A stretch of DNA of 64,000 bases, from assembly GCF_010550695.1 (NCBI RefSeq), contig NZ_JAAGOB010000003.1:372001-436000 (forward strand), written 5' to 3'. How positions within the stretch are numbered: the stretch's first letter is position 1; every line of letters begins with the position of its first letter. The notes below the pieces were generated by a model that was not told the DNA's origin, made no database searches, and saw only the letters and a program-made list of their open reading frames with translations. This stretch comes from Phytoactinopolyspora alkaliphila (GTDB lineage: Bacteria > Actinomycetota > Actinomycetes > Jiangellales > Jiangellaceae). This document shows, one piece after another, positions 1 to 64,000 of the stretch. A program made the position numbers and the translations under genes.

Positions 1-18
1 TGATCTTGTCGTGGTAGT

Positions 19-1422
19 TCACTGTTGTTCTTCCTTTCTGAAGGTGAATGCAACTGCCGTCGCCGTGATGGCGAACGCGAGGGCGGTGACCGTGAACGCC
101 GCGGCGTAACCACCGGTGGTGGCCGCCGCCGTAGCGAGCCCGTCGTCCCGCAGTGCTTCGGTGCGCGCCGTGGCGAGGGCCAGGAGCAGCGCGAGGCCGA
201 CGGTCGGCCCCACTTCCATCGCCGTGTTCACCAGGCCGCCGGCCACGCCACTGCGTTCGGCGGGAACCCTGGACATCGCGGTGACGGTCGCGCCTGAGAA
301 GGCGAGCCCGGCGCCAAGAGGAAAGAGCGCCAGGGCGGCCAGAACGACCCCGCCGTACGGAGAGTCCACCTGGATACGGCTCAGGAGCAGCATCGACGTG
401 GCGGCAAGCAGGAGGCCGAGCACCGTGACTCGCCGTACTCCATGTCGGCGGGTGAGGTGGGCGCTGAGCGGTGCCGTGGTGAGGATGAGGAGGAACGGCA
501 GGAACGCCACGCTGGTCATCGCCGATGATCTGCCCTGGATCTGCTGGAAGTACAGACTCAGGAGGAACGTCCCGACGGTGCTGGCGGCGGCGGTGAGCCA
601 GATGACCAGCAGCGCCGCGCCGCGGCCTCGGTCCATGAGGAGTTGGATCGGCAGGAGCGGATCGGCCGCATGAACCTGCCGGACGAGGAAGCCGACGAGG
701 ACCAGAACGCTCGAGCCGATCACGACGAGGCGTCCCTCGAGCACGCCGTAACTGAGCGCCACCAGGCCTGCGGTGACGAGCGTGCCGTCGAGGACCCCGA
801 GCTGCGAGGCGGGCTGCGCTGACGCTGCCGGCAGGCGTCGGAAGCCGGCGAGCACTCCCGTGGCGATCACTGCCGGAATCAGGAACGTCCAGCGCCATGA
901 ACCCACGGAGGCGATGAGCCCGGACAGCATGGTTCCCGCGACCGCTCCGGTGATGGACAGTGTTCCCCAGACCGCGAACGCTCGGGAACGGCGGGCGCTG
1001 TCCGGGTAGAGGTGCGTCACCAGCGCCACCGCGGCTGGTGCGACCATGGCGGCGCCGACGCCCTGCGTGAACCGGGCTGCCAGGACGACGACGTGTGCGG
1101 CCGCCAATCCGCCGAGCAAAGAGGTTCCACCGAAGACGGCCAGGCCCGCTACGAACATCCGGCGAGCGCCGAACCGATCGGTGAGACGGCCACCGACCAG
1201 GAGCAGCCCGCCGAAGGAGAGGCCGTAGCCGGCGCTGAGGAGTGCGAGCTCGGCCGGCGAGAGCCCGAACTGCTGCTGTATCGCGGGGAGTGGTACCACG
1301 ATGAGTGTGATGGCGGCGATCAGCGTCACCTGGATCACTCCCAGGAGCGTGAAAGCAATTCTAATATTTGACTGAACGATCCAAAATGCAGGCATGCGTC
1401 GGCTCTCCCGGGAGTTGCTCAT
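19..1422 (-). CDS. MFS drug/metabolite exporter (DHA2-like)
   Basis: A 467-residue polytopic membrane protein, predicted to export small hydrophobic compounds by proton antiport. The first hydrophobic segment follows a short polar N-terminus. The MFS motif A is visible between helices 2 and 3 (GGRLTDRFGARR), and the length and roughly 12-14 hydrophobic segments fit the DHA2 branch. The product is close to family length with no truncation. The gene lies 6 bases downstream of the TetR-type gene in the same direction, so the two form a repressor-exporter operon, and the local repressor probably answers to the exported substrate. The substrate cannot be inferred. The family assignment is secure; the drug-efflux role is inferred from context. 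Confidence 0.9.
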   Translation of the reverse strand: MSNSRESRRMPAFWIVQSNIRIAFTLLGVIQVTLIAAITLIVVPLPAIQQQFGLSPAELALLSAGYGLSFGGLLLVGGRLTDRFGARRMFVAGLAVFGGTSLLGGLAAAHVVVLAARFTQGVGAAMVAPAAVALVTHLYPDSARRSRAFAVWGTLSITGAVAGTMLSGLIASVGSWRWTFLIPAVIATGVLAGFRRLPAASAQPASQLGVLDGTLVTAGLVALSYGVLEGRLVVIGSSVLVLVGFLVRQVHAADPLLPIQLLMDRGRGAALLVIWLTAAASTVGTFLLSLYFQQIQGRSSAMTSVAFLPFLLILTTAPLSAHLTRRHGVRRVTVLGLLLAATSMLLLSRIQVDSPYGGVVLAALALFPLGAGLAFSGATVTAMSRVPAERSGVAGGLVNTAMEVGPTVGLALLLALATARTEALRDDGLATAAATTGGYAAAFTVTALAFAITATAVAFTFRKEEQQ

Positions 1423-1428
1423 CGAATG

Positions 1429-2010
1429 TCAGTGCAGGAGCGCGATGGCCTGTGCTGCGGCGTCCTGGACGCGATCCGGGCTGGCGGAGCCCTTGCCGAT
1501 CACGCGTATGCCCTGCAGGAAAACGAGGATGAAACGGGCGAGCGTACGCGGATCGGTCTCCGGTGCGATCTCGTGCTGGGCACGCGCCCGGATAAGCGCG
1601 GAGGTCAGTGCCGCTTCCAAGCTGGCCCAAGACGATTCCACGAAACGTGCCACCTGTTCGTCGCCCGGAACCAGTTCGCTGGCCGCGTTGACCACCATGC
1701 AGCCTCGTCGCCGTTTGTCCTGTGCCGACTCGTCGGCGTACCGCTGGATCAGGCTCCGTATCGCGGGCAATGCCGGCCCGGGTTGGGAGAGAAGTTCCAC
1801 TGGATTCTGATCCCGGGCTTGCATATATCGGGCGAGCGCCTTGACGTACAGTTCGTGCTTGCTGCCGAAGGTGGCATAGATGCTGGCCCGGCCGATGCCG
1901 AGATGTTCGACGATGTCGGACATCGACGTCGCCTCGTAGCCGCGCTCCCAGAACAGGTCTAGTGCGCGCTGCAGTGCCGCGTCGGGGTCGAACTCTTTGG
2001 TGCGAGCCAT
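1429..2010 (-). CDS. TetR/AcrR family transcriptional regulator
   Basis: A 193-residue DNA-binding regulator. Residues about 10-55 form the TetR helix-turn-helix, with the typical run ALDLFWERGYEATSMSDI and the recognition part around GIGRASIYATFGSK. The C-terminal two thirds is a variable helical ligand domain. It is co-directional with and just upstream of the MFS exporter gene, the usual arrangement for a repressor of an efflux operon. A candidate operator lies 24 bases before its start (AACGATCGGT, 2034-2043). The ligand is unknown. Confidence 0.9.
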   Translation of the reverse strand: MARTKEFDPDAALQRALDLFWERGYEATSMSDIVEHLGIGRASIYATFGSKHELYVKALARYMQARDQNPVELLSQPGPALPAIRSLIQRYADESAQDKRRRGCMVVNAASELVPGDEQVARFVESSWASLEAALTSALIRARAQHEIAPETDPRTLARFILVFLQGIRVIGKGSASPDRVQDAAAQAIALLH

Positions 2011-2511
2011 AGGTCAGACCGTAGTCAAAGCAGAACGATCGGTCAAATACTCCCGACATGTCTCAAAATACGATCAAATCATTCTCAAAATGTGGACATT
2101 CTGTTTCCCTGGTTTGCCCGTTCCGGGTGGAGACCGCATCATTGAAGTCATGTCCCGCGCGTCGTCCCACACCGCCATGACCATGCCGACAGCAACGCGC
2201 TGCCGCATGCACATGTGTGGAACGCGCATGCCGTGTTGTCGCCGCTGACTTCGCCGCGCGCCTCCGAGTCGCGGGGCTGAGGCTGCCCGAAGGTGTCGTG
2301 CCGCGTGACTGTATCGCGTCACGCTGTACTCGCCCGCCGCGGCGAGGTGCCGGCACCGAGCGCCGCCGGCATCGACAGCACCTAGCGTGGACCGTGTGCC
2401 CACAGGCGGCCGTCCACCCACCGGGGCGTGTCGCCGACATCGGCTCGCACCCCAGATCACCACCGTGTCAGGAGATCCCTGACGTGCCCATGGGAAAGGA
2501 AACACCCGAGC
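2011..2511. other. Divergent intergenic region between tetR-MFS and metQNI
   Basis: This 500-base gap holds no convincing gene. Next to the TetR gene there is a near-palindrome AACGATCGGT (2034-2043), plausible as the TetR operator. An inverted repeat CGTGAC-8-GTCACG occupies 2304-2323 and could be an operator for the methionine importer. The part at 2040-2110 is A/T-rich for this genome and probably carries the promoters. I looked for a SAM riboswitch before metQ and did not find one. Confidence 0.35.
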
Positions 2512-3402
2512 ATGTTTCGTCGCAGTATCACCTTGACCGGCATCGTCGCGGCCGGATTGCTGCTGTCCGCCTGCGGCGGCAACGGGGAGGCCGACACCGC
2601 CACCGGGCAGGACGGCGACCCGATCAAGATCGGCGTCGTCGGAGCCAGCGAAGACTACTGGGCGGCGTTCACCGACCTCGCGGCCGACGAGGGCATCGAG
2701 GTCGAGCTGGTCAACTTCACCGACTACACGCAGCCGAACCCGGCGCTGTCCCAGGGACAGCTCGACCTCAACCAGTTCCAGCATCTGCAGTACCTGGCGG
2801 CGTACAACACCGCCAACGACGACGACCTCGCTCCCATCGGGGCGACGGCCATCTATCCGCTCGGCCTGTACTCGAAGAAGCACGCCTCGGTCGATGACAT
2901 CCCGGAAGGCGGCGAGGTGGCCATCCCGAACGACGAGACCAACCAGGCGCGTGCCCTTCTCGTCCTGCAGGACGCCGGGCTGCTCACCCTGGAAGATGGG
3001 GGGAACTCGACATCGCTGCCCTCGGACGTCGTGGAGGCCGAGTCGAAGGTGACGGTGACACCGGTGTCCGCCGAGCAGACCGCGGTGGCGCTGAACAGCG
3101 TCGACGCGTCGATCATCAACAACGACTTCGTCGCCGACGCCGGCCTGGATCCGGACGACGCGCTCTATCAGGACCAGGCCGACAGCCCTGGCGCTCGCCC
3201 GTACATCAACGTGTGGGCCGCCCGGGCGGAGGACCGCGACAACGAGACGTTCCAGCGTCTGGTGGAGCTTTACCACAGCGACGAGGTCCTGGAGGCCTCC
3301 AGCAGGGCGTCCGGCGGCACGGCGGTCTTCACCGACAACCCCGCCGGCGAGTTGCAGGAGGTTCTCGACGAGATCGAGACCAACCTGACCGCGTTGGGCT
3401 GA
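2512..3402 (+). CDS. metQ: Methionine ABC transporter substrate-binding lipoprotein MetQ
   Basis: An extracytoplasmic lipoprotein of the NLPA/MetQ family that captures D/L-methionine or a related compound for the MetNI transporter. The ATG at 2512 follows a GGAAAGGA ribosome site and gives a short basic N-terminus, a hydrophobic core and the lipobox LLLSAC, so this start is preferred over an upstream in-frame one. The mature part has family features such as IKIGV near its start, an NPALSQGQLDLNQFQH stretch, and NNDFVADAGL in the second lobe. It is followed by metN and metI in the same direction. About 296 residues is normal. The exact substrate could be another amino acid. Confidence 0.93.
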   Translation: MFRRSITLTGIVAAGLLLSACGGNGEADTATGQDGDPIKIGVVGASEDYWAAFTDLAADEGIEVELVNFTDYTQPNPALSQGQLDLNQFQHLQYLAAYNTANDDDLAPIGATAIYPLGLYSKKHASVDDIPEGGEVAIPNDETNQARALLVLQDAGLLTLEDGGNSTSLPSDVVEAESKVTVTPVSAEQTAVALNSVDASIINNDFVADAGLDPDDALYQDQADSPGARPYINVWAARAEDRDNETFQRLVELYHSDEVLEASSRASGGTAVFTDNPAGELQEVLDEIETNLTALG

Positions 3403-3504
3403 GCGTCGCCGGCAGCGGTGGACAGGTAGCGTTCGGATGATGAGCCGGCTGGAGGATCGGGTGGACGTTCAGCGGGACGTTCGGCTGGAGAGGAGCGTGC
3501 CCGC

Positions 3505-4668
3505 GTGGCGGCGATGATCAGCTTCCGCGACGCGACGAAGGTCTTCGGTGACGGCCCGCGGGCGGTCCGCGCTGTCGACTCGGTGACTCTCGACGTCGCC
3601 CGTGGCGAGATCTTCGGCGTGATCGGCTACTCCGGTGCCGGCAAGAGCACGCTGGTCAGATTGGTCAACGCCCTTGAGCCGGTCAGCTCCGGGCAGGTGG
3701 TTGTGGATGGCCAGGACATCACCATCTTGGGCGAGGCAGAGCTGCGCCGGGTCCGGGCCGGCATCGGGATGATCTTCCAGCAGTTCAACCTGATGAACTC
3801 CCGGACTGTAGCGGGCAACGTCGGGTATCCGCTGAAGGTCGCGAAGTGGTCGAAGCAAGAACGGCAGCAGCGCGTGAGCGAGCTGCTGGAGTTCGTCGGA
3901 CTCGCGGACAAGGCACGTTCCTACCCTGGGCAGCTCTCCGGTGGCCAGAAGCAACGGGTAGGTATTGCCCGGGCTCTGGCCACCAAGCCGGCGATCCTCC
4001 TGGCCGACGAGGCGACCAGCGCCCTGGATCCGAGCACCACGGACGACGTCCTGACGCTGCTGAAGCGGGTGAACCGCGAACTCGGCGTGACCGTCGTCGT
4101 CATCACCCATGAGATGGACGTCATCCGGTCCATCGCGCATCGGGTGGCGGTCATGGAGCGGGGAAAGGTCGTCGAGCACGGGCGGGTGTACGACGTGTTC
4201 GCCTCGCCGCGCGCACCCGCCACCCGCAGGTTCGTCGCCACCACCATGCGCGACCGGCCGAGCAAAGACACCTTGGAGCGGTTGCGCCACCGGCATCCCG
4301 GCCGGATGATCACGGTCGGCATCCGCGAGGGCGCGGGCAGCGGGACGGACGTCACCGCGGCGCTGCGCGAACACGGCGTCGACGGCGCGATCGTGTTCGG
4401 TGGCATCACCGAGATCGACGAGCGTCCCTTCGGCAGTCTCACCCTCGAGCTCGGCGGCGACGAGGCGGCGATCGAGGCGCTGATCGCCGACCTGCGATCC
4501 ACGACGGACGTCCATGACCTGGGCACCAGAGACGCGCCCCGCGACGACCCGTCGGCGATCATCGACGGTGATCCGCCGGAGGGCTCGCCGGACGAACACG
4601 AGGCACCCGACGTCGATCCGTACGGCTTCGCCGTCGACGCCATTCGCCGGCACGGAGGGCCGCGATGA
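3505..4668 (+). CDS. metN: Methionine ABC transporter ATP-binding protein MetN
   Basis: A 387-residue cytoplasmic ATPase that energises methionine uptake. It shows Walker A GYSGAGKST, signature LSGGQKQR, Walker B ILLADEATSALD and the switch histidine in VITHEMD. The C-terminal third contains the NIL regulatory domain (about residues 265-340), which in E. coli MetN binds methionine and causes trans-inhibition. An acidic tail of about 40 residues follows. The start is GTG at 3505 behind GAGAGGAG. The stop overlaps the metI start by 4 bases (ATGA), indicating translational coupling. Confidence 0.95.
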   Translation: MAAMISFRDATKVFGDGPRAVRAVDSVTLDVARGEIFGVIGYSGAGKSTLVRLVNALEPVSSGQVVVDGQDITILGEAELRRVRAGIGMIFQQFNLMNSRTVAGNVGYPLKVAKWSKQERQQRVSELLEFVGLADKARSYPGQLSGGQKQRVGIARALATKPAILLADEATSALDPSTTDDVLTLLKRVNRELGVTVVVITHEMDVIRSIAHRVAVMERGKVVEHGRVYDVFASPRAPATRRFVATTMRDRPSKDTLERLRHRHPGRMITVGIREGAGSGTDVTAALREHGVDGAIVFGGITEIDERPFGSLTLELGGDEAAIEALIADLRSTTDVHDLGTRDAPRDDPSAIIDGDPPEGSPDEHEAPDVDPYGFAVDAIRRHGGPR

Positions 4669-5327
4669 ACCGCGACTGGTCGGAGCTGAGTCCAATCCTG
4701 CTCCAGTCCATCCGGGAGACCCTCTACATGGTCTCCATCACCATCGGGATCGGTGGCTTCTTCGGGCTGGTCTTCGGCGTGCTGCTGTATGCGACCCGTA
4801 AGGGCAACCTGCTGGAGAATGCCGCGGTGTTCACGGTGCTCAACATCGCCGTGAACATCGTGCGCCCGATCCCGTTCATCATCTTCATCACCGCCGTGGG
4901 TCCGCTGACGCTGGCGACCATCGGCACCACCATCGGCAACGACGCCGTCATCTTCGCGATGTCGATCATGGCGTCGTTCGTCACCGCTCGGATCGTCGAG
5001 CAGAACCTGGTGGCGACGGATCCGGGCGTGATCGAGGCGGCCCGGGCGATGGGTGCGTCCAGACTGCGGATCATCCTCACAGTCCTGATCCCGGAGGCGC
5101 TGGCGCCGCTCATCCTCGGCTACACGTTCCTGCTGATCGGGATCATCGACATGTCGGCACTGGCCGGATACGTCGGGGGCGGCGGCCTGGGCAACTTCGC
5201 GATCGTCTACGGCTACCAGCGGTTCAACTGGGAGGTGACGCTGGTGACGGTCCTCGTCATCATCGGCATCGTGCAATTGGCGCAGGTGATCGGCAACCGG
5301 CTCGCCCGGAAGGCGTTGCACCGCTGA
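4665..5327 (+). CDS. metI: Methionine ABC transporter permease MetI
   Basis: A 220-residue inner-membrane permease with about five hydrophobic segments. The binding-protein-dependent transport signature appears as EAARAMGASRLRIILTVLIPEA, the loop that contacts the MetN ATPase. The C-terminal segment GYVGGGGLGNFA is typical of MetI. It overlaps metN by four bases and completes the metQNI importer. A very long palindrome begins 20 bases after its stop and probably ends the transcript. Confidence 0.95.
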   Translation: MNRDWSELSPILLQSIRETLYMVSITIGIGGFFGLVFGVLLYATRKGNLLENAAVFTVLNIAVNIVRPIPFIIFITAVGPLTLATIGTTIGNDAVIFAMSIMASFVTARIVEQNLVATDPGVIEAARAMGASRLRIILTVLIPEALAPLILGYTFLLIGIIDMSALAGYVGGGGLGNFAIVYGYQRFNWEVTLVTVLVIIGIVQLAQVIGNRLARKALHR

Positions 5328-5347
5328 CCCCGCGCCCGCCGCCGCTT

Positions 5348-5439
5348 CCAAATGATCATGTAAACCATGTTTTCTCGTGCTTCACCAGGCCTGCAGGCAT
5401 GGTGGAGCACGAGAAAACATGGTTTACATGATCATTTGG
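5348..5439. repeat. 92-nt near-perfect palindrome with 40-bp arms
   Basis: The left arm (5348-5387) and right arm (5400-5439) are reverse complements over 40 bases with one difference, which would be a G-U pair in RNA. They enclose a 12-base loop that contains CCTGCAGG. The arms are A/T-rich compared with the surrounding genes and contain ATGATCAT. Placed just after metI and before the ndh promoter, it can act as a transcription terminator, but it is far longer than a terminator needs and may be a palindromic mobile or REP-like element. Confidence 0.85.
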
Positions 5440-5483
5440 CGGGCAGTCATGGTGGGCTGTGGTGGGCATCATGCGTATCTCGC

Positions 5484-5501
5484 TTGTGAATGTGTTCACA
5501 A
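5484..5501. promoter_or_regulatory. Rex operator (redox box) upstream of ndh
   Basis: The sequence TTGTGAATGTGTTCACAA is a perfect inverted repeat with a 4-base spacer and matches the established Rex operator consensus TTGTGAAnnnnTTCACAA. TTGTGA (5484-5489) can serve as a -35 element for a -10 at TAGAGT (5508-5513) with an 18-base spacer, so Rex binding would block polymerase. It lies about 100 bases before ndh. In Streptomyces, Rex senses NADH/NAD+ and represses respiratory genes including ndh, so the context agrees. Confidence 0.88.
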
Positions 5502-5598
5502 GCGGGATAGAGTCGCCTTAAGAGTTGTGCCAGCCGGTACCGGCAATGCCGCGCGGTAGTCCCGTCTGGACCGGGTCGACCTGGGGTAGACAGTGAAG

Positions 5599-6918
5599 AT
5601 GACTCAAGGCAAGGTTCCGCACATCCTCGTTCTCGGCGGCGGGTACGTGGGCATGTACACCGCGCTGGGCCTGCAGAAGAAGCTGCGTCAAGGGCAGGCC
5701 CGGGTGACCGTCGTGGACCCTCGCTCCTACATGACCTATCAGCCCTTCTTGCCGGAGGCGTCCGCGGGCGCTCTCGAGCCGCGGCACGTCGTCGTTCCAT
5801 TGCGACGAGTACTGCGCAAGTGCCACGTCGTCACCGCGCGCGTGCGTTCCATCTCGCACGCCGAGAAGAAGGTGAGCGTCGAGCCTGAGATCGGTGACCC
5901 GTTCGACATCGACTACGACATCCTGGTCGTGGCGCTGGGCGCCATCGCCCGCACCCTTCCCATTCCCGGCCTTGCCGACGTCGGCATCGGGTTCAAGCAG
6001 GTGGAGGAGGCGATCGGTCTACGCAACCACGTGCTCGACCGGCTGGACATCGCGGCCTCCACCACCGATGAGGCGGTGCGCCGGAAGGCTTTGACGTTCG
6101 TGTTCGTGGGCGGTGGCTACGCGGGTGCCGAAGCTCTCGGCGAGCTGGAGAACATGGCCCAGTACGCGCTTCGCTACTACCCGCAGATCTCGCCGCGGGA
6201 CATGCGCTGGGTGCTGGTGGACGCCGCGGACCGGATCCTGCCCGAAGTGGGCGACGAGATGGGCGTCTACACGGTAGAGGAGCTGAGCAAGCGGGGCATC
6301 GAGATCCGCCTCAAGACCTTCCTCGAATCGTGCGTCGACGGGCACGTGGTGCTGTCCAAGGGCAAGCCGTTCGACGCCGACACGATCGTCTGGACCGCCG
6401 GGGTGAAGGCCAACCCCGTGCTCGCCGACAGCGACCTGCCGCTCGACGAGCGGGGCAGGGTCAGCGCCTCGGCGGACATGCGGGTGGTGGGTGTCGACGA
6501 CGCCTGGGCGGCCGGTGACAATGCGGCGGTGCCGGACCTGGCCTCGGACGAGCCTGACGCCACCTGCGCACCCAACGCGCAGCACGCGGTGCGGCAGGCG
6601 AAGCTGCTCGCCAAGAATATCGTGGCGACGCTCAACGGCAAGGAGCCCAAGCAGTACCGGCACAAGTACGTCGGCTCGGTGGCCGGCCTGGGGCTGTACA
6701 AGGGCGTCGCACACGTGTACGGCATCAAGGTCAAGGGCTTCCCCGCCTGGTTCATGCACCGCAGCTATCACATGAGCAAGATGCCGACGTTCAACCGCAA
6801 GTCGCGGGTCATCGTCGACTGGACGATGGCGCTGCTGTTCCGCCGGGAGGTCGTCTCGCTCGGCCGGATGCGGATGCCGAGGGAAGAGTTCCGCCGCGCG
6901 GCGACACCCAAGCCCTAG
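5599..6918 (+). CDS. ndh: Type II NADH:quinone oxidoreductase (NDH-2)
   Basis: A peripheral membrane flavoprotein that oxidises NADH and reduces quinone without pumping protons. Two dinucleotide folds are visible: FAD-binding GGGYVGMYTA near residue 15 and NAD-binding GGGYAGAEALGEL near residue 170. A third FAD motif reads GVDDAWAAGDNA near residue 300. About 439 residues is normal for NDH-2. I prefer ATG at 5599 because GGGGTAGA sits at a good distance; an in-frame GTG at 5593 is too close to it. The upstream Rex operator predicts derepression when NADH is high. It converges on the helicase gene with a long hairpin between. Confidence 0.95.
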   Translation: MTQGKVPHILVLGGGYVGMYTALGLQKKLRQGQARVTVVDPRSYMTYQPFLPEASAGALEPRHVVVPLRRVLRKCHVVTARVRSISHAEKKVSVEPEIGDPFDIDYDILVVALGAIARTLPIPGLADVGIGFKQVEEAIGLRNHVLDRLDIAASTTDEAVRRKALTFVFVGGGYAGAEALGELENMAQYALRYYPQISPRDMRWVLVDAADRILPEVGDEMGVYTVEELSKRGIEIRLKTFLESCVDGHVVLSKGKPFDADTIVWTAGVKANPVLADSDLPLDERGRVSASADMRVVGVDDAWAAGDNAAVPDLASDEPDATCAPNAQHAVRQAKLLAKNIVATLNGKEPKQYRHKYVGSVAGLGLYKGVAHVYGIKVKGFPAWFMHRSYHMSKMPTFNRKSRVIVDWTMALLFRREVVSLGRMRMPREEFRRAATPKP

Positions 6919-6948
6919 CGCAGCGCACCGCACCGCACCGCACCCTGC

Positions 6949-7002
6949 CATGATCATCGGCGATCCTGTACCTGCACATGTGCGGGATCGTCGATGATCA
7001 TG
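6949..7002. terminator. Bidirectional hairpin between ndh and the helicase gene
   Basis: Arms 6949-6970 and 6981-7002 pair over 22 bases with three G-U wobbles and a 10-base loop. The ends read CATGATCATCG and CGATGATCATG, sharing the ATGATCAT core of the palindrome after metI. The loop region also holds the 10-base palindrome GCACATGTGC. It lies between two converging genes, the right place for a two-way terminator. Just before it, CGCAC is repeated about four times. Confidence 0.7.
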
Positions 7003-7007
7003 AGGGA

Positions 7008-8696
7008 TCAGCGGCGGCCCTCGTAGCGCTCTCGTCGCACCGTGGCCTTCTTGCCCTTGATGGTGCTCTGCCGCAGGGCCTTGATCACGTCGTCGGCGGC
7101 CGCCTCGGGAACCTCCACGAGAGAGAACCGGTCCGCGATCTCGATCGCGCCGATCTCCCGGCCGCTCAGGCGGGATTCGCCGGCGATGGCACCGACCAGG
7201 TCCTGTGGCCGCACGCCGCTCTGCCGGCCGATTCCGAAGAAGACCCGTGTGGTGGGTCCGGCTGGCCCGCGGCCACGCTTGCCCTCCTGGCGGTCTCCGC
7301 CGCGCTGCCCGCTGTGGCGATCCGGGCGCTTGCCACGCGCCGGCTCGGCGACCTGGGGGATGTCTTCCTCGTCCACGACGTTGCCGCCCGTCTCGTGCGC
7401 CAGCTTCACCGCTGCCAGCGCGACGTCCATCACGTCGAACTCGTCGGTCAACGTCTCCAGCACGACGCGGAACCGGTCCAGGTCCTCGCTGGTCTGCAGG
7501 ACGTCCTCGAGCGACGCCCGGGTCAGTTCGAGGCGGCGCGCGTGCAGGTCGGCGACCGTGGGCACCTTCTCCATGCTGAACCGCTGCTTGGTGACCCGCT
7601 CGATGGCCTTCAGCATCCGGTGCTCGCGAGGCTCGGCCAGCGTGATGGCGACGCCGGCGCGCCCGGCGCGGCCGACCCGGCCGATCCGGTGCACATAGGC
7701 CTCGGGCGCCGACGGCACGTTGTAATTGACCACGTGGGTGAGCTGTTCGATGTCCAGTCCGCGCGCGGCGACATCGGTGGCCACCAGCAGGTCGGCCGAC
7801 GCGCTGCGCAACCGGCCCATGACCCGGTCGCGCTGCTCCTGGCTCATGCCTCCGTGAATGGCCTCGGCCCGGTATCCGCGCCCGTTCAGCGACTCGGTGA
7901 GCTGATCGACCTCCTCCCTGGTCCGGCAGAAGACGATCGCCGCGGACGGCGCTTCCACGTCGAGGATGCGGCCGAGCACCGTGGGCTTGTGTGCCCGGGC
8001 CACCACGTAGGCGCTCTGCCGCACCCGCGGGGTCTCCCCGGCGGGTGCCTTGTGTCCCATCTCGATCCGGACCGGGTCCCGCAGGTGGCTGCGGGCGATC
8101 CGCTCGACCCGGGCGGGCATGGTGGCCGAGAAGAGGACCGTCTGCCGGTCGGCGGGGGTCTGCTCGAGGATCTCCTCGATGTCCTCAGCGAACCCCATGT
8201 CGAGCATCTCGTCGGCCTCGTCCAGGACCACCGTGCGTGCTTCGTCCAGGCGCAGCGTCCCCCGATTGAGGTGGTCGATCGCCCGGCCCGGGGTTGCGAC
8301 GACGACGTCGACACCGCGGCTGAGTGACTGCAGCTGCCGCACTATGGGCTGCCCGCCGTAGATCGGCAGCACGCGGACACCGAGGTCCCGGCCGTAGCGG
8401 TGGAACGCCTGCGAAACCTGCATTGCCAGCTCGCGGGTGGGCACGAGCACAAGCGCGGCCGGGCCCGAACCCCTTTCGCCGGTGGAGAATCGCTGGAGCA
8501 CCGGCAGCGCGAACGCGGCCGTCTTCCCGGTTCCGGTTGCGGCCTGCCCCAGCAAGTCCCGGCCTTCGTGCAGAGGTGGAATCGCCTCGACCTGGATCGG
8601 CGTCGGTTCCTCGTACCCGAGGGCGGACAAGGTGTCCAGGAGTTCGGCGCGCAGGCCGAGCTCGTCGAAGCTGGGGGTTTCGGTGGGCGTGTTCAC
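7008..8696 (-). CDS. DEAD-box ATP-dependent RNA helicase (DeaD/CshA type)
   Basis: A 562-residue cytoplasmic RNA helicase involved in ribosome assembly, mRNA turnover or cold adaptation. The Q motif is around LGYEEPTPIQ, motif I is AATGTGKT, Ia is PTRELAMQ, motif II is VLDEADEML, motif III is SAT, and motif VI is YVHRIGRVGRAGRAG. Residues about 480-560 form a DbpA-like RNA-binding domain (FFGIGRQSGVRPQDLVGAIA). A basic linker precedes it. The start is GTG at 8696 after GGAGGAC. It is monocistronic and divergent from the ABC exporter operon. The exact subfamily name is not certain. Confidence 0.92.
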   Translation of the reverse strand: MNTPTETPSFDELGLRAELLDTLSALGYEEPTPIQVEAIPPLHEGRDLLGQAATGTGKTAAFALPVLQRFSTGERGSGPAALVLVPTRELAMQVSQAFHRYGRDLGVRVLPIYGGQPIVRQLQSLSRGVDVVVATPGRAIDHLNRGTLRLDEARTVVLDEADEMLDMGFAEDIEEILEQTPADRQTVLFSATMPARVERIARSHLRDPVRIEMGHKAPAGETPRVRQSAYVVARAHKPTVLGRILDVEAPSAAIVFCRTREEVDQLTESLNGRGYRAEAIHGGMSQEQRDRVMGRLRSASADLLVATDVAARGLDIEQLTHVVNYNVPSAPEAYVHRIGRVGRAGRAGVAITLAEPREHRMLKAIERVTKQRFSMEKVPTVADLHARRLELTRASLEDVLQTSEDLDRFRVVLETLTDEFDVMDVALAAVKLAHETGGNVVDEEDIPQVAEPARGKRPDRHSGQRGGDRQEGKRGRGPAGPTTRVFFGIGRQSGVRPQDLVGAIAGESRLSGREIGAIEIADRFSLVEVPEAAADDVIKALRQSTIKGKKATVRRERYEGRR

Positions 8697-8871
8697 TGGG
8701 TCATCGTCCTCCTTGGCGCTGTGCTTCAGCTACCCGGGTCCGGTCACCGGTATGTGCCTCAGGTGTCGGCTCGAGCATCCGGGCCGCGAAGCGGCCGAAA
8801 ACCAGGCGAGGCATGTCGGTGCGGTCGTGTAGAACTACTTAAGCTCACCTCTACGCCGCGGAGACAGCCTC

Positions 8872-10692
8872 GTGCCCAATCTGAACTCGGAATTCACCAT
8901 CTCCGGCCGTCACCGGTTCGACCGGCGCGGACCGGTGCGCTGGATCTGGTCGCACGTACGGAGGCATCCGCTGATCCTCGTCGGGTTCCTCGGCGGGTCG
9001 GCAATCATGGTGGCGCTGAACTCGATGGTGCCGACCCTCACCGGCCGCGCGTTCGACGCCGTTCTCGGCGACGGTGATCGCGCGGGCGCGCTCGCGGCAG
9101 TGTCACTCATCCTGCTCGTCGTTGTCCTCATGCGCGGCGTCATCGACCTGGTCGCACGGCTGTCCAGCGAGCTGCTGGCCAAGCGGCTGGAGCGGGACGC
9201 GCGAGATGAGCTGTACGTGAGCCTGCTGGGTAAGAGCCAGACGTTCCACAACCGGCAGCGCGTAGGCGACCTGATGGCACGCGCGGCCAATGACATCCGG
9301 CAGTTGTCCCACATGATCACACCCGGAGCCGACCTCATTGTCGACTCCGGCTTGCAGGGCATCATTCCGCTGATCTTCATCGCATTCATAGATCCGCGGC
9401 TGCTGCTCGTACCGGTCCTGTTCGTCATCGCCTTCGTGTTTGCCCTGTGGCACTACATGCGCCAGCTCAGCCCGGTCTCCACTCGCATGCGCGAACAGTT
9501 CGGCGATCTCAACGCCGGTCTCAACGAGGCCGTGCGCGGCATCGAGGTCATCAAGGTCACCGCTCAAGAAGAGCAGGAGAGACGCCGGTTCGAGGTCAAC
9601 GCCGCCAGGTATCGTGATTCGTTCGTCAAGAACGGCTTGGTCCAGGCCCGCTACCTGCCCACGCTGCTGCTGGCGCTGGCCATGGCCGGCGCGCTGTGGC
9701 ATGCGCTGACGATGTACAGTGCCGGGGATCTGTCGCTCGGCGACGTGATCGCGTTCATGGGCCTGATGGGCCTCTTGGGTTTCCCCACCTTCATCTCGAT
9801 CTTCGCGTACTCGCTGGTGCAGATCGGCGTGGTGTCGGCTCGCCGGATCCTGTCCATCATGAATACCGAGACTGAGCTGGAGCACCGTCCAGACGGGCAC
9901 GAAGCAACGATGCGGGGCGAGATCGTCTTCGACGACGTCACCTTCGGATACGGCGGGGATCCCGTCTTGAAGGGAGTCTCGTTCACGGTCAAGCCGGGTG
10001 AGACCATCGCCGTCGTCGGCGAGACCGGCGCCGGCAAGACGACGCTCACCAAGCTGGTGCCCAGGATCTACAACGCCGACTCCGGGCGGGTCCTGGTCGA
10101 CGGGGTCGACGTGCGGGACTGGAACCTGGACTCATTGCGCTCGCAGATCTCCACCATCGAGCAGGACATCGTGCTGTTCTCCCGCTCGGTGGAGGAGAAC
10201 ATCGCCTTCAGCCTGGGTCAGCGAACCGACCGCGCGGCCGTGGTGCGGGCCGCTCAGGACGCGCAGGCCGACGAGTTCATCGACGAGCTGCCGGACGGCT
10301 ATGACACGGTGATCGGCGAGCGTGGGGTCACGCTCTCCGGTGGGCAGCGCCAGCGGCTGGCCATCGCACGAGCCTTGATCACGGATCCGGCCATCCTCGT
10401 CCTCGACGACTCCACGAGCGCCATCGACTCCGCCACCGAAGATCGGATCCAGACCGCCATCAAACGGATCTTGGCCGGGCGGACCACCTTGCTGATCACT
10501 CACCGGCTGTCCCAGATCCGCTGGGCCGACAAAGTGCTGCTCCTGCGCAAGGGCGAGCTGGCAGACTTCGGCACGCACGACGAGCTGCTGGAACGCAGCC
10601 GGCTGTACCGGCGGATCTTCGCTCACTACGACGAGGTGGACGTCCCGGTACGGGACAGCGGCTCCACACAGCACGAGGAGGTGGCCGGCTGA
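8872..10692 (+). CDS. ABC exporter subunit A (permease-ATPase, degenerate Walker B)
   Basis: A 606-residue half-transporter: six transmembrane helices (about residues 30-320) fused to a nucleotide-binding domain. Walker A is GETGAGKTT and the signature is LSGGQRQR. Walker B ends LVLDDSTSAID, so the catalytic glutamate is replaced by aspartate. The H-loop reads LLITHRLS. In heterodimeric exporters such as TM287/288 and LmrCD, one partner carries exactly this change. The stop overlaps the start of the second subunit (TGATG). The substrate is unknown; lipid or drug export is common in the family. Confidence 0.92.
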   Translation: MPNLNSEFTISGRHRFDRRGPVRWIWSHVRRHPLILVGFLGGSAIMVALNSMVPTLTGRAFDAVLGDGDRAGALAAVSLILLVVVLMRGVIDLVARLSSELLAKRLERDARDELYVSLLGKSQTFHNRQRVGDLMARAANDIRQLSHMITPGADLIVDSGLQGIIPLIFIAFIDPRLLLVPVLFVIAFVFALWHYMRQLSPVSTRMREQFGDLNAGLNEAVRGIEVIKVTAQEEQERRRFEVNAARYRDSFVKNGLVQARYLPTLLLALAMAGALWHALTMYSAGDLSLGDVIAFMGLMGLLGFPTFISIFAYSLVQIGVVSARRILSIMNTETELEHRPDGHEATMRGEIVFDDVTFGYGGDPVLKGVSFTVKPGETIAVVGETGAGKTTLTKLVPRIYNADSGRVLVDGVDVRDWNLDSLRSQISTIEQDIVLFSRSVEENIAFSLGQRTDRAAVVRAAQDAQADEFIDELPDGYDTVIGERGVTLSGGQRQRLAIARALITDPAILVLDDSTSAIDSATEDRIQTAIKRILAGRTTLLITHRLSQIRWADKVLLLRKGELADFGTHDELLERSRLYRRIFAHYDEVDVPVRDSGSTQHEEVAG

Positions 10693-12524
10693 TGGGCTTC
10701 ATCCTCAACGGCTTGGACGTCGACGAATACGACCGCTCGTACCGTGACGGCGAGCTGCTGCAGCGCATCCTCGGCTACTTCCGGCCCAAGCTCCCGGCGA
10801 TGCTCCTGGTGGCAGGCATGATCGTCCTGCACTCGCTCACTCAGGCGGCGGTGCCGTTAATGATCAGCTGGGGCGTCGACCGCATGGAGGCGGGCTCAAT
10901 CGCCGACGTCGGCTGGCTGCTTACCGGCGGCATCCTGGCGATCGGCGTGCTGGGGTGGGTGTTCAACTTCTTCCGGCAGTGGTTCAGCGCGAAGGTGACC
11001 GGGGACGTCGTCCTCGACCTCCGGCGCGACGCCTTCGACGCCGTGCTGGAACGCGACATGTCGTTCTACGACGAGCAACCCTCGGGCAAGATCGTCAGCC
11101 GGGTCACCTCCGACACCGACGAGTTCGCCAACGTGGTGTCGCTGACCATGAACCTGCTGAGCCAGGTTCTCCTCGTCGGCTTCATCACCGGGCTGCTCTT
11201 CTTCCGCAACGTCGAGCTGGCATTGCTGACCCTGGCCGTCTCGCCCGTGGTGATCGGGCTGGCGCTGCTGTTCCGGAAGGTGGCCAGGCGTAACACCGTG
11301 CGGGCGCAGCGCTCCTTGGCCAGGGTCAATGCCAATTTGCAAGAGACTATGGGCGGCATCTCCGTCGCGAAGAGCTTCCGCCAGGAGCAGACGGTCTATT
11401 CGGAGTTCCGCCCCATCAACCAGCAGAGCTACGCCGTCACCTTGCGACAGGGTTTCGTCTTCTCCGGCATCTTCCCGGTCCTGTTCCTGGTTGCCGGCCT
11501 GGCCACGGTCTTGCTCGTCCAGGTCGGAGGCTCGTCGGTGCTCGGCGGTACGCTCAGTGCGGGGGACTGGTACCTGTTCCTCCAGGCGGTGGCGTTGTTC
11601 TGGCTGCCGCTGACCTCCATCGCGGCGTTCTGGTCCCAGTTCCAGCAGGGGCTGGCCGCCTCGGAGCGGGTGTTCTCGCTGATCGACGCGACGCCCAGGG
11701 TGACACAGACCGACGCGCAGCCGGTCGACAGGCTCGCGGGCCGCATCGAGTTCCGCAATCTCACCTTCGGGTACGAGCCGTCCACGCCCGTGCTGCGCTC
11801 CTTCGACCTCACCATCGAGGCGGGCGAGACGGTGGCCCTCGTCGGCCACACCGGCGCGGGCAAGTCCACCCTGTCGAAGCTGATCACCCGTTTCTACGAG
11901 TTCTCCGGCGGCAGCCTGCTGGTCGACGGGCGCGATGTGCGCACGTTCGACCTGGGGGAGTACCGGCGCCAGATCGGCGCCGTGCCGCAGCAGCCGTTCC
12001 TCTTCAGTGGCACAGTGGCCGACAACATCCGCTACCCGCGTGCGGACGCCACCGACTCGGAGGTGCGTACCGCCGCTCTCCAGGTCGCGGGGGGCGATTG
12101 GATCGATGCGCTGCCGGACGGATTGGATACGGACGTCGGTGAGTTCGGGCGGGCCCTGTCCACCGGGCAGCGGCAGCTGGTGGCGCTCGCCCGGCTGCTC
12201 GTCCAGGATCCGGCCATCGTGGTGCTGGACGAGGCGACGGCCAGCGTCGACCCGCTGACGGAGGCGCAGATATCGGAGGGCCTGGATGTCGTCCTGGCCG
12301 GCCGCACCTCGATCGTCATCGCACACCGGCTGTCCACCATCGAGCACGTGGACCGGATCATCGTCCTCGACCACGGCCGGATCATCGAAGAGGGTGACCA
12401 CGCATCGCTGCTGCGTGCGGGCGGACACTACTGCGACGTCTACAACACGTACTTCCGGCACCAGTCGCCGCACTATCAGCCGGGGAGCGGCTTCGTGCCG
12501 AGCGCCACCACAGGTAGCTCGTGA
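10692..12524 (+). CDS. ABC exporter subunit B (permease-ATPase, catalytic)
   Basis: A 610-residue partner of the preceding protein, with six membrane helices followed by an ATPase domain. Walker A is GHTGAGKST, and Walker B is IVVLDEATASVD with the normal glutamate. The signature is LSTGQRQL, a departure from LSGGQ. Together the pair would form one competent and one degenerate ATP site. Translation is coupled to subunit A by the overlapping TGATG. A cyclopropane-synthase-like gene follows after about 80 bases, so a lipid link is possible but only inferred. Confidence 0.93.
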   Translation: MGFILNGLDVDEYDRSYRDGELLQRILGYFRPKLPAMLLVAGMIVLHSLTQAAVPLMISWGVDRMEAGSIADVGWLLTGGILAIGVLGWVFNFFRQWFSAKVTGDVVLDLRRDAFDAVLERDMSFYDEQPSGKIVSRVTSDTDEFANVVSLTMNLLSQVLLVGFITGLLFFRNVELALLTLAVSPVVIGLALLFRKVARRNTVRAQRSLARVNANLQETMGGISVAKSFRQEQTVYSEFRPINQQSYAVTLRQGFVFSGIFPVLFLVAGLATVLLVQVGGSSVLGGTLSAGDWYLFLQAVALFWLPLTSIAAFWSQFQQGLAASERVFSLIDATPRVTQTDAQPVDRLAGRIEFRNLTFGYEPSTPVLRSFDLTIEAGETVALVGHTGAGKSTLSKLITRFYEFSGGSLLVDGRDVRTFDLGEYRRQIGAVPQQPFLFSGTVADNIRYPRADATDSEVRTAALQVAGGDWIDALPDGLDTDVGEFGRALSTGQRQLVALARLLVQDPAIVVLDEATASVDPLTEAQISEGLDVVLAGRTSIVIAHRLSTIEHVDRIIVLDHGRIIEEGDHASLLRAGGHYCDVYNTYFRHQSPHYQPGSGFVPSATTGSS

Positions 12525-12602
12525 ACATCGCGACGCGGGGGGCATCGTGGTCGGTGATGCGGAAGAATAGTGGTGCCTGACGGGCCGAACGCGGAGGTGA
12601 TG

Positions 12603-13898
12603 ATGGTGTCTGGAGGAGGAGCCGCCGGCCGGATCGCCGGCCTGGTCGAGCGAGTCCTGGGCAAACCGTCGCCGCTGGCCCTTCGGACCTGGGACGGCGC
12701 GCAAGTGGGCCCGGAGGACGGCCCGGTGCTGGTGGTGAATTCCCGGCGCGCCTTGCGGCGGATCCTGTGGCAACCCGATGAGCTCGGCCTGGGTCGCGCG
12801 TGGGTGGCCGGGGAGATCGACGTCGAAGGCGATCTGGAAGAGGCACTGGCGCGCCTCGAAGACATTCTCGAGGGCCTGGATCACCGGCCCAAGCTTTCTG
12901 CCTCCGACCGGGCCGAAGCATTGCGGGCCGCTGTGCTCCTGGGTGCGGTGGGGCCGCAGCCGAAGCCGCCGTCCATCGAGGCCGGGCTGGCCGGAGAACG
13001 GCACTCCAGGGAACGGGACCGCGCGGCGATCAGCCACCACTACGACGTCGGCAATGACTTCTACCAGCTGGTTCTCGGCGCGTCGATGGTGTATTCGTGC
13101 GCGTATTGGACCGGCGACGAGCACCCGTCCTACACGCTGGCCGACGCTCAGCGGGACAAGAACGACCTGATCTGCCGCAAGCTCGGCCTCGAGCCAGGCA
13201 TGCGGCTGCTCGACGTCGGGTGCGGCTGGGGCTCGCTGCTCATCCACGCGGCCCGTGAGTACGGCGTGCATGCTACCGGCGTCACGTTGTCCGAGGCGCA
13301 GGCGGAACTGGCCAAGAGGCGAGTCGCCGATGCCGGGCTGGACCACCTGGTGGAGGTCAGGGTCCAGGACTGGCGTGACGTAGCCGACGCTCCGTTCGAC
13401 GCGGTGGCCAGTGTGGGGATGGCCGAGCACCTGGGGGCGCAGATGTGGCCGGAATACGTGTCTCGGCTGTATGAGCTGCTCCGGCCGGGTGGCCGGCTGC
13501 TGAATCACCAGATCGTGAAAGGCAGACAGCAGAGTGAGCCGGCCGCCGGGAACGGGCGCCGCCGGTCGTTCATCGACGCGTACGTGTTCCCGGACGGTGA
13601 GCTGCTCCCCATCTCGCGGGTGATCTCCTACGTGGAGGGCGGTGGCTTCGAGGTGCGCGACGTACACGGATTGCGTGAACATTACGCCCGAACCCTCCGG
13701 GCGTGGGTGGCCAACCTGGTATCCAGCTGGGACCGGGCGGTGTCGCTTGCCGGTGAGCCCCGGGCGCGGGTGTGGCGTCTCTACATGACCGGATCGGCTC
13801 TCTCTTTCGACGCGGGCCGCATCGCGGTCCACCAGGTGCTCGCCGTGCGCCCGGACGAGGACGGCCGGAGTGACATGCCCATGACGCGTACGGTTTGA
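12603..13898 (+). CDS. cfa: Cyclopropane-fatty-acyl-phospholipid synthase family methyltransferase
   Basis: A SAM-dependent enzyme expected to add a methylene or methyl group to unsaturated acyl chains of membrane lipids. The SAM-binding motif is DVGCGWGSLLIHAA, followed by GVTLSEAQ. Family landmarks ISHHYDVGNDFYQLVLG and YSCAYW are present, as is the later GGRLLNHQIV. I favour the start at 12603 or 12606, because GGAGG lies at 12593-12597; an in-frame GTG at 12570 lacks a ribosome site. About 431 residues is somewhat longer than E. coli Cfa because of an N-terminal domain found in actinobacterial members. It is likely transcribed with the ABC exporter. Confidence 0.88.
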   Translation: MVSGGGAAGRIAGLVERVLGKPSPLALRTWDGAQVGPEDGPVLVVNSRRALRRILWQPDELGLGRAWVAGEIDVEGDLEEALARLEDILEGLDHRPKLSASDRAEALRAAVLLGAVGPQPKPPSIEAGLAGERHSRERDRAAISHHYDVGNDFYQLVLGASMVYSCAYWTGDEHPSYTLADAQRDKNDLICRKLGLEPGMRLLDVGCGWGSLLIHAAREYGVHATGVTLSEAQAELAKRRVADAGLDHLVEVRVQDWRDVADAPFDAVASVGMAEHLGAQMWPEYVSRLYELLRPGGRLLNHQIVKGRQQSEPAAGNGRRRSFIDAYVFPDGELLPISRVISYVEGGGFEVRDVHGLREHYARTLRAWVANLVSSWDRAVSLAGEPRARVWRLYMTGSALSFDAGRIAVHQVLAVRPDEDGRSDMPMTRTV

Positions 13899-13905
13899 TG
13901 TCTCT

Positions 13906-14424
13906 GTGAGCCCCATCGCCATCACCGTCATCGGCCACGACCGGCCCGGCATCATCGCGGAAACCACCAGGGTCCTCGCCGACCTCGGGGTCAACCTCGA
14001 GGACTCGACCATGACCCGGTTGCGTGGGCACTTCGCCATGATGCTGATCTGCTCGGGAGCGGTCTCGGCCGACGAGGTCGAGCGAGCCCTGGCGGGCCTG
14101 GCCGCCGATGGCACGCTGCGGGTGTCCGCCCGCGAGGTCGCTGCTGAGGAGCCGCTGGCCGAGGCGGGACGCCCGTACCTGCTGACGGTGCACGGCGGTG
14201 ACCGGCTCGGCATCGTGGCGGCACTGACCCGTGCTGTCGCCGACGCCGGCGGAAACATCACCGACCTGACCACGCGGCTGTCCGGCGAGCTGTACGTCGT
14301 CGTCGCCGAAGTCGACCTGCCGGCCGGCACCGACCCGGACCGCCTCGGAACAGAACTGAAGCAGGTCAGCCGAGAGCTGGACGTGGACGTGACGTTCGGC
14401 CCACAGGAGGCCGACGTCCTGTGA
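13906..14424 (+). CDS. GcvR-like tandem ACT-domain protein
   Basis: A 172-residue protein made of two ACT domains (about residues 1-80 and 90-170), each beginning with the pattern TVIGHDRPGIIAETTRVL or TVHGGDRLGIVAALTRAV. The family includes GcvR, the glycine-cleavage repressor accessory protein, and binds amino acids. No DNA-binding domain is present, so any regulatory role would be by protein contact. The start is GTG, 7 bases after the methyltransferase stop, and it overlaps the deformylase gene by four bases. A relic of a related gene lies at 30057-30146. Confidence 0.85.
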   Translation: MSPIAITVIGHDRPGIIAETTRVLADLGVNLEDSTMTRLRGHFAMMLICSGAVSADEVERALAGLAADGTLRVSAREVAAEEPLAEAGRPYLLTVHGGDRLGIVAALTRAVADAGGNITDLTTRLSGELYVVVAEVDLPAGTDPDRLGTELKQVSRELDVDVTFGPQEADVL

Positions 14425-14966
14425 GCGTGCGGGACTGGTCCGAGCGCGAGCTCGGCGTGCAGGGCCGCGTGCTGGACGTCGTCCGCGCGCCGCATCCGGT
14501 GCTCTCGTCGGCTTCGCGCAGTGTCGATCCCGCCGACCCTCGCGTGATTCAGCTCGCGGCCGACCTGGTGGCCACCATGCGCGTGTCGCCAGGCTGCGTC
14601 GGTCTCGCCGGCTGCCAGGTCGGTGCTGACCTGCACATGTTCAGCGTGGACGTCACCGGTCACCCGAAGACCCGGACGTCGCACGGAACGTTCGTGCTCT
14701 GCAACGCCCGGGTCGTCGAGGCCACCCGCAAGGAGAAAGCGCGCGAGGGCTGCATGTCGGTGCCGGACCTCACCGGAGACGTCAAGCGGGCCACGCGCCT
14801 CACCGTCACTGGTCAGCTGCCCGGCTCGGGAGAGGACGTCACCGTGGAAACGGACGCGTTCGAGGCGCGCGCGTTGTTACACGAGATCGACCACTGCGAC
14901 GGTTTCCTCTTCCTCGACCGAGTCGCCGGCGCACACGCCCTGTACCCCCGCAAGACCTACCTCTGA
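14421..14966 (+). CDS. def: Peptide deformylase, divergent
   Basis: A 181-residue metalloprotease family member that removes formyl groups from nascent proteins. The three family motifs are recognisable but altered. Motif 1 reads VGLAGCQVG where GIGLAAPQ is usual. Motif 2 is EGCMSVP with the metal-binding cysteine. Motif 3 is LHEIDHCDG, which keeps the HExxH metal ligands but has leucine for the usual glutamine before HE. It overlaps the ACT gene (GTGA). A rare TTA leucine codon sits just before the HEIDH codons. It is probably a secondary deformylase rather than the housekeeping copy. Confidence 0.85.
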   Translation: MSVRDWSERELGVQGRVLDVVRAPHPVLSSASRSVDPADPRVIQLAADLVATMRVSPGCVGLAGCQVGADLHMFSVDVTGHPKTRTSHGTFVLCNARVVEATRKEKAREGCMSVPDLTGDVKRATRLTVTGQLPGSGEDVTVETDAFEARALLHEIDHCDGFLFLDRVAGAHALYPRKTYL

Positions 14967-14974
14967 CCCGCCAC

Positions 14975-15000
14975 ACCCTTCTCGTGATCATGGGAAGGGT
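14975..15000 (+). terminator. Weak hairpin after def
   Basis: ACCCTTC (14975-14981) pairs with GAAGGGT (14994-15000) around a 12-base loop containing TGATCAT. It lies between def and the tRNA gene. The stem is only 7 bp, so this is a modest terminator candidate. It shares TGATCAT with the two larger hairpins near 5.4 and 7.0 kb. Confidence 0.4.
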
Positions 15001-15031
15001 AACGGACATGGCGTAGAGTTTTGCCGGAATT

Positions 15032-15105
15032 GCCCCCGTAGCCCAATAGGCAGAGGCAGCAGACTTAAAATCTGCAGAGTGTGGGTTCGAGTCCCACCGG
15101 GGGCA
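15032..15105 (+). tRNA. tRNA-Leu(UAA)-like, short variable arm
   Basis: The cloverleaf folds as follows: acceptor GCCCCCG/CGGGGGC with discriminator A, a D-arm built on GCC/GGC, anticodon stem GCAGA/TCTGC, loop CTTAAAA, variable region AGAGT, and T-arm GTGGG/CCCAC with loop TTCGAGT. The anticodon is therefore UAA, which reads the rare UUA leucine codon. Leucine tRNAs are normally class II with a long variable arm; this one has only five bases there. No CCA is encoded. An apparent accessory island starts directly downstream. Confidence 0.85.
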
Positions 15106-15271
15106 CAAGATCGATATAGACTCTAACCTGGCCGAACCTCCGGTCAGGGTACGGGATGCCGGGCCGTCTGCAAACGGCCCAACCCCGTGAATACCCCGTG
15201 CCACGTGCAGACACGTCCGTCGGCTCTAGCCGCAGAATCTTCGGCCATGGACACTAGGGGATGGCCGCTAG

Positions 15272-16201
15272 TCACGCCCACGGCACCGGGTCTTCGATCT
15301 CGGCACCTGGAGGCGGCATCGTGTGCCCAAAGGCTGGCCAGACTGAACGCATGAGATCGAAGCTCAGGTGGGTCACAGGCAGTGACAGCGCCATGTGGTC
15401 GGCCTCGGCCAGTGTCGCTCGCATGTCCTTGACGAGAATGTCGAGACCATTCCCATCGCCTTCCCACCAGTCCCTGACATGGTCCCAGTTGCGGGCCACC
15501 CAGCTGTCGCCAACTGAGTGAGTGAAGATCTCGGTGAGCTGCGCCTGGTCGAGATCGAACGCGGCGCCCAGCCTGAGTGCTTCGAAGATGCCGAACATGT
15601 TGACGCCGTAGATGAGTTGCACGCCGAGCTTGGCGGCTTGGGCGGCCTCCAGGCGCTCCGACACCACATAGGTTCGGCTGCCCATGGCGTCGAGGAGTGG
15701 CTCGACAGCCATGACCGCACTGGGGTGGCCCGAGACCATGAAGGTCAGCGTGCCGGCGCGGGATCCCCACGGTCCGCCGCTGAGAGCCGCGCTCAGCGGC
15801 CGCAGCCCGGCTTCCTCAAGCTGGGCGCCGATGGTCGATGTGGCGCTCGGCGAGAGTGTGCTGGCAATGAGGACCGGCAATCCGGCTTTCGCGCCCCGCG
15901 CTACTCCATCCGCACCGAGAAGAGCTGAGTTCGCCTGATCCTCCGTCCGCACCACACAGATGACCGCGCTGGTCGCCGCGGCGGCCACTTCAGCGGGTGA
16001 GGTCACCATCCGGATGCCGATCTCGGCGGCGGCCTGTGACGCGGCGGGAGAGGGATCGAACGCCACGATCTCATAGCCGGCGCCGACCAGGTTCTGGGCC
16101 ATCCCGGCCCCCATGTCTCCGAGCCCGAGGATCCCGGCCACACCTTGCGGCGAGTTCTCGTGAGCGGTGTTCTCGTATGGTAGCGATGCTGGCGAGCTCA
16201 T
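15272..16201 (-). CDS. NAD(P)-dependent oxidoreductase, 3-hydroxyisobutyrate dehydrogenase family
   Basis: A 309-residue beta-hydroxyacid dehydrogenase. The N-terminal Rossmann motif is GILGLGDMGAGMAQNL, followed by substrate-loop residues in SGGPWGSRAGTLT and the catalytic lysine region AAQAAKLGVQ. The residue four after the lysine is glutamine, where classical HIBADH has asparagine, so the substrate probably differs. The first 25 residues look like an extension. It is the last gene of the ABC importer operon and overlaps the upstream permease gene by four bases. A clear paralogue lies at 28328-29173. Confidence 0.88.
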   Translation of the reverse strand: MSSPASLPYENTAHENSPQGVAGILGLGDMGAGMAQNLVGAGYEIVAFDPSPAASQAAAEIGIRMVTSPAEVAAAATSAVICVVRTEDQANSALLGADGVARGAKAGLPVLIASTLSPSATSTIGAQLEEAGLRPLSAALSGGPWGSRAGTLTFMVSGHPSAVMAVEPLLDAMGSRTYVVSERLEAAQAAKLGVQLIYGVNMFGIFEALRLGAAFDLDQAQLTEIFTHSVGDSWVARNWDHVRDWWEGDGNGLDILVKDMRATLAEADHMALSLPVTHLSFDLMRSVWPAFGHTMPPPGAEIEDPVPWA

Positions 16202-17133
16202 CCTTTAAGTCCTCCTCCGACGCTGTTGACAAATCCTCGTTGTGCCATGAGGAAGAACAAGACAGGTGCGACCGTGAAGATGACGGTTGCCGCCATCACT
16301 GCGTCCCATGGCGTGTCAAAGACGCCCAGGAAAGAGGCGATGCCCATGCCGCCTACCCAGTTCTCGCCGCTGGAGATCACCAAGCGGCTGAACAGGAACT
16401 CCTGCCACGCCCAGTTGAAGGAGAAGGCCGCGGCGGCGGCCACGCCAGGTAGCGAGGCGGGGAGGGTGATCCGGAACAGCACACCGAGCCGGTTGCAGCC
16501 GTCGACCATTCCTGCCTCCTCGAGTTCGATCGGGATGGCCCGGAAGCTTCCCGACAGCATCCAGGTCACCACTGGAAGGGTGAACGCGACATTCCCCAAG
16601 ATCACGGCGGTCAGTGAGTCGAACAGGCCGGCCCAGGTCACCATGCTGAACAGCGGCACCATGACCACGACGGGCGGGACCATCTGACTGGCGAGGATGA
16701 GGAAGCCGGATGCCGACACCGAGCGGCCGCGGTATCGGGCGAGGGCATAGGCGGCTCCCGCCCCGGCCACCAAGGAGATCGCCGTGCTGACGAGCGCGAC
16801 GATGCTGGAGTTCCGAAGCCAGGTGATGATCTCGCCGCTGCCGACGGCGGTGGCGAAACCGTCACCGGTAAAGCGTGCCGGGTCAGGAATCGGGGGATAG
16901 GCGAACCGTGCGTCGTTCGGCTGCAAAGCCTGAATGATCATCCAGACGAACGGGAACACCATCATGAGGCCGAGCACCCACGTCGCGATGGTCAGTACTC
17001 GGGAACCGGACCGGCGCTTCTGGGAGATCCGGCCCGGCCGACTCTTCGAGGCGGTCGGGCGCTGACCTTGGCCGTGGCCTGCCGCATCCTTCGTTGAGGT
17101 GCCGCCATGCGAACGGCGAGTGTCATTTCTCAT
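16198..17133 (-). CDS. CUT1-type ABC transporter permease (MalG-like)
   Basis: A 311-residue membrane protein with about six helices. The permease signature near the C-terminal third reads EEAGMVDGCNRLGVLFRITLP, matching the EAA loop that contacts the ATPase. The N-terminal 40 residues are polar and basic. It overlaps the partner permease gene and the downstream dehydrogenase gene. The MalG/LacG family usually handles oligosaccharides, but CUT1 systems can carry other polyhydroxy compounds. Confidence 0.9.
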   Translation of the reverse strand: MRNDTRRSHGGTSTKDAAGHGQGQRPTASKSRPGRISQKRRSGSRVLTIATWVLGLMMVFPFVWMIIQALQPNDARFAYPPIPDPARFTGDGFATAVGSGEIITWLRNSSIVALVSTAISLVAGAGAAYALARYRGRSVSASGFLILASQMVPPVVVMVPLFSMVTWAGLFDSLTAVILGNVAFTLPVVTWMLSGSFRAIPIELEEAGMVDGCNRLGVLFRITLPASLPGVAAAAAFSFNWAWQEFLFSRLVISSGENWVGGMGIASFLGVFDTPWDAVMAATVIFTVAPVLFFLMAQRGFVNSVGGGLKG

Positions 17134-18019
17134 CGCGGGCCATCCTGAGGTAGATCACGGTCAAAACCGACGCGATAGCGAGAACGATCATCCCCAAGGC
17201 TGCAGCTCCGTTCAGATCGAACTGACCGAAGCCTTGCAGGTAGGTGAGGAGCACCATGGTCTCGGTGTTTCCCGCTGGGCCACCTCCGGTGGTCAAGAAG
17301 ATCACCATGAAGGCGCGTCCGAAGACCCACAGCGTGAGGAGGAGCGTCAAAACGCGGGTGGTGTGCCGGAGTCCCGGGACCGTGACGTAGCGGAACCGTC
17401 GCCAAGCCCCGGCTCCGTCAAGCGCGGCTGCTTCGTATTGCTCGCGCGGCACTGTTTGCATGCCGGCGAGGAACATGATGGCGGCCAGCGGAAAGGTCTT
17501 CCAGATCTCGATCGTCGATACCGTCATCAAGGCCAGCTCGGAATTGAATGCGTTGGGGACGTCGTCGAATCCCAGAAGTCCGAGAAGGTACGTGACGATC
17601 CCGTACTGCGAGTCGAGCATCCAGCGCCAGATCAATGCGGTGGCGACGAACGGCATTGCCCAGGGCATGATGAAGAGAGCACGTAAGACGGCGCGGCCGG
17701 CCATGGCCCTGTCGAGCAAGAGCGCTACGGCGATTCCGACGCCGAGGCTGCCGGCAACCACTCCAGCCGTGTAGCGGACCGAGACCCAGATTGAGTTCCC
17801 GAAACGAGGGTCGTCGAGCACACGACGATAGTGATCGAGAGTAAGGCTCCCGGCACCTGTCGTGTCCGTCACGCTCATCGAGGCCGCCTGCCACAGGGGC
17901 CAGAAGAAGAGCAGTGTCATCACGGCCATGGTCGGCATGAGGAACAGCCACGACGTGGGCACCCGGTGTCGACGTCGCGTGCTCACCGTCGTCGTGGTGG
18001 TGGATTCGAGCGTGCGCAC
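17123..18019 (-). CDS. CUT1-type ABC transporter permease (MalF-like)
   Basis: A 298-residue membrane permease with about six hydrophobic segments and the EAA loop EAAALDGAGAWRRFRYVTVP. It is the partner of the MalG-like permease, with which it overlaps by 11 bases. Its gene follows the binding-protein gene by 3 bases. No ATPase gene is present in this operon, as is common for actinobacterial CUT1 systems that share an MsmK-type ATPase encoded elsewhere. Confidence 0.9.
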   Translation of the reverse strand: MRTLESTTTTTVSTRRRHRVPTSWLFLMPTMAVMTLLFFWPLWQAASMSVTDTTGAGSLTLDHYRRVLDDPRFGNSIWVSVRYTAGVVAGSLGVGIAVALLLDRAMAGRAVLRALFIMPWAMPFVATALIWRWMLDSQYGIVTYLLGLLGFDDVPNAFNSELALMTVSTIEIWKTFPLAAIMFLAGMQTVPREQYEAAALDGAGAWRRFRYVTVPGLRHTTRVLTLLLTLWVFGRAFMVIFLTTGGGPAGNTETMVLLTYLQGFGQFDLNGAAALGMIVLAIASVLTVIYLRMARDEK

Positions 18020-18022
18020 CGT

Positions 18023-19399
18023 CTAGTCCTCTTGCAGCGCGAGGAGATCGTCTTGAATGGCATCGGCGACGTCGGCTGCACTCTTCTGGCTGAAGAGAAG
18101 GTCTTGGTAGTGGCGCGTCACGATGTCCTGGATCTGTGGAGTGAACTCTTCCACACCCTCCGGCGCGAGTGATTCGGCTACCGGCACCGCTTGGAGCACC
18201 TCCTCGAACCAGGGGTTGTCGGCCAGGAACTCATCCGGCACCATTCCGGGCCTCGCCGGAATTTGCCAGGACATCTCCACCTGCTTCTGCTGCCATTCGT
18301 CTTCGAGCATCGTCAAGATGACCTGGGCGGCGGCCTCCTTGTTCTTTGCGCCCTTCGGAATTGCGATGAAGCCGTTGGCGGCGGTCGTGCGGGCCGATCC
18401 GAAAGGCATCGGGACGGTGTCGTAGTCGTCGAACGCGTCGGGGTTCTTCGACTGGATGATGGCCATGATGAAAGCGCCCACCACGATGCTCCCGACCTTC
18501 CCCTGACTGAACGCCTCCCGGTAGATAAGTTCGGTCTGCCCGGTGGGAATGAGGTTCTCGTCGTGAAGCCTCTTGATAAAGTCGAGTGCCTCCACGGTGG
18601 CGGGATCGTTGGCGGTTGGTTCGCCGTCGCGGAAGAAGTCCCCGCCGAAGCTCTTGACGATCGGCATGAGTTCCCCGAATGTCGGGAAGGCTGCGGCTGA
18701 AGCGGACATGGTCGCGAATCCGAAGGTCTGGGAGCTGCTGTCTCTGAGTGCTTCGCTCAGGGCCAGCACATCGTCTGGCGTGGTGGGAACGTCGAGCCCT
18801 TCGGACTCCAAGAGCCCGCGATTGACAAAGAGCACCCGGGGGTTGGACATCATGATGACGCCGTAGACCTTCCCGTCGTCCCCGACGGCCATCCGGTTCG
18901 CCGGGATGAAGCTGTCGATGTCGTAACCCGCTTCCTCGAGCCACGGGTCAAGGGGCTCGAGGAGGTCGGCGTCGGCCCAGGCCCGCATGGCCGGGTCGAA
19001 CGGGGTGACCAGGTCCGGCGCGTTGCCCGCGGACATCAGGGTGAACATCTTGTCCTGGTACTCGCCGCCGGGGATGACCTCGTCGGTCAAGGTCACTCCG
19101 GGGTGGCGCGACTCGAACTCGGCCTTGAGCTCGCGCCAGTAGGGCTCGTTGTCCGGTGTGCCCCACATCCAGTTCGGGAATTCCACAACGTCCGACATGC
19201 CACCCTCGATCGTGTCCTGTGATCCGGACTCTGCAGGTGACGATCCGACCGAGCACGCCGTCAGCGCCAGAGCGATACCAACGGGGATGGCCGTGCGAAG
19301 GACTTGTCGCCGAGGGTGCCGGTCCGGTGTGGAGATCTCTGCAGATTCCGGCCTGGCCCGTCGGGCTCCGAGGTAGACACTGCGATTGCGATCATTCAT
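18023..19399 (-). CDS. ABC transporter extracellular solute-binding lipoprotein (family 1)
   Basis: A 458-residue substrate-binding protein. The N-terminus has arginines at about 30-31 (PRRQVLR), a hydrophobic stretch and a lipobox ending LTAC at Cys49, so it may leave through the Tat or Sec route as a lipoprotein. The 30-residue leader before the signal is long, and a later start is possible. The mature part resembles carbohydrate-binding proteins of the MalE/UgpB type. It is the first gene of the operon with the two permeases and the HIBADH-like enzyme. The ligand is unknown and could be the compound degraded by the nearby enzymes. Confidence 0.88.
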   Translation of the reverse strand: MNDRNRSVYLGARRARPESAEISTPDRHPRRQVLRTAIPVGIALALTACSVGSSPAESGSQDTIEGGMSDVVEFPNWMWGTPDNEPYWRELKAEFESRHPGVTLTDEVIPGGEYQDKMFTLMSAGNAPDLVTPFDPAMRAWADADLLEPLDPWLEEAGYDIDSFIPANRMAVGDDGKVYGVIMMSNPRVLFVNRGLLESEGLDVPTTPDDVLALSEALRDSSSQTFGFATMSASAAAFPTFGELMPIVKSFGGDFFRDGEPTANDPATVEALDFIKRLHDENLIPTGQTELIYREAFSQGKVGSIVVGAFIMAIIQSKNPDAFDDYDTVPMPFGSARTTAANGFIAIPKGAKNKEAAAQVILTMLEDEWQQKQVEMSWQIPARPGMVPDEFLADNPWFEEVLQAVPVAESLAPEGVEEFTPQIQDIVTRHYQDLLFSQKSAADVADAIQDDLLALQED

Positions 19400-19825
19400 G
19401 TGCGGGTTGTCCTTCCGCTAGACGGGCTGTGCCACGGGGCGGCGCCGGTTACGTGTTCGTCGACTCAGGACACGGCCGCGGCGCCCGGGTAGGACTCTCA
19501 AGGGTGGAGTCGTCAGCCGGGTCCACGTCTGTCTTAGTGCCCAGCATGGAGCGAACCCAGTACATTCGTCAAGAGAATGTAGGAGGAATGTTTGTTATTT
19601 GTACTGATCTTGTAGTGCTAGCTTGTGTTCCGCGACTAGAGTGATGTGATGACATATGGTGATCACTTGGGGCAGGATATGCAGGGCATCGGCTCCCCGG
19701 CGCTACCGGGAGCCCTTCGGAGCGGAACCCGTTGGCCGTTGTCATTCGACCCGTGAGGCAAGACAATAAGGCGACAATTCTGATGTCCTGGCCCTGTCCG
19801 GTCGTGTTCGCGAGCTGAGGAGTGG
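19400..19825. other. Divergent promoter region, importer operon / deaminase
   Basis: No gene is seen in these 426 bases. The part at about 19575-19625 is markedly A/T-rich compared with its surroundings and likely contains the promoters. A spaced inverted repeat AGTGAT (19640-19645) and ATCACT (19662-19667) could be a regulator site. GAGGAGTGG just before 19826 serves the deaminase gene. Confidence 0.3.
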
Positions 19826-20305
19826 ATGATGAACGGAATACCGCATACGAGCTACCGGGACGGCCGGTACGACCTGGCAGATCTCATGGCGCAGGTGGTC
19901 CGGATGGCTGAGGAGAACGTCGCGCGCGGTCAGCGTCCGTACGCGGCGCTCGTCGTCGCGGACGGCGATATTGTCGGCGAGGGCGTGAACACTGTCCTCG
20001 CGGATGGGGACCCTACGGCACATGCCGAGACCCAGGCGGTGCGAGACGCGTGCGCGCGGCGTGGCAGCCGGACCCTCGGCGGAGCCCATCTGATCTCGAG
20101 CTGTCATCCGTGCGTCATGTGCCAGGCGGTCACCCAACTCGCCGGCATCGGCACCGTCTACTACGCAGGTCCTTGCATGAGCCGGAGCACGGTGGTCCGC
20201 CCCGACCTCACTATCGAGCTCGCGGCGGTGCCCAGCGCGGCGCGGCCCTTCGAGCTCTTCGAACAGACTGGACTGGTCCTCCTGGACGATCCCGCCCTCA
20301 CCTGA
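19826..20305 (+). CDS. Cytidine/deoxycytidylate-type nucleoside deaminase
   Basis: A 159-residue zinc hydrolase of the CDA fold. The zinc and catalytic motif is THAETQAV (HAE), and the second zinc motif is SCHPCVMC (PCxxC). The spacing and sequence are closest to the guanine-deaminase/TadA-like branch, but the base it acts on cannot be told. It would release ammonia from an amino group on a heterocycle or related compound. It converges on the MocR-type regulator gene with only 19 bases between them. Confidence 0.85.
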   Translation: MMNGIPHTSYRDGRYDLADLMAQVVRMAEENVARGQRPYAALVVADGDIVGEGVNTVLADGDPTAHAETQAVRDACARRGSRTLGGAHLISSCHPCVMCQAVTQLAGIGTVYYAGPCMSRSTVVRPDLTIELAAVPSAARPFELFEQTGLVLLDDPALT

Positions 20306-20324
20306 GGGCGCCCCCGATCCTGGC

Positions 20325-21854
20325 TCAAGGCGTCAAGACCGCGCTGACCGGGCTGCTCGCCGCGCGTTCAACGGCATCGGCAAGCGCCGAACTCGCTTCC
20401 CGGATGAGGTCGGGGACTGCAGCACCCGCGTTGACCCGCAGGTGGCTCTCGTTGCCCGGCTGAACATAGAATGGTTCCCCGGGCGCGACGAGAAACCCCC
20501 GCTGCGCTGCGTATTCGGCGACTTGATCCGCGGAGCAGCCCACGGGCAGAGTGAGCCAGACGTGCAACCCGTCGATGTCGGACGCTTCGGGCAGCGTGAC
20601 GCCGGAGCCCGCCAACCGAGATGTGAGCGCGTCCAGCATGACGGCACGACGTTCCGCGTATGCGGCGCGTGTGCGGTCCATCGCCTGGAAGACATCGTCG
20701 CCGGCCAGAAGGTGCCCGAGCGTGCGTTGGCCGATTCGCGACGTCCAGCCGTCGGCGAAGGACTTCTGGACATTCAGCGCCGAGCGGACACTGGGGTCGG
20801 CGACGCCGACCGCCACCCGCAGATCGGGGGCGATGGATTTGGCGAAGCTCCTGACATACACGACTCTGCCCCGGAGCCGGCGGTCTGAGTACAGGGATCC
20901 GCCGGGCCGTGCGGATGCCTCGGCGAAATGGTCGTCCTCGAAGATCTTCACGTCCGGGTGCTGAGCCAGGACATCGGCGAGTTGACGGCGGCGGGCGGAT
21001 GACCATGACGTGCCGGTGGGGCTCTGGACGCGAGGCGTGAACAGAACGGCCGAGGCGCCGCGGTTCAGCGCGTCGTCGAGGGCCGCCGGATTCATGCCGT
21101 GCTGATCGATGGGCACGCCCAGCAAGAGGCAACCAGCGTGTTCGAAGGTATCCATCGCCGTCTGATAGCCGGGCTCCTCGACGGCGATCACAGGTTCGTC
21201 GCCTGCCTGATCCATGAGCATGTGGGCGAAGAGCTGGAGGAATTGCTGGCTTGAGTTCATCACCAGCAACTGTTCCGAGGTAGCGGAGATCTCGTCGCGG
21301 TCAAGGATGGCCAGAATCGGCTCGGCGAGGACCGGGTCGAGATCCAGGTGCCGCGGATACTCAAGGTCGTGCGCAGTGGTTTTGCCTACAGCCGCGCGAT
21401 AGGCACGTTTGAGCTCTGTCAGTGGATAGAGGGCCCTGTCCGGGCTGCCGCGCATCAGGTCGACTGCAGTAGGAAAGGCGTGTTGGAGCCGCGACTCCGA
21501 CTGTGCCAGCAGGCGCCGGCGCCAGGCACGGCGGTTCACGGGTACCCGACTCTGCGCCGCAGCCCGCCCGAGCGGTCGGTGCCGTTCGGCCTGAGCGGGC
21601 GGGTTGACGAAGGTTCCGCGGCCAGTCTCGCCACGGACCATGCCCTTCTCGCCGAGCCGGTTGTACACGCTCATCACGGTCGTGGAGCTGACGTTGAGCC
21701 GGCGGCTGAGTTCGCGCACCGTGGGCAGCCGGACGCCTGGGGCTACGTCGCCGCTGTCGATCGCCGCGGCGATGGCATCGGCAATGCGCTCATACACCGG
21801 CCGGCCGTCGTCGGTGTCCCGGTTGTCAAGAAGCCGATCCCAGATTTCCATCAC
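20325..21854 (-). CDS. MocR/PdxR-type transcriptional regulator (GntR HTH plus aminotransferase fold)
   Basis: A 509-residue regulator. Residues about 18-85 are a GntR winged helix (VRELSRRLNVSSTTVMSVYNRL), and the rest is a class I aminotransferase fold. The PLP lysine is expected at about Lys339 in SFAKSIAP. MocR proteins sense PLP or its adducts with amines, so the pathway may involve an amino compound. It is divergent from the Tm-1-like gene and is the likely local regulator. A TATATT -10 ends six bases before the GTG at 21854 and no ribosome site is visible, suggesting a leaderless mRNA. Confidence 0.9.
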   Translation of the reverse strand: MMEIWDRLLDNRDTDDGRPVYERIADAIAAAIDSGDVAPGVRLPTVRELSRRLNVSSTTVMSVYNRLGEKGMVRGETGRGTFVNPPAQAERHRPLGRAAAQSRVPVNRRAWRRRLLAQSESRLQHAFPTAVDLMRGSPDRALYPLTELKRAYRAAVGKTTAHDLEYPRHLDLDPVLAEPILAILDRDEISATSEQLLVMNSSQQFLQLFAHMLMDQAGDEPVIAVEEPGYQTAMDTFEHAGCLLLGVPIDQHGMNPAALDDALNRGASAVLFTPRVQSPTGTSWSSARRRQLADVLAQHPDVKIFEDDHFAEASARPGGSLYSDRRLRGRVVYVRSFAKSIAPDLRVAVGVADPSVRSALNVQKSFADGWTSRIGQRTLGHLLAGDDVFQAMDRTRAAYAERRAVMLDALTSRLAGSGVTLPEASDIDGLHVWLTLPVGCSADQVAEYAAQRGFLVAPGEPFYVQPGNESHLRVNAGAAVPDLIREASSALADAVERAASSPVSAVLTP

Positions 21855-22367
21855 CGTAACAATATATACACAATCGGCAGACGCTCGGCCTGAGCAGCGC
21901 TCGCCGGCAAGTTCCCAACGCTACTCACCAAGCCGCTGCCAGGCATGGAGCTGCCTTCTCAAGCCGTGGTCCTGACATGGCGGCAGTCCTACGGTACAGA
22001 GCATGAACAACACAACTCAGCCTTCCAAGGCAACACAATCCGGTCTGGCCCTACAAATGCGGTGAACGGCAGACCAGCCGCCTCGTCGGCGCGGGCGCCA
22101 TCCTTGTCGCGCCGCCCACACCCGCACGCCGTGGCAGTCCCAGGATTCTCGGCTGGAGATCCCGGCAGGCTTGGAGATGACGCTGTTCGAGGAGCTCATT
22201 CCGGGTCGACAAGCGAGCTGAACTGGTTGGTTTCGCCGCCGGCTGAGCTCGGCGGCCGGCGGTGGGGGACACGCCTGACTTACCGCAAGACCTTGCCGAA
22301 GTTGGGCAAGGGGCGCACAATCAGACGACAATCACAGCACATTTGGCGCGAATGTAGGGATGTGGTC
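21855..22367. other. Intergenic region between mocR-type gene and Tm-1-like gene
   Basis: A 513-base divergent region. The regulator-proximal end holds the A/T-rich TATATT element (21861-21866, minus strand). The open frame running into the Tm-1-like gene from 21945 has no family resemblance before residue 142, and no clear gene is seen. AGGGA at 22356-22360 is the ribosome site for the ATG at 22368. Confidence 0.3.
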
Positions 22368-23564
22368 ATGACTACCGTGTTGCTCGCGGGTTCGCTTGAT
22401 ACCAAGGGTGCCGAATACGAGTTTCTCGCCGCTGAACTTCACGCACACGGCGTGAAGACGCTGACCGTGGACGTCGGCGTCCGAGGGGAGCCGGTGATCA
22501 GGCCCGACATCTCTCGCGCCGACGTCGCCAAAGCCGCTGGGGTCCAGCTTGCCGACCTGGTCAGCGGCCGGGACCGTGCGGATGCACTGCAGGTCATGGC
22601 TGATGGCTTGCGCGTCGTCGTGGGTGAACGCCTTGCGGGGATCGACGGCGCCGTGGGCATGGGCGGGTCTGGCGCGGTGACCTTGCTGGCCCCGGCGTGG
22701 TGTGCGATGCCGTTCGGTTTTCCGCGTCTCCTGCTCACGACGATGGCGTCGACGGCGTCGGAGGCCGTTGACGGTAGCGATGTGCTCGTCATGCCGTCGC
22801 CGGTGGATATCAGCGGGCTCAATTCGTTCACCACCGGACTGCTCCGTCGTGCCGCGGCCGTCATGCTGGCGAGCGTCGGTGCCCCAGTGCCGGAGAAGAG
22901 TGCGGTGCCGCTAGTGGCGGCGTCGATGTTCGGCGTAACGACGGTGGGGGTCGTGGCCGCGACACGAGCAGTCGAGGCGGCAGGGTTCGACGTCATCACC
23001 TTCCATGCCAATGGCAGCGGCGGGCGGACCATGGAGTCGCTGATCACGCAGGGGGTGTTCGCCGGCGTGCTCGACCTCACCACCACGGAGTTGGCGGACG
23101 AGCTTCTCGGTGGGAAGGCGAGTGCGGGTGTGAATCGGCTCGAAGCCGCGGGCGCGAGAGGTATTCCTCAGGTGGTCTCGGTGGGGGCACTCGACATCGC
23201 GAACTTCGGTCCGCCTGACACCATCCCGGTCCCGGTCCGCTCCCGGCGGGCCTACCGGCACGGTCCGGTCGACACACTCGTGCGGACCTCGGTTGATGAT
23301 GCCCGCACGCTGGGAAGCACCCTCGCGCAGAAGGTGTGCCGGTCGACCGGCCCGGTGACGATGGTGTTGCCCGTCGGGGGCACGTCGTCGCTGGCCGAGG
23401 AGGGGTGCGAATTCTGGGATCCGGTTGCGGAGGAAGCACTGGTCGAGGCGCTGCTGGCCGGGCTGAGTGAGGACGTGAAGGTGAGTCGGGTAGACGCCGC
23501 GCTGAACACCGAGACGTTCGGCCGCAATGCGGCGAGCGAGCTGCTCAAACTCATGGCGCGGTAA
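22368..23564 (+). CDS. Tm-1-like ATP-binding domain protein (UPF0261)
   Basis: A 398-residue protein of the UPF0261/Tm-1 N-terminal domain family. The start region TVLLAGSLDTKGAEYEFL is characteristic, as are DVGVRGEP, GMGGSGAVTLLAPA, and the later FHANGSGGRTMESLI. In tomato the homologous domain of Tm-1 binds ATP and inhibits tobamovirus replication; bacterial roles are unknown. I set the start at ATG 22368 behind AGGGA because homology begins exactly there. The next gene encodes the other half of the Tm-1 architecture. It probably works as an enzyme in the island pathway; the reaction is unknown. Confidence 0.88.
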   Translation: MTTVLLAGSLDTKGAEYEFLAAELHAHGVKTLTVDVGVRGEPVIRPDISRADVAKAAGVQLADLVSGRDRADALQVMADGLRVVVGERLAGIDGAVGMGGSGAVTLLAPAWCAMPFGFPRLLLTTMASTASEAVDGSDVLVMPSPVDISGLNSFTTGLLRRAAAVMLASVGAPVPEKSAVPLVAASMFGVTTVGVVAATRAVEAAGFDVITFHANGSGGRTMESLITQGVFAGVLDLTTTELADELLGGKASAGVNRLEAAGARGIPQVVSVGALDIANFGPPDTIPVPVRSRRAYRHGPVDTLVRTSVDDARTLGSTLAQKVCRSTGPVTMVLPVGGTSSLAEEGCEFWDPVAEEALVEALLAGLSEDVKVSRVDAALNTETFGRNAASELLKLMAR

Positions 23565-23782
23565 TGTAATCAGCACATTAAGTAGTCAATCTATAGACAA
23601 AGCAACGACAATCTTCTAGTCTGGTGGCAGCCGACAGTCGCGGAATCTGATCTTGCGGTGCTGCGGGCTCATCCACGCTCCGTGCTGGAGCGCGGGCCGA
23701 TCTACCGGTTCCGGACGACGCACCACAGAGCACTCACGCCAGCTGAACGGTTCAGCTCACCACAAGCAAAAGGAAGACACGA
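23565..23782 (+). promoter_or_regulatory. Gap before the TIM-barrel operon
   Basis: These 218 bases are A/T-rich near 23566-23620 and contain the 8-base palindrome TCTATAGA (23590-23597). A promoter for the downstream operon may lie here, so the Tm-1-like gene could be a separate transcription unit. No gene is seen. Confidence 0.3.
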
Positions 23783-24652
23783 ATGACACGACAAGAGCAC
23801 CTCAGCCGCTACCGCGGCAAGGTCGAAGAGGGGCGCCCGCTGATCGGCGCGGGCGCCGGAACCGGAATCTCCGCCAAGTGCGCGGCCGCGGCCGGAGTCG
23901 ATTTCATTGTCATCTACAACGCGGGCCGTTTTCGGATGGCCGGACGTGGGTCCATGGCCGGCATGATGCCGTTCGGCAACGCCAACGACATCGTCGTCGA
24001 GATGGCGATGGAGGTTTTGCCCGTGGCGACGCCGACGCCGGTGCTCGCGGGCGTGTGCGCCACAGACCCGACAAAGAACATCTCGATGCTCCTCGAGACG
24101 CTGAAGTCGATGGGGTTCGCCGGCGTCCAGAACTTTCCGAGCGTGTGCCTCCTCGATGGCAGCGTCCGCGAGGACTTGGAAGCCACCGGGTATGGATTCG
24201 ACAAAGAAGTGGCCATGGTGGCCCGTGCACGTGAGCTCGACCTGCTGACCGCCACCTACGTCCGCACCGACGACGAGGCCCGGGCGATGGCCGGCGCCGG
24301 CGCCGACGTGATCGTGGCGCACGTCGGATTGACCGCGGCCGGGATGATCGGCGGGCGTAACGCCGTCGGTCTCGACGAAGCCGCGGAGAAGACCCAGCGG
24401 GTCCACGATGTCGTGAGATCCGTCAACGACGAGGCGTTCGTGGTGTGCCACGGCGGCCCCATCGTGTCGCCGGGCGACGCCGAATACGTGCTCAAGAGGT
24501 GCGACGGAGTGACGGGTTTCCTCGGCGCGTCCAGCATGGAACGTATCCCGGTTGAGATCGCGATCACGGAGACCATTCGGGCGTTCACGGAGATCAAGCT
24601 CGCTCCGGTGATCGATCCGCTGAACGAAACCCGCCAGGAGGCCACCCTGTGA
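23783..24652 (+). CDS. TIM-barrel 'phosphoenolpyruvate hydrolase family' protein (Tm-1 C-terminal domain homologue)
   Basis: A 289-residue TIM-barrel protein. Early landmarks are PLIGAGAGTGISAKCAAAAGVDFIV split over residues 19-43 and NAGRFRMAGRGSMAG; later ones are GFAGVQNFPSVCLLDG and CHGGPIVSPGDAEYVL. The name comes from sequence families; the PEP hydrolase activity has not been shown for members like this. In plants and fungi this domain is fused behind the UPF0261 domain in Tm-1; here the two are neighbouring genes. It starts an operon of overlapping genes and overlaps the cupin gene by four bases (GTGA). Confidence 0.88.
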   Translation: MTRQEHLSRYRGKVEEGRPLIGAGAGTGISAKCAAAAGVDFIVIYNAGRFRMAGRGSMAGMMPFGNANDIVVEMAMEVLPVATPTPVLAGVCATDPTKNISMLLETLKSMGFAGVQNFPSVCLLDGSVREDLEATGYGFDKEVAMVARARELDLLTATYVRTDDEARAMAGAGADVIVAHVGLTAAGMIGGRNAVGLDEAAEKTQRVHDVVRSVNDEAFVVCHGGPIVSPGDAEYVLKRCDGVTGFLGASSMERIPVEIAITETIRAFTEIKLAPVIDPLNETRQEATL

Positions 24653-25020
24653 TCGTCTTCCAGTTGCACGAATTGCTCGCCGATCCCACCGAGGTGCCTG
24701 AGCCGTTGCGTTTCCACGGTCTCGCGTATAGCGCGAATGTCGCAAGCACCGCCACCACCAAGGCGACTGCGGCATTGATCCGGCTTCCCGCGGGCAGCCG
24801 GGGGCACTGGCATCGGCACGCCGACGGCCAGGTCGTCCACGTGGTGCAGGGCGCGGGACTAGTCGGCCGTCGTGGCGAGGACCCGCTCCAGGTCACCACG
24901 GGAGACATCGTATGGATAGAGCCGGACGAAGAGCATTGGCACGGCAGCGCAGCGGGTTCGGACCTGGCCCAGCTGGCGTATTCCTTCGGGGCCATCACCT
25001 GGCTGGAGCCGAGCCTGTGA
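24649..25020 (+). CDS. Cupin domain protein
   Basis: A 123-residue single-domain cupin. The first metal motif is around GHWHRHADGQVVHVVQGAG, and the second around PDEEHWHGSA. Such small cupins are isomerases, dioxygenases or accessory binders; no specific reaction can be assigned. Translation is coupled on both sides, to the TIM-barrel gene and to the MmgE/PrpD gene, so it probably acts on an intermediate of the same pathway. Confidence 0.85.
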   Translation: MIVFQLHELLADPTEVPEPLRFHGLAYSANVASTATTKATAALIRLPAGSRGHWHRHADGQVVHVVQGAGLVGRRGEDPLQVTTGDIVWIEPDEEHWHGSAAGSDLAQLAYSFGAITWLEPSL

Positions 25021-26390
25021 ACCGGACGCCGAGCATCACCGGCGCGCTCGCCGATGCGGTGATCGGCCTGGCCTCTCGCCCTCGTACGGACGAGGGGACC
25101 CGGGCGGCCGAGCGGACCCTCGCCAACATCGTGGCGGTGGCCATAGGCGCGTCCCGAACCCCTGGGGTGCAACGGCTGGCTCGCCACCTCGACACCGGTA
25201 CGGGTGTTCCGCTGGGGCCGAGCCCGCTGATCAGCGAGCGCGGGAGCCCGCGCGCCGCCGCGTTGCTGGCCGGTTTCGCCGGGCACTACGACGACTACGA
25301 CGACACGCACCTCGCCACCGTGATCCACCCGGCGGCTGCGTGCTTCGGGGCGGCATGGGCAGTGGGGCGCGGGCCGCGAGTCGACGGCGCGCTGCTGATG
25401 GACGCGTTCGCCATCGGGTGTGAGATACAGCTCCGGCTGGGTCTCGCCGTCAGCCCCGAGCACTACGACCGCGGCTGGCACATCACCGGCACGTGCGGCG
25501 TCATCGGCGCCACCGTGACCGCTGCTCTCCTGCGCGGGCTATCCCGCGACGAACTGGCGACGGCGCTCGCCATCGCGAGCGTGCGGACGCTGGGCCATCG
25601 TGAGGCATTCGGCACCGAGCTGAAGCCTTTCCACGCTGGCCAGGCCGCCGCCAACGCGGTGAGCTCAGTGGACGACGCGTCCGGCGGATCGTTGCGGTGG
25701 AACCACGAAGACGATCCGATGGCGCTGCTTCTCACCGCCTTCGCACCACGGTCCGCGGATCCTGCAACACTGCTCACGGACAAGATCCGCTGGGAACTGG
25801 ACACCAATGCGATCAAGCCGTACCCGTGCGGCATCGTCGCCCATCCGGGCATCGACGCCGGCCTCGCCGTCCACCAGCGGCTCCGCGCCTCTGGCCGCAC
25901 GGTGGCGGAGATCGTCTCGGTGCGGTATCGCTGCCATCCGCTGGTCCCGGAGCTGATGGGCCGGACCGCACCGGATAACGAGCTCGAGGCGCGGTTCTCC
26001 GCCGTACACGGCGTGGCCGCCGGCCTGCTCCGCGGCACGGTCGGGCTGGCCGAGTTCGACGCCGGGGCCGCACGTTCGCCGGAGTACGGAGACATGCGCT
26101 CGCGCATCACCATGGTGCCCGATGCCCGCCTGGAGCGGGATCAGGCTGAACTTGCGGTCGACATGGCTGGCGGTGACGTCATGGTCGAGTGGGTTGAGCA
26201 CGCGCGTGGCAGTATCGACCGCCCGCTGACCGACGATGAGCTGAGGGCGAAGGCTGACGCCTTGCTCGAACTCGGCCGGGGACCTTCGGCGGAGGAACTG
26301 TGGCGGTTCGTGACGTCGCTGCCGAGCGTCACCAGCGACCCGTGGCGGTCGTTGAGCGCGCCGGATCGGATCGCGGAGGCCGCGCGATGA
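25017..26390 (+). CDS. MmgE/PrpD family protein, full length
   Basis: A 457-residue protein of the family that includes 2-methylcitrate dehydratase, cis-aconitate decarboxylase and iminodisuccinate epimerase. Family landmarks are AALLAGFAGHYDDYDDTH near residue 80, GWHITGTCGVIGA near 155, LKPFHAGQAAANAV near 205, and the C-terminal domain start NAIKPYPCGIVAHPGIDA near 265. The start GTG at 25017 overlaps the cupin stop (GTGA). It likely dehydrates, decarboxylates or epimerises an organic acid. A half-length paralogue follows immediately. Confidence 0.9.
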   Translation: MNRTPSITGALADAVIGLASRPRTDEGTRAAERTLANIVAVAIGASRTPGVQRLARHLDTGTGVPLGPSPLISERGSPRAAALLAGFAGHYDDYDDTHLATVIHPAAACFGAAWAVGRGPRVDGALLMDAFAIGCEIQLRLGLAVSPEHYDRGWHITGTCGVIGATVTAALLRGLSRDELATALAIASVRTLGHREAFGTELKPFHAGQAAANAVSSVDDASGGSLRWNHEDDPMALLLTAFAPRSADPATLLTDKIRWELDTNAIKPYPCGIVAHPGIDAGLAVHQRLRASGRTVAEIVSVRYRCHPLVPELMGRTAPDNELEARFSAVHGVAAGLLRGTVGLAEFDAGAARSPEYGDMRSRITMVPDARLERDQAELAVDMAGGDVMVEWVEHARGSIDRPLTDDELRAKADALLELGRGPSAEELWRFVTSLPSVTSDPWRSLSAPDRIAEAAR

Positions 26391-26983
26391 GCGCCGTGAC
26401 CGTCCGGCTCGGCGAGTTCGCCGTCACCGCGGCTCCGCCGGACTACCTCAGCCAGGCCATGCCGAGGCTCGCGGCCCCTGGGACGGAGCCGTGGGTGAGG
26501 ATGCTGAGCGAGCTTTCGCAGGCGGTCGCTCCGGCGGAATCGGATAGTGACGGCGCCACCTCCGTTGTGCTCGTGGGGGCGGAGGTAGCGGTACGGATCC
26601 ATGCGGCCCTGGCCCCGCACATCGAGGCCGGGTGGGACCCCGGCTGCGCGGCCATCGTGATCGGAGCGGCCGCTGCGGCGGCCCGTCGCCTGGGTCTGGA
26701 CTCAGCGGAGACGGCACGAGCGTTGAGCATCGCCGCGACGCAGGCATCAGGTCTCGCCGCTCTTACCGCAACACCATTCAGCACCGTTCAGCGGCGGCAC
26801 GCCCTGCTCCGGGGGGTGGAGGCCGCGCAGCTTGCCTCTACCGGCTTCACCGCGCCCCTGACCGGGCTCGAGGGCCGGAGAGGACTCTTCGCGGTGCTCG
26901 CGCCGTCGGCGGATCCTGACCAGGTACTCAACGGGCTCGCAGAGCATTGGAGACTGATGGAGGTGCTCAGTGCTTACCCCTGA
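26387..26983 (+). CDS. Half-length MmgE/PrpD-like protein
   Basis: A 198-residue protein resembling only the helical N-terminal domain of MmgE/PrpD. Recognisable parts are AARRLGLDSAETARALSIAA and ASTGFTAPLTGLEGRRGLFA, which match the helical-domain pattern before the KPYPC element. The protein ends ...LMEVLSAYP, just where the second domain would begin, and lacks it altogether. The start ATG overlaps the full-length gene by four bases, and the end overlaps the next gene, so it is maintained in the operon rather than being debris. It may form a heteromer with its neighbour. Confidence 0.7.
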   Translation: MSAVTVRLGEFAVTAAPPDYLSQAMPRLAAPGTEPWVRMLSELSQAVAPAESDSDGATSVVLVGAEVAVRIHAALAPHIEAGWDPGCAAIVIGAAAAAARRLGLDSAETARALSIAATQASGLAALTATPFSTVQRRHALLRGVEAAQLASTGFTAPLTGLEGRRGLFAVLAPSADPDQVLNGLAEHWRLMEVLSAYP

Positions 26984-27635
26984 TCGCATCCATCCCTCGC
27001 GTACAGCGCTCTTACTGATCGACCTGTCCAACGATTTCGTCGATCCCGGCGGCAAAGCGGCGCGGGCTGGCGGCCGGGATGTCGCGCCTGCCGTAGGCGC
27101 GGTGCGGCAAGCCGCCATGCTGGCTACCGGGGCGCGACGAGCCGGTGTTGCGGTGATCCATTGCCTGCACACAACGCTTCCCGGCGCCGCCAGCGATTCG
27201 GCGGTGTGGCACGATGCTCGTTCGCGAGCCACGTACTCGGCCACCGACATCTGCCTGGACGGCAGCTGGGGACAGCAGCCCGTCGATCAGCTCGCCCCCG
27301 AGCCGGGCGACCACGTGGTGAAGAAATTCCGCTACGGCGCTTTCACCGGCACCAGCCTGGAGCTGTTGCTGCGGAGCCTGGCACTCGACACGGTGATCTG
27401 TGTGGGTGTCTCCACCAACGTATGCGTTGACACCACGGCCCGAGAGGCGTTCAGTCGCGAGTTCTTCGTCCACATCGCGGAGGACGCGTGCGCGTCTTGG
27501 GACATGTCCCTGCATGACGCGGCGTTACGCACCGCTGGTCAGCGCTTCGCCGTGGTGGCACGGACCGCAGCTTTCCTCGACAGCTGGGCCGCTGTCGCCA
27601 CCTCGTCAGAAACGGAGATCGACAATGCTCGCTGA
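26970..27635 (+). CDS. Isochorismatase-like cysteine hydrolase
   Basis: A 221-residue hydrolase with the family triad: Asp in LLIDLSNDF, Lys in KKFRYGAF and the nucleophile Cys in STNVCVDTTAREA. Members include N-carbamoylsarcosine amidase, nicotinamidase, ureidoacrylate hydrolase and biuret hydrolase, so cleavage of an amide or ureido bond releasing ammonia (and carbon dioxide) is likely. The start GTG is inside the end of the half-length MmgE/PrpD gene (14-base overlap), and its end overlaps the NIPSNAP gene by 11 bases. Confidence 0.9.
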   Translation: MLTPDRIHPSRTALLLIDLSNDFVDPGGKAARAGGRDVAPAVGAVRQAAMLATGARRAGVAVIHCLHTTLPGAASDSAVWHDARSRATYSATDICLDGSWGQQPVDQLAPEPGDHVVKKFRYGAFTGTSLELLLRSLALDTVICVGVSTNVCVDTTAREAFSREFFVHIAEDACASWDMSLHDAALRTAGQRFAVVARTAAFLDSWAAVATSSETEIDNAR

Positions 27636-27927
27636 GCTTCGTACCTACACCATTTCCCCTGGACAGTCCGACGCGCTGTTCGGTCAGTTTCGCGACCTGA
27701 GCCTGCCGCTCTTCGCTGATCACGGCATCACCGCGTACGGGCCCTGGCGGCGCAGGCTCACCAAGGGAGAGCAACTCGTCTATATCGTCGAGTTCGATGA
27801 CGCCGACGACCGGGACCGCAAATGGGCGGCATTCAAGAACGATCCGCGCTGGATCGCCGCGCAAGAGGCGGTCAGCGGTGGCGTGCCGTTCGTGGCAGGT
27901 AACGAGACGATCGAGATCACCCGATGA
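27625..27927 (+). CDS. NIPSNAP family protein
   Basis: A 100-residue ferredoxin-like (dimeric alpha/beta barrel) protein starting MLAELRTYTISPG, with the motif YGPWRR and VYIVEFDDADDRDRKWAAF typical of NIPSNAP domains. Members often sit in catabolic clusters, but their reactions are mostly unknown. ATG at 27625 follows ACGGAG. The stop overlaps the start of a tiny open frame at 27924. Confidence 0.85.
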   Translation: MLAELRTYTISPGQSDALFGQFRDLSLPLFADHGITAYGPWRRRLTKGEQLVYIVEFDDADDRDRKWAAFKNDPRWIAAQEAVSGGVPFVAGNETIEITR

Positions 27928-27998
27928 GCGCGGTCGTGACGCGGACCGTGCGGAGGGAACTCCAGCTGAGTCCGTTCGAGGAGGACGCGGAGTCGTGA
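27924..27998 (+). CDS. Possible 24-codon micro-ORF
   Basis: An ATG at 27924 overlaps the NIPSNAP stop (ATGA). The frame runs 24 codons (MSAVVTRTVRRELQLSPF then EEDAES), and its TGA at 27996 overlaps the GTG of the next gene (GTGA). It therefore fills the only gap in that part of the operon with the same four-base overlap geometry used by its neighbours. It may be a real microprotein or a translational bridge; no homologue is recognised. Chance is a serious alternative. Confidence 0.35.
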   Translation: MSAVVTRTVRRELQLSPFEEDAES

Positions 27999-28282
27999 CC
28001 CTCGTACACCTGGTCCTTGCCGGCGTCACAGCGGACGAACGAATGGCGGCGGTGCTGGTCGGTCTGGCCGATGTTGCGCGAGAGTGCGGCGCACAGCAGG
28101 CGCTCACGGGGCCCAACCGGGCGCCGGAGGAGTTCGCTGGAGATGTGGCCCAGGGTATGGCGGCGTTGTTCGCCAGCGAGTCGATGCTGGACGAGTATCT
28201 GAGCCACCCTCGGCACCTGGCGTTCGCCGATGAGCTCGGGCGTCTCGGCGCTACCGTGACGGTGGTCGACCTCAGTGCCTGA
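27995..28282 (+). CDS. Dabb-like stress-responsive alpha/beta-barrel protein
   Basis: A 95-residue protein. The C-terminal part SMLDEYLSHPRHLAFADEL followed by TVTVVDL is the typical end of Dabb (stress-responsive A/B barrel) proteins, and the N-terminus starts with a beta strand VTLVHLVLAG. GTG at 27995 was chosen because the barrel fold begins there. Such small barrels include lyases and cyclases of catabolic and biosynthetic routes. It overlaps the 24-codon frame upstream. The reaction is unknown. Confidence 0.65.
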   Translation: MTLVHLVLAGVTADERMAAVLVGLADVARECGAQQALTGPNRAPEEFAGDVAQGMAALFASESMLDEYLSHPRHLAFADELGRLGATVTVVDLSA

Positions 28283-28327
28283 CACCCCATCCGACATGTG
28301 GATTCGTACCCTCACGAAAGAGGCGTC

Positions 28328-29173
28328 ATGACAGAGAACGTGGGTTTCCTGGGACTAGGCGCCATGGGGTTGGGCATGGCCGCCAACCTGGTGGTCGCTG
28401 GCCACACCGTGCTCGGTTTCGACCCGTCTCCCGAGCGTCAGGAGCTGGCCCGGGCCAAGGGCGTGACCGTGGTGGACTCGCCGCGGAGCGTGGCAGAGGT
28501 GACGGAACGGAGTCTGTTCTCCGTAGTCCGGACCAAGGAGCAGACCCAGGACGTGCTCTTCGGTGACGACGGTGTCGTCGCCGCTGGAGTTCCCCTGAAC
28601 GTGGCAATCTCCAGCACGCTGGACCCGACTACCATGGCCGAGCTCGCCACCCGGTTGGCCGCAGAGGGTGTGACCGCGGTGGACACCACCATGTCCGGCG
28701 GGCCTTGGGGAGCCGAAGCCGGCACGCTCACCCTCATGGTGTCAGGTCCGCAGACCGCGGTGACTGAGCTCGACGGATTGCTGCGGGTGATCGGCGAGAA
28801 CATCTTCGTGGTCGGTGACGAGGTGGGAACCGGCCAGGCGACCAAACTCGCTGTGCAGTTGGCGTTCGGGATCAACATGATGGGTGTCTTCGAGGCACTG
28901 GAGGCGGTCCGCAAGCATGACGTGGACGAGTCCGTGCTCATGCGGATCCTCTCCGTCAGCGTGGGCGGGAGTTGGGTCACTGAGAATTGGGACCGCGTCA
29001 CCCCTTGGTGGAAGAACCACAGTCCCGGGGGTGACTTGGAGATTCTCCTCAAGGATCTGCGATCCGTGCTCCGAGAGGCAGACCAGGACGTGGTGTCAAT
29101 GCCGATGTCGGCACTCACGTTCCAGATGCTCCGGCACGTGTGGGCAGGGCGCGCGGATGGACTGGCGCCGTGA
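28328..29173 (+). CDS. NAD(P)-dependent oxidoreductase, HIBADH family (second copy)
   Basis: A 281-residue dehydrogenase with the motif FLGLGAMGLGMAANLV, the substrate loop MSGGPWGAEAGTLT and the catalytic lysine segment GQATKLAVQL. It shares long similar blocks with the protein at 15272-16201, including SGGPWG, the KLxVQL pattern and the ILLKDLR/ILVKDMR segment, so the two are paralogues. ATG at 28328 follows AAAGAGG. It overlaps the alpha/beta hydrolase gene by four bases. It likely oxidises a beta-hydroxy acid or reduces a semialdehyde in the pathway. Confidence 0.9.
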   Translation: MTENVGFLGLGAMGLGMAANLVVAGHTVLGFDPSPERQELARAKGVTVVDSPRSVAEVTERSLFSVVRTKEQTQDVLFGDDGVVAAGVPLNVAISSTLDPTTMAELATRLAAEGVTAVDTTMSGGPWGAEAGTLTLMVSGPQTAVTELDGLLRVIGENIFVVGDEVGTGQATKLAVQLAFGINMMGVFEALEAVRKHDVDESVLMRILSVSVGGSWVTENWDRVTPWWKNHSPGGDLEILLKDLRSVLREADQDVVSMPMSALTFQMLRHVWAGRADGLAP

Positions 29174-30057
29174 GCGACCGCACCACATGCATCACCGCCC
29201 GGGACGGTACCGTTTTGGCGCTCGAGATCGACGGCACCGGGCCGCCACTGCTGATGCTGCATGAAGTGGCGGGTGGAATTCGCAGTTGGGATCCGCAGGT
29301 GGAACAACTGCGCGACCGGTTCACCTGCATCAGGTACAACGCGCGCGGCTTCCCTCCCTCCTCGGTCCCGGAGTCGCCTGCGGCCTATAGCCAGTCGATC
29401 GCGGTCGACGACGCGTTGGACGTACTCGACGCACTCGGTATCGGCAGCGCCCACTTCCTGGGCTTCTCCATGGGCGGCTTCTGCACACTCCATACATGCC
29501 TGCGAACACCGGAACGGGTGCAATCGGCTGTGGTAGTCGGTGCTGGCTACGGCTCGAACCCCGAGCACGGGCAGACCTTCCTGGCCGAGATGGAGTCTGC
29601 CGGGCGGCGCTTCCGGGAAGATCCGCATTCGGCGGCGATCAGCTACGCGAACGGTCCCGCCCGCCTGCAGTTGCGGGCCAAGGCGCCCCAGCGGTGGGAG
29701 CGGTTCCGTGACGCGTTGGCCGGGCACAGCCCGATCGGGCAGGCATATACGTTTACCGAGGTGCTGGGCAAGCGGCCGTCGCTGTTCAGCTTGCGGGATG
29801 AGCTGGCCCGCCTGGAGATGCCGGTGCTGCTCGTGGTCGGTGATGAGGACGACGGTTGCCTGGAGACTAATCTCATGCTTAAACGCACCATCCCGGCCAG
29901 CGGCCTTGCGGTTCTCCCGCGTACCGGCCACACGCCTAACCTGGAGGATCCCGGCGAGTTCAACCGGCAACTGCTGGACTTCCTCCAGCGGGCTCAGCGC
30001 GGCGAGTGGACGGCGAGGGATCCGCAGAGCCTGGATCGCGGCCTGGTCGGCATGTGA
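29170..30057 (+). CDS. Alpha/beta hydrolase
   Basis: A 295-residue hydrolase. The nucleophile elbow is GFSMGG, the oxyanion region is near LHEVAGG, the acid is probably in GDEDDG, and the catalytic histidine is in RTGHTPNLEDP. The sequence resembles 3-oxoadipate enol-lactonase and aminoacrylate-hydrolase-like enzymes. GTG at 29170 overlaps the dehydrogenase stop. It is the last intact gene of the operon; a relic and a strong hairpin follow. Confidence 0.9.
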   Translation: MSDRTTCITARDGTVLALEIDGTGPPLLMLHEVAGGIRSWDPQVEQLRDRFTCIRYNARGFPPSSVPESPAAYSQSIAVDDALDVLDALGIGSAHFLGFSMGGFCTLHTCLRTPERVQSAVVVGAGYGSNPEHGQTFLAEMESAGRRFREDPHSAAISYANGPARLQLRAKAPQRWERFRDALAGHSPIGQAYTFTEVLGKRPSLFSLRDELARLEMPVLLVVGDEDDGCLETNLMLKRTIPASGLAVLPRTGHTPNLEDPGEFNRQLLDFLQRAQRGEWTARDPQSLDRGLVGM

Positions 30058-30146
30058 AACGGCACGCGGATTCCAACGCCGATATCACCGATCTGTCGTC
30101 CCGGCTGACCGACGAGCTGTACGTCGTGATCGCTGACCTTCTATGA
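30057..30146 (+). pseudogene. Relic of an ACT-domain (GcvR-like) gene
   Basis: In frame from 30057, the translation includes NADITDLSSRLTDELYVVIA before a stop at 30144. It aligns without gaps to GGNITDLTTRLSGELYVVVA in the second ACT domain of the intact protein at 13906-14424. Only about 28 codons remain and no start is available. It is the scar of a second ACT gene, lost or truncated when the island formed. Confidence 0.75.
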
Positions 30147-30169
30147 ACGTCCTCCGTATGCCGCACCTA

Positions 30170-30200
30170 GGGCTCCCCGACGTCATGCGTCGGGGAGCCC
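30170..30200. terminator. Strong hairpin after the catabolic operon
   Basis: GGGCTCCCCGACG (30170-30182) and its exact complement (30188-30200) form a 13-bp stem with the loop TCATG. It lies about 110 bases after the last operon gene and also overlaps the end of a small minus-strand open frame, so it may serve both directions. Confidence 0.75.
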
Positions 30201-30304
30201 CCGGTCGTGGTGATGCTCCTCGAGTGGCCAGCTCCACGCGACGAACATCGCGATCGCGACGAGTGCCAGCGGGATCAGGGCGATTCAGCGCAGGTGGTTG
30301 TCAT
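30183..30304 (-). pseudogene. Frameshifted small membrane protein gene
   Basis: On the minus strand, GAGGAGATGAACCG precedes an ATG at 30304 (MTTTCAES). That frame stops at once. The adjacent frame continues as IALIPLALVAIAMFVAWSW and PLEEHHHDRGLPDA, a single hydrophobic helix with a histidine-rich tail. A one-base shift would join the two parts into a protein of about 40 residues. The ribosome site and membrane helix suggest a once-real gene; this is a weak call. Confidence 0.35.
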
Positions 30305-30386
30305 CGGTTCATCTCCTCGGGTGCTCATGCGTTTCTCCGGCGGAACGGGGACGCATCACACCGACAGCAAAGGAAGCGAGGGATCG

Positions 30387-30512
30387 ATGAGAGTGGCCGT
30401 CGGGATCGACATCGCCAAGGAGTTCCACTGGGTCGCGATCGTGCTCGCCGACGGCGGCAAGATGCCGCCGAACGCTGGCGGGGTCATTTTCCTAGGCGAA
30501 GATCCGCTCTAG
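30387..30512 (+). mobile_element. IS110-family transposase N-terminal fragment
   Basis: From ATG 30387 the translation begins MRVAVGIDIAKEFHWVAIVL, the start of IS110/IS116-type transposases, including the first acidic residue of their DEDD catalytic set. After about 25 codons the similarity is lost and the frame stops at 30510. The rest of the element is absent from the window. This is a scar of an insertion or a deletion endpoint at the right edge of the accessory region. Confidence 0.75.
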
Positions 30513-30605
30513 GTCGGCGTCCTTCGACGGGCCGGAGCGTGATTGTCACCATGGTGAGCAGCGTCAGCGCCGCACTCGTGCCTTGAGGGTGACGATCTGC
30601 CTGGA

Positions 30606-31739
30606 ATGATAAACAGGATGAAGCTCCGTGACCAACGCATCCACATCAGCGACGAAGTTCTGACTGATCTGGCACGCCGTATCGCCAGCACGCGCCAACC
30701 CACCGCCCCCGTCCGTCCCGGCTGGTCCGACGGCATCGACCCGGATCTGGTTCGTTTCCTCGCGGAATATTGGCAGGTCGGCTTCGATTGGCGTGCCCGG
30801 GAGAAAGCCCTAAATCGATACCGACATGTGCGGGCTGTTGTCGATGGCGTGAGCGTGCACACCATGATCTGCCAGCCGACCGAACCAGGGAACGGGTTAC
30901 CGCTGCTGGCTCTGCACGGCTGGCCCTCGACGTTCGAGCAGATGACTCGGCTCGCTGACCGCCTGAGTGGCCCGCCGCACGCGATGACCGTCGTAGTTCC
31001 GTCGTTGCCCGGCTTCGGCTTTAGCGCGTCTCCGGCCGAACCCGGGTGGGATCTCGCGCGGATCGCCCACGCCATGCAGACACTGATGACTGAACACCTC
31101 GGGTACACCCGATATCTGGTTCGAGGCACCGACTACGGCCTCACGGTCGCATTGCACCTGGGAGCGCTCTATCCCAACCAGGTCGCGGGCGTGCACATCG
31201 GTGGGACGCATCTGGCGGTTCCCGACGATGCAGACCTTCCCACCGACCTGACGGATGAAGAGCGAACGTTCGTGGACACCTCACGACGCTGGTATGCGAA
31301 GGAAGGTGGCTACGTCGCGATTCAATCCACGAAGCCTGAGACCGTGGCTCACGCGCTCTCGGACTCACCGGTCGGCCTGCTGGCGTGGATCACGGAGAAA
31401 TACCGCACCTGGTGCGCAACACCCGATGATCTGCACGCCAGCTTCAGCCCGGATGACCTGCTGAGCACCGCGACGATCTACTGGGCGACGAACACGATCG
31501 CCTCCTCAATGCGCTTGTATCGAGAGGACTTGCTCGGAACGCCCGTGCCGCGCTCGATCGCCCCGGTGGCCGTCAACCAGCCGAGCCTTGAGGAGTATCT
31601 GGCACCGAAATCGTGGTATCAGCGGTTCCAGCCGCTCTCGCGGTACACACTCTTACCGGGTGCCGGACATTTTCCCGAGTGGGAAGCCCCTGACGCGTTG
31701 GCGGCTGACCTCGCAGAGTTCGCGGCCAGTCTGCACTAG
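30606..31739 (+). CDS. Epoxide hydrolase family protein
   Basis: A 377-residue alpha/beta hydrolase with the epoxide-hydrolase N-terminal cap. The oxyanion motif is LHGWPSTFEQM. The expected nucleophile aspartate lies in VRGTDYGLTVAL, the counterpart of GGDWG. The catalytic histidine is in PGAGHFPEWEAP, and YWATNT is the cap tyrosine region. It would open epoxides to diols. ATG 30606 is used; ATG 30618 is an alternative, and neither has a strong ribosome site. A TTA codon occurs near the end. It stands alone beside the IS110 scar. Confidence 0.88.
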   Translation: MINRMKLRDQRIHISDEVLTDLARRIASTRQPTAPVRPGWSDGIDPDLVRFLAEYWQVGFDWRAREKALNRYRHVRAVVDGVSVHTMICQPTEPGNGLPLLALHGWPSTFEQMTRLADRLSGPPHAMTVVVPSLPGFGFSASPAEPGWDLARIAHAMQTLMTEHLGYTRYLVRGTDYGLTVALHLGALYPNQVAGVHIGGTHLAVPDDADLPTDLTDEERTFVDTSRRWYAKEGGYVAIQSTKPETVAHALSDSPVGLLAWITEKYRTWCATPDDLHASFSPDDLLSTATIYWATNTIASSMRLYREDLLGTPVPRSIAPVAVNQPSLEEYLAPKSWYQRFQPLSRYTLLPGAGHFPEWEAPDALAADLAEFAASLH

Positions 31740-32353
31740 CGAGACAACAACTACTCGGCTCACTGGTATGCCTGCGCACGCTGAGATGACGTGTCCCCGC
31801 GCGTGCGGAGCGGATGAAGTTCAGCTCGGTGAGTCCCACGCTTCGCGGAGCATGTCGAGGACGACGGCGACCGCGTGGCTGCGATGCCGGCGGGGGTGTG
31901 TCAAGGCGTGACTTTCGCAATCCGGCAAGGTCGGACCCTTCAGGATCCCGGAGATCGCCGGCTTCGATCTGGTCGGCGGCGGTGATTGCCGGGAGTGCTG
32001 TCTAGCCGAGGCCGACAGCGGCACAGTCTTGATAGCTTCGATGCTGCCGAAGTGCGAGCACCGTCCGGTGGAGGGGCCGGTGCCGTCGAACCTGGCGGCA
32101 CTTAACGAGTGAGACGTGGGCAGGGCCGGGCGCGCCAGTGCCGCCGCGCGCCCAGACCTGCCCCCAACGGGGCGAGGGGCAAGGGTCCCCCCGACCCTTG
32201 CCCCTCGCCCCGTTGTGCCCGTTACTGCTCCTCGATCATTGGCTCATCCCCGGGCCGGTTCAACGATCCCGGACGATCCCAGACAGGCCACGACCTTGCC
32301 GTTGGCCGGCGCTGTCGTGCGGTACACGATCGGCCGACTGAGATACTCGAGGA
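31740..32353. other. Gene-poor region with decayed sequence
   Basis: These 614 bases show no gene I can support. One plus-strand frame near 31920-32112 reads GKVGPFRIPEIAGFDLVGGG and ends at 32112, but no start or known family fits. The right part holds a long perfect hairpin (32166-32214). The region borders the IS110 scar and epoxide hydrolase gene, so it may contain further debris. Confidence 0.3.
32166..32214. terminator. 22-bp perfect hairpin
   Basis: The left arm (32166-32187, beginning AACGGGGCGAGG) and the right arm (32193-32214) are perfectly complementary over 22 bases around a CCCCC loop. This is a very stable structure in front of the cupin gene and may insulate it from upstream transcription. 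Confidence 0.8.
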
Positions 32354-32716
32354 ATGAACGATGACGTGCGAAACATCGCGGAGGTCTTCGGCCGCGTCAC
32401 CGAGCCGTGGCAGCCGCACCGGCTCGTCAGTGTCAACGACTACGACGTGAAGGTCGTCAGAATCAGAGGCCAGTTCGTCTGGCACACCCACCCGGACACG
32501 GACGAGCTGTTTCTCGTGCGGTCGGGCCGGCTCACTATTGAGCTCCGCGATCGTGACGTCGTGCTCGGTCCCGACGACGTGTTCGTCGTCCCCGCGGGCG
32601 TGGAGCACCGTCCCCGTGCTGAAGAGGACGTCAAGGCGCTGCTGTTCGAGCCCAAGGGAACGATCAACACTGGCGACGCCGGCGGAGATCTCACCTCGGA
32701 GCTCCGCGAAATCTGA
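32354..32716 (+). CDS. Cupin domain protein (mannose-6-phosphate-isomerase-like)
   Basis: A 120-residue cupin. Metal motif 1 is FVWHTHPDTDELFLVRSG, with two histidines and a glutamate, and motif 2 is VPAGVEHRPRAEE. This compact type is widespread and of unknown function. It is a single gene converging on metH. It differs clearly from the island cupin at 24649. Confidence 0.85.
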   Translation: MNDDVRNIAEVFGRVTEPWQPHRLVSVNDYDVKVVRIRGQFVWHTHPDTDELFLVRSGRLTIELRDRDVVLGPDDVFVVPAGVEHRPRAEEDVKALLFEPKGTINTGDAGGDLTSELREI

Positions 32717-32808
32717 GCACAACGTGGGCGCGACAGCCGTGGCGTCGTCGTCCATGTCGGGGACGCCACGGCTCGCGCGCTCGTCGTGATCTCCGCGACC
32801 AGACGTCC

Positions 32809-36552
<3,744 letters not shown>

Positions 36553-36558
36553 GGCGGT

Positions 36559-36651
36559 CCTTCCGTCGTCGCGGAAGGCGCCCTTGTTGTTACCGGCCGA
36601 GCGTGGCGGGTCTCCCTTCGTCGCGAGGCCCGTTGCAACGCCTCTCGGCTC
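36559..36651 (-). promoter_or_regulatory. S-adenosylhomocysteine (SAH) riboswitch with RBS-sequestering hairpin, metH leader
   Basis: On the minus strand P1 pairs GCCGAG (36649-36644) with CTCGGC (36601-36596). AGGCG (36643-36639), directly after P1, can form the pseudoknot with CGCCT (36580-36576). Between them are TTGCAACGGG and CCCGCCACG, matching the conserved TGCAA and nearly matching the CCAGG of SAH riboswitches. The alternative hairpin CCTTCCG/CGGAAGG (36578-36559) hides the ribosome site and overlaps the pseudoknot strand at 36578-36576. SAH binding would free the site and turn metH on, the known logic of this class. A -10 TAGGTT is at 36662-36657. Confidence 0.75.
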
Positions 36652-36820
36652 TACCCAACCTAACCCGGATCGTCCCAATGGTGGAAGGTGGGACAACGAG
36701 ATGTTCCTGAACGGGGGCGTGGAGCAGGCTCGCCGACTCGACGACGACGCAGGTCGGGAGGCGATTCCGGGGCCGCGGTTCAGCGGTACCGGCCATGGAT
36801 CGAGATGTGAGACAAGCCGA

Positions 36821-36860
36821 CAGGCCTGGGCGCCCGGTCAAGTCCCGGCGCCCAGGCCTG
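36821..36860 (-). terminator. Hairpin after the small secreted protein gene
   Basis: CAGGCCTGGGCGCC (36821-36834) and its perfect complement (36847-36860) form a 14-bp stem with a 12-base loop. It lies 50 bases after the stop of the minus-strand gene at 36910 and separates it from the metH leader. Confidence 0.75.
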
Positions 36861-36909
36861 CTGTTGCCCCCTGGAGCGAGAAGCCCTTCCCCCGTACTGC
36901 TGGAGCGCC

Positions 36910-37089
36910 CTACTGCTGGAACAGGGCGTAGGCGCCCGACTCGGTGTCGTAGTAGAGAACGGTTCCGTCGGCGTAGCACGCCACGGGAACCACCGCTGCG
37001 GACGCACCCACCGCACTCGCGCACGCGATGCCACCAGCGACGACGACCGGGATGAGGGTGCGCCTGACGATCTTTGCTGCGAGCTTCAT
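36910..37089 (-). CDS. Small secreted hypothetical protein
   Basis: A 59-residue predicted exported peptide. From ATG 37089 the sequence starts MKLAAKIVRRTLIPVVVAGG, a basic start and hydrophobic core, then a likely signal-peptidase site after ASA (about residue 29). The mature part is about 30 residues with one cysteine and several aromatic residues (YADGTVLYYDTESG). AGAAGGAGCGGAG upstream is a good ribosome site. No family is recognised; the function is unknown. Confidence 0.65.
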   Translation of the reverse strand: MKLAAKIVRRTLIPVVVAGGIACASAVGASAAVVPVACYADGTVLYYDTESGAYALFQQ

Positions 37090-37251
37090 CTGCTCCGCTC
37101 CTTCTGTACTCTGCTCGACGCGGCGCACCAAGTGTCTGGGCGCCGCGGGCCCCCCTCGCGGAGACCATGCTCCTCGAGCATGGATGCGGGCAGAACGCGG
37201 CTCAACAACTCCGGACGATCCCAGACACCTAATACTCTCCCCGCAGCAGCA

Positions 37252-37815
37252 CTAGGAGTGGACCGGGTGCTTGCCCTCGGCGAACTCCTCCACCATCTTG
37301 ACGCAGAAGGCAGGAAGGTCGTCAGGTTTCCGGCTGGTGACCAGGCCGTGATCGTTGTGCACTTCCTCGTCGACCCAGGTGCCGCCGGCGTTGCGGATGT
37401 CGGTCTGCAGGCTTGGCCACGAGGTCAGGGTCCTCCCGCGGACGGCGTCGGCCTCGACCAGCGTCCACGGAGCGTGGCAGATGGCGGCCACCGGCTTGCC
37501 GGCGTCGACGAACGCGCGGACGAAGTCGACGGCTTGCGGGCTGGCCCGCAAGCTGTCCGGATTCGCCACTCCGCCCGGCAACATGAGTGCGTCGTAGTCG
37601 CCGGGATCGGCGTCACCGACCGCCTTGTCGACCGGGAAGGTGTCGGCTTTGTCGAGGTGGTTCATCGCCTGTGCGGTGCCGCCTTCTGGTGCGAGGAGTT
37701 CGGGCCTGCCGCCCGCGTTCTCGATCGCCCGCCAGGGTTCGGTCAGCTCAACCTGTTCGATGCCCTCGTTCGCGACGAGGACCGCGACTCTCTTGCCTTC
37801 AAGTCGTTGTGCCAC
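37252..37815 (-). CDS. DJ-1/PfpI family type 1 amidotransferase-like protein
   Basis: A 187-residue protein of the PfpI/YhbO group. The nucleophile elbow reads ICHAPWTL (cysteine followed by histidine), LMLPGGVANPDSLR carries the acidic residue region, and VAVLVANEGIEQVEL is the N-terminal strand. PfpI-type proteins act as proteases, chaperones or deglycases in stress. GTG at 37815 is placed 8 bases after AAGGAGGGAG; a longer frame lacks such a site. It is divergent from the LysE-type gene. Confidence 0.88.
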   Translation of the reverse strand: MAQRLEGKRVAVLVANEGIEQVELTEPWRAIENAGGRPELLAPEGGTAQAMNHLDKADTFPVDKAVGDADPGDYDALMLPGGVANPDSLRASPQAVDFVRAFVDAGKPVAAICHAPWTLVEADAVRGRTLTSWPSLQTDIRNAGGTWVDEEVHNDHGLVTSRKPDDLPAFCVKMVEEFAEGKHPVHS

Positions 37816-38042
37816 GACGACTCCCTCCTTGATCGCATCGTTCCTGATGGCGATTGCTTCTCTCCTCCCGCGGGGTACCCGATGGGTGAGCGCTTCATTC
37901 GGGCCACGCTCGGCCATGGGCGTGTGCGGACGACGGTGGAATGCGGGTGACGGTGGAATATGCCGCGACCGGCGCCGGTTCTCACGGTCACGGTGCCGAA
38001 GCGGGACCGTCGATGGTGGGAACCAACGAAAGTGAGCCGTTG

Positions 38043-38690
38043 ATGGTCAGCACCGCAGCAATCCTCGGAATAGCGGTTGTCGCCCTCGGCCTGGTGCTAA
38101 CACCCGGCCCCAACATGATCTACCTGGTGTCACGGTCCATCACGCAAGGACGGCGCGCCGGCTTGATCTCGCTACTGGGCGTGGCCGCCGGGTTCCTCAT
38201 CTACCTGACGGCGGCGACGGCGGGCCTCACGGCCGTGTTCGCCGCGGTCCCTGCCGCCTACACCGTGCTGAAGCTCGCCGGAGCGGCGTATCTCCTCTAC
38301 CTGGCGTGGCAGGCGGTCCGGCCTGGTGGCACGTCCGTGTTCGCGCCGCGTGAGATGGCCGTCGATCCGGCACGCCGGCTGTTCACCATGGGGCTGGTCA
38401 CCAATGTGCTGAACCCGAAGATCGCGGTCCTCTACGTGTCGTTACTGCCGCAGTTCATCGATCCCACCCGCGGCTCGGTCGCCCTGCAGAGCCTGATCCT
38501 CGGATCCAGCCAGATCGCCATCGCGCTGCTGGTCAATGCAATGATCGTCCTGTTCGCCGGAAGCCTTGCCACGTTCCTCGCGCAGCGGCCGCTATGGCTC
38601 CGGGCGCAGCGCTACGTCATGGGCACGGTGCTGGGCGGGCTGGCGGTCAAACTGGCCACCGACCGCAGCCGTCCCGTCGCGGCGGGCTGA
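38043..38690 (+). CDS. LysE/RhtB family amino-acid exporter
   Basis: A 215-residue membrane protein with about six hydrophobic segments. The family signature near the N-terminus reads LTPGPNMIYLVSRSITQG, followed by GVAAGFLIYLTAATAGL. It exports amino acids or related small molecules. ATG 38043 gives the family-typical N-terminus; ATG 38013 is an in-frame alternative. It converges on the oxidoreductase gene. Confidence 0.9.
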   Translation: MVSTAAILGIAVVALGLVLTPGPNMIYLVSRSITQGRRAGLISLLGVAAGFLIYLTAATAGLTAVFAAVPAAYTVLKLAGAAYLLYLAWQAVRPGGTSVFAPREMAVDPARRLFTMGLVTNVLNPKIAVLYVSLLPQFIDPTRGSVALQSLILGSSQIAIALLVNAMIVLFAGSLATFLAQRPLWLRAQRYVMGTVLGGLAVKLATDRSRPVAAG

Positions 38691-38712
38691 TCCCCACGGT
38701 CCCGGCGGGAGG

Positions 38713-39702
38713 TCATCCACTGGGTGGCACAACCCCGGCGAGGATCTGGAGGGAACGGATCCTGGCGTCGACGTCGCCCATGTTGGTGACGATCATCAGC
38801 TCGTCGGCTCGCGTGTGCTCCGCGAACGCGCGCACCTCGGACCGGACGTCGCCGGCGGCACCGACGGCGGTGTGCCGCAACATTGACCGGACCTGTTCCC
38901 CCACTGGCGAGGCGAGCAGCGTGTCGTCGTCGACCTCGAGCGGCGCGTTCCCGGCGCGGCTGATGAGGCCACGCGCCATGCGCACGAGGTTGTCCCGGAA
39001 CAACTCCTCCGCGGTGTCGCGGGTGTTCGCGGCGTAGACGTTCATCGCGGCGATCACATAGGGCCGGCTGAGGTGTTCGGTCGGCTGGAACCCGCTCCGG
39101 TACGCATCGAGGGCGTCGTTCAGGGCCGCAGGAGCGAAGTGTGACGCGAATGCGTAGGGGAGTCCGAGGGACGCCGCCAGCTTCGCCCCGAACAACGACG
39201 AGCCGAGGATGTAGATGGGGACGTTGGTGTCCGTTCCCGGAACGGCTAGCACTCGTCGCCCCGGCTGCGCCGGCCCCAGGAAGTCGCGCAGTTCGGCGAC
39301 GTCCTGCGGAAAGTGCTCGGCCGCCGCCGGGTCGCGGCGCAGCGCGAGGAATGTCTCCCGGTCTCCGCCCGGTGCCCGGCCGACGCCGAGGTCGATCCGG
39401 CCCGGATACAGGGTCTCCAGCGTGCCGAACTGTTCCGCTATGACCAGCGGGGAATGGTTGGGAAGCATGATGCCGCCGGATCCGACCCGAATGTTCGACG
39501 TCTGCCCGGCGATGTGCCCGATGAGCACGCTCGTGGCCGACGACAGAATGCTCGGCATGTTGTGGTGCTCGGCGAACCAGTACCGGACATAGCCCAGGCT
39601 GTCGGCCGCCTGGGCAGTGGCCACGCTGCCCTGAAGAGCCTCATGCGGGGTGCGCTGGCCGGTGACCGTGGCCAGATCCAGGATCGACAGCCGTACCGTC
39701 AT
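38713..39702 (-). CDS. LLM-class flavin-dependent oxidoreductase
   Basis: A 329-residue luciferase-like TIM-barrel enzyme, probably FMN-dependent (MsnO8/YhbW-like group). The start MTVRLSILDLATVTGQRTP, YWFAEHHNMP and the segment GTLETLYPGRIDLGVGRAPG are characteristic. ATG 39702 overlaps the amidotransferase stop by four bases, so the two are coupled. It may be a monooxygenase; the substrate is unknown. A longer open frame upstream is rejected because homology starts at 39702. Confidence 0.9.
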   Translation of the reverse strand: MTVRLSILDLATVTGQRTPHEALQGSVATAQAADSLGYVRYWFAEHHNMPSILSSATSVLIGHIAGQTSNIRVGSGGIMLPNHSPLVIAEQFGTLETLYPGRIDLGVGRAPGGDRETFLALRRDPAAAEHFPQDVAELRDFLGPAQPGRRVLAVPGTDTNVPIYILGSSLFGAKLAASLGLPYAFASHFAPAALNDALDAYRSGFQPTEHLSRPYVIAAMNVYAANTRDTAEELFRDNLVRMARGLISRAGNAPLEVDDDTLLASPVGEQVRSMLRHTAVGAAGDVRSEVRAFAEHTRADELMIVTNMGDVDARIRSLQILAGVVPPSG

Positions 39703-40457
39703 GGGTGGTCCTCGCGCTTCTCTTCTGCGGCCGCAGAAGTGTCGGTGCTGGCATGGACGACGTCGGCGAACCGGCTCGCGACCGTGCGCCAGTGGCGGGC
39801 GGAAGCGGCGTCGTCGGTGAGCGCCTGCCGGTACAACTCCTGGGGATCGAAGCCCTGCCGGCGAAGCTTGTCCGCGTTCCACTCCAGGATTCGGTCTGGC
39901 GTGACCTCCGGGTGAAACTGCACTCCCCAAGCCGATCTTCCGTAGCGGAACGCCTGGTACGGACAGCGCTCGCTCGAGGCCAGCCACACGGCCTCTGCCG
40001 GGAGAGCCGTGATGGCGTCCTCGTGATGCTCGATGGCGGGTACCACGTCCGGCAGGTCGTGGAACAGCGGATCGTCGTGGGCTTCCGCGCGCATGTGTAT
40101 GGGCGTGCTGCCGTTCTCCGGTAGTCCAGTCTCCGCCTCGACCGTGCCACCGGCCACCTGTGCCAGCAGCTGGCCGCCCAGGCAGATACCCAGGATCGGC
40201 CGGTCACGGCCGAGCGCCTCGGCCACCAGTGCGCGCGTCTGCCGCAGCCAGGGCGCGCGCTGGTCGTCGTCGGGAAGGTAGCCGCCGCCGAGTACCACGA
40301 CGGCGTCGTGCTCCAGCCGTGCCGGCAGCGCACTTCCGTCGAAGGCCGGGACGACGTCGAGCTTGAGGCCGTCGTCGTTCAACCAGTCACCGAGGCGACG
40401 AGCGCCGCCGTTCTTCGTGTGCTGAACGACCAACACAGATGGAGCCGCTGCCGTCAC
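39699..40457 (-). CDS. Class I glutamine amidotransferase-like protein (GMP synthase N-terminal type)
   Basis: A 252-residue protein with the Cys-His-Glu triad: nucleophile in GICLGGQLLA, His and Glu in GVQFHPEV. It resembles the amidotransferase domain of GuaA and related gamma-glutamyl hydrolases (PuuD/YfeJ group), standing alone without a synthetase domain. It is coupled to the flavin oxidoreductase gene downstream and to a decayed oxidoreductase upstream by GTGA overlaps. The acceptor is unknown. Confidence 0.88.
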   Translation of the reverse strand: MTAAAPSVLVVQHTKNGGARRLGDWLNDDGLKLDVVPAFDGSALPARLEHDAVVVLGGGYLPDDDQRAPWLRQTRALVAEALGRDRPILGICLGGQLLAQVAGGTVEAETGLPENGSTPIHMRAEAHDDPLFHDLPDVVPAIEHHEDAITALPAEAVWLASSERCPYQAFRYGRSAWGVQFHPEVTPDRILEWNADKLRRQGFDPQELYRQALTDDAASARHWRTVASRFADVVHASTDTSAAAEEKREDHP

Positions 40458-40672
40458 CGGAGCACCTCCGCGAGCACGCAGTATCCACGCATCGGAGTCT
40501 CACTTCGTTCCCTGACGTTCACATGGTTCGCGCCGGCATCCGGCTGGCGCATCCAGACCTTCCCGTAGCCGAGCTGCTCGATGTCGGAGGCGACTCGGGC
40601 GTTCAGCGCGCCCGTTCGCTGCCAGATTCCCACGGTGTCCCAGATTCCCACGGTGCCAAGGTCAACAGCCAT
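40454..40672 (-). pseudogene. Internally deleted LLM F420-dependent oxidoreductase relic
   Basis: From ATG 40672 the product has a normal N-terminus (VGIW then ALNARVASDIEQLGYGKVW), then switches directly to GANHVNVRERSETPM and ends LAEVLR, which resembles the C-terminal end of F420-dependent LLM proteins. About 200 residues between are missing. A 15-base tandem duplication near its start (around 40622-40655) repeats TVGIW. Its stop overlaps the amidotransferase start (GTGA), so it once headed this operon and may still be translated as a 72-residue remnant. Confidence 0.65.
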
Positions 40673-40782
40673 GCCCGCTACAACCCGCACGCCACGTGTC
40701 TTCATCCCGCCTGGAGGTGCCTTGCGCAAGCCGGCCGCGCGAGCCGTCGAGATGGCGCTTGACAGCAAGCGTCAGAGCATGA

Positions 40783-40800
40783 AATAACCAATTGGTTATT
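40783..40800. promoter_or_regulatory. 18-bp palindromic operator before ArsR gene
   Basis: AATAACCAATTGGTTATT is a perfect palindrome ending 17 bases before the ArsR-type gene. Palindromes with this CCAATTGG-type core are commonly found in front of ArsR-SRPBCC operons, where the regulator represses itself. It is strikingly A/T-rich for this genome. Confidence 0.75.
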
Positions 40801-40817
40801 AAACGATTGGGTTATGA

Positions 40818-41171
40818 ATGAGAGTCAGTGACCAGCTCGACGCCACATTCGCGGCCCTCGCGGACCCGACCCGGCGGGCCATTCTCACCAGGCTGGCTGC
40901 CGGTGAGGCGAGCGTCGCGCAGCTGGCCGCGCCCTTCGACATGAGCCAGCCAGCGGTCTCCAAGCACCTCAAGGTCCTCGAACGCGCCGGCTTGGTCTTG
41001 CGTAGCCGCGAAGCACAGCGCAGGCCACGCACACTCCAGACGGAGCCGCTTCAAGCGGCAGCGACGTGGCTGGAGGACTTCCGCAGCTTGTGGGAGGAGC
41101 GCTTTCAAGGGCTCGACACCGTGCTGGACGAACTCATGGCAGCCGCCGAACAGGAGAGAGACGATGAATGA
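40818..41171 (+). CDS. ArsR/SmtB-type winged-helix regulator
   Basis: A 117-residue regulator. It begins with LDATFAALADPTRRAILTRLA, and the recognition helix is in MSQPAVSKHLKVLERAGLV. No metal-binding cysteines are visible, so it is of the metal-independent kind linked to SRPBCC (AHSA1) proteins. It overlaps the next gene by 8 bases. The perfect palindrome upstream is the probable auto-regulatory site. Confidence 0.92.
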   Translation: MRVSDQLDATFAALADPTRRAILTRLAAGEASVAQLAAPFDMSQPAVSKHLKVLERAGLVLRSREAQRRPRTLQTEPLQAAATWLEDFRSLWEERFQGLDTVLDELMAAAEQERDDE

Positions 41172-42249
41172 GATCGCTGAACGGTATCGCCGCCGGGCGG
41201 CGGCCTTCGAACGTAAGATCGCCGCCGTACGGCCGCATCAATGGTCGAATCAGTCGCCCTGCGAGCACTGGGACGCCAGGGCGGTGGTCGGGCACATCAT
41301 CGACATGCACGGCGCGATGCTGCGTCCGCTGGGTCGCGAGCTTCGGCCGGCGCCGTCGCTGGACGACGATCCGCTGGGCGCCTTCTTCTCGGCTCGGGCC
41401 GATGTCGAGGAGATTCTTGACGACACCCGGCTCGCCCGGGCCGAATGCGACACACCCACCGGCCGGATCACCACCGAGCAGCACATCGACCAGGTTGTCA
41501 GTGACGATCTCGTGATCCACGGCTGGGATCTTGCCCGGGCCACTCGCCAGGACGACACCATGGAAGACGAGGATGTGGAGCGGATGTGGGCACGCAGCAC
41601 GACGGTCCCGGCCGGCGTCGTAGAGCAATTGCGCACCCCCGAAGCATTCGGTCCCGGCATCGAGGTCTTGGGCCCGGAGGTCGCGGTGCCCGACGACGCG
41701 CCCCTGCATGACAGGCTGCTCGGATTCTTCGGTCGTGACCCGGGCTGGAGCGCTGACGCGCACGACTACCCTGGCACGACGGTGACTACGCCCACCGACA
41801 CCGAGATCGTGATGACCCGCTGGTTCGCCGCGCCGCCGGCGCTCGTCTTCTCCGCGTGGACCGAACCGGCACTGCTGAAGCGCTGGTACGGCGCCCGGGG
41901 CTGGCACATCGTGGAATGCCGCGTCGACCTTCGGGTGGGTGGCCGCTGGCGGTTCACCTGGCACGGTCCCGACGACGAGCGGATGAGCGCAGGCGGCATG
42001 TACCAGGAGATCGCGGCGCCGGAACGGCTCGTCTACAGCGAGGAGTTCGACGACCACTGGTACCCGGGGGAGTCCGTGGTGGTCCATGTGCTCACCGGCC
42101 ACCGAGGCGGCACGGCCCTGACCACAACGCTGCGATATTCGACGCGAGACGTCCGTGATCTGGTGCTCAGCTCCGCGATGGAGCGCGGCGTCGAGGAGGG
42201 CTACCAGCGCCTCGACGACATGCTGATCGCCGTGGCCGGTGAGGAGTGA
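41164..42249 (+). CDS. Fusion of mycothiol-type DinB (TIGR03086-like) and SRPBCC/AHSA1 domains
   Basis: A 361-residue two-domain protein. Residues about 1-190 form a DinB-like helical bundle with CEHWDARAVVGHIIDMHGAM and a second histidine in DDLVIHGWDLARA, metal ligands of the mycothiol-dependent maleylpyruvate isomerase group. Residues about 210-360 are an AHSA1/SRPBCC domain (MTRWFAAPPALVFSAWTEPALLKRWYG). Each half normally occurs as a separate protein. It is coupled to the ArsR gene. It may bind and transform a hydrophobic ligand; the role is unknown. Confidence 0.88.
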   Translation: MNEIAERYRRRAAAFERKIAAVRPHQWSNQSPCEHWDARAVVGHIIDMHGAMLRPLGRELRPAPSLDDDPLGAFFSARADVEEILDDTRLARAECDTPTGRITTEQHIDQVVSDDLVIHGWDLARATRQDDTMEDEDVERMWARSTTVPAGVVEQLRTPEAFGPGIEVLGPEVAVPDDAPLHDRLLGFFGRDPGWSADAHDYPGTTVTTPTDTEIVMTRWFAAPPALVFSAWTEPALLKRWYGARGWHIVECRVDLRVGGRWRFTWHGPDDERMSAGGMYQEIAAPERLVYSEEFDDHWYPGESVVVHVLTGHRGGTALTTTLRYSTRDVRDLVLSSAMERGVEEGYQRLDDMLIAVAGEE

Positions 42250-42250
42250 T

Positions 42251-42979
42251 ATGGCCGCGGACATCGGCGCACCGGTCTTCATCGAGCGGCTGAAGGCCCA
42301 TCAATCGGCCGAAGAGCTCGCCAAGATTCAGCGCTACTTCAAGACTGGGCCGGGCGAGTACGGCGAGGGCGACGTCTTCCTCGGCGTGCGCATGGGTCAG
42401 GTCTTCGCGCTCGCGAAGGAGTTCATCGAGATGCCCCCGGAGGAGCTCGAGCACCTCCTCGACAGTCCGCTGCACGAGGTCAGGGCGGGTGCGATGAGCA
42501 TCATGGACAAGCAGGCGCGGAGAAAACGGACCACGGAGAGCCGTCGCAAGGACCTCTACGAGCTGTATTTGCGCAGACACGACCGGATCAACAACTGGGA
42601 CCTGGTTGACCTGGGCGCGCCGTTCGTGATCGGCGGTTACCTGTTCGACAAGCCACGCGGCGTCCTCGCCGAACTGGCGCGCTCCGGTGTCCTGTGGGAG
42701 CGACGCACGGCCATAGTGAGCACGTCGTACTTCATCAGGCAGGACGACCTGGACGACACGTTCGCGATCGCCGAGATGCTGCTCGCGGATGATCACGATC
42801 TGATTCACAAAGCGACCGGTGGCTGGCTCCGGGCAGCCGGAGCGAAAGACCGCTCCCGGCTGCTGCGTTTCCTGGACGAGCATGCCCGGAGGATGCCGCG
42901 CACCATGGTGCGATACGCCGTCGAGCGCTTGGACGCGGACCAGCGTCGTGCGTACATGGAGGCGGCTGAACGTGGGTGA
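42251..42979 (+). CDS. DNA alkylation repair (AlkD-like) HEAT-repeat protein
   Basis: A 242-residue helical protein of the AlkD family, with the typical N-terminal FKTGPGEYGEGDVFLGVRMGQV and the later NNWDLVDLGAPFVIGGYL. Characterised AlkD members are glycosylases for positively charged alkylpurines. ATG 42251 follows GAGGAG; a GTG at 42239 overlaps the upstream gene and is less likely. It is the third gene of the ArsR operon. Confidence 0.88.
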   Translation: MAADIGAPVFIERLKAHQSAEELAKIQRYFKTGPGEYGEGDVFLGVRMGQVFALAKEFIEMPPEELEHLLDSPLHEVRAGAMSIMDKQARRKRTTESRRKDLYELYLRRHDRINNWDLVDLGAPFVIGGYLFDKPRGVLAELARSGVLWERRTAIVSTSYFIRQDDLDDTFAIAEMLLADDHDLIHKATGGWLRAAGAKDRSRLLRFLDEHARRMPRTMVRYAVERLDADQRRAYMEAAERG

Positions 42980-43263
42980 ACGTGGGGGAGCGCCGCGGCG
43001 CCTCGTTCCACGCCGAGAAGGTGGTAAGCTCGACACAGCGGTGAGGTGCAAATAACGATTTGTGTCGCCCATGCTGGCGGAAGTCGAATCGCGTTGTACT
43101 ATTGCCGCGGTCGCAGTCTTTGTGTTCGTGTTGGATGCACGCTCGCATGGAATGATGTTGCGGGCGCGTCGTATACCTTCAGGTTTCTGGAGAGGTCGCG
43201 TCTAGACCGACCGAGGGCACTGCACGGTGTGGTGTCCTGTTTTCCAGCCCTGTAAGGAGTATC
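42980..43263 (+). promoter_or_regulatory. Promoter and long leader of the cold-shock gene
   Basis: These 284 bases contain no gene. AAGGAG lies 6 bases before the cold-shock ATG. Several A/T-rich patches, such as CAAATAACGATTTGTG near 43049, could hold the promoter, leaving a leader of well over 100 bases, usual for cspA-type mRNAs. No defined structure is claimed. Confidence 0.4.
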
Positions 43264-43464
43264 ATGACTCAGGGAACTGTCAAGTGGTTCAACTCGGAAA
43301 AGGGCTTTGGTTTCATTGCCCGCGAGGACGGACCGGACGTGTTCGTTCACTACTCGGAGATCTCCGGCGACGGTTACCGTAGCCTCGAGGAGAACCAGGC
43401 CGTGGAGTTCGAGGTGACCCAGGGCGCCAAGGGCCCCCAGGCCACCAACGTTCGCGCTGTCTGA
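43264..43464 (+). CDS. cspA: CspA-family cold-shock protein
   Basis: A 66-residue single cold-shock domain. RNP1 is KGFGFI and RNP2 is VFVHYS, within the standard [20 protein letters not shown] start. It is an RNA chaperone that melts mRNA structure. The length is normal. A strong terminator follows at 43504. The specific paralogue letter cannot be assigned. Confidence 0.95.
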
Positions 43465-43503
43465 ACTTCCGGGCGAGTACCACTTGCCTGACTGAGGTCT
43501 CAG

Positions 43504-43537
43504 CGATGGGCCGGCACCGCAAGGTGCCGGCCCATCG
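43504..43537 (+). terminator. Rho-independent terminator after cspA
   Basis: CGATGGGCCGGCACC (43504-43518) and its perfect complement (43523-43537) form a 15-bp stem with a GCAA tetraloop, followed by a short GCGTTT run. Confidence 0.85.
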
Positions 43538-43841
43538 GCGTTTCACGGATCGCAAGCGCAACACACCAAGCCCGGCGACGCGTCGCTAGCGGGCGACGCG
43601 TGGGATGAGCAGCTGAGCTCCTGCCAGCTGAGTACTGTGGCCGGTGAGTATCGTGCCGGATACGGCCGGTACGGACAGTGCCTTGCCGGAGAGCATTGAG
43701 CAGGTGAGCACGTCGCATGTGGTCAACGCGCAGGTGGAGACTGTGCAGGCGAATGCCGTGCAGGCGACATCTGCCGGCCTGACGCCGTGCAGCTCGGCTG
43801 GGCGGAAAGCTGCCGTAGCCGGTGAAGGCAGGAGACCACAG

Positions 43842-45170
43842 ATGACGGACATAGATACCGACAGGACGGCCGTCGTCCTGCTTAACCGCGATCTGCGCGT
43901 CCATGATCACCCCGCCCTCGCAGCGGCGTGCTCTCACGCGGACGCCGTGGTGCCGCTATTCGTCCTGGACGACGCGATTCTGAGCCGAGGCTTCGCCGCG
44001 CCGAATCGACTGGTGTTCCTGGCCAAGGCGTTGGAAGACCTGCGTGCGCTCCTCCGCGAGCGTGGTGGCGACCTGGTGATCCGGCGTGGAGACATCGTGA
44101 CCGAGACGATGCGCATGGTCCGGGAGACCTCGGCGACGGCCGTGGTGTGCAGTGCCGACGTGAGCGCCTACGCCCGTCGGCGGGAACAGCGGCTGGCGGC
44201 GGCGTGCGGTACTGAGAACGTCGCGTTCCGCACCTATCCGGGCGTCACGGTCGTGCCCCCAGGTGACATTCGCCCGGCTGGAGGAGACCACTATCGTGTC
44301 TTCACCCCGTACTGGCGAGCCTGGGAGGCTGGTTCGTGGCGTCCGATACTCGCGGCGCCACGCCAGATCCGCATGCCACCGGGAATGACGGCGGGCGAGC
44401 TTCCCGGACGCGAGTTGGCGGGCGAGGGGCCCGTGTCGCCGTCGTTGCCCGCCGGCGGAGAGACTGAGGCCCGCAAGCTCCTTGCTGCCGCCGTACGTAA
44501 ACGCGCGGACTGGGAGCCGGACCACGACGACCTGGCCGGCGATCACACGACGAGGCTCAGCCCCTATCTGCATTTTGGCTGCGTTTCCGCTCGTGAGGTC
44601 GCGGAGCGGCTGCGCGATCATGCGCCCGGTGTGGTGCGCCAGCTCGCTTGGCGGGACTTTCACCATCAGGTCACGGCGGCGTTCCCGGATATCGCCCGTC
44701 GCGACTACCGCGCTCGCGACCAGGCATGGCGCGACGACCCGCACGCCGCGGAGATGTGGCGACGCGGGCAGACCGGCGTGCCTGTGGTCGATGCCGGCAT
44801 GCGTCAGCTCCTTGCCGAAGGCTGGATGCATAATCGAGCGCGGCTGATCACCGCGTCGTTCCTGACCAGGAACCTCAAGGTTCACTGGCGAGTGGGAGCC
44901 GATCACTTCTTCCGTTGGCTCTGCGACGGCGACATCGCGAACAATGCCGGGAACTGGCAGTGGGTTGCCGGTACGGGAAACGACACCAGGCCTAACCGGG
45001 TCCTCAATCCGCTGCGGCAAGCCCGCAGGTTCGATCCCGATGGCGTCTACGTGCGCCGGCACGTTCCTGAACTGGCAGAGGTGCAAGGTGCCGCCGTGCA
45101 CACCCCGTGGCTTCTACCTGAGAACGTGCGCCAAGCGCTGGACTATCCGCCGCCCTTGATCGACATGTGA
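43842..45170 (+). CDS. phr: Cryptochrome/photolyase family protein (CPD photolyase type)
   Basis: A 442-residue light-driven DNA repair flavoprotein. The N-terminal antenna domain starts TAVVLLNRDLRVHDHPAL. The FAD domain has LSPYLHFGCVSAREV, WRDFHHQVTAAFPD, GMRQLLAEGWMHNRARLI and NAGNWQWVAGTGND. Tryptophans of the electron-transfer chain are present in the last motif. ATG 43842 follows GGCAGGAG; a longer frame from 43644 adds 66 residues without homology. Class I CPD repair is most likely. Confidence 0.92.
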   Translation: MTDIDTDRTAVVLLNRDLRVHDHPALAAACSHADAVVPLFVLDDAILSRGFAAPNRLVFLAKALEDLRALLRERGGDLVIRRGDIVTETMRMVRETSATAVVCSADVSAYARRREQRLAAACGTENVAFRTYPGVTVVPPGDIRPAGGDHYRVFTPYWRAWEAGSWRPILAAPRQIRMPPGMTAGELPGRELAGEGPVSPSLPAGGETEARKLLAAAVRKRADWEPDHDDLAGDHTTRLSPYLHFGCVSAREVAERLRDHAPGVVRQLAWRDFHHQVTAAFPDIARRDYRARDQAWRDDPHAAEMWRRGQTGVPVVDAGMRQLLAEGWMHNRARLITASFLTRNLKVHWRVGADHFFRWLCDGDIANNAGNWQWVAGTGNDTRPNRVLNPLRQARRFDPDGVYVRRHVPELAEVQGAAVHTPWLLPENVRQALDYPPPLIDM

Positions 45171-45268
45171 GCGCGGCATATATCGGCATGCGGGCATGAC
45201 CGCCTTGGAACGTGGGTATGTGGCCGCGCATGCGTATGATCCCCGCGGGAAAAGTCCACGAGCACAGC

Positions 45269-46519
45269 ATGCCGCACGATCCGGCTCCAGACTCGTCTCT
45301 CTCGCTCCTCCGTGAGGGATACAGCTTCCTGCCGCGACGATTTGAACGCTACCAAAGCGACATCTTCGGCGCACGGCTCCTCGGCCGGCAGGCTATCTGC
45401 ATGCGCGGCGCCGACGCGGGGCACCTCTTCTACGACACCACCCGGTTCGAGCGTAGCGGTGCCGTACCGGGGTTCGTGCTCAAGACCGTGTTCGGCGAAG
45501 GCGGCGTTCAAGGCCTCGACGACGCCGCACATCGGCATCGCAAAGCGATGTTCATGGCGGTGATGACGCCGGAGTCGATCGACGACCTTGTCGCCCGCAC
45601 GACATCGCTGTGGCGCGCAGCGTTGCCGAAGTGGGAATCCCGCGGCCGCATGGTGCTGTTTGACGAGGCGGCGCAGGTGCTGTGCCAAGCGGGATGTGAC
45701 TGGGCCGGCGTTGCCCTACCCGCGGGAGATCGTCGTCGTCGGGCCGAAGACCTGATCGCCGCGGTCGATGGGTTCGGTGCCCTTGGCTGGCGACACTGGC
45801 GTGGGAGGTTGGGAAGGCGCCGGTCCGAGGCGTGGCTCGAGGACGTCGTCGCTGATGTCAGGGCTGGACGGCTGGAGACCCCGGACGATCGCGCGTTACA
45901 CATCGTGGCCTTCCACCGGGACCACGATGGGGAGCTGCTCAGTGAGCGCACTGCCGCCGTCGAATTGCTCAACATGGTGCGGCCGTTCGTCGCCGTGTCG
46001 TGGTTCATCGCATTCATGGCCCTCGCGATGCACGATCATCCGGGCTGGAAAGCGCGCCTTCGCACCGGCGACGATGCTGATGCCGACATGTTCGTCCACG
46101 AGGTCCGCCGCTTCTATCCCTTCGCGCCGATGCTCGGCGCTCGGGTCCGGGAGGACTTCGACTGGAACGGTCACCACTTTCAGCGCGGCACACTCGTGAT
46201 CTTGGACGTCTTCGGCACCCATCGCGACGGCAGGATGTGGCCTTCTCCTGGCGAGTTCGTTCCCGACCGGTTCCGGGACCGGGACCCCGAGGGCTTTGAT
46301 TTCATACCGCAAGGCGGTGGCGACCCGGATCTGGGCCATCGCTGCGCCGGCGAGCACTTGACCATCGCCACCATGCGTAAGATCGCACGCATCCTGTCCG
46401 CCGAGATGACCTACCAGGTGCCCGATCAGGACCTGCGGCTGAGCTTGCGAAGGATGCCCGCCAAGCCGCCATCGGGTATCGAGCTCGAACACGTCCGGCA
46501 AACGCGGCCCGCCATGTGA
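45269..46519 (+). CDS. Cytochrome P450 CYP152-type fatty-acid peroxygenase
   Basis: A P450 of about 416 residues that uses hydrogen peroxide to hydroxylate or decarboxylate fatty acids. It matches P450-BSbeta closely at the start (PHDPAPDSSLSLLREGY). The CYP152 hallmark Arg-Pro in VRPFVAV replaces the acid-alcohol pair, and the heme cysteine is in GHRCAGEH after PQGGGDPDLG. The residue at the BSbeta Gln85 position appears to be glutamine (GVQGLDDAAHRHRK), favouring hydroxylation over OleT-like decarboxylation. The start is uncertain: in-frame starts at 45212 and 45236 exist. No redox partner gene is nearby, as expected. Confidence 0.9.
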   Translation: MPHDPAPDSSLSLLREGYSFLPRRFERYQSDIFGARLLGRQAICMRGADAGHLFYDTTRFERSGAVPGFVLKTVFGEGGVQGLDDAAHRHRKAMFMAVMTPESIDDLVARTTSLWRAALPKWESRGRMVLFDEAAQVLCQAGCDWAGVALPAGDRRRRAEDLIAAVDGFGALGWRHWRGRLGRRRSEAWLEDVVADVRAGRLETPDDRALHIVAFHRDHDGELLSERTAAVELLNMVRPFVAVSWFIAFMALAMHDHPGWKARLRTGDDADADMFVHEVRRFYPFAPMLGARVREDFDWNGHHFQRGTLVILDVFGTHRDGRMWPSPGEFVPDRFRDRDPEGFDFIPQGGGDPDLGHRCAGEHLTIATMRKIARILSAEMTYQVPDQDLRLSLRRMPAKPPSGIELEHVRQTRPAM

Positions 46520-46950
46520 ATGCGCCGTGGGCGGTCTGGTGTCGAAAGGCCGGGCTTCGATTTCTTGCTCGTGAGGTCAGGTCAGGTTGCGGTCCAGCCC
46601 GCGATCGGTTCTGTGCCGGGGCTCAACCGGAAGAGCTCGATGGCGGGCTAGACGCTTGGGATAGACCTGGTCCTTTGCGTGAGAGGTCTGCTGCCGCATC
46701 TGTTATCCAGGCGAATGACTCCCAGGGGAGGCAAAGCTCCCGTTCCCGTTGCGTCCTGCAGAGTGAGCGCCAGGGGGCTCGATGTGCAGGACGCAACGAA
46801 CCGCAAACGCGTCGGCCTTGAATCGAACAAGCGTTCTAACTATGATGATATTAGTTGATCTAGTTGCCTCTCGGTTAGCTATATCTACGTTTTTCAAGGC
46901 CTGTCGGCGTGAACTAACGCTTGACGGTATGCGGTTGGAGGGAGCTAGGC
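46520..46950 (+). other. Intergenic region before the DUF222/HNH gene
   Basis: No gene is supported in these 431 bases. The segment at about 46825-46895 is much richer in A/T than the rest of the window and likely contains a promoter; this is a frequent sign of acquired DNA. GGAGGGAG at about 46937-46944 serves the ATG at 46951. Confidence 0.4.
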
Positions 46951-49812
46951 ATGGCCACGGTCATCGAATGTGCTCTCGCTGGGCTGACACCGAGGATCAG
47001 GCGTGGCGTCCTTGACGTCGACATGCGCTGGGTATACCCGAGTGACGACACCGCGCCCGTCGCCGTCGCTCCCACTACTGGCGAGCCTGCTAACCCGGCG
47101 TGCGCGGAAGTCGATGCCACAGATGTCGACACTGATGACGGTGGTACGGGCGATGACTCCAGAACCAGTGATGCGGGGTCGGCCGACGGCGCGGATGGCG
47201 ACGTCGTGGCCACCGGTATGAGTGACGATGTCGTGGCCACCGGCGGCGCGGATAGCGAGGTCCTGACCACCGGTATCAATGACGTCGTGACCACCGGCGT
47301 GAACAGCGATGTTGTGATCACTGGCTGCGAGAGTGAGGATGGTGCTTCCACCTCGGGCGCAGCAGAGGGCGAGCGGGCGAACGAGGGTGACGGCTACCCT
47401 AGGCGGTCCGGCGAAGAGCACACGTTCGGCGAGTCGGGCCGGGCTGCCCCACGTCCTGAGTCGGCCGGTGCTGGAGTGCCTTCTGGATTGGCGGCGATGC
47501 CGCCTGGTCCGCAACTGGGTGCCATCCTCGACAACCTTGCCGTTCAGGTCGTGCCGGGTCGTGACACGGTCGACGTGATGACGGCAACGTACCGACAGCT
47601 CTGCCACCACCAAGCAGTCTTCCTGGAAGCGTTGCTCGAGACAGGGATGCGTGAGGCGCTCTCGTCGGAGACGGTTTCACGGGTCCAAGCCCCCAGTGAG
47701 TTCGCCGCGCAGGAGGCGCGTGCAGCGCTTGTCTGGTCTCGCAGGCGTGCCGACACCACGTTCGCCTTCGCCTGGGATGTGCACCATCGTCTCCCCATGC
47801 TGGGTGAGGCTATGTTCGCCGGCCTTCTTGACGAGCCTCGCGCTCGGGCGTTCACACAATGGACGTCCGGCCTGACCGACGATCAGGCCGCACAGATCGT
47901 CGCGGAGCTTCTGCCGCAGGCGCCGGGATTGCTCGTCGGGGCGTTGATCGACCGAATCAAGCGAATGGCAATCGCCATCGATCCCGAGTGGGCTGAACGA
48001 AAGTACCGCCGCGCGGTGCGAGGCCGCCGGGTAGAAGGCAGCCGCAATGAGGACGGCACGGCGAACATCAGTGGACTGGATCTACCCGTCGACCGGGCGG
48101 CCGCCGCAGGAGACCGGGTCGACGTTCTGGCCAGGGCCTGCAAGCGGGCGGGCGACAGGCGGAGAATCCAGCACGTGCGCGTCGACATCTTCCTCGGCAT
48201 GCTTGACGGTTCTTTTGAGCGCATGAGCGACGACGACATCGTCGCCTGCGTCGTTGCGAACCCCTTTGTGAATGATCAACATTTCGGAAACCAAGAGACC
48301 GCGCCATCGGACGGCACCTCTGACAACTCGCCACGCAGCAGCGGGGGCGGCAACCGTGCCGACCGCGACGGCGTTGACGGCAGCGATGGTGAGGACGCCA
48401 GCGGCGACGGAGGCGGCGACGGAGGCGGCGACGGAGGCGGCGACGGAGGTGTGGATAGCGGAGGTCCAGGAGGTAGCCCGTCTCCAGGAGGTGGCCGGGG
48501 TCCAGCGGGTCGCGGGGGTCCAGGAGGTGGCCGAGGCTCAGCGGGTGGCGGTGGTCGAGCGGGTGGCGATGGTCCAGCGGGTGACGGTTCCCCGGACGGT
48601 GACGGCACGCGGCAACGTGGCTCGCGAGACATTGGCACGGCCGGAAATAAGGCCCCAACGGCGGGTCGGGCATGGTCTGTCCGTGAGCTGCGGGTGGAGA
48701 TCGCGACGATGCTCGGGTGGAACGAGCACCCGGGGGAGATCGTCGGTTGGGACTTCATCACAGCTGTCTTGGCGCGCCAGACGATCAGCACGATGCATGG
48801 CGCGGAATGGCGGTGGGTGGTCTGCGACGAGCGCGGGCGACCCGTTGGCTGCGGCATCACTACGGCACGACCGGCCACGGCGCATTTCGCCGCGGCACGG
48901 GTCTCGCGTGACCCCGGGCGACGCCGTGGCATCGTCGAGCTACACGTCAAGGTCGCAGAGTTGGAACGGATGCGCCTCACCTGCGGCGAGAATGCTGAGT
49001 GGGCAGGTGTTGTCGCCGATGTGATGCGGCGATATCGAGAGGCTGAAGGCGGGCTTGGCCACGATCGGGAACCAGGCGACGCTTCGTCGAGTGTGGGTGG
49101 AGCCGCGTTCCGAGCGGATGTACGCCGAGCCTATAGGCGAAGCCCTGACGCGGGGCTCCGTCGCGCGATCCAGGTCCGCGACCGGGATTGCGTCCATCCG
49201 GCTTGCCGGGCTCCGGCCACTCGCTCTGACCAGGATCACGCACGAGCCCGCTCCAGCGGTGGGCTGACGAATCACCAGAACCTGGGCTCGTGCTGCCGGT
49301 TCGATCATCGACTGAAGCATGACGGCGGATGGCGCGTCCACAAGCCCGATCCACACGTGACGGTATGGATCAGCCCGCTCGGCCACACCTATGTCAATCG
49401 GACACCGCCGGTGATGCCGCCGGTACCTCGGCCCAGGCCTGCTCGTCGTTGCGTGGAGCCGGATGTCCTCGAGAGTGTGCGGGAACGTCTCCAAGCGAGC
49501 AGCGTCCCGCCGACCAAGAGCGCCCGCGTTCCGGAAGATCCGGCCGGAATGTGCCGCGGTGTCCACGAGCGCGGTGGATCGGAGAGGGGCGACTGCGGCT
49601 GTTACGGCCATTGCGGCTGTCGGGAAGCGCCGCTGATTGCTCCTCGGTATGGCTCCGTGCGTACCGTCACGAGAAGTGCTCCGGCTGTAGCTCGGACTAG
49701 GGCCGCCCACGTGCATCCCGGTCATGAGCACGCATTCTTGCGGGGATGTCCGAGGAGCGATATGGATGCCAAGGCAGCCGGCGCGGACGGCACCGACATT
49801 CCACCGTTCTGA
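46951..49812 (+). CDS. DUF222/13E12-type HNH endonuclease with repeat insertions
   Basis: A 953-residue protein. The DUF222 part spans about residues 180-480, and the HNH domain is near 740-800 (CVHPACRAPATRSDQDH, then NLGSCCRFDHRLKHDGGW) with the cysteine and histidine ligands intact. Two low-complexity inserts stand out: an N-terminal Val-Thr-Gly repeat (DVVATG, DVVTTG variants, residues about 85-130) and a Gly/Asp/Pro-rich linker (about 480-560). The family is abundant and mobile in actinobacteria, with unknown biology. The C-terminal 100 residues are unusual and cysteine-rich. ATG 46951 follows GGAGGGAG. Confidence 0.85.
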   Translation: MATVIECALAGLTPRIRRGVLDVDMRWVYPSDDTAPVAVAPTTGEPANPACAEVDATDVDTDDGGTGDDSRTSDAGSADGADGDVVATGMSDDVVATGGADSEVLTTGINDVVTTGVNSDVVITGCESEDGASTSGAAEGERANEGDGYPRRSGEEHTFGESGRAAPRPESAGAGVPSGLAAMPPGPQLGAILDNLAVQVVPGRDTVDVMTATYRQLCHHQAVFLEALLETGMREALSSETVSRVQAPSEFAAQEARAALVWSRRRADTTFAFAWDVHHRLPMLGEAMFAGLLDEPRARAFTQWTSGLTDDQAAQIVAELLPQAPGLLVGALIDRIKRMAIAIDPEWAERKYRRAVRGRRVEGSRNEDGTANISGLDLPVDRAAAAGDRVDVLARACKRAGDRRRIQHVRVDIFLGMLDGSFERMSDDDIVACVVANPFVNDQHFGNQETAPSDGTSDNSPRSSGGGNRADRDGVDGSDGEDASGDGGGDGGGDGGGDGGVDSGGPGGSPSPGGGRGPAGRGGPGGGRGSAGGGGRAGGDGPAGDGSPDGDGTRQRGSRDIGTAGNKAPTAGRAWSVRELRVEIATMLGWNEHPGEIVGWDFITAVLARQTISTMHGAEWRWVVCDERGRPVGCGITTARPATAHFAAARVSRDPGRRRGIVELHVKVAELERMRLTCGENAEWAGVVADVMRRYREAEGGLGHDREPGDASSSVGGAAFRADVRRAYRRSPDAGLRRAIQVRDRDCVHPACRAPATRSDQDHARARSSGGLTNHQNLGSCCRFDHRLKHDGGWRVHKPDPHVTVWISPLGHTYVNRTPPVMPPVPRPRPARRCVEPDVLESVRERLQASSVPPTKSARVPEDPAGMCRGVHERGGSERGDCGCYGHCGCREAPLIAPRYGSVRTVTRSAPAVARTRAAHVHPGHEHAFLRGCPRSDMDAKAAGADGTDIPPF

Positions 49813-49985
49813 CACCGGGCAGCGGGCACCGGGCAAGCCGGGGACCGGGCAGCCGGACAAGCCGGGTAGCGGGCAAGCCGGGCACCGGGCACCGGACAAG
49901 CCGGGCGGCGGGTAGCCGGACAAGTCGGGCGGCGGGCACTGGGCAAGCCGGGCAAGCCGGGCAGCCGGCAACCGGGGAGCTGACC
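49813..49985. repeat. Short imperfect tandem repeats, unit CGGGCAAGC/CGGGCACC
   Basis: Directly after the DUF222/HNH stop, about twenty copies of an 8-9-base unit (variants CGGGCAAGC, CGGGCACC, CGGACAAGC, CGGGTAGC) follow each other up to the region before the LAL regulator. The unit is similar in style to the repeat that encodes the glycine-rich linker upstream. It may arise from replication slippage. Confidence 0.75.
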
Positions 49986-50070
49986 TTGCGGCACGGTCTC
50001 GTCACTGTGGACATGCGAGGCCGCGTGGTTCTGCCAAGATTTCGGTCGGCGATGGCCCAAACTTGAACAC

Positions 50071-53000
50071 GTGAAACCTCGCACCGGGCCCGTGTCCTTC
50101 GTGGGCCGTCGTCACGAGCTTGCTGTGATGACCGCTGCGCTAGATGACGCACCGGCGTTGGTTCTCCTCGAGGGTGAAGCCGGAATCGGAAAGACTAGGC
50201 TGATCCACGAATGCCTGGCCGCGCGACCGGTGAAGCCGCACACACTGCAGGTCACATGTCCGCCTTTGCTGGAGCCGTTTCCTCTCGGGGCCGTGGTCGA
50301 CGCGCTCCAGGCGACCCTCCGCGAAACGATGCGAAAGATCGCGGACGGCACGGCTGGAATCGAACTGAGCCCGCTGACGGGTGCCCTGCGGCCGTTGTTT
50401 CCAGAGTGGGCAGAGGCGTTGCCGCCTGCCATGGAGTCTCTCGACGATCCGAAGGCCACGCGGCACCGGCTGCTGCGTGCGTTGATGGAGCTGATCGAAC
50501 GCTGTGGCGTGAACGTGCTCGTCTTCGACGACGCCCATTGGGCGGACGCGGCGTCGTTGGAGCTCTTGCTCATGCTGGCGGCCTCGCCGTTGCGGAGGAT
50601 GAACCTGATCGTTTCCTACCGTTCCACCGACGTCCCGGCTGGGTCGGTTCTGCGCCGTCTCACGTCGAGTTCCGCGGCCCGGACAGGCTCGGCGCGTATC
50701 GTCTTGGAGCCGCTGACCGTCACGGAGACGACGCAGATGATCGCCGGCGTCTTCGAGACCCGACAGGTATCTGGCGAGTTCGCCACATTCATCCACGAAC
50801 GCACCGCTGGTTTGCCCTTGGCCCTGGAAGAGACGATGTGGCTGCTGCGTGACCGAGGCGACATCTTTCCAGCGGCCGACGGGTGGGGGAGACGGGCGTT
50901 GAGCGAGCTGCAGGTGCCGCCCACGGTGCGTGACTCGGTCCTGGAGCGGGTCGAACGGCTCGACCCGGCCGCGCAGCGCGTGCTTGAAGCCGCCGCGACG
51001 TTTGGCGAACCAGCCGGCGAGCCGGCCCTGGGCGCGGTGAGCGAACTCGACGCGGAGCACGCCAGGCGTGGGCTCGCCGCCGCATTGAGTTCGGGGTTGC
51101 TCATCGAAACCGAACCCGACCAGTTCGTCTGCCGGCACGCATTGGCTTCACGCGCGGTAGAGGAGGCGGTTCCGGCATCAGAGCGACGACGCATGCATCG
51201 CCGCGCGGCAGAGGCGCTCGCGGGAATGGAGCCGGTGCCTGTGGCGCGGCTGTGCCGGCACTACCGCGAAGCCGGAGACGTCGGCCGTTGGGCCGAGTAC
51301 GCGGAGGCCGCCGCTGCCCGGGCTTTGGAATCCGGAGACGACCATGCGGCCGTAGTGTTCCTGTATGACGTGGTGACGACCGCGGAGCTCTCTTCGGACC
51401 TGATGATCCGGCTGGCCCGGAAGCTGGGTGAAGCGGCGGCGTGGGGCGGAGCCTCCCTCGGCACCATGGGGCGACGGGTCTGTGACGCGTTGAGCGCCGT
51501 GCTGGATGCCGTCGATGTCCCGGCTGTGGATCGGGGCGAGGTCCGGCTACTTCTCGGCCGCCTGCACCTGCAGTTGGGCGAGTTCGAGACCGCAGTGCGC
51601 GAGATCGAGGCTGCGGTAGCGGAACTGGACGAACGTCCCGACCTCGGGGCTCGGGCGATGATCTCGCTGGCGTTTCCCCGGGGGCACGACTGGCCGGCCA
51701 GTCGCCATCGCTCGTGGCTGGATCGCGCGGTGGCGCTCAGATCGCGCGTGAGTTCACGTGACGAACGCATCTGGCTCGCCGTCGACCGTGCCAGCGTGCT
51801 GCTGATGCTGGGCGACGACGCCGGTTGGGTCGCCGTGGACGAAATCGAAGACCGGAACACGGATGAGGACGGCGACGAGACCGGGCCCGCCACCCTGTTC
51901 GAGCTGCGGCAGATCGCCAGAGGCTTGATGAACGCCGGGCATTTCGCGATCGCGTGGGGCCGCTACGCCGAGTCACGACGACGGTTGACCGCGGCCGTGG
52001 ACCTCATGCGAAGTTCGGGGTACGGCCGGTTGGTGAACTCCGCCCAGCTGACCGTGGCACATCTGGACTGGCAGACCGGGGCATGGACGGGTCTCGCGGA
52101 CCGGATCCGCCAACTGGCCCAGGACGAAGACACCCTCCCGGAAGCGCAGCTGGAGGCCGCGCTGTTGCTCGGACTGCTCGATCTCAGCACAGGCAAGCGG
52201 CAGTCCGCGCACGAACGGTTGCGAAACGTGCTCGACGAGGCGATCCGGCGGGGGCTGATCGACGTGCAGGGGCTGCCGGCGGCGGCCCTTGGCCGGCTCC
52301 ATCTGGCCGACGGTGCGCCGGACCGTGCCGTGGCCGTCACCCAGCCGGTCGTGGAACTGATCGACCGGAAGGACATGTGGCTGTGGGCGACGGATGTCAT
52401 GCCCGTATTCCTGGACGCGCTGGTCGCGGCCGGCGACACCGAAGCTGTGGCCGCTTGGGCGAGGCGTTTCACCGCTGGTTTAGGAGACCGGCACGCACCG
52501 GCACCACAGGCCGCGGCGCGTCTGTGCCAGGCGGTGGCTATCGAAGCCGCTGGTCGGCCTGGACGCGCCGCGGCCCTGTTCGGCGACGTGGCCCGGGAAT
52601 GGCGGGATCTGCCGCGGCCGTACGACGGGCTCCTCACGATGGAGCGCAGGGGGCGCGCGCTACTGTCGGCCGGCGACGAGGCGGGTGCGGTCGACACGCT
52701 GGTCCCGACTCAGCGTGCGCTCGTGGACGCGGGCGCACGGTGGGACGCCGACAGGGTCGCCCACCTGCTGCGCAGACACGGTGTCGAGGTGGCCCGGGCA
52801 TGGCGTGGAGGGCGCCGGGGTTACGGAGATCAGCTGTCGCCACGCGAACTGGAGGTGGTCCGGCTCGTCGCTACCGGCCTGACCAGCCGCAAGGTGGCCG
52901 AGACGCTGTTTCTCTCACCTCGGACGGTTGACCGCCACCTCAGTTCGGCGATGCGAAAGCTGGATGTCAGCTCGCGGGCGGCATTGGCGCTCGCGGCCAG

Positions 53001-53142
53001 TGACACCGGCCTCCTCGATCTTGACCATGCCTACTCCGCAGCCGCGGGGACTGGTCAGGCGTCCGCCAGCTCATCCGACCATGAGCACACCAGAACGGAG
53101 AGCACAGCGTCGGAATCCAGCCCCGAGTCCAATATTGGGTAA
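50071..53142 (+). CDS. LAL-family LuxR transcriptional regulator
   Basis: A 1023-residue large ATP-binding regulator. The N-terminal AAA/NACHT-like part has FVGRRHEL, Walker A EGEAGIGKT and Walker B VLVFDDAHWAD. A long helical TPR-like middle follows. The C-terminal LuxR helix-turn-helix lies at about 920-980 (LSPRELEVVRLVATGLTSRKVAETL then SPRTVDRHL). MalT is the model: ligand and ATP drive activation. GTG at 50071 is used. It lies 74 bases before the subtilase gene in the same direction and may control it. Confidence 0.92.
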   Translation: MKPRTGPVSFVGRRHELAVMTAALDDAPALVLLEGEAGIGKTRLIHECLAARPVKPHTLQVTCPPLLEPFPLGAVVDALQATLRETMRKIADGTAGIELSPLTGALRPLFPEWAEALPPAMESLDDPKATRHRLLRALMELIERCGVNVLVFDDAHWADAASLELLLMLAASPLRRMNLIVSYRSTDVPAGSVLRRLTSSSAARTGSARIVLEPLTVTETTQMIAGVFETRQVSGEFATFIHERTAGLPLALEETMWLLRDRGDIFPAADGWGRRALSELQVPPTVRDSVLERVERLDPAAQRVLEAAATFGEPAGEPALGAVSELDAEHARRGLAAALSSGLLIETEPDQFVCRHALASRAVEEAVPASERRRMHRRAAEALAGMEPVPVARLCRHYREAGDVGRWAEYAEAAAARALESGDDHAAVVFLYDVVTTAELSSDLMIRLARKLGEAAAWGGASLGTMGRRVCDALSAVLDAVDVPAVDRGEVRLLLGRLHLQLGEFETAVREIEAAVAELDERPDLGARAMISLAFPRGHDWPASRHRSWLDRAVALRSRVSSRDERIWLAVDRASVLLMLGDDAGWVAVDEIEDRNTDEDGDETGPATLFELRQIARGLMNAGHFAIAWGRYAESRRRLTAAVDLMRSSGYGRLVNSAQLTVAHLDWQTGAWTGLADRIRQLAQDEDTLPEAQLEAALLLGLLDLSTGKRQSAHERLRNVLDEAIRRGLIDVQGLPAAALGRLHLADGAPDRAVAVTQPVVELIDRKDMWLWATDVMPVFLDALVAAGDTEAVAAWARRFTAGLGDRHAPAPQAAARLCQAVAIEAAGRPGRAAALFGDVAREWRDLPRPYDGLLTMERRGRALLSAGDEAGAVDTLVPTQRALVDAGARWDADRVAHLLRRHGVEVARAWRGGRRGYGDQLSPRELEVVRLVATGLTSRKVAETLFLSPRTVDRHLSSAMRKLDVSSRAALALAASDTGLLDLDHAYSAAAGTGQASASSSDHEHTRTESTASESSPESNIG

Positions 53143-53216
53143 TTTGCTCAATCGCAACCCTCGTGCGGGTGCGCAAGGCTGATTCACTGCCGTGACCCCG
53201 CTGAAAACGAGGACTC

Positions 53217-56200
53217 ATGCACATCTTGCGCGCATTCCGGTCAGGTCGCCGTCCCCGCGCCGTCGGGCTGGCGATCGTCGTGCTGCTGGTCCTGACGGGA
53301 GGCACCCTCCTGCCCGCGGCGAGCCAGCCGGATCCCCGGGCGAGTGGTGCGGCGGCTGCGCCGAGCCAGCCGGAAACTGCGCCGAGTAACCTGGTTGCCA
53401 GTTCCAGCCATCCGGAGACATCGCTAGCCGGCCTGTCTGGACCGGCCGGGCCGACCGGGAGCTGGCCCGGGAGCGGAGCCGGGAGCGTGCCACGAGGCAC
53501 GTATCGAGTGACGCTCGTGACCGGCGATGTCGTCGTACTGCAGGTCTCGGCCGACGGCGTGCAGAGCGTGCTGGAGTATCAAGCGCCTGCGGTGGCGGGA
53601 CCGCAGGGACACGCGTCGCCGGGCCCGGAGGGCGTGCGAACCGCTCCGGCGCCTCGGGTCGACGAGCGAGACGGCCACCTCCACGTCATCCCGGCCGAGG
53701 CCGAGCCATATCTGGCTTCGGGTGTCCTGGATCCGCGGCTGTTCAACGTCTCGCTCCTGGTCGAGCAGGGGTATCACGACGACGCCACCGGCGAGCTTCC
53801 GCTGATGCTGCTCGCGCCCGACGGGCCGTCGACGATGGACGCGGTGCCGACGCCCCGTGGAGTCCGCGAGGAGCGGCAGTTGCCCAGCATCGGAGCGATC
53901 TCGGTATCCGCGGAGAAGCAACGGCTGCGGGAGACATGGGAATCGCTGCGAGGACGGGAGCCGGCACCGCTCGACGCATCGGGCGCGGAGCTTTCCACCG
54001 TCAGCGGTATCTGGCTGAACGGCAAAGTGACCGCTGCTCTCGATGAGAGCGCGGCCCAGGTCGGGGCACCAGAAGCATGGGACTCCGGATACGACGGCAG
54101 CGGTGTCACCGTGGCGGTGCTGGACTCCGGTTACGATCCGAACCATCCAGACCTGGTCGGGCAGGTCGTCGCCGCACAGGATTTCACCGACGTGATACCA
54201 GGCGAGCCGGGCCCCGGCGATCCCGACCCGGGCGAGCCGCTGCCTGAAGAGCAGTTGCCCGAAGAGCAGCTTCCAGGCGAGAACACCGGGGACAGCACGG
54301 CCACGGGAGATGCCGGGAACGCCGCCGGCACGGCACGCGGCGACGCTGTCGCCGCCGACGCGAACGGTCACGGGACGCACGTGGCCGCCACCATCGCCGG
54401 AACCGGGGCGGCCTCGAACGGTGCGTACACCGGCATAGCTCCGGGCGCCAAGCTGCTGATCGGCAAAGTCCTCAACGACGCCGGGTCCGGAATGGAGGAC
54501 TGGATCATCGCCTCCATGGAGTGGGCGGTGGCCGAGGGCGCAGACGTGGTCAACATGAGCCTGGGCACGCCCTACACCACCGACGGCACCGATCCGATGA
54601 GCCAGGCCGTCAACCGCCTAAGCGAGTCGTCGAACTCGTTGTTCGTGGTGGCCGCCGGCAACATGGGTCCTCAAGACGAGAGCGTGACATCGCCGGGCGC
54701 TGCGACGGAGGCGCTGACCGTGGGCGCGGTCACGAAGGACGACCGGATAGCCGACTTCTCGTCCCGCGGGCCGCGGGTGGGCGACGGCGCGTTGAAACCG
54801 GAGATCGTGGCACCAGGAGTGGACATCGTCGCCGCACGGGCTAGCGGGACCTCGCTGGGCAACCTGCTCGATGAGCACTACACGTCGCTGAACGGCACGT
54901 CGATGGCGGCTCCGCACGTTGCTGGCGCCGCGGCGATCCTGGCGCAGCAACGACCCGACCTGGGTGGGCGGGATCTCAAGAACCGGCTGATCTCCACCAG
55001 CCAGCCCCTCGAGGGCGTGCGGTTGCCGCATCAGGGTGCGGGACGACTGGACGTGATGAGCGCCGTCGACGACACCGTCTCGGTCGACGAGAGCGTCCTT
55101 ACCCTCGGTGAACTGCCGGAAAAGGGTGAGGTGGTGCGGACGCTGACATTCCACAACCCCCTCGACCGCAAGGTCACGCTTCGACTCTCCGGCGCCCTCT
55201 CCCGGCACGGCGACGACGGGAAAGGCAAGCCCGTTCTGCGTTTCCGGAAGCCCGTTCTCAGCATTCCGGCCGGTGGCGAAGCGAGCACCGACGTGCGCTT
55301 CACCGCCGAGGGCATCGAGGGTGGCACCTACACGGGGCATATCGTCGGGACCGATCCGCGCAACCGTGAGAACGACGTGCGCGCCGTAACCTCGTTCACC
55401 GTGCCGCGTCCCCTTCACGAACTGACCGTCGAGGCAGTCGACCGGCGCGGTGACCCCGCGAACGTCGTCGTCGACGTGTGGAACAACGAATCGGAGGAGT
55501 ACGGGCGGTTCTTCGGGCCCGAGGGACGCGCGACCGGCCTGGTCCCCGAAGGCGACTACACGGTGGTGACCACGATCGACACGCCCGACGGCCCGGGCGC
55601 GGCTCCGGGCCATACCTTGGCCGGCGACCCGGACGTGACCATCGCCGGTGATGTTGACCTGCACTACGATGCGGCAGGCGCTGAACCGGTCCGGGTGGAG
55701 ACCGAACTCGAGACGGACCTGGACATGTACCACTTCACCTGGAACCGGGAGATCGACGGCCGGGCAGCGACGCCGTTCCCGACCACTGGACTCTTCGGCG
55801 ACGAGCTGTCGGTGTTTCCCAGCCCGGAACCGCAGGAAGGCACGTTCGAGTTCGCCTCGACGTGGCAGTTCGTCGAGCCGATCATCTCCGCGGACCTCAC
55901 CGGCCCGCAGGGCTTCGAGCTCACAACCACGCCCTACCTGTCGCAGACCGCTCGCCCGTTCGTCGGCGAGGCGGACCTACCGATCGTCTACGCCGGAACC
56001 GGGACACCCGACGAGCTGGCCGCGGTGGACGTGGAGGGAGCGGCAGTGCTCGTCACGCGGGCGGGCGACGGTGACATCGATCAGTGGGTCCGCGATGTCG
56101 AGGACGCCGGTGCCGCCCTCGTGCTGGCTCACAACGACCGGCCCGGGCGGTGGAGGGGGACGGCATGGAGCACGGACTTTCCGCTCTACATGATCGATCA

Positions 56201-57302
56201 GGAAACCGGTGAGCGGTTGCGCCGCGCACTGGCAGAGGACCCCACGGCGACGCTGGCCGTGCGCGGGCTTCAGGATCACGGCTATGCCTATCAGTTGGCG
56301 TTCTTCGAGCCCGGCGGGATCCCGGGCGCGCGTACGTACCGCACGGCTGACCACCCCATGGCCCAGGTGACTTCGGATTACCGGGAGGACTCCGACCGCA
56401 TGTCGAGGAACGAGATGTGGGTTCCCTACGTCGACAAGCGGGTCCTCGGCAGCAACTTCAACATCCGGCGGCACGGCCCCGTGGTGCGCACCGATCACAT
56501 CAGCACCGAAGGCGTCGAATGGCAGCGGTTCGCGTTGCCGCACTACTTCGCGAGCCTCTACTGGAGCATGTCCGAGATCGAGCCTTACGAGGCCGGCGAA
56601 ACCTACGAGCAACTGTGGTGGGGTCCGCTGACCCACCCGGGCGTCGCGGACGCGGCAGGCCTGGAAGAGTACGGCGCGCCGGTCGCACGATTCCGGGACG
56701 CTATCCGGGTCGGTCTGTCCGAGTATCTCTACGGACCTGTGTTCGGCGAAGCCTATGGAGACTTCGGTGACGTCTCGAAGCTCACCCTGCGCAGTGACGG
56801 TGCCGTCGTGGACCGCATGCGCGGCGGTTTCGGGCAGTTCACTGTGCCCCCGGTGGAAACCGAGATCGAGCTGACATTGGAGGTCGCCCACGGCGACGAC
56901 CATTTCGCCGACACATCGGTCCGCACCGAGACCACGTGGAGCTTCACGTCGGGACGTACTGGAGAACGACGCACCGTGCTCCCGCTTGTGCAGGCGGACT
57001 ACCACCTGGAGACCGGCCAGTACAACGAGGTGCCGGCCGGCTCGTCGTACTCGCTCGTCGTCGAACCCGGCTACCAGCGGGAGGCCACCGGACCAGGTGA
57101 CTTCACGATCGCGGTGGAGGTCTCGTACGATGACGGCGACAGCTGGACCGAGGCGCCGGTGACATCCGTGGACGGCCGCTTCGCGGCGATGGTCCCCGCC
57201 GCCGACGGGGACGGCTTCGCCTCGGTGCGCGTCGTTGCCACCGACGCCGATGGAAACCAGCTGGATCAGCGGATAGATCGAGCCTGGCGTACTGCCGAGT
57301 AA
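53217..57302 (+). CDS. Large secreted subtilisin-like serine peptidase (S8)
   Basis: A 1361-residue exported protease. The signal peptide covers about residues 1-40 (RRPRAVGLAIVVLLVLTGG). The triad is Asp303 (VAVLDSGYD), His385 (NGHGTHVA) and Ser562 (NGTSMAAPHVAG). An unusual acidic Gly/Glu/Pro-rich insert of about 45 residues (PEEQLPEEQLPGE) sits between Asp and His. A PA-like domain is at about 920-1010 (GAAVLVTRAGDGD), followed by beta-rich regions to the end. Related giant subtilases occur in Streptomyces. It degrades external protein or peptides; the local regulator is probably the LAL protein upstream. Confidence 0.92.
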   Translation: MHILRAFRSGRRPRAVGLAIVVLLVLTGGTLLPAASQPDPRASGAAAAPSQPETAPSNLVASSSHPETSLAGLSGPAGPTGSWPGSGAGSVPRGTYRVTLVTGDVVVLQVSADGVQSVLEYQAPAVAGPQGHASPGPEGVRTAPAPRVDERDGHLHVIPAEAEPYLASGVLDPRLFNVSLLVEQGYHDDATGELPLMLLAPDGPSTMDAVPTPRGVREERQLPSIGAISVSAEKQRLRETWESLRGREPAPLDASGAELSTVSGIWLNGKVTAALDESAAQVGAPEAWDSGYDGSGVTVAVLDSGYDPNHPDLVGQVVAAQDFTDVIPGEPGPGDPDPGEPLPEEQLPEEQLPGENTGDSTATGDAGNAAGTARGDAVAADANGHGTHVAATIAGTGAASNGAYTGIAPGAKLLIGKVLNDAGSGMEDWIIASMEWAVAEGADVVNMSLGTPYTTDGTDPMSQAVNRLSESSNSLFVVAAGNMGPQDESVTSPGAATEALTVGAVTKDDRIADFSSRGPRVGDGALKPEIVAPGVDIVAARASGTSLGNLLDEHYTSLNGTSMAAPHVAGAAAILAQQRPDLGGRDLKNRLISTSQPLEGVRLPHQGAGRLDVMSAVDDTVSVDESVLTLGELPEKGEVVRTLTFHNPLDRKVTLRLSGALSRHGDDGKGKPVLRFRKPVLSIPAGGEASTDVRFTAEGIEGGTYTGHIVGTDPRNRENDVRAVTSFTVPRPLHELTVEAVDRRGDPANVVVDVWNNESEEYGRFFGPEGRATGLVPEGDYTVVTTIDTPDGPGAAPGHTLAGDPDVTIAGDVDLHYDAAGAEPVRVETELETDLDMYHFTWNREIDGRAATPFPTTGLFGDELSVFPSPEPQEGTFEFASTWQFVEPIISADLTGPQGFELTTTPYLSQTARPFVGEADLPIVYAGTGTPDELAAVDVEGAAVLVTRAGDGDIDQWVRDVEDAGAALVLAHNDRPGRWRGTAWSTDFPLYMIDQETGERLRRALAEDPTATLAVRGLQDHGYAYQLAFFEPGGIPGARTYRTADHPMAQVTSDYREDSDRMSRNEMWVPYVDKRVLGSNFNIRRHGPVVRTDHISTEGVEWQRFALPHYFASLYWSMSEIEPYEAGETYEQLWWGPLTHPGVADAAGLEEYGAPVARFRDAIRVGLSEYLYGPVFGEAYGDFGDVSKLTLRSDGAVVDRMRGGFGQFTVPPVETEIELTLEVAHGDDHFADTSVRTETTWSFTSGRTGERRTVLPLVQADYHLETGQYNEVPAGSSYSLVVEPGYQREATGPGDFTIAVEVSYDDGDSWTEAPVTSVDGRFAAMVPAADGDGFASVRVVATDADGNQLDQRIDRAWRTAE

Positions 57303-57321
57303 CGGCGTCGGTCCGGGTCCA

Positions 57322-57361
57322 CCGGCCGGTCGGGCGGCTCCAGCCGGCTATGACCGGCCGG
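57322..57361. terminator. Inverted repeat after the subtilase gene
   Basis: CCGGCCGGTC (57322-57331) and GACCGGCCGG (57352-57361) are exact complements around a 20-base loop that itself contains AGCCGGCT. The structure is GC-rich without a T-run and may end the subtilase transcript. Confidence 0.5.
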
Positions 57362-57388
57362 GCGGGCCTAGGGGAGGACTGAGTAGCA

Positions 57389-58165
57389 GTGCGACGTGAA
57401 CCTTTGCGCAGCGTGGCCATCCTGTCCGACATCCACGGAGCTCTGCCGGCTCTCGAAGCGGTCTTGGCGGAGCCGGACGTGCAGGCCGCGGACCGGCTCG
57501 TTCTCACCGGCGATATCGCCGCCGGACCGCTCCCGGTGCAGACACTCGACCTGCTCGTCTCCCTCGGTGAGTGGGTGACCTGGGTCCGGGGAAACGCGGA
57601 CCGGGAGCTGGTCGACGTCGCCCGTGGCGAGCGAAGCGAGCACGAGGTGTCCACCTGGGCTGGACGGCAGCTTCGGCCGGACCAGGTCGACCTGCTCGAC
57701 CGCCTGCCGCATCCGGTGACACTTGACATCAGCGGCTTCGGCCCGGTCCTGTTCTGTCACGGCACGCCGCGGGACGACGAGGAGGTCGTCCTCGTGGACA
57801 GTGCCCTGTCCCGATGGGCCGACGTCTTCGCCGGGCTCGACCCAGCGGTACGCACCGTCGTGTGCGGGCACACGCACATGCCGTTCCAGCGGATGGTGGA
57901 CCGGCGTCTCGTCGTCAACGCCGGCAGTGTCGGCATGCCCTACGGGCGGCCTGGTCCGCACTGGGCGCTGCTTCGCGACGGTGTGGTGCAGCTACGCCGC
58001 ACCGAGGTGGACCTCGAGCGGATCGCGGTACAGACCGTCGAGCTCAGCCACTTCTCCGGCGTCGAAATGTGGGTGGACCACTACACGCGTTCCGCGGCGT
58101 CGGACGCCGAGGCGCTGCGTGTCTTCGCCCCACGGGACGGCCGGGAGGACAGCCAGGAAAGCTGA
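57389..58165 (+). CDS. Metallophosphoesterase (YfcE/MJ0936-type)
   Basis: A 258-residue calcineurin-like phosphoesterase. Metal motifs are SDIHGALPALE, LTGDIAAGP, RGNADREL (GNxD), LFCHGTP and VCGHTHMPF, all intact. Family members hydrolyse phosphodiesters or nucleotides. GTG 57389 follows GGGGAGGA. It converges with the DUF3352 gene, only 8 bases apart. Confidence 0.9.
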   Translation: MRREPLRSVAILSDIHGALPALEAVLAEPDVQAADRLVLTGDIAAGPLPVQTLDLLVSLGEWVTWVRGNADRELVDVARGERSEHEVSTWAGRQLRPDQVDLLDRLPHPVTLDISGFGPVLFCHGTPRDDEEVVLVDSALSRWADVFAGLDPAVRTVVCGHTHMPFQRMVDRRLVVNAGSVGMPYGRPGPHWALLRDGVVQLRRTEVDLERIAVQTVELSHFSGVEMWVDHYTRSAASDAEALRVFAPRDGREDSQES

Positions 58166-58173
58166 CCGGGGCC

Positions 58174-59913
58174 TCAGTTGGCCGTGATCCGCATGGTCAC
58201 CTCGGTGTGTCCGTCCCGGATGTGCGCGGAGTAGCCGATCGCCTGCACCGCTTGCAGGGAAGCGACGAGGTCCTCGTTGCCCGGCTCGTCGAAGAAGGAC
58301 GTGACGAGATCCTCCACCGTGTCGACATTGACGAAGAACACGGCGTCGGCGTTGGCGGCGTCCTTGACGGCGGTGGTGTAGACATCGGTGTCGCCGAGAC
58401 CGCCGCCCTCAATCAACCGGGCGCCGGCCTCCGGGCTCGAAGCGATGAGGTAGCCGTCGTCGGTGAGCTCCAGCGGGAGGTCGTCCATCGGCATCTCGGC
58501 CCACTCGGCCCAACGTCGAAGCTTCTCCCACACTTCCCGCGCGGCGTCGGCGTCGGTGTCCACCAATGCGCCCAGGCCGACCGACGACATGTCGCCGTAG
58601 GTGGTGATCGCGTCGATGTCCACGTTCTGAGCGTCAAGCGTGAGAACGAAGTTCTCACCGAACAACGTGCCCAGGTCGTCAGGGAAGGTCAGACCCGCCG
58701 TGGCGGCGAGGCCTTGGATCATCCGCGACTGGTCCGGTGTGGCCTCGAAGAGCGTCTCCCAGTTCTCCCGCAGATAGCTGTCGCCGTTGGCGAAGCCGAG
58801 CAGCAGGGTGGTGTCCTCCGGCACGTCGGCTCGTACGCCTCCACCGCTGAGCTCTGTGTACGCGTCTCCGGTGATGACCGAGGCGATCTCGGCGTAGTCG
58901 CTGTCGAACCGGAACGCCATGGCGACGCTGCGGTACGCACCCTCGAACATCGCCCGCATGTCGTCCATCGACGGCATGTCCGGGTCGTAGAAGGCGTCAG
59001 ACGGGTGCATCTCGGCTCCCGGCATCTCGAACGCGTCGAACATGCCGGCACTGGAGAACCACATCGACGCGACGCCCTGATCTCCCAGCAGTTTCATCGC
59101 CTCGGTGAACTCCGAGTTGGAACTGAGGGAGGATTCCTGCGCCCATGCCGCGTGACGCTCGGCGTTCTCCTGCGTGTCCGACAAGATCAGATAACCGTCG
59201 GAATACACCCGCCCGAACTCGTCAGCCCCTGGATCGCCACACGCCAGACCCTGCTGAATGGTCGCCTCGGCCGCGTCCTGGTCCTCGATCTGCAGCGCGA
59301 CAGCGAACTCCGGGTCCGTGCCTTCGCCGGTAGGTGGCAGCATCGCTCCACCGAGGCGGTCGCCGAGCCACGGCTCGACGTCGGCCTCGAAGTCGATGTC
59401 GCAGCCGGTGGCCGCCGTGAACTCGTCGATGACCCGCTTGCGCAGGTCCTCGTCGTCGGCGACGCCGCCCAGAGCGTCGCCGATAGCCGGGAACTTGCGC
59501 AGGAATCGCATCGCTTCGATCTTCTGCGATGCGGATGGGTCCAGATCGAGACGGAAGTAACCCACCGCGTCGGCCGGAAGCACGTCATGCGGCTGGGTGC
59601 CGGCGCCGTCGAGCGAGCGCCAGGCGAACACGCCTCCCGGAACCAGGAGCAGCACGGCGAGGGCGAGGGCAGCGGCGAGCACGCCACGGCGGCGCTGTGG
59701 GTGCGGCTCACCCACCGGCTGCTCAGCGATGCTGGGAGGGGGAGGCGGCGGTGGCAGCGCGCTGGACGGCGCCGGTGAGCCGGCCGAAGGTTCCGGCGCG
59801 CTGGACTGTGATGGGGTGCTGGATGATGGTGGCGGTGGCGGCGGAGTGGCCGGCGGGGCCGCAGGCGGCGCCTCGTGCGGTCGATCTGGGCTGGCCGGGT
59901 CCGACGTCGACAT
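58174..59913 (-). CDS. DUF3352 domain membrane-anchored protein
   Basis: A 579-residue protein. The first 80 residues are a Pro/Ser/Ala-rich cytoplasmic tail with poly-proline runs. One membrane helix follows (about 83-103, GVLAAALALAVLLLVPGGVF). The remainder is an acidic extracytoplasmic DUF3352 domain that opens with LPADAVGYFRLDLDP. The function is unknown; the poly-proline tail may recruit partners. ATG 59913 follows GGGGACAGGA, preferred over an upstream frame start. Confidence 0.82.
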   Translation of the reverse strand: MSTSDPASPDRPHEAPPAAPPATPPPPPPSSSTPSQSSAPEPSAGSPAPSSALPPPPPPPSIAEQPVGEPHPQRRRGVLAAALALAVLLLVPGGVFAWRSLDGAGTQPHDVLPADAVGYFRLDLDPSASQKIEAMRFLRKFPAIGDALGGVADDEDLRKRVIDEFTAATGCDIDFEADVEPWLGDRLGGAMLPPTGEGTDPEFAVALQIEDQDAAEATIQQGLACGDPGADEFGRVYSDGYLILSDTQENAERHAAWAQESSLSSNSEFTEAMKLLGDQGVASMWFSSAGMFDAFEMPGAEMHPSDAFYDPDMPSMDDMRAMFEGAYRSVAMAFRFDSDYAEIASVITGDAYTELSGGGVRADVPEDTTLLLGFANGDSYLRENWETLFEATPDQSRMIQGLAATAGLTFPDDLGTLFGENFVLTLDAQNVDIDAITTYGDMSSVGLGALVDTDADAAREVWEKLRRWAEWAEMPMDDLPLELTDDGYLIASSPEAGARLIEGGGLGDTDVYTTAVKDAANADAVFFVNVDTVEDLVTSFFDEPGNEDLVASLQAVQAIGYSAHIRDGHTEVTMRITAN

Positions 59914-60214
59914 TCCTGTCCCCTCGATCTCAAGCACGACGAATCACTACACAGGCTAGTCCATCCCCTCGTGTGGAGCGGATCCTCAGCGAACCGAACC
60001 CTAGGGTCCGGCGAAATGCGAGGACCGCTTTCAGCGTTGTACTGAATGCTGTATACGCCGACGGGCCGGCACCGGCGGTCCATGGTCGAAGACTCGGCAG
60101 CCCCTGGTTGGCAGTGGGATAGGCCGGAGGCCCGCCACGGTAATACGCGGGCCTGATCTGTACAGTAGAAGTGGACGAGTTGATCTGCCCAGAGGTGGGC
60201 GTTGGAGGAGAGCG
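59914..60214. other. Divergent promoter region, DUF3352 / BI-1
   Basis: The 301 bases contain no gene. TACAGT near 60159-60164 is a reasonable -10 for the rightward gene, and GGAGGAGAG just before 60215 is its ribosome site. Confidence 0.35.
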
Positions 60215-61021
60215 ATGCAGAGTAGTAACCCGGTATTCGGGCGGTCGGCTGCTTTCAGCGGACGCCCAGGTGTTCAGCAGGTTCCGGCACCGAGTGCCGA
60301 GAAGCTCGAGCAGATGTACTCGGCCCCGTCTGCCACCCCGTCGCAGACCGGCCGGATGACGTACGACGATGTCGTCATGCGCACGGGCGCCACGCTCGGT
60401 GTGCTGTTGATCGGCGCGGTCATCGGCTGGATGAATACCGGCCTGTTCTACGTCGGACTGATCGGTGGCCTTGTCCTCGGACTTGTCAATGCGTTCAAGA
60501 AGGAGCCGAGCCCACCGCTGATTCTCGCGTACGCGGCCTTGCAGGGTCTGTTCGTCGGCGGCATCAGCTCCATTCTCGAGGGTTCCACCATCTCGGCGGG
60601 CGGCACGCCGCTCAACGGAATCGTGGCTCAGGCGATCGTCGGAACCCTCGGTGTTTTCGCGGTGTCGTTGTTCCTCTACCGCAGTGGCCGGATACGGGTG
60701 ACGCCGAAGTTCCAGCGTGGCCTCTTGATGGCCATGGGCGGCTACATGGTCTTCGTCGTCTTCAACCTGATGGCGCAGATCTTCAACTGGACCGACAGCC
60801 CCTTCGGGTTCCGCAGCGGCTGGCTCGGTATCGCGATCGGGCTGTTCGCGGTCGGTCTGGCGGCGTTCATGCTAATTCTCGACTTCGACTTCATCGAGAA
60901 GGGCGTCAAGGAGGGCATCCCGGCCAGGTTCGCCTGGACCGCGGCGTTCGGCCTCACTGTCACCCTGGTCTGGCTCTACATCGAGATGCTCCGGCTGCTG
61001 GCCATACTCAGAGGCGAATGA
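60215..61021 (+). CDS. Bax inhibitor-1/YccA family membrane protein
   Basis: A 268-residue membrane protein with seven predicted helices between residues about 55 and 265, after a 50-residue polar N-terminus (FGRSAAFSGRPGVQQ). The BI-1 signature region is seen as LILAYAALQGLFVGGISS and late ILDFDFIEKGVKEGIPARFAW, whose acidic pair lines the proposed proton or calcium path. The function in bacteria is unclear. The length is family-typical for the actinobacterial form. Confidence 0.9.
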   Translation: MQSSNPVFGRSAAFSGRPGVQQVPAPSAEKLEQMYSAPSATPSQTGRMTYDDVVMRTGATLGVLLIGAVIGWMNTGLFYVGLIGGLVLGLVNAFKKEPSPPLILAYAALQGLFVGGISSILEGSTISAGGTPLNGIVAQAIVGTLGVFAVSLFLYRSGRIRVTPKFQRGLLMAMGGYMVFVVFNLMAQIFNWTDSPFGFRSGWLGIAIGLFAVGLAAFMLILDFDFIEKGVKEGIPARFAWTAAFGLTVTLVWLYIEMLRLLAILRGE

Positions 61022-61085
61022 CGCCGCCTACCGCGCCGGCACGTTGAGGGCGGCGTCGGAACGGGCCGTTCACAGCAGACAGTGA

Positions 61086-61128
61086 AGGCGGGTGTCGCCG
61101 GGGAAGATCGCCCCGGTGACACCCGCCT
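61086..61128 (+). terminator. Terminator after the BI-1 gene
   Basis: Arms 61086-61103 and 61111-61128 pair over 18 bases (AGGCGGGTGTC... and its complement) with a single G-U pair and the 7-base loop AAGATCG, then CTTCT follows. Confidence 0.8.
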
Positions 61129-61229
61129 CTTCTATGACACGGACGTCCCACGCGGGCCGCACGATAGTAATGCCCCGGCGTCGGGGCAAGGGGGGACGCC
61201 AACGGCCGTCGCTGTGCGAAGCGTCGTGG

Positions 61230-61460
61230 CTACTTGAACGCGCGGGCGGCGCGGCGGAGGTTGTGCTCGTGCACGATGGCCGTCGCGTGCCCGTGAGCCA
61301 AGCCGTGCTCGCTGCGCAGCCATCGGACCCGATCATCGAAGCGGGAGAACGCCGGACCGGCTTCTAAGGCCTTGAACCACTCCCGGAGATCTCGACCGGT
61401 GCAACTCGGCACTCGGGCGAGAAGATTGCGATGGGTTTCCTCGGAGTGGTTCAGGCTCAT
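61230..61460 (-). CDS. DUF4287 domain protein
   Basis: A 76-residue protein starting MSLNHSEETHRNLLARVP, with the DUF4287 pattern TGRDLREWFKAL and RWLRSEHGLAHGHATAIVHEH. ATG 61460 follows ACGGAGGCGACC; a longer frame begins at 61520. The family is small, cytoplasmic and uncharacterised. It is upstream of, but transcribed away from, the BI-1 gene. Confidence 0.75.
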   Translation of the reverse strand: MSLNHSEETHRNLLARVPSCTGRDLREWFKALEAGPAFSRFDDRVRWLRSEHGLAHGHATAIVHEHNLRRAARAFK

Positions 61461-61551
61461 GGTCGCCTCCGTTGCTCGTGAGGGCTCCTTTATTCGACTC
61501 TGCCTCACGCTCGCGGCCATGACAAGCCCTATTCTCTGATCAACTCGGCTG

Positions 61552-62772
61552 TCAGATCATTTCGATGAGCACGGCCATGCCCTGACCACCGCCGACGCAC
61601 ATGGTCTCCAGACCCACGGTGCCGCCCGTCTCCCGCAGGCCGTTGATCAAGGTAGTCATGATCCGAGCGCCGGTGGAGCCGAACGGGTGCCCGAGCGCGA
61701 TGGCGCCCCCGTGGACGTTGAGCTTGTCGTAGGCGATTCCGAGCTGGCGCGCACTCGGCACTACCTGTGCGGCGAACGCTTCATTGATCTCAACCAGGTC
61801 GACGTCGCCGATGTTCATCCCGGCCCGGTCCAGCACCCTGCGGGTGGCCTCGACCGGGCCGAGTCCCATGATCTCCGGGGACAAGGCGGACGTCGCGGTA
61901 GCCACCACGCGGGCCAGAGGTGTGATCCCGAGTTCGTGGGCACGGCTGTCGGACATGATGACGACGGCCGCCGCGCCGTCGCTGAGCGGCGTGCAGTTCC
62001 CGGCGGTGACCGTTCCGTCCGGCCGGAAGGCAGGCGCCAGGGCAGCTACCTTCTCCAGCGTGGTGCCTGGGCGCGGGCTGTCGTCGACGTCCACGACGCG
62101 GCCGTCGGGCAACGTGACCGGCGTGATCTCCCGGGTGAAGAAGCCCTTCTTGATCGCTTCCTCAGCCCTGTTCTGCGATAGAACAGCGAACTCGTCTTGC
62201 TCAGAGCGGCTCACACCCGTCAGGGTGGCGACGTTCTCCGCGGTCTGGCCCATCTGGATGTAGATGTCCGGCAGGAGCCCGTCCGCACGCGGGTCTGTCC
62301 AGGGCTCGTTGGTCTCGGCGAGGCGTGCCGTCCTTTCCTGGGCGGCTGTGAACAACGGGTTCTGAGCGGCTCCCGCGTCCACCCCCGCACCGCCGAATCC
62401 CGCGTAGCGGGACACGCACTCGACGCCGGCGGACACGAACGCGTGGCCCTCTCCTGCCTTGATGGCGTGGAAGGCCATCCGTGCGGTTTGCACGGAGGAC
62501 GCGCAGAACCGGTTGATCGTCGCGGCCGGCACCGCGTCGAGGCCGAGTTGCACAGCGATCCGGCGTGCGACGTTGCCGCCGTGCTCGTCTCGTGGTTCCG
62601 CACAACCTACGTAGATGTCGTCGAGCTCGGCCGGATCCAACTGGGGCACGGCGCTCAGCGCGGATTGGATCATGGCTGCCGCGAGGTCGTCCGGCCGGAC
62701 GTCGACCAGTGATCCCTTGAACGCGCGGCCAATGGGCGAACGCGCGGCAGCAACGACGACGGCTTCGGCCAT
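61552..62772 (-). CDS. fadA: Acetyl-CoA C-acyltransferase (thiolase)
   Basis: A 406-residue enzyme of the last step of fatty-acid beta-oxidation. The acyl-accepting cysteine is in NRFCASSVQTARM, the catalytic histidine in GGAIALGHPFGSTGAR and the second cysteine in ETMCVGGGQG. The length and motifs are complete. It stands without a FadB partner here. A biosynthetic acetoacetyl-CoA thiolase role is also possible. Confidence 0.92.
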   Translation of the reverse strand: MAEAVVVAAARSPIGRAFKGSLVDVRPDDLAAAMIQSALSAVPQLDPAELDDIYVGCAEPRDEHGGNVARRIAVQLGLDAVPAATINRFCASSVQTARMAFHAIKAGEGHAFVSAGVECVSRYAGFGGAGVDAGAAQNPLFTAAQERTARLAETNEPWTDPRADGLLPDIYIQMGQTAENVATLTGVSRSEQDEFAVLSQNRAEEAIKKGFFTREITPVTLPDGRVVDVDDSPRPGTTLEKVAALAPAFRPDGTVTAGNCTPLSDGAAAVVIMSDSRAHELGITPLARVVATATSALSPEIMGLGPVEATRRVLDRAGMNIGDVDLVEINEAFAAQVVPSARQLGIAYDKLNVHGGAIALGHPFGSTGARIMTTLINGLRETGGTVGLETMCVGGGQGMAVLIEMI

Positions 62773-62863
62773 GGTGCCCTCCCCAGAGGCTTCTAGCCCC
62801 CGATGTTACCCGTTGGTAGAGTGCCGATGGCAAGTGGAGTCCGACGGTTCGCCGAGGAGAGCT

Positions 62864-63466
62864 GTGCAGCGTAACGACATCCCCGTCCGCACGGCCACCC
62901 TTGAGGATGTCGATGCGGCGACTCGCACCTTGACTCGCGCGTTCGCCGACAACGTCTTCACCCGGCACGTCATCAGTGGCGACCATTATCTTCAGCGGCT
63001 GGAGCAGTTCCACCGCCTCTTCGTCGAGAACATCGGCATCCCGTACGGCCGGGTGTGGATCACCGCCGACGGCAGCGCGGCCTCCGTCTGGACCACACCT
63101 GCCACGGCGGATTCCGGGGATGTCCTCGCCCCGATCGCCGGGCGTTTCGGGGAGCTCGCCGGTGACCGGGCGGACGTGTACATCGCTTGCGAGGAGGAGA
63201 TGGCGCGGCACCGGCCGGCGGGGCCGGTCTGGTTTCTCGGCAGCGTGGGGGTAGATCCGGCTCGGCAGGGCCGGGGACTCGGCAGAGCGGTGATCGAGCC
63301 CGGTCTCGCCGCCGCCGACGCTGAGAGCGTGCCCGCGTTTCTTGAGACTTCTGAGCGGGTCAACGTCGGCATCTACGAGCGGATGGGCTTTGAGGTGACG
63401 GCCGAGTACGAGCTCCCGGCCGGCGGACCGGTCACCTGGGCGATGACTCGTCCCGCCGGCTCATGA
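62864..63466 (+). CDS. GNAT family N-acetyltransferase
   Basis: A 200-residue acetyltransferase. The acetyl-CoA motif A reads LGSVGVDPARQGRGLGRAVIEP, and motif B is near NVGIYERMGFEV. The substrate is unknown. GTG 62864 follows GAGGAGAG. It is divergent from the thiolase gene, and its end overlaps the end of the SGNH hydrolase gene by 6 bases. Confidence 0.88.
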   Translation: MQRNDIPVRTATLEDVDAATRTLTRAFADNVFTRHVISGDHYLQRLEQFHRLFVENIGIPYGRVWITADGSAASVWTTPATADSGDVLAPIAGRFGELAGDRADVYIACEEEMARHRPAGPVWFLGSVGVDPARQGRGLGRAVIEPGLAAADAESVPAFLETSERVNVGIYERMGFEVTAEYELPAGGPVTWAMTRPAGS

Positions 63467-64000
63467 GCCGAGCCTTTGCTCCGCCGTCGGACCGGTAGCC
63501 GTGTTCTCCGCGGCGTGTAGTGCGTCCGGACTCGCCGCGCGGCCGCGGTTGCGCAGCCGCGCCCAGGTCCCGCGCGGGCCCCGTCGGTTGCCACCGACCG
63601 TGGTGGCGGCCACCTCGGAGCCTGCCTGATTCGCGGCCGTGGCGGCGGCGACGGAGACGGGCAGAATACTGTCACCCGCGAACGGCTCGAGGGTGTCGTC
63701 GTCCTCCGACCACAGGCCCAGGGCGGCCACCACTGACGGTAGCGCGGCAGCAGCGGCGTGGGCGTATCCGGCCGACGACGGATGGAACTTGTCCTCGCTG
63801 AACAGCTCCATGGGAGACGCGGCGAACTCCGGTCCCAGGATGGAGCCGAGGGAGACGGTGCGCCCACCGGCCTCAACCACCGCGACGGTCTGCGCTGCCG
63901 CGAGCTGGCGGCTCCACCGGCGGGCGAGCCAGCGCAGAGGTGGCTGGATCGGCCTGATGGTTCCGAGATCCGGGCAGGTGCCGACGACCACCTCACAACC
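63461..64000 (-). CDS. SGNH/GDSL hydrolase, 3' part (cut by window edge)
   Basis: The gene runs off the window, so only about 180 C-terminal residues are seen. Block V of the SGNH family is present with the catalytic Asp and His in FSEDKFHPSSAGYAHAAAA, and VVVGTCPDLG is the preceding conserved stretch. It would be a secreted or cytoplasmic esterase/lipase. The last 70 residues form a low-complexity basic tail. Confidence 0.85.
   Translation of the reverse strand, partial: GCEVVVGTCPDLGTIRPIQPPLRWLARRWSRQLAAAQTVAVVEAGGRTVSLGSILGPEFAASPMELFSEDKFHPSSAGYAHAAAAALPSVVAALGLWSEDDDTLEPFAGDSILPVSVAAATAANQAGSEVAATTVGGNRRGPRGTWARLRNRGRAASPDALHAAENTATGPTAEQRLGS

Follow-up and report, generated by a model that had tools for sequence, protein, structure and literature searches.

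A rare, patchily distributed gene cluster of Actinomycetota with a proposed heteromeric MmgE/PrpD enzyme

Introduction

Sixteen genes close to a tRNA-Leu gene of Phytoactinopolyspora alkaliphila bring together an importer, a regulator and enzymes of several families, and raise the question of whether they form one catabolic unit, and for which compound. We analysed these genes in a 64,000-nucleotide stretch of the genome (the window) and in related loci. A described pathway with this gene combination was not found in the literature (mostly outside subscription journals), nor was any publication joining at least three of MmgE, PrpD, NIPSNAP, isochorismatase and UPF0261. As a whole explanation, we propose a rare catabolic operon for the import and breakdown of an amino-N-heterocycle, with a heteromeric MmgE/PrpD enzyme, a proposal that we regard as evenly balanced between right and wrong. 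If true, it would mean that the family, known from solved structures of homodimers, also has heteromeric members in which one subunit is half-size and non-catalytic. The operon further opens a genetic route to the Tm-1-like/TIM pair.

Results and discussion

Gene layout

All sixteen genes named in the initial annotation are present, each scoring above the Pfam cut-off of its named family. The left half comprises, on the minus strand, HIB1 (15272-16201), a beta-hydroxyacid dehydrogenase of the HIBADH type, two ABC importer permeases (16198-17133 and 17123-18019, both PF00528) and a sugar-type extracellular binding protein, SBP (18023-19399, PF01547), whose PDB matches are sugar-binding proteins. 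A CDA-fold deaminase follows on the plus strand (19826-20305, PF00383; nearest solved relatives guanine deaminase, TadA and guanosine deaminase), and then, on the minus strand, a MocR-type GntR/aminotransferase regulator assigned from profile matches (20325-21854).

The right half lies on the plus strand. It encodes the Tm-1-like protein (UPF0261, 22368-23564), a TIM-barrel protein of the PEP_hydrolase family (23783-24652, PF09370), a cupin (24649-25020), MmgE (25017-26390), a half-size MmgE homolog (half-MmgE, 26387-26983), an isochorismatase-like cysteine hydrolase (26970-27635), a NIPSNAP protein (27625-27927), a micro-ORF of 24 codons (27924-27998), a Dabb-domain protein (27995-28282), the HIBADH-type dehydrogenase HIB2 (28328-29173) and an enol-lactonase-like alpha/beta hydrolase (29170-30057). 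Starts were refined for the Tm-1-like protein (22368), MmgE (25017), half-MmgE (26387), NIPSNAP (27625), Dabb (27995), HIB2 (28328) and the hydrolase (29170). The reported chain of 4-14-base overlaps across 23783-30057 was confirmed from the sequence, with one exception, a 45-base gap before HIB2. The overlaps are 4 bases for TIM/cupin, cupin/MmgE, MmgE/half-MmgE, NIPSNAP/micro-ORF, micro-ORF/Dabb and HIB2/hydrolase, 14 for half-MmgE/isochorismatase and 11 for isochorismatase/NIPSNAP.

None of the 15 proteins scanned passed the cut-off of a characterised NCBIfam model, and the Tm-1-like protein passed only a 'hypothetical protein' model. A search for an operator motif common to the three promoter regions gave 12 shared 14-mers (up to 2 mismatches) versus 1-8 in six shuffles; the matches overlap and are unconvincing.

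A conserved core with exchanged modules

The gene order of the window was compared with that of 80 MmgE loci, which came from scanning the genomes of 84,980 species. The Tm-1-like/TIM/cupin/MmgE/half-MmgE/isochorismatase/NIPSNAP/HIBADH/alpha-beta hydrolase block was found in the same order in seven of them, belonging to Microbacterium, Sinosporangium, Nonomuraea and four Actinomadura. Because the order is repeated in seven other genomes, the arrangement is beyond chance. The expected co-occurrence of the gene set across genomes was thereby borne out, and the right-hand block is a real, rare and patchy unit among Actinomycetota, made up of known enzyme families. The Dabb-domain gene is present in 5/7 relatives.

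Around this core, the gene content differs. The SBP, permeases, CDA-type deaminase and HIB1 of the window were not found in the seven relatives' loci, and a MocR homolog was found in one, adjoining the Microbacterium cluster (46% identity, locus L078). The left half is therefore outside the conserved unit, and importer, deaminase and HIB1 are local to the window; the initial annotation had placed them in one pathway with the right half, which is not supported as written. All seven relatives carry instead a BMP-type importer that the window lacks, six carry a GMC oxidoreductase and an aldehyde dehydrogenase, both missing from the window, and five carry a cytosine-deaminase-like amidohydrolase, of a fold unrelated to that of the window's CDA-type deaminase. 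No deaminase was seen in the 21 kb analysed of the Microbacterium cluster. In the eight clusters compared, the core stays fixed while modules for import, deamination and oxidation are exchanged or lost, so that fewer functions come into question for the core. The relatives' importer and two oxidation enzymes are additions to the earlier picture, as is the role of half-MmgE as an apparently conserved non-catalytic partner (see below). Carboxylate carriers occur near MmgE loci of this kind, of the TctA type in 7/54 and of the DASS/CitMHS type in 7/54.

These differences would also be accounted for if two unrelated units were neighbours, an importer-HIB1-deaminase unit on the left and the conserved operon on the right, as the absence of left-half genes from the relatives and the rearranged tRNA region of congeners would suggest. 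The two HIBADH paralogs argue against this. HIB1 and HIB2 are 43% identical over 279 columns and share the SGGPWG and NWxxVxxWW motifs, and the best match of HIB1 in 296 genomes of the class is HIB2 (233 bits, versus 130 bits for anything else). The position of MocR between the halves, and its homolog at the Microbacterium cluster, point the same way. We consider two separate units rather unlikely.

MmgE resembles iminodisuccinate epimerase and IRG1

MmgE scores above the Pfam cut-offs (32.1 bits) for both PF03972, the N domain (142.8 bits), and PF19305, the lid or C domain (102.9 bits). Although it shares superfamily and Pfam domains with PrpD of the methylcitrate cycle, it scores 18.1 bits against the methylcitrate PrpD model TIGR02330, versus a cut-off of 458 bits. 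Its likeness is to the branch of iminodisuccinate (IDS) epimerase and cis-aconitate decarboxylase (IRG1), seen in its best PDB matches (7bra, 2hp0 and ACOD1) and in H104 and Y150, which align with the active-site His and Tyr of IDS epimerase and bsIRG1 and are kept in all eight clusters. The DDTH, HP, GWH, KP and KPY motifs are likewise retained by MmgE in 8/8. According to passages of PMC7347537, the proposed bases of IDS epimerase are H99 and Y145, and enzymes of this branch are homodimers with one shared interface. The window differs in that MmgE is followed by a second gene that is half-size and lacks both lid and motifs.

A half-size partner of MmgE

Half-MmgE is present in all eight clusters (198-233 aa), with the DDTH, HP, GWH, KP and KPY motifs in none; its Pfam match is confined to positions 123-242 of MmgE_PrpD_N, a model of 244 positions. 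At the 73 further MmgE loci, a half-MmgE-like ORF lies just downstream in 42 (32 of 176-294 aa, eight of 436-471 aa and two other), and neither DDTH nor GWH occurs in any of the 32 further halves. The half-length copies (n = 40), each directly after an MmgE gene, are spread over three phyla (Actinomycetota, Burkholderiaceae and Eremiobacterota). The other 31 of the 73 loci have no partner ORF by the same test, which suggests that MmgE of this kind may act alone.

In a tree of 72 rows, the 40 halves (branch support 100/98), 24 catalytic copies (100/99) and eight full second copies (93/83) each fall on one side of a branch, which is compatible with a single origin of the halves; midpoint rooting places four halves on the opposite side. 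Superposed on ACOD1, bsIRG1 and IDS epimerase, the predicted structure of half-MmgE (pLDDT 91.2, pTM 0.90) aligns with their N-terminal 266-272 residues over 191-197 of its own 198 (Z 18.4-20.7). The model thus has the helical-domain fold of the family, and neither the lid domain nor the catalytic motifs are found. Besides MmgE/PrpD proteins, VIA-align listed L-serine dehydratase 4rqo for the model at Z 9.8, a value around which helical domains commonly score.

The loss of catalytic motifs could mark half-MmgE as a functionless, decaying remnant of a duplicated mmgE, and in each of the five pairs compared it evolves faster than the seven other genes, with dN/dS reaching 0.67. Yet dN/dS (0.28-0.67) is below 1 in 5/5 pairs, the ORF is open and adjoins MmgE at all 40 half-length loci in three phyla, a GRRG loop is invariant in 37/37 aligned halves, and the model is that of a complete domain, predicted with confidence. 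Spread, tree and dN/dS led us to reject a remnant, which we rate as quite improbable. Half-MmgE is apparently not a fragment; it appears from these comparisons to be a conserved non-catalytic partner of MmgE.

From synteny, the tree and the single-chain model, we propose that MmgE and half-MmgE form a heteromeric MmgE/PrpD enzyme. No heteromeric MmgE/PrpD enzyme or half-size partner was found described in the literature, again mostly outside subscription journals. The fuller claim, of an obligate heteromer whose ancient, lid-less, dead half-subunit is spread over three groups, defining a new class within an undescribed pathway of amino-N-heterocycle degradation, we hold to be slightly short of an even chance.

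As a candidate for complementarity between the subunits, we considered the GRRG loop, kept in 38/40 halves and in only 2/40 partner MmgE. The pattern is not clean, as the motif is also missing from 22/31 partnerless MmgE and from 4/8 with a full-length second copy.

The other enzymes and the proposed pathway

The D-K-C triad is a feature of isochorismatase-like cysteine hydrolases, and in the window's protein (PF00857, 150.7 bits, above cut-off) its residues D18, K118 and C152 are invariant in 8/8 clusters. The best solved relatives, 6xix, 8bkd and 6xjm, are ureidoacrylate (RutB), biuret and triuret-type hydrolases; the NCBIfam cut-offs are not reached for RutB (97.2 versus 377.95 bits) or biuret hydrolase (93.3 versus 370 bits). 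Ammonia release, proposed in the initial annotation, gains some support, because the relatives have a deaminase of unrelated fold and the triad is kept in 8/8.

The gene set probably breaks down a nitrogen-containing compound, our best guess for which is an amino-N-heterocycle. This polar compound would be imported, and two enzymes, a deaminase and the isochorismatase-like protein of amidase type, would remove nitrogen from it. The MmgE/PrpD enzyme could then act on a di- or tricarboxylate intermediate by epimerisation, isomerisation or decarboxylation, using the His/Tyr pair (H104, Y150) of IDS epimerase and Bacillus subtilis IRG1. In the putative heteromer, the active site and the lid would both belong to full-size MmgE. 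Half-MmgE, which consists of the helical domain and has neither lid nor catalytic residues, would take the place that a second protomer occupies in dimers of this family. The last steps on the carbon skeleton may fall to the HIBADH-type enzymes, the cupin, the Tm-1/TIM pair and the enol-lactonase-like hydrolase, with MocR as the presumed regulator. Of the earlier interpretation, co-occurrence and, in part, ammonia release are upheld and the left half falls outside the unit; substrate and reaction order are what we infer. The difference in importer type, sugar in the window and BMP in the relatives, was counted against the proposed pathway.

A route like Rut, in which the pyrimidine ring is opened, the isochorismatase-like enzyme performs a ureidoacrylate-type hydrolysis and HIBADH carries out a reduction, would fit the matches of the isochorismatase-like enzyme to RutB and to solved RutB and biuret hydrolases, and a weak match of the alpha/beta hydrolase to RutD. 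However, the RutB score is far below its cut-off (97 versus 378 bits), no RutA above cut-off is present in the genome (18 matches, the best 66.9 versus 498.3 bits), and MmgE, cupin and Tm-1/TIM would have no role. We consider this route very improbable.

The Tm-1-like/TIM-barrel (PEP_hydrolase, TBST) pair is adjacent in the window, in 18/19 loci examined in the class and on plasmids of Rhizobium and others; the cupin-MmgE-isochorismatase block of the window is missing from all 19. The TIM-barrel protein is single-copy in the genome and matches PDB 2p10. Co-evolution of the two partners is reported in PMC5028733, which also places the pair in bacteria, archaea, fungi and plants. Tomato Tm-1 acts against viruses; beyond that, the literature searched gave no biochemical function for the pair.

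Two Rhizobium plasmid loci (L170, L171) resemble the window in grouping sugar ABC importer, GntR, Tm-1-like, TIM, HIBADH-like and cupin genes. Together with the sugar-binding likeness of SBP, and with L-threonate dehydrogenase as the best NCBIfam match of both HIB1 (153.9 bits) and HIB2 (162.9 bits), under its cut-off of 350 bits, they could point to sugar-acid catabolism, with a sugar importer, oxidation as by L-threonate dehydrogenase, and activation and cleavage by Tm-1/TIM, maybe as in Rhizobium. The HIBADH equivalog model is not reached either (144.5 and 151.8 versus 291.6 bits). Against sugar acids, the seven relatives have the BMP-type importer instead; identity to the Rhizobium loci is low outside Tm-1/TIM (28% between their HIBADH and HIB2), with no match for their cupin or to MmgE, half-MmgE or isochorismatase; and amidase and deaminase are left unexplained. 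Sugar-acid catabolism is thus a doubtful alternative to breakdown of a nitrogen compound.

The window's cupin resembles bacterial cupin hydroxynitrile lyases (4bif, 4uxa and 8oz8), scoring 88.3 bits against the (R)-mandelonitrile lyase model NF049940, versus a cut-off of 140 bits. Its HxHxxxQ...H residues (H55, H57, Q61 and H96), which we take to be a metal site, are invariant in 8/8.

Deletion scars and flanks

The micro-ORF lies where the relatives have their aldehyde dehydrogenase gene, and is probably a deletion scar of it. In the protein comparison, its score was reached by 28/2000 shuffles by mean, 78 by maximum, and by 46/4000 control frames; in a DNA test, run like the next one after the protein tests, by 0/600 controls. 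Weaker signals suggest that the 218-base gap at 23565-23782 (plus strand) may be the decayed 3' end of a small GMC-partner gene (25/1000 shuffles by mean, 68/1000 by maximum; 8/400 controls in DNA); in the protein test, it scored below the six top-ranking control windows of the 64 kb.

The initial annotation had described the cluster as an apparent island after the tRNA gene. In four genomes of the same genus, CFA, ACT, PDF and tRNA-Leu(taa) genes lie close together, with an inversion in one, and the surroundings of the tRNA gene show rearrangement. At these sites (19.5-19.9 kb compared per genome, of which 0.9-16.6 kb past the tRNA), none of the 16 genes was found in any of the four, except distant sugar-ABC relatives in one (24-34% identity), and half-MmgE and HIB1 are unmatched in all four whole genomes. 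This absence lends an island partial support; the mobility genes and repeats that might accompany one were not found, with no integrase in a scan of the EHN gene and the 16 cluster genes, and no direct repeat (at least 16 bases) listed in 14800-33500 that takes in the tRNA. The tRNA-Leu gene (anticodon taa, ARAGORN) lies at 15032-15106 on the plus strand. G+C in 2-kb windows is 62-71% in the cluster versus 64-70% elsewhere. On the right flank, a short remnant at 30387-30512 (plus strand) resembles the N-terminus of IS110 transposases (PF01548, E 0.005, 17.1 bits, below the cut-off of 29).

Conservation of the gene block in other genomes

The MmgE protein encoded at 25017-26390 was scanned against 84,980 species (one genome each), yielding 140 confirmed candidates, the best 80 of which were examined. 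Seven of these 80 loci, from Microbacterium sp. Root180 (L078), Sinosporangium siamense (L079), Nonomuraea sp. NEAU-A123 (L080) and Actinomadura (L081–L084), contain genes for the Tm-1-like, TIM-barrel, cupin, MmgE, half-size MmgE/PrpD-like (half-MmgE, 26387-26983), isochorismatase-like, NIPSNAP, HIBADH-type dehydrogenase (HIB2, 28328-29173) and alpha/beta hydrolase proteins in the same order as the window, bearing out the expected co-occurrence in other Actinomycetota. The block is absent from the remaining 73. Its proteins, Dabb included, share 46–73% identity with those of the seven relatives, five of which have a detected Dabb gene. Two other loci (L086, L134) contain three consecutive genes, for MmgE, a second MmgE of full length and an isochorismatase-like protein.

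The conserved unit is rare, since the isochorismatase-like protein found a match at E 1e-45 only in its own genome among 396 phylum genomes, and half-MmgE had a best non-own match of 69.6 bits among 296 class genomes, compared with 402.5 for itself. The Tm-1/TIM pair on its own is commoner, with TIM present in 21 of the 393 genomes of the class, counting the window's own. No matches to the cupin, MmgE, half-MmgE, isochorismatase, NIPSNAP, Dabb, HIB or hydrolase proteins were found at the non-own TIM places examined (19 of 23), and a MocR-like gene was near TIM in 5 of the 19 class loci examined. On Rhizobium plasmids (L170, L171), genes for a sugar ABC system, Gfo/Idh, cupin, GntR, Tm-1-like, TIM and HIBADH-like proteins are grouped.

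Gene content of the window cluster

All sixteen genes assigned to the cluster (15272-30057) were confirmed by Pfam, and gene coordinates and overlaps were taken directly from the window sequence. Of the 15 proteins scanned, none scored high enough to pass a characterised NCBIfam model. The only NCBIfam model passed, by the Tm-1-like protein, is named 'hypothetical protein', and the top NCBIfam match of the MocR protein (20325-21854) is PdxR, at 239.7 bits against a cut-off of 320. In the window's own genome, PEP_hydrolase is matched once and the MmgE/PrpD N domain twice, each time within the cluster. Another genome of the family (G217) carries PEP_hydrolase three times, each copy on a different contig (L054, L055, L061).

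The initial annotation treated these genes as a single catabolic cluster. This holds for the conserved right-hand block, whereas the importer, deaminase and first HIBADH-type dehydrogenase (HIB1, 15272-16201) of the window have no counterpart in the seven relatives. Because its closest match is HIB2 (43% identity, 233 bits, against at most 130 bits in the other 295 genomes of the class) and it has SGGPWG and NWxxVxxWW motifs in common with six aligned HIB2-type sequences, HIB1 is probably a local addition to the same pathway. The importer (15272-19399) comprises a binding protein and two permeases; as the sixteen genes include none for an ATPase, it would need a shared one encoded elsewhere.

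All seven relatives carry a four-gene BMP-type importer. In six, excluding L078, the Tm-1-like and TIM genes are separated by those for a GMC oxidoreductase and a small partner protein, and an aldehyde dehydrogenase gene lies between NIPSNAP and Dabb/HIB2. A VOC protein gene is present in six (on the opposite strand in L078), and a gene for a cytosine-deaminase-family amidohydrolase in five; the amidohydrolase was not found in the L078 stretch examined, and the L081 sequence examined stops short of that position. None of these nine genes was found in the 64-kb window, except for a 31% ABC ATPase-domain match at 3502-4173. A search of the own genome gave a BMP match at 28% only and no full-length match to the GMC oxidoreductase. 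The window cluster therefore looks derived, with a sugar-type importer replacing the BMP importer, a CDA-fold deaminase replacing the amidohydrolase, and the oxidation genes lost. Beside the GMC oxidoreductase, L083:8222-8695 encodes a 157-aa protein with homologues in L079–L082 and L084 and many invariant columns, which has no match in Pfam or NCBIfam.

Where the relatives have the aldehyde dehydrogenase gene, the window has a 24-codon micro-ORF (27924-27998), whose C-terminal RRELQLSPF resembles RGEPRVSPF of the dehydrogenase. Its DNA similarity to six dehydrogenase 3' ends exceeded that of all 600 control windows. Its protein similarity exceeded all but 46 of 4000 controls and was reached by 28 of 2000 shuffles. 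Judged by sequence, the micro-ORF is likely a deletion scar of the dehydrogenase gene.

The MmgE/half-MmgE pair

Half-MmgE measures 198–233 aa in the eight clusters and lacks in all of them the DDTH, HP, GWH, KP and KPY motifs, which MmgE keeps in 8/8. Its nearest homologues are other than ordinary MmgE. A half-MmgE-like ORF adjoins MmgE in 42 of the 73 other MmgE loci; 32 are half-length (176–294 aa; start picked by script, −30 to +8 bases relative to the final MmgE sense codon), 8 are full-length and 2 differ in size or position (L100, L109). The full-length second copies (436–471 aa; L086, L094, L099, L107, L108, L115, L120, L134) retain DDTH in 7/8 and GWH in 7/8, and MmgE with such a copy may reflect an earlier stage of the pair.

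Halves (40), full second copies (8) and MmgE (24) were placed in one tree, in which each group falls on one side of a branch (halves 100/98, second copies 93/83, MmgE 100/99); 12 halves occupy less than half of the columns, two form long branches, and the midpoint root divides the halves 36 versus 4. The dN/dS of half-MmgE, 0.28–0.67, is always the highest among eight genes.

An AlphaFold2 model of half-MmgE, built from 37 aligned halves (pLDDT 91.2, pTM 0.90), aligns over 191–197 of 198 residues (Z 18.4–20.7) to seven chains of cis-aconitate decarboxylase/IRG1/iminodisuccinate (IDS) epimerase, entirely within their N-terminal 272 residues. Z was 15.5–16.3 for PrpD/MmgE structures and 9.8 for the first different fold. 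MmgE/PrpD enzymes are described as having helical and lid domains and forming homodimers that share an interface, with the bases of IDS epimerase proposed to be H99 and Y145 (PMC7347537). Their counterparts in window MmgE, H104 and Y150, are invariant in 8/8 clusters. From the motif loss, tree, dN/dS and helical-domain model of half-MmgE, together with the known homodimer interface, we infer that the two proteins would form a heteromer.

The pair also occurs in Burkholderiaceae (L085, L088–L093, L095, L096, L101, L106, L110, L112, L113, L138), often adjacent to an MFS carrier and a GntR/FCD regulator; this compact operon allows it to be studied separately from the window pathway.

Substrate of the pathway

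Neighbour families at 54 MmgE loci were identified by scanning one member per family. MFS (20/54) and GntR (16/54) families occur mainly in Burkholderiaceae. Carboxylate carriers of the TctA and DASS/CitMHS-type families are each present at 7/54; the probable substrate of MmgE with its half is therefore a di- or tricarboxylate.

Solved relatives of the isochorismatase-like amidase are 6xix, RutB and biuret hydrolase. The window deaminase (19826-20305) has a CDA fold related to guanine deaminase and TadA, and the relatives' enzyme has the unrelated cytosine-deaminase fold. This amidase and the two unrelated deaminase types suggest that the pathway includes nitrogen removal. The relatives' BMP protein (L083:607-1761) has matches to BmpA, BmpD and an atrazine-binding protein; its match to a putative B6 transporter model is weak (69.8 versus 400 bits). 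The amidase, two deaminase types, BMP-protein matches and MocR–PdxR match together tentatively suggest an amino-N-heterocycle. The sugar-type binding protein of the window (18023-19399) and the resemblance of HIB1 and HIB2 to threonate dehydrogenase point instead to a sugar acid, a slightly less likely substrate.

Flanks of the cluster

CFA, ACT, PDF and tRNA-Leu lie close together in four same-genus genomes, with an inversion in one. The cluster was not found in the DNA fetched from these congeners (extending 0.9, 14.0, 15.9 and 16.6 kb past the tRNA), and half-MmgE and HIB1 have no match anywhere in the four genomes. This absence fits an island after the tRNA gene (15032-15106), as initially proposed, but none of the direct repeats (16 bases or more) listed at 14800-33500 includes the tRNA. 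In G183, DNA 3' of the tRNA is similar to the window from 43108 onward; the entire stretch, beyond the cluster alone, is therefore variable among congeners. The cluster was likely gained by transfer.

The surroundings of tRNA-Leu(taa) are rearranged among congeners (L163–L166), with window segments at 39.7, 43.1 and 57–64 kb adjoining the tRNA elsewhere. An open 41-codon remnant at 30387-30512 resembles, below cut-off, the start of an IS110 transposase, and a perfect 23-base inverted repeat at 32165-32215, with arms 5 bases apart, has a terminator-like shape. Downstream of the cluster and outside the overlap chain lies an epoxide-hydrolase-type gene with an EHN domain (30606-31739), a 39% relative of which is located 6 kb from MmgE in L126.
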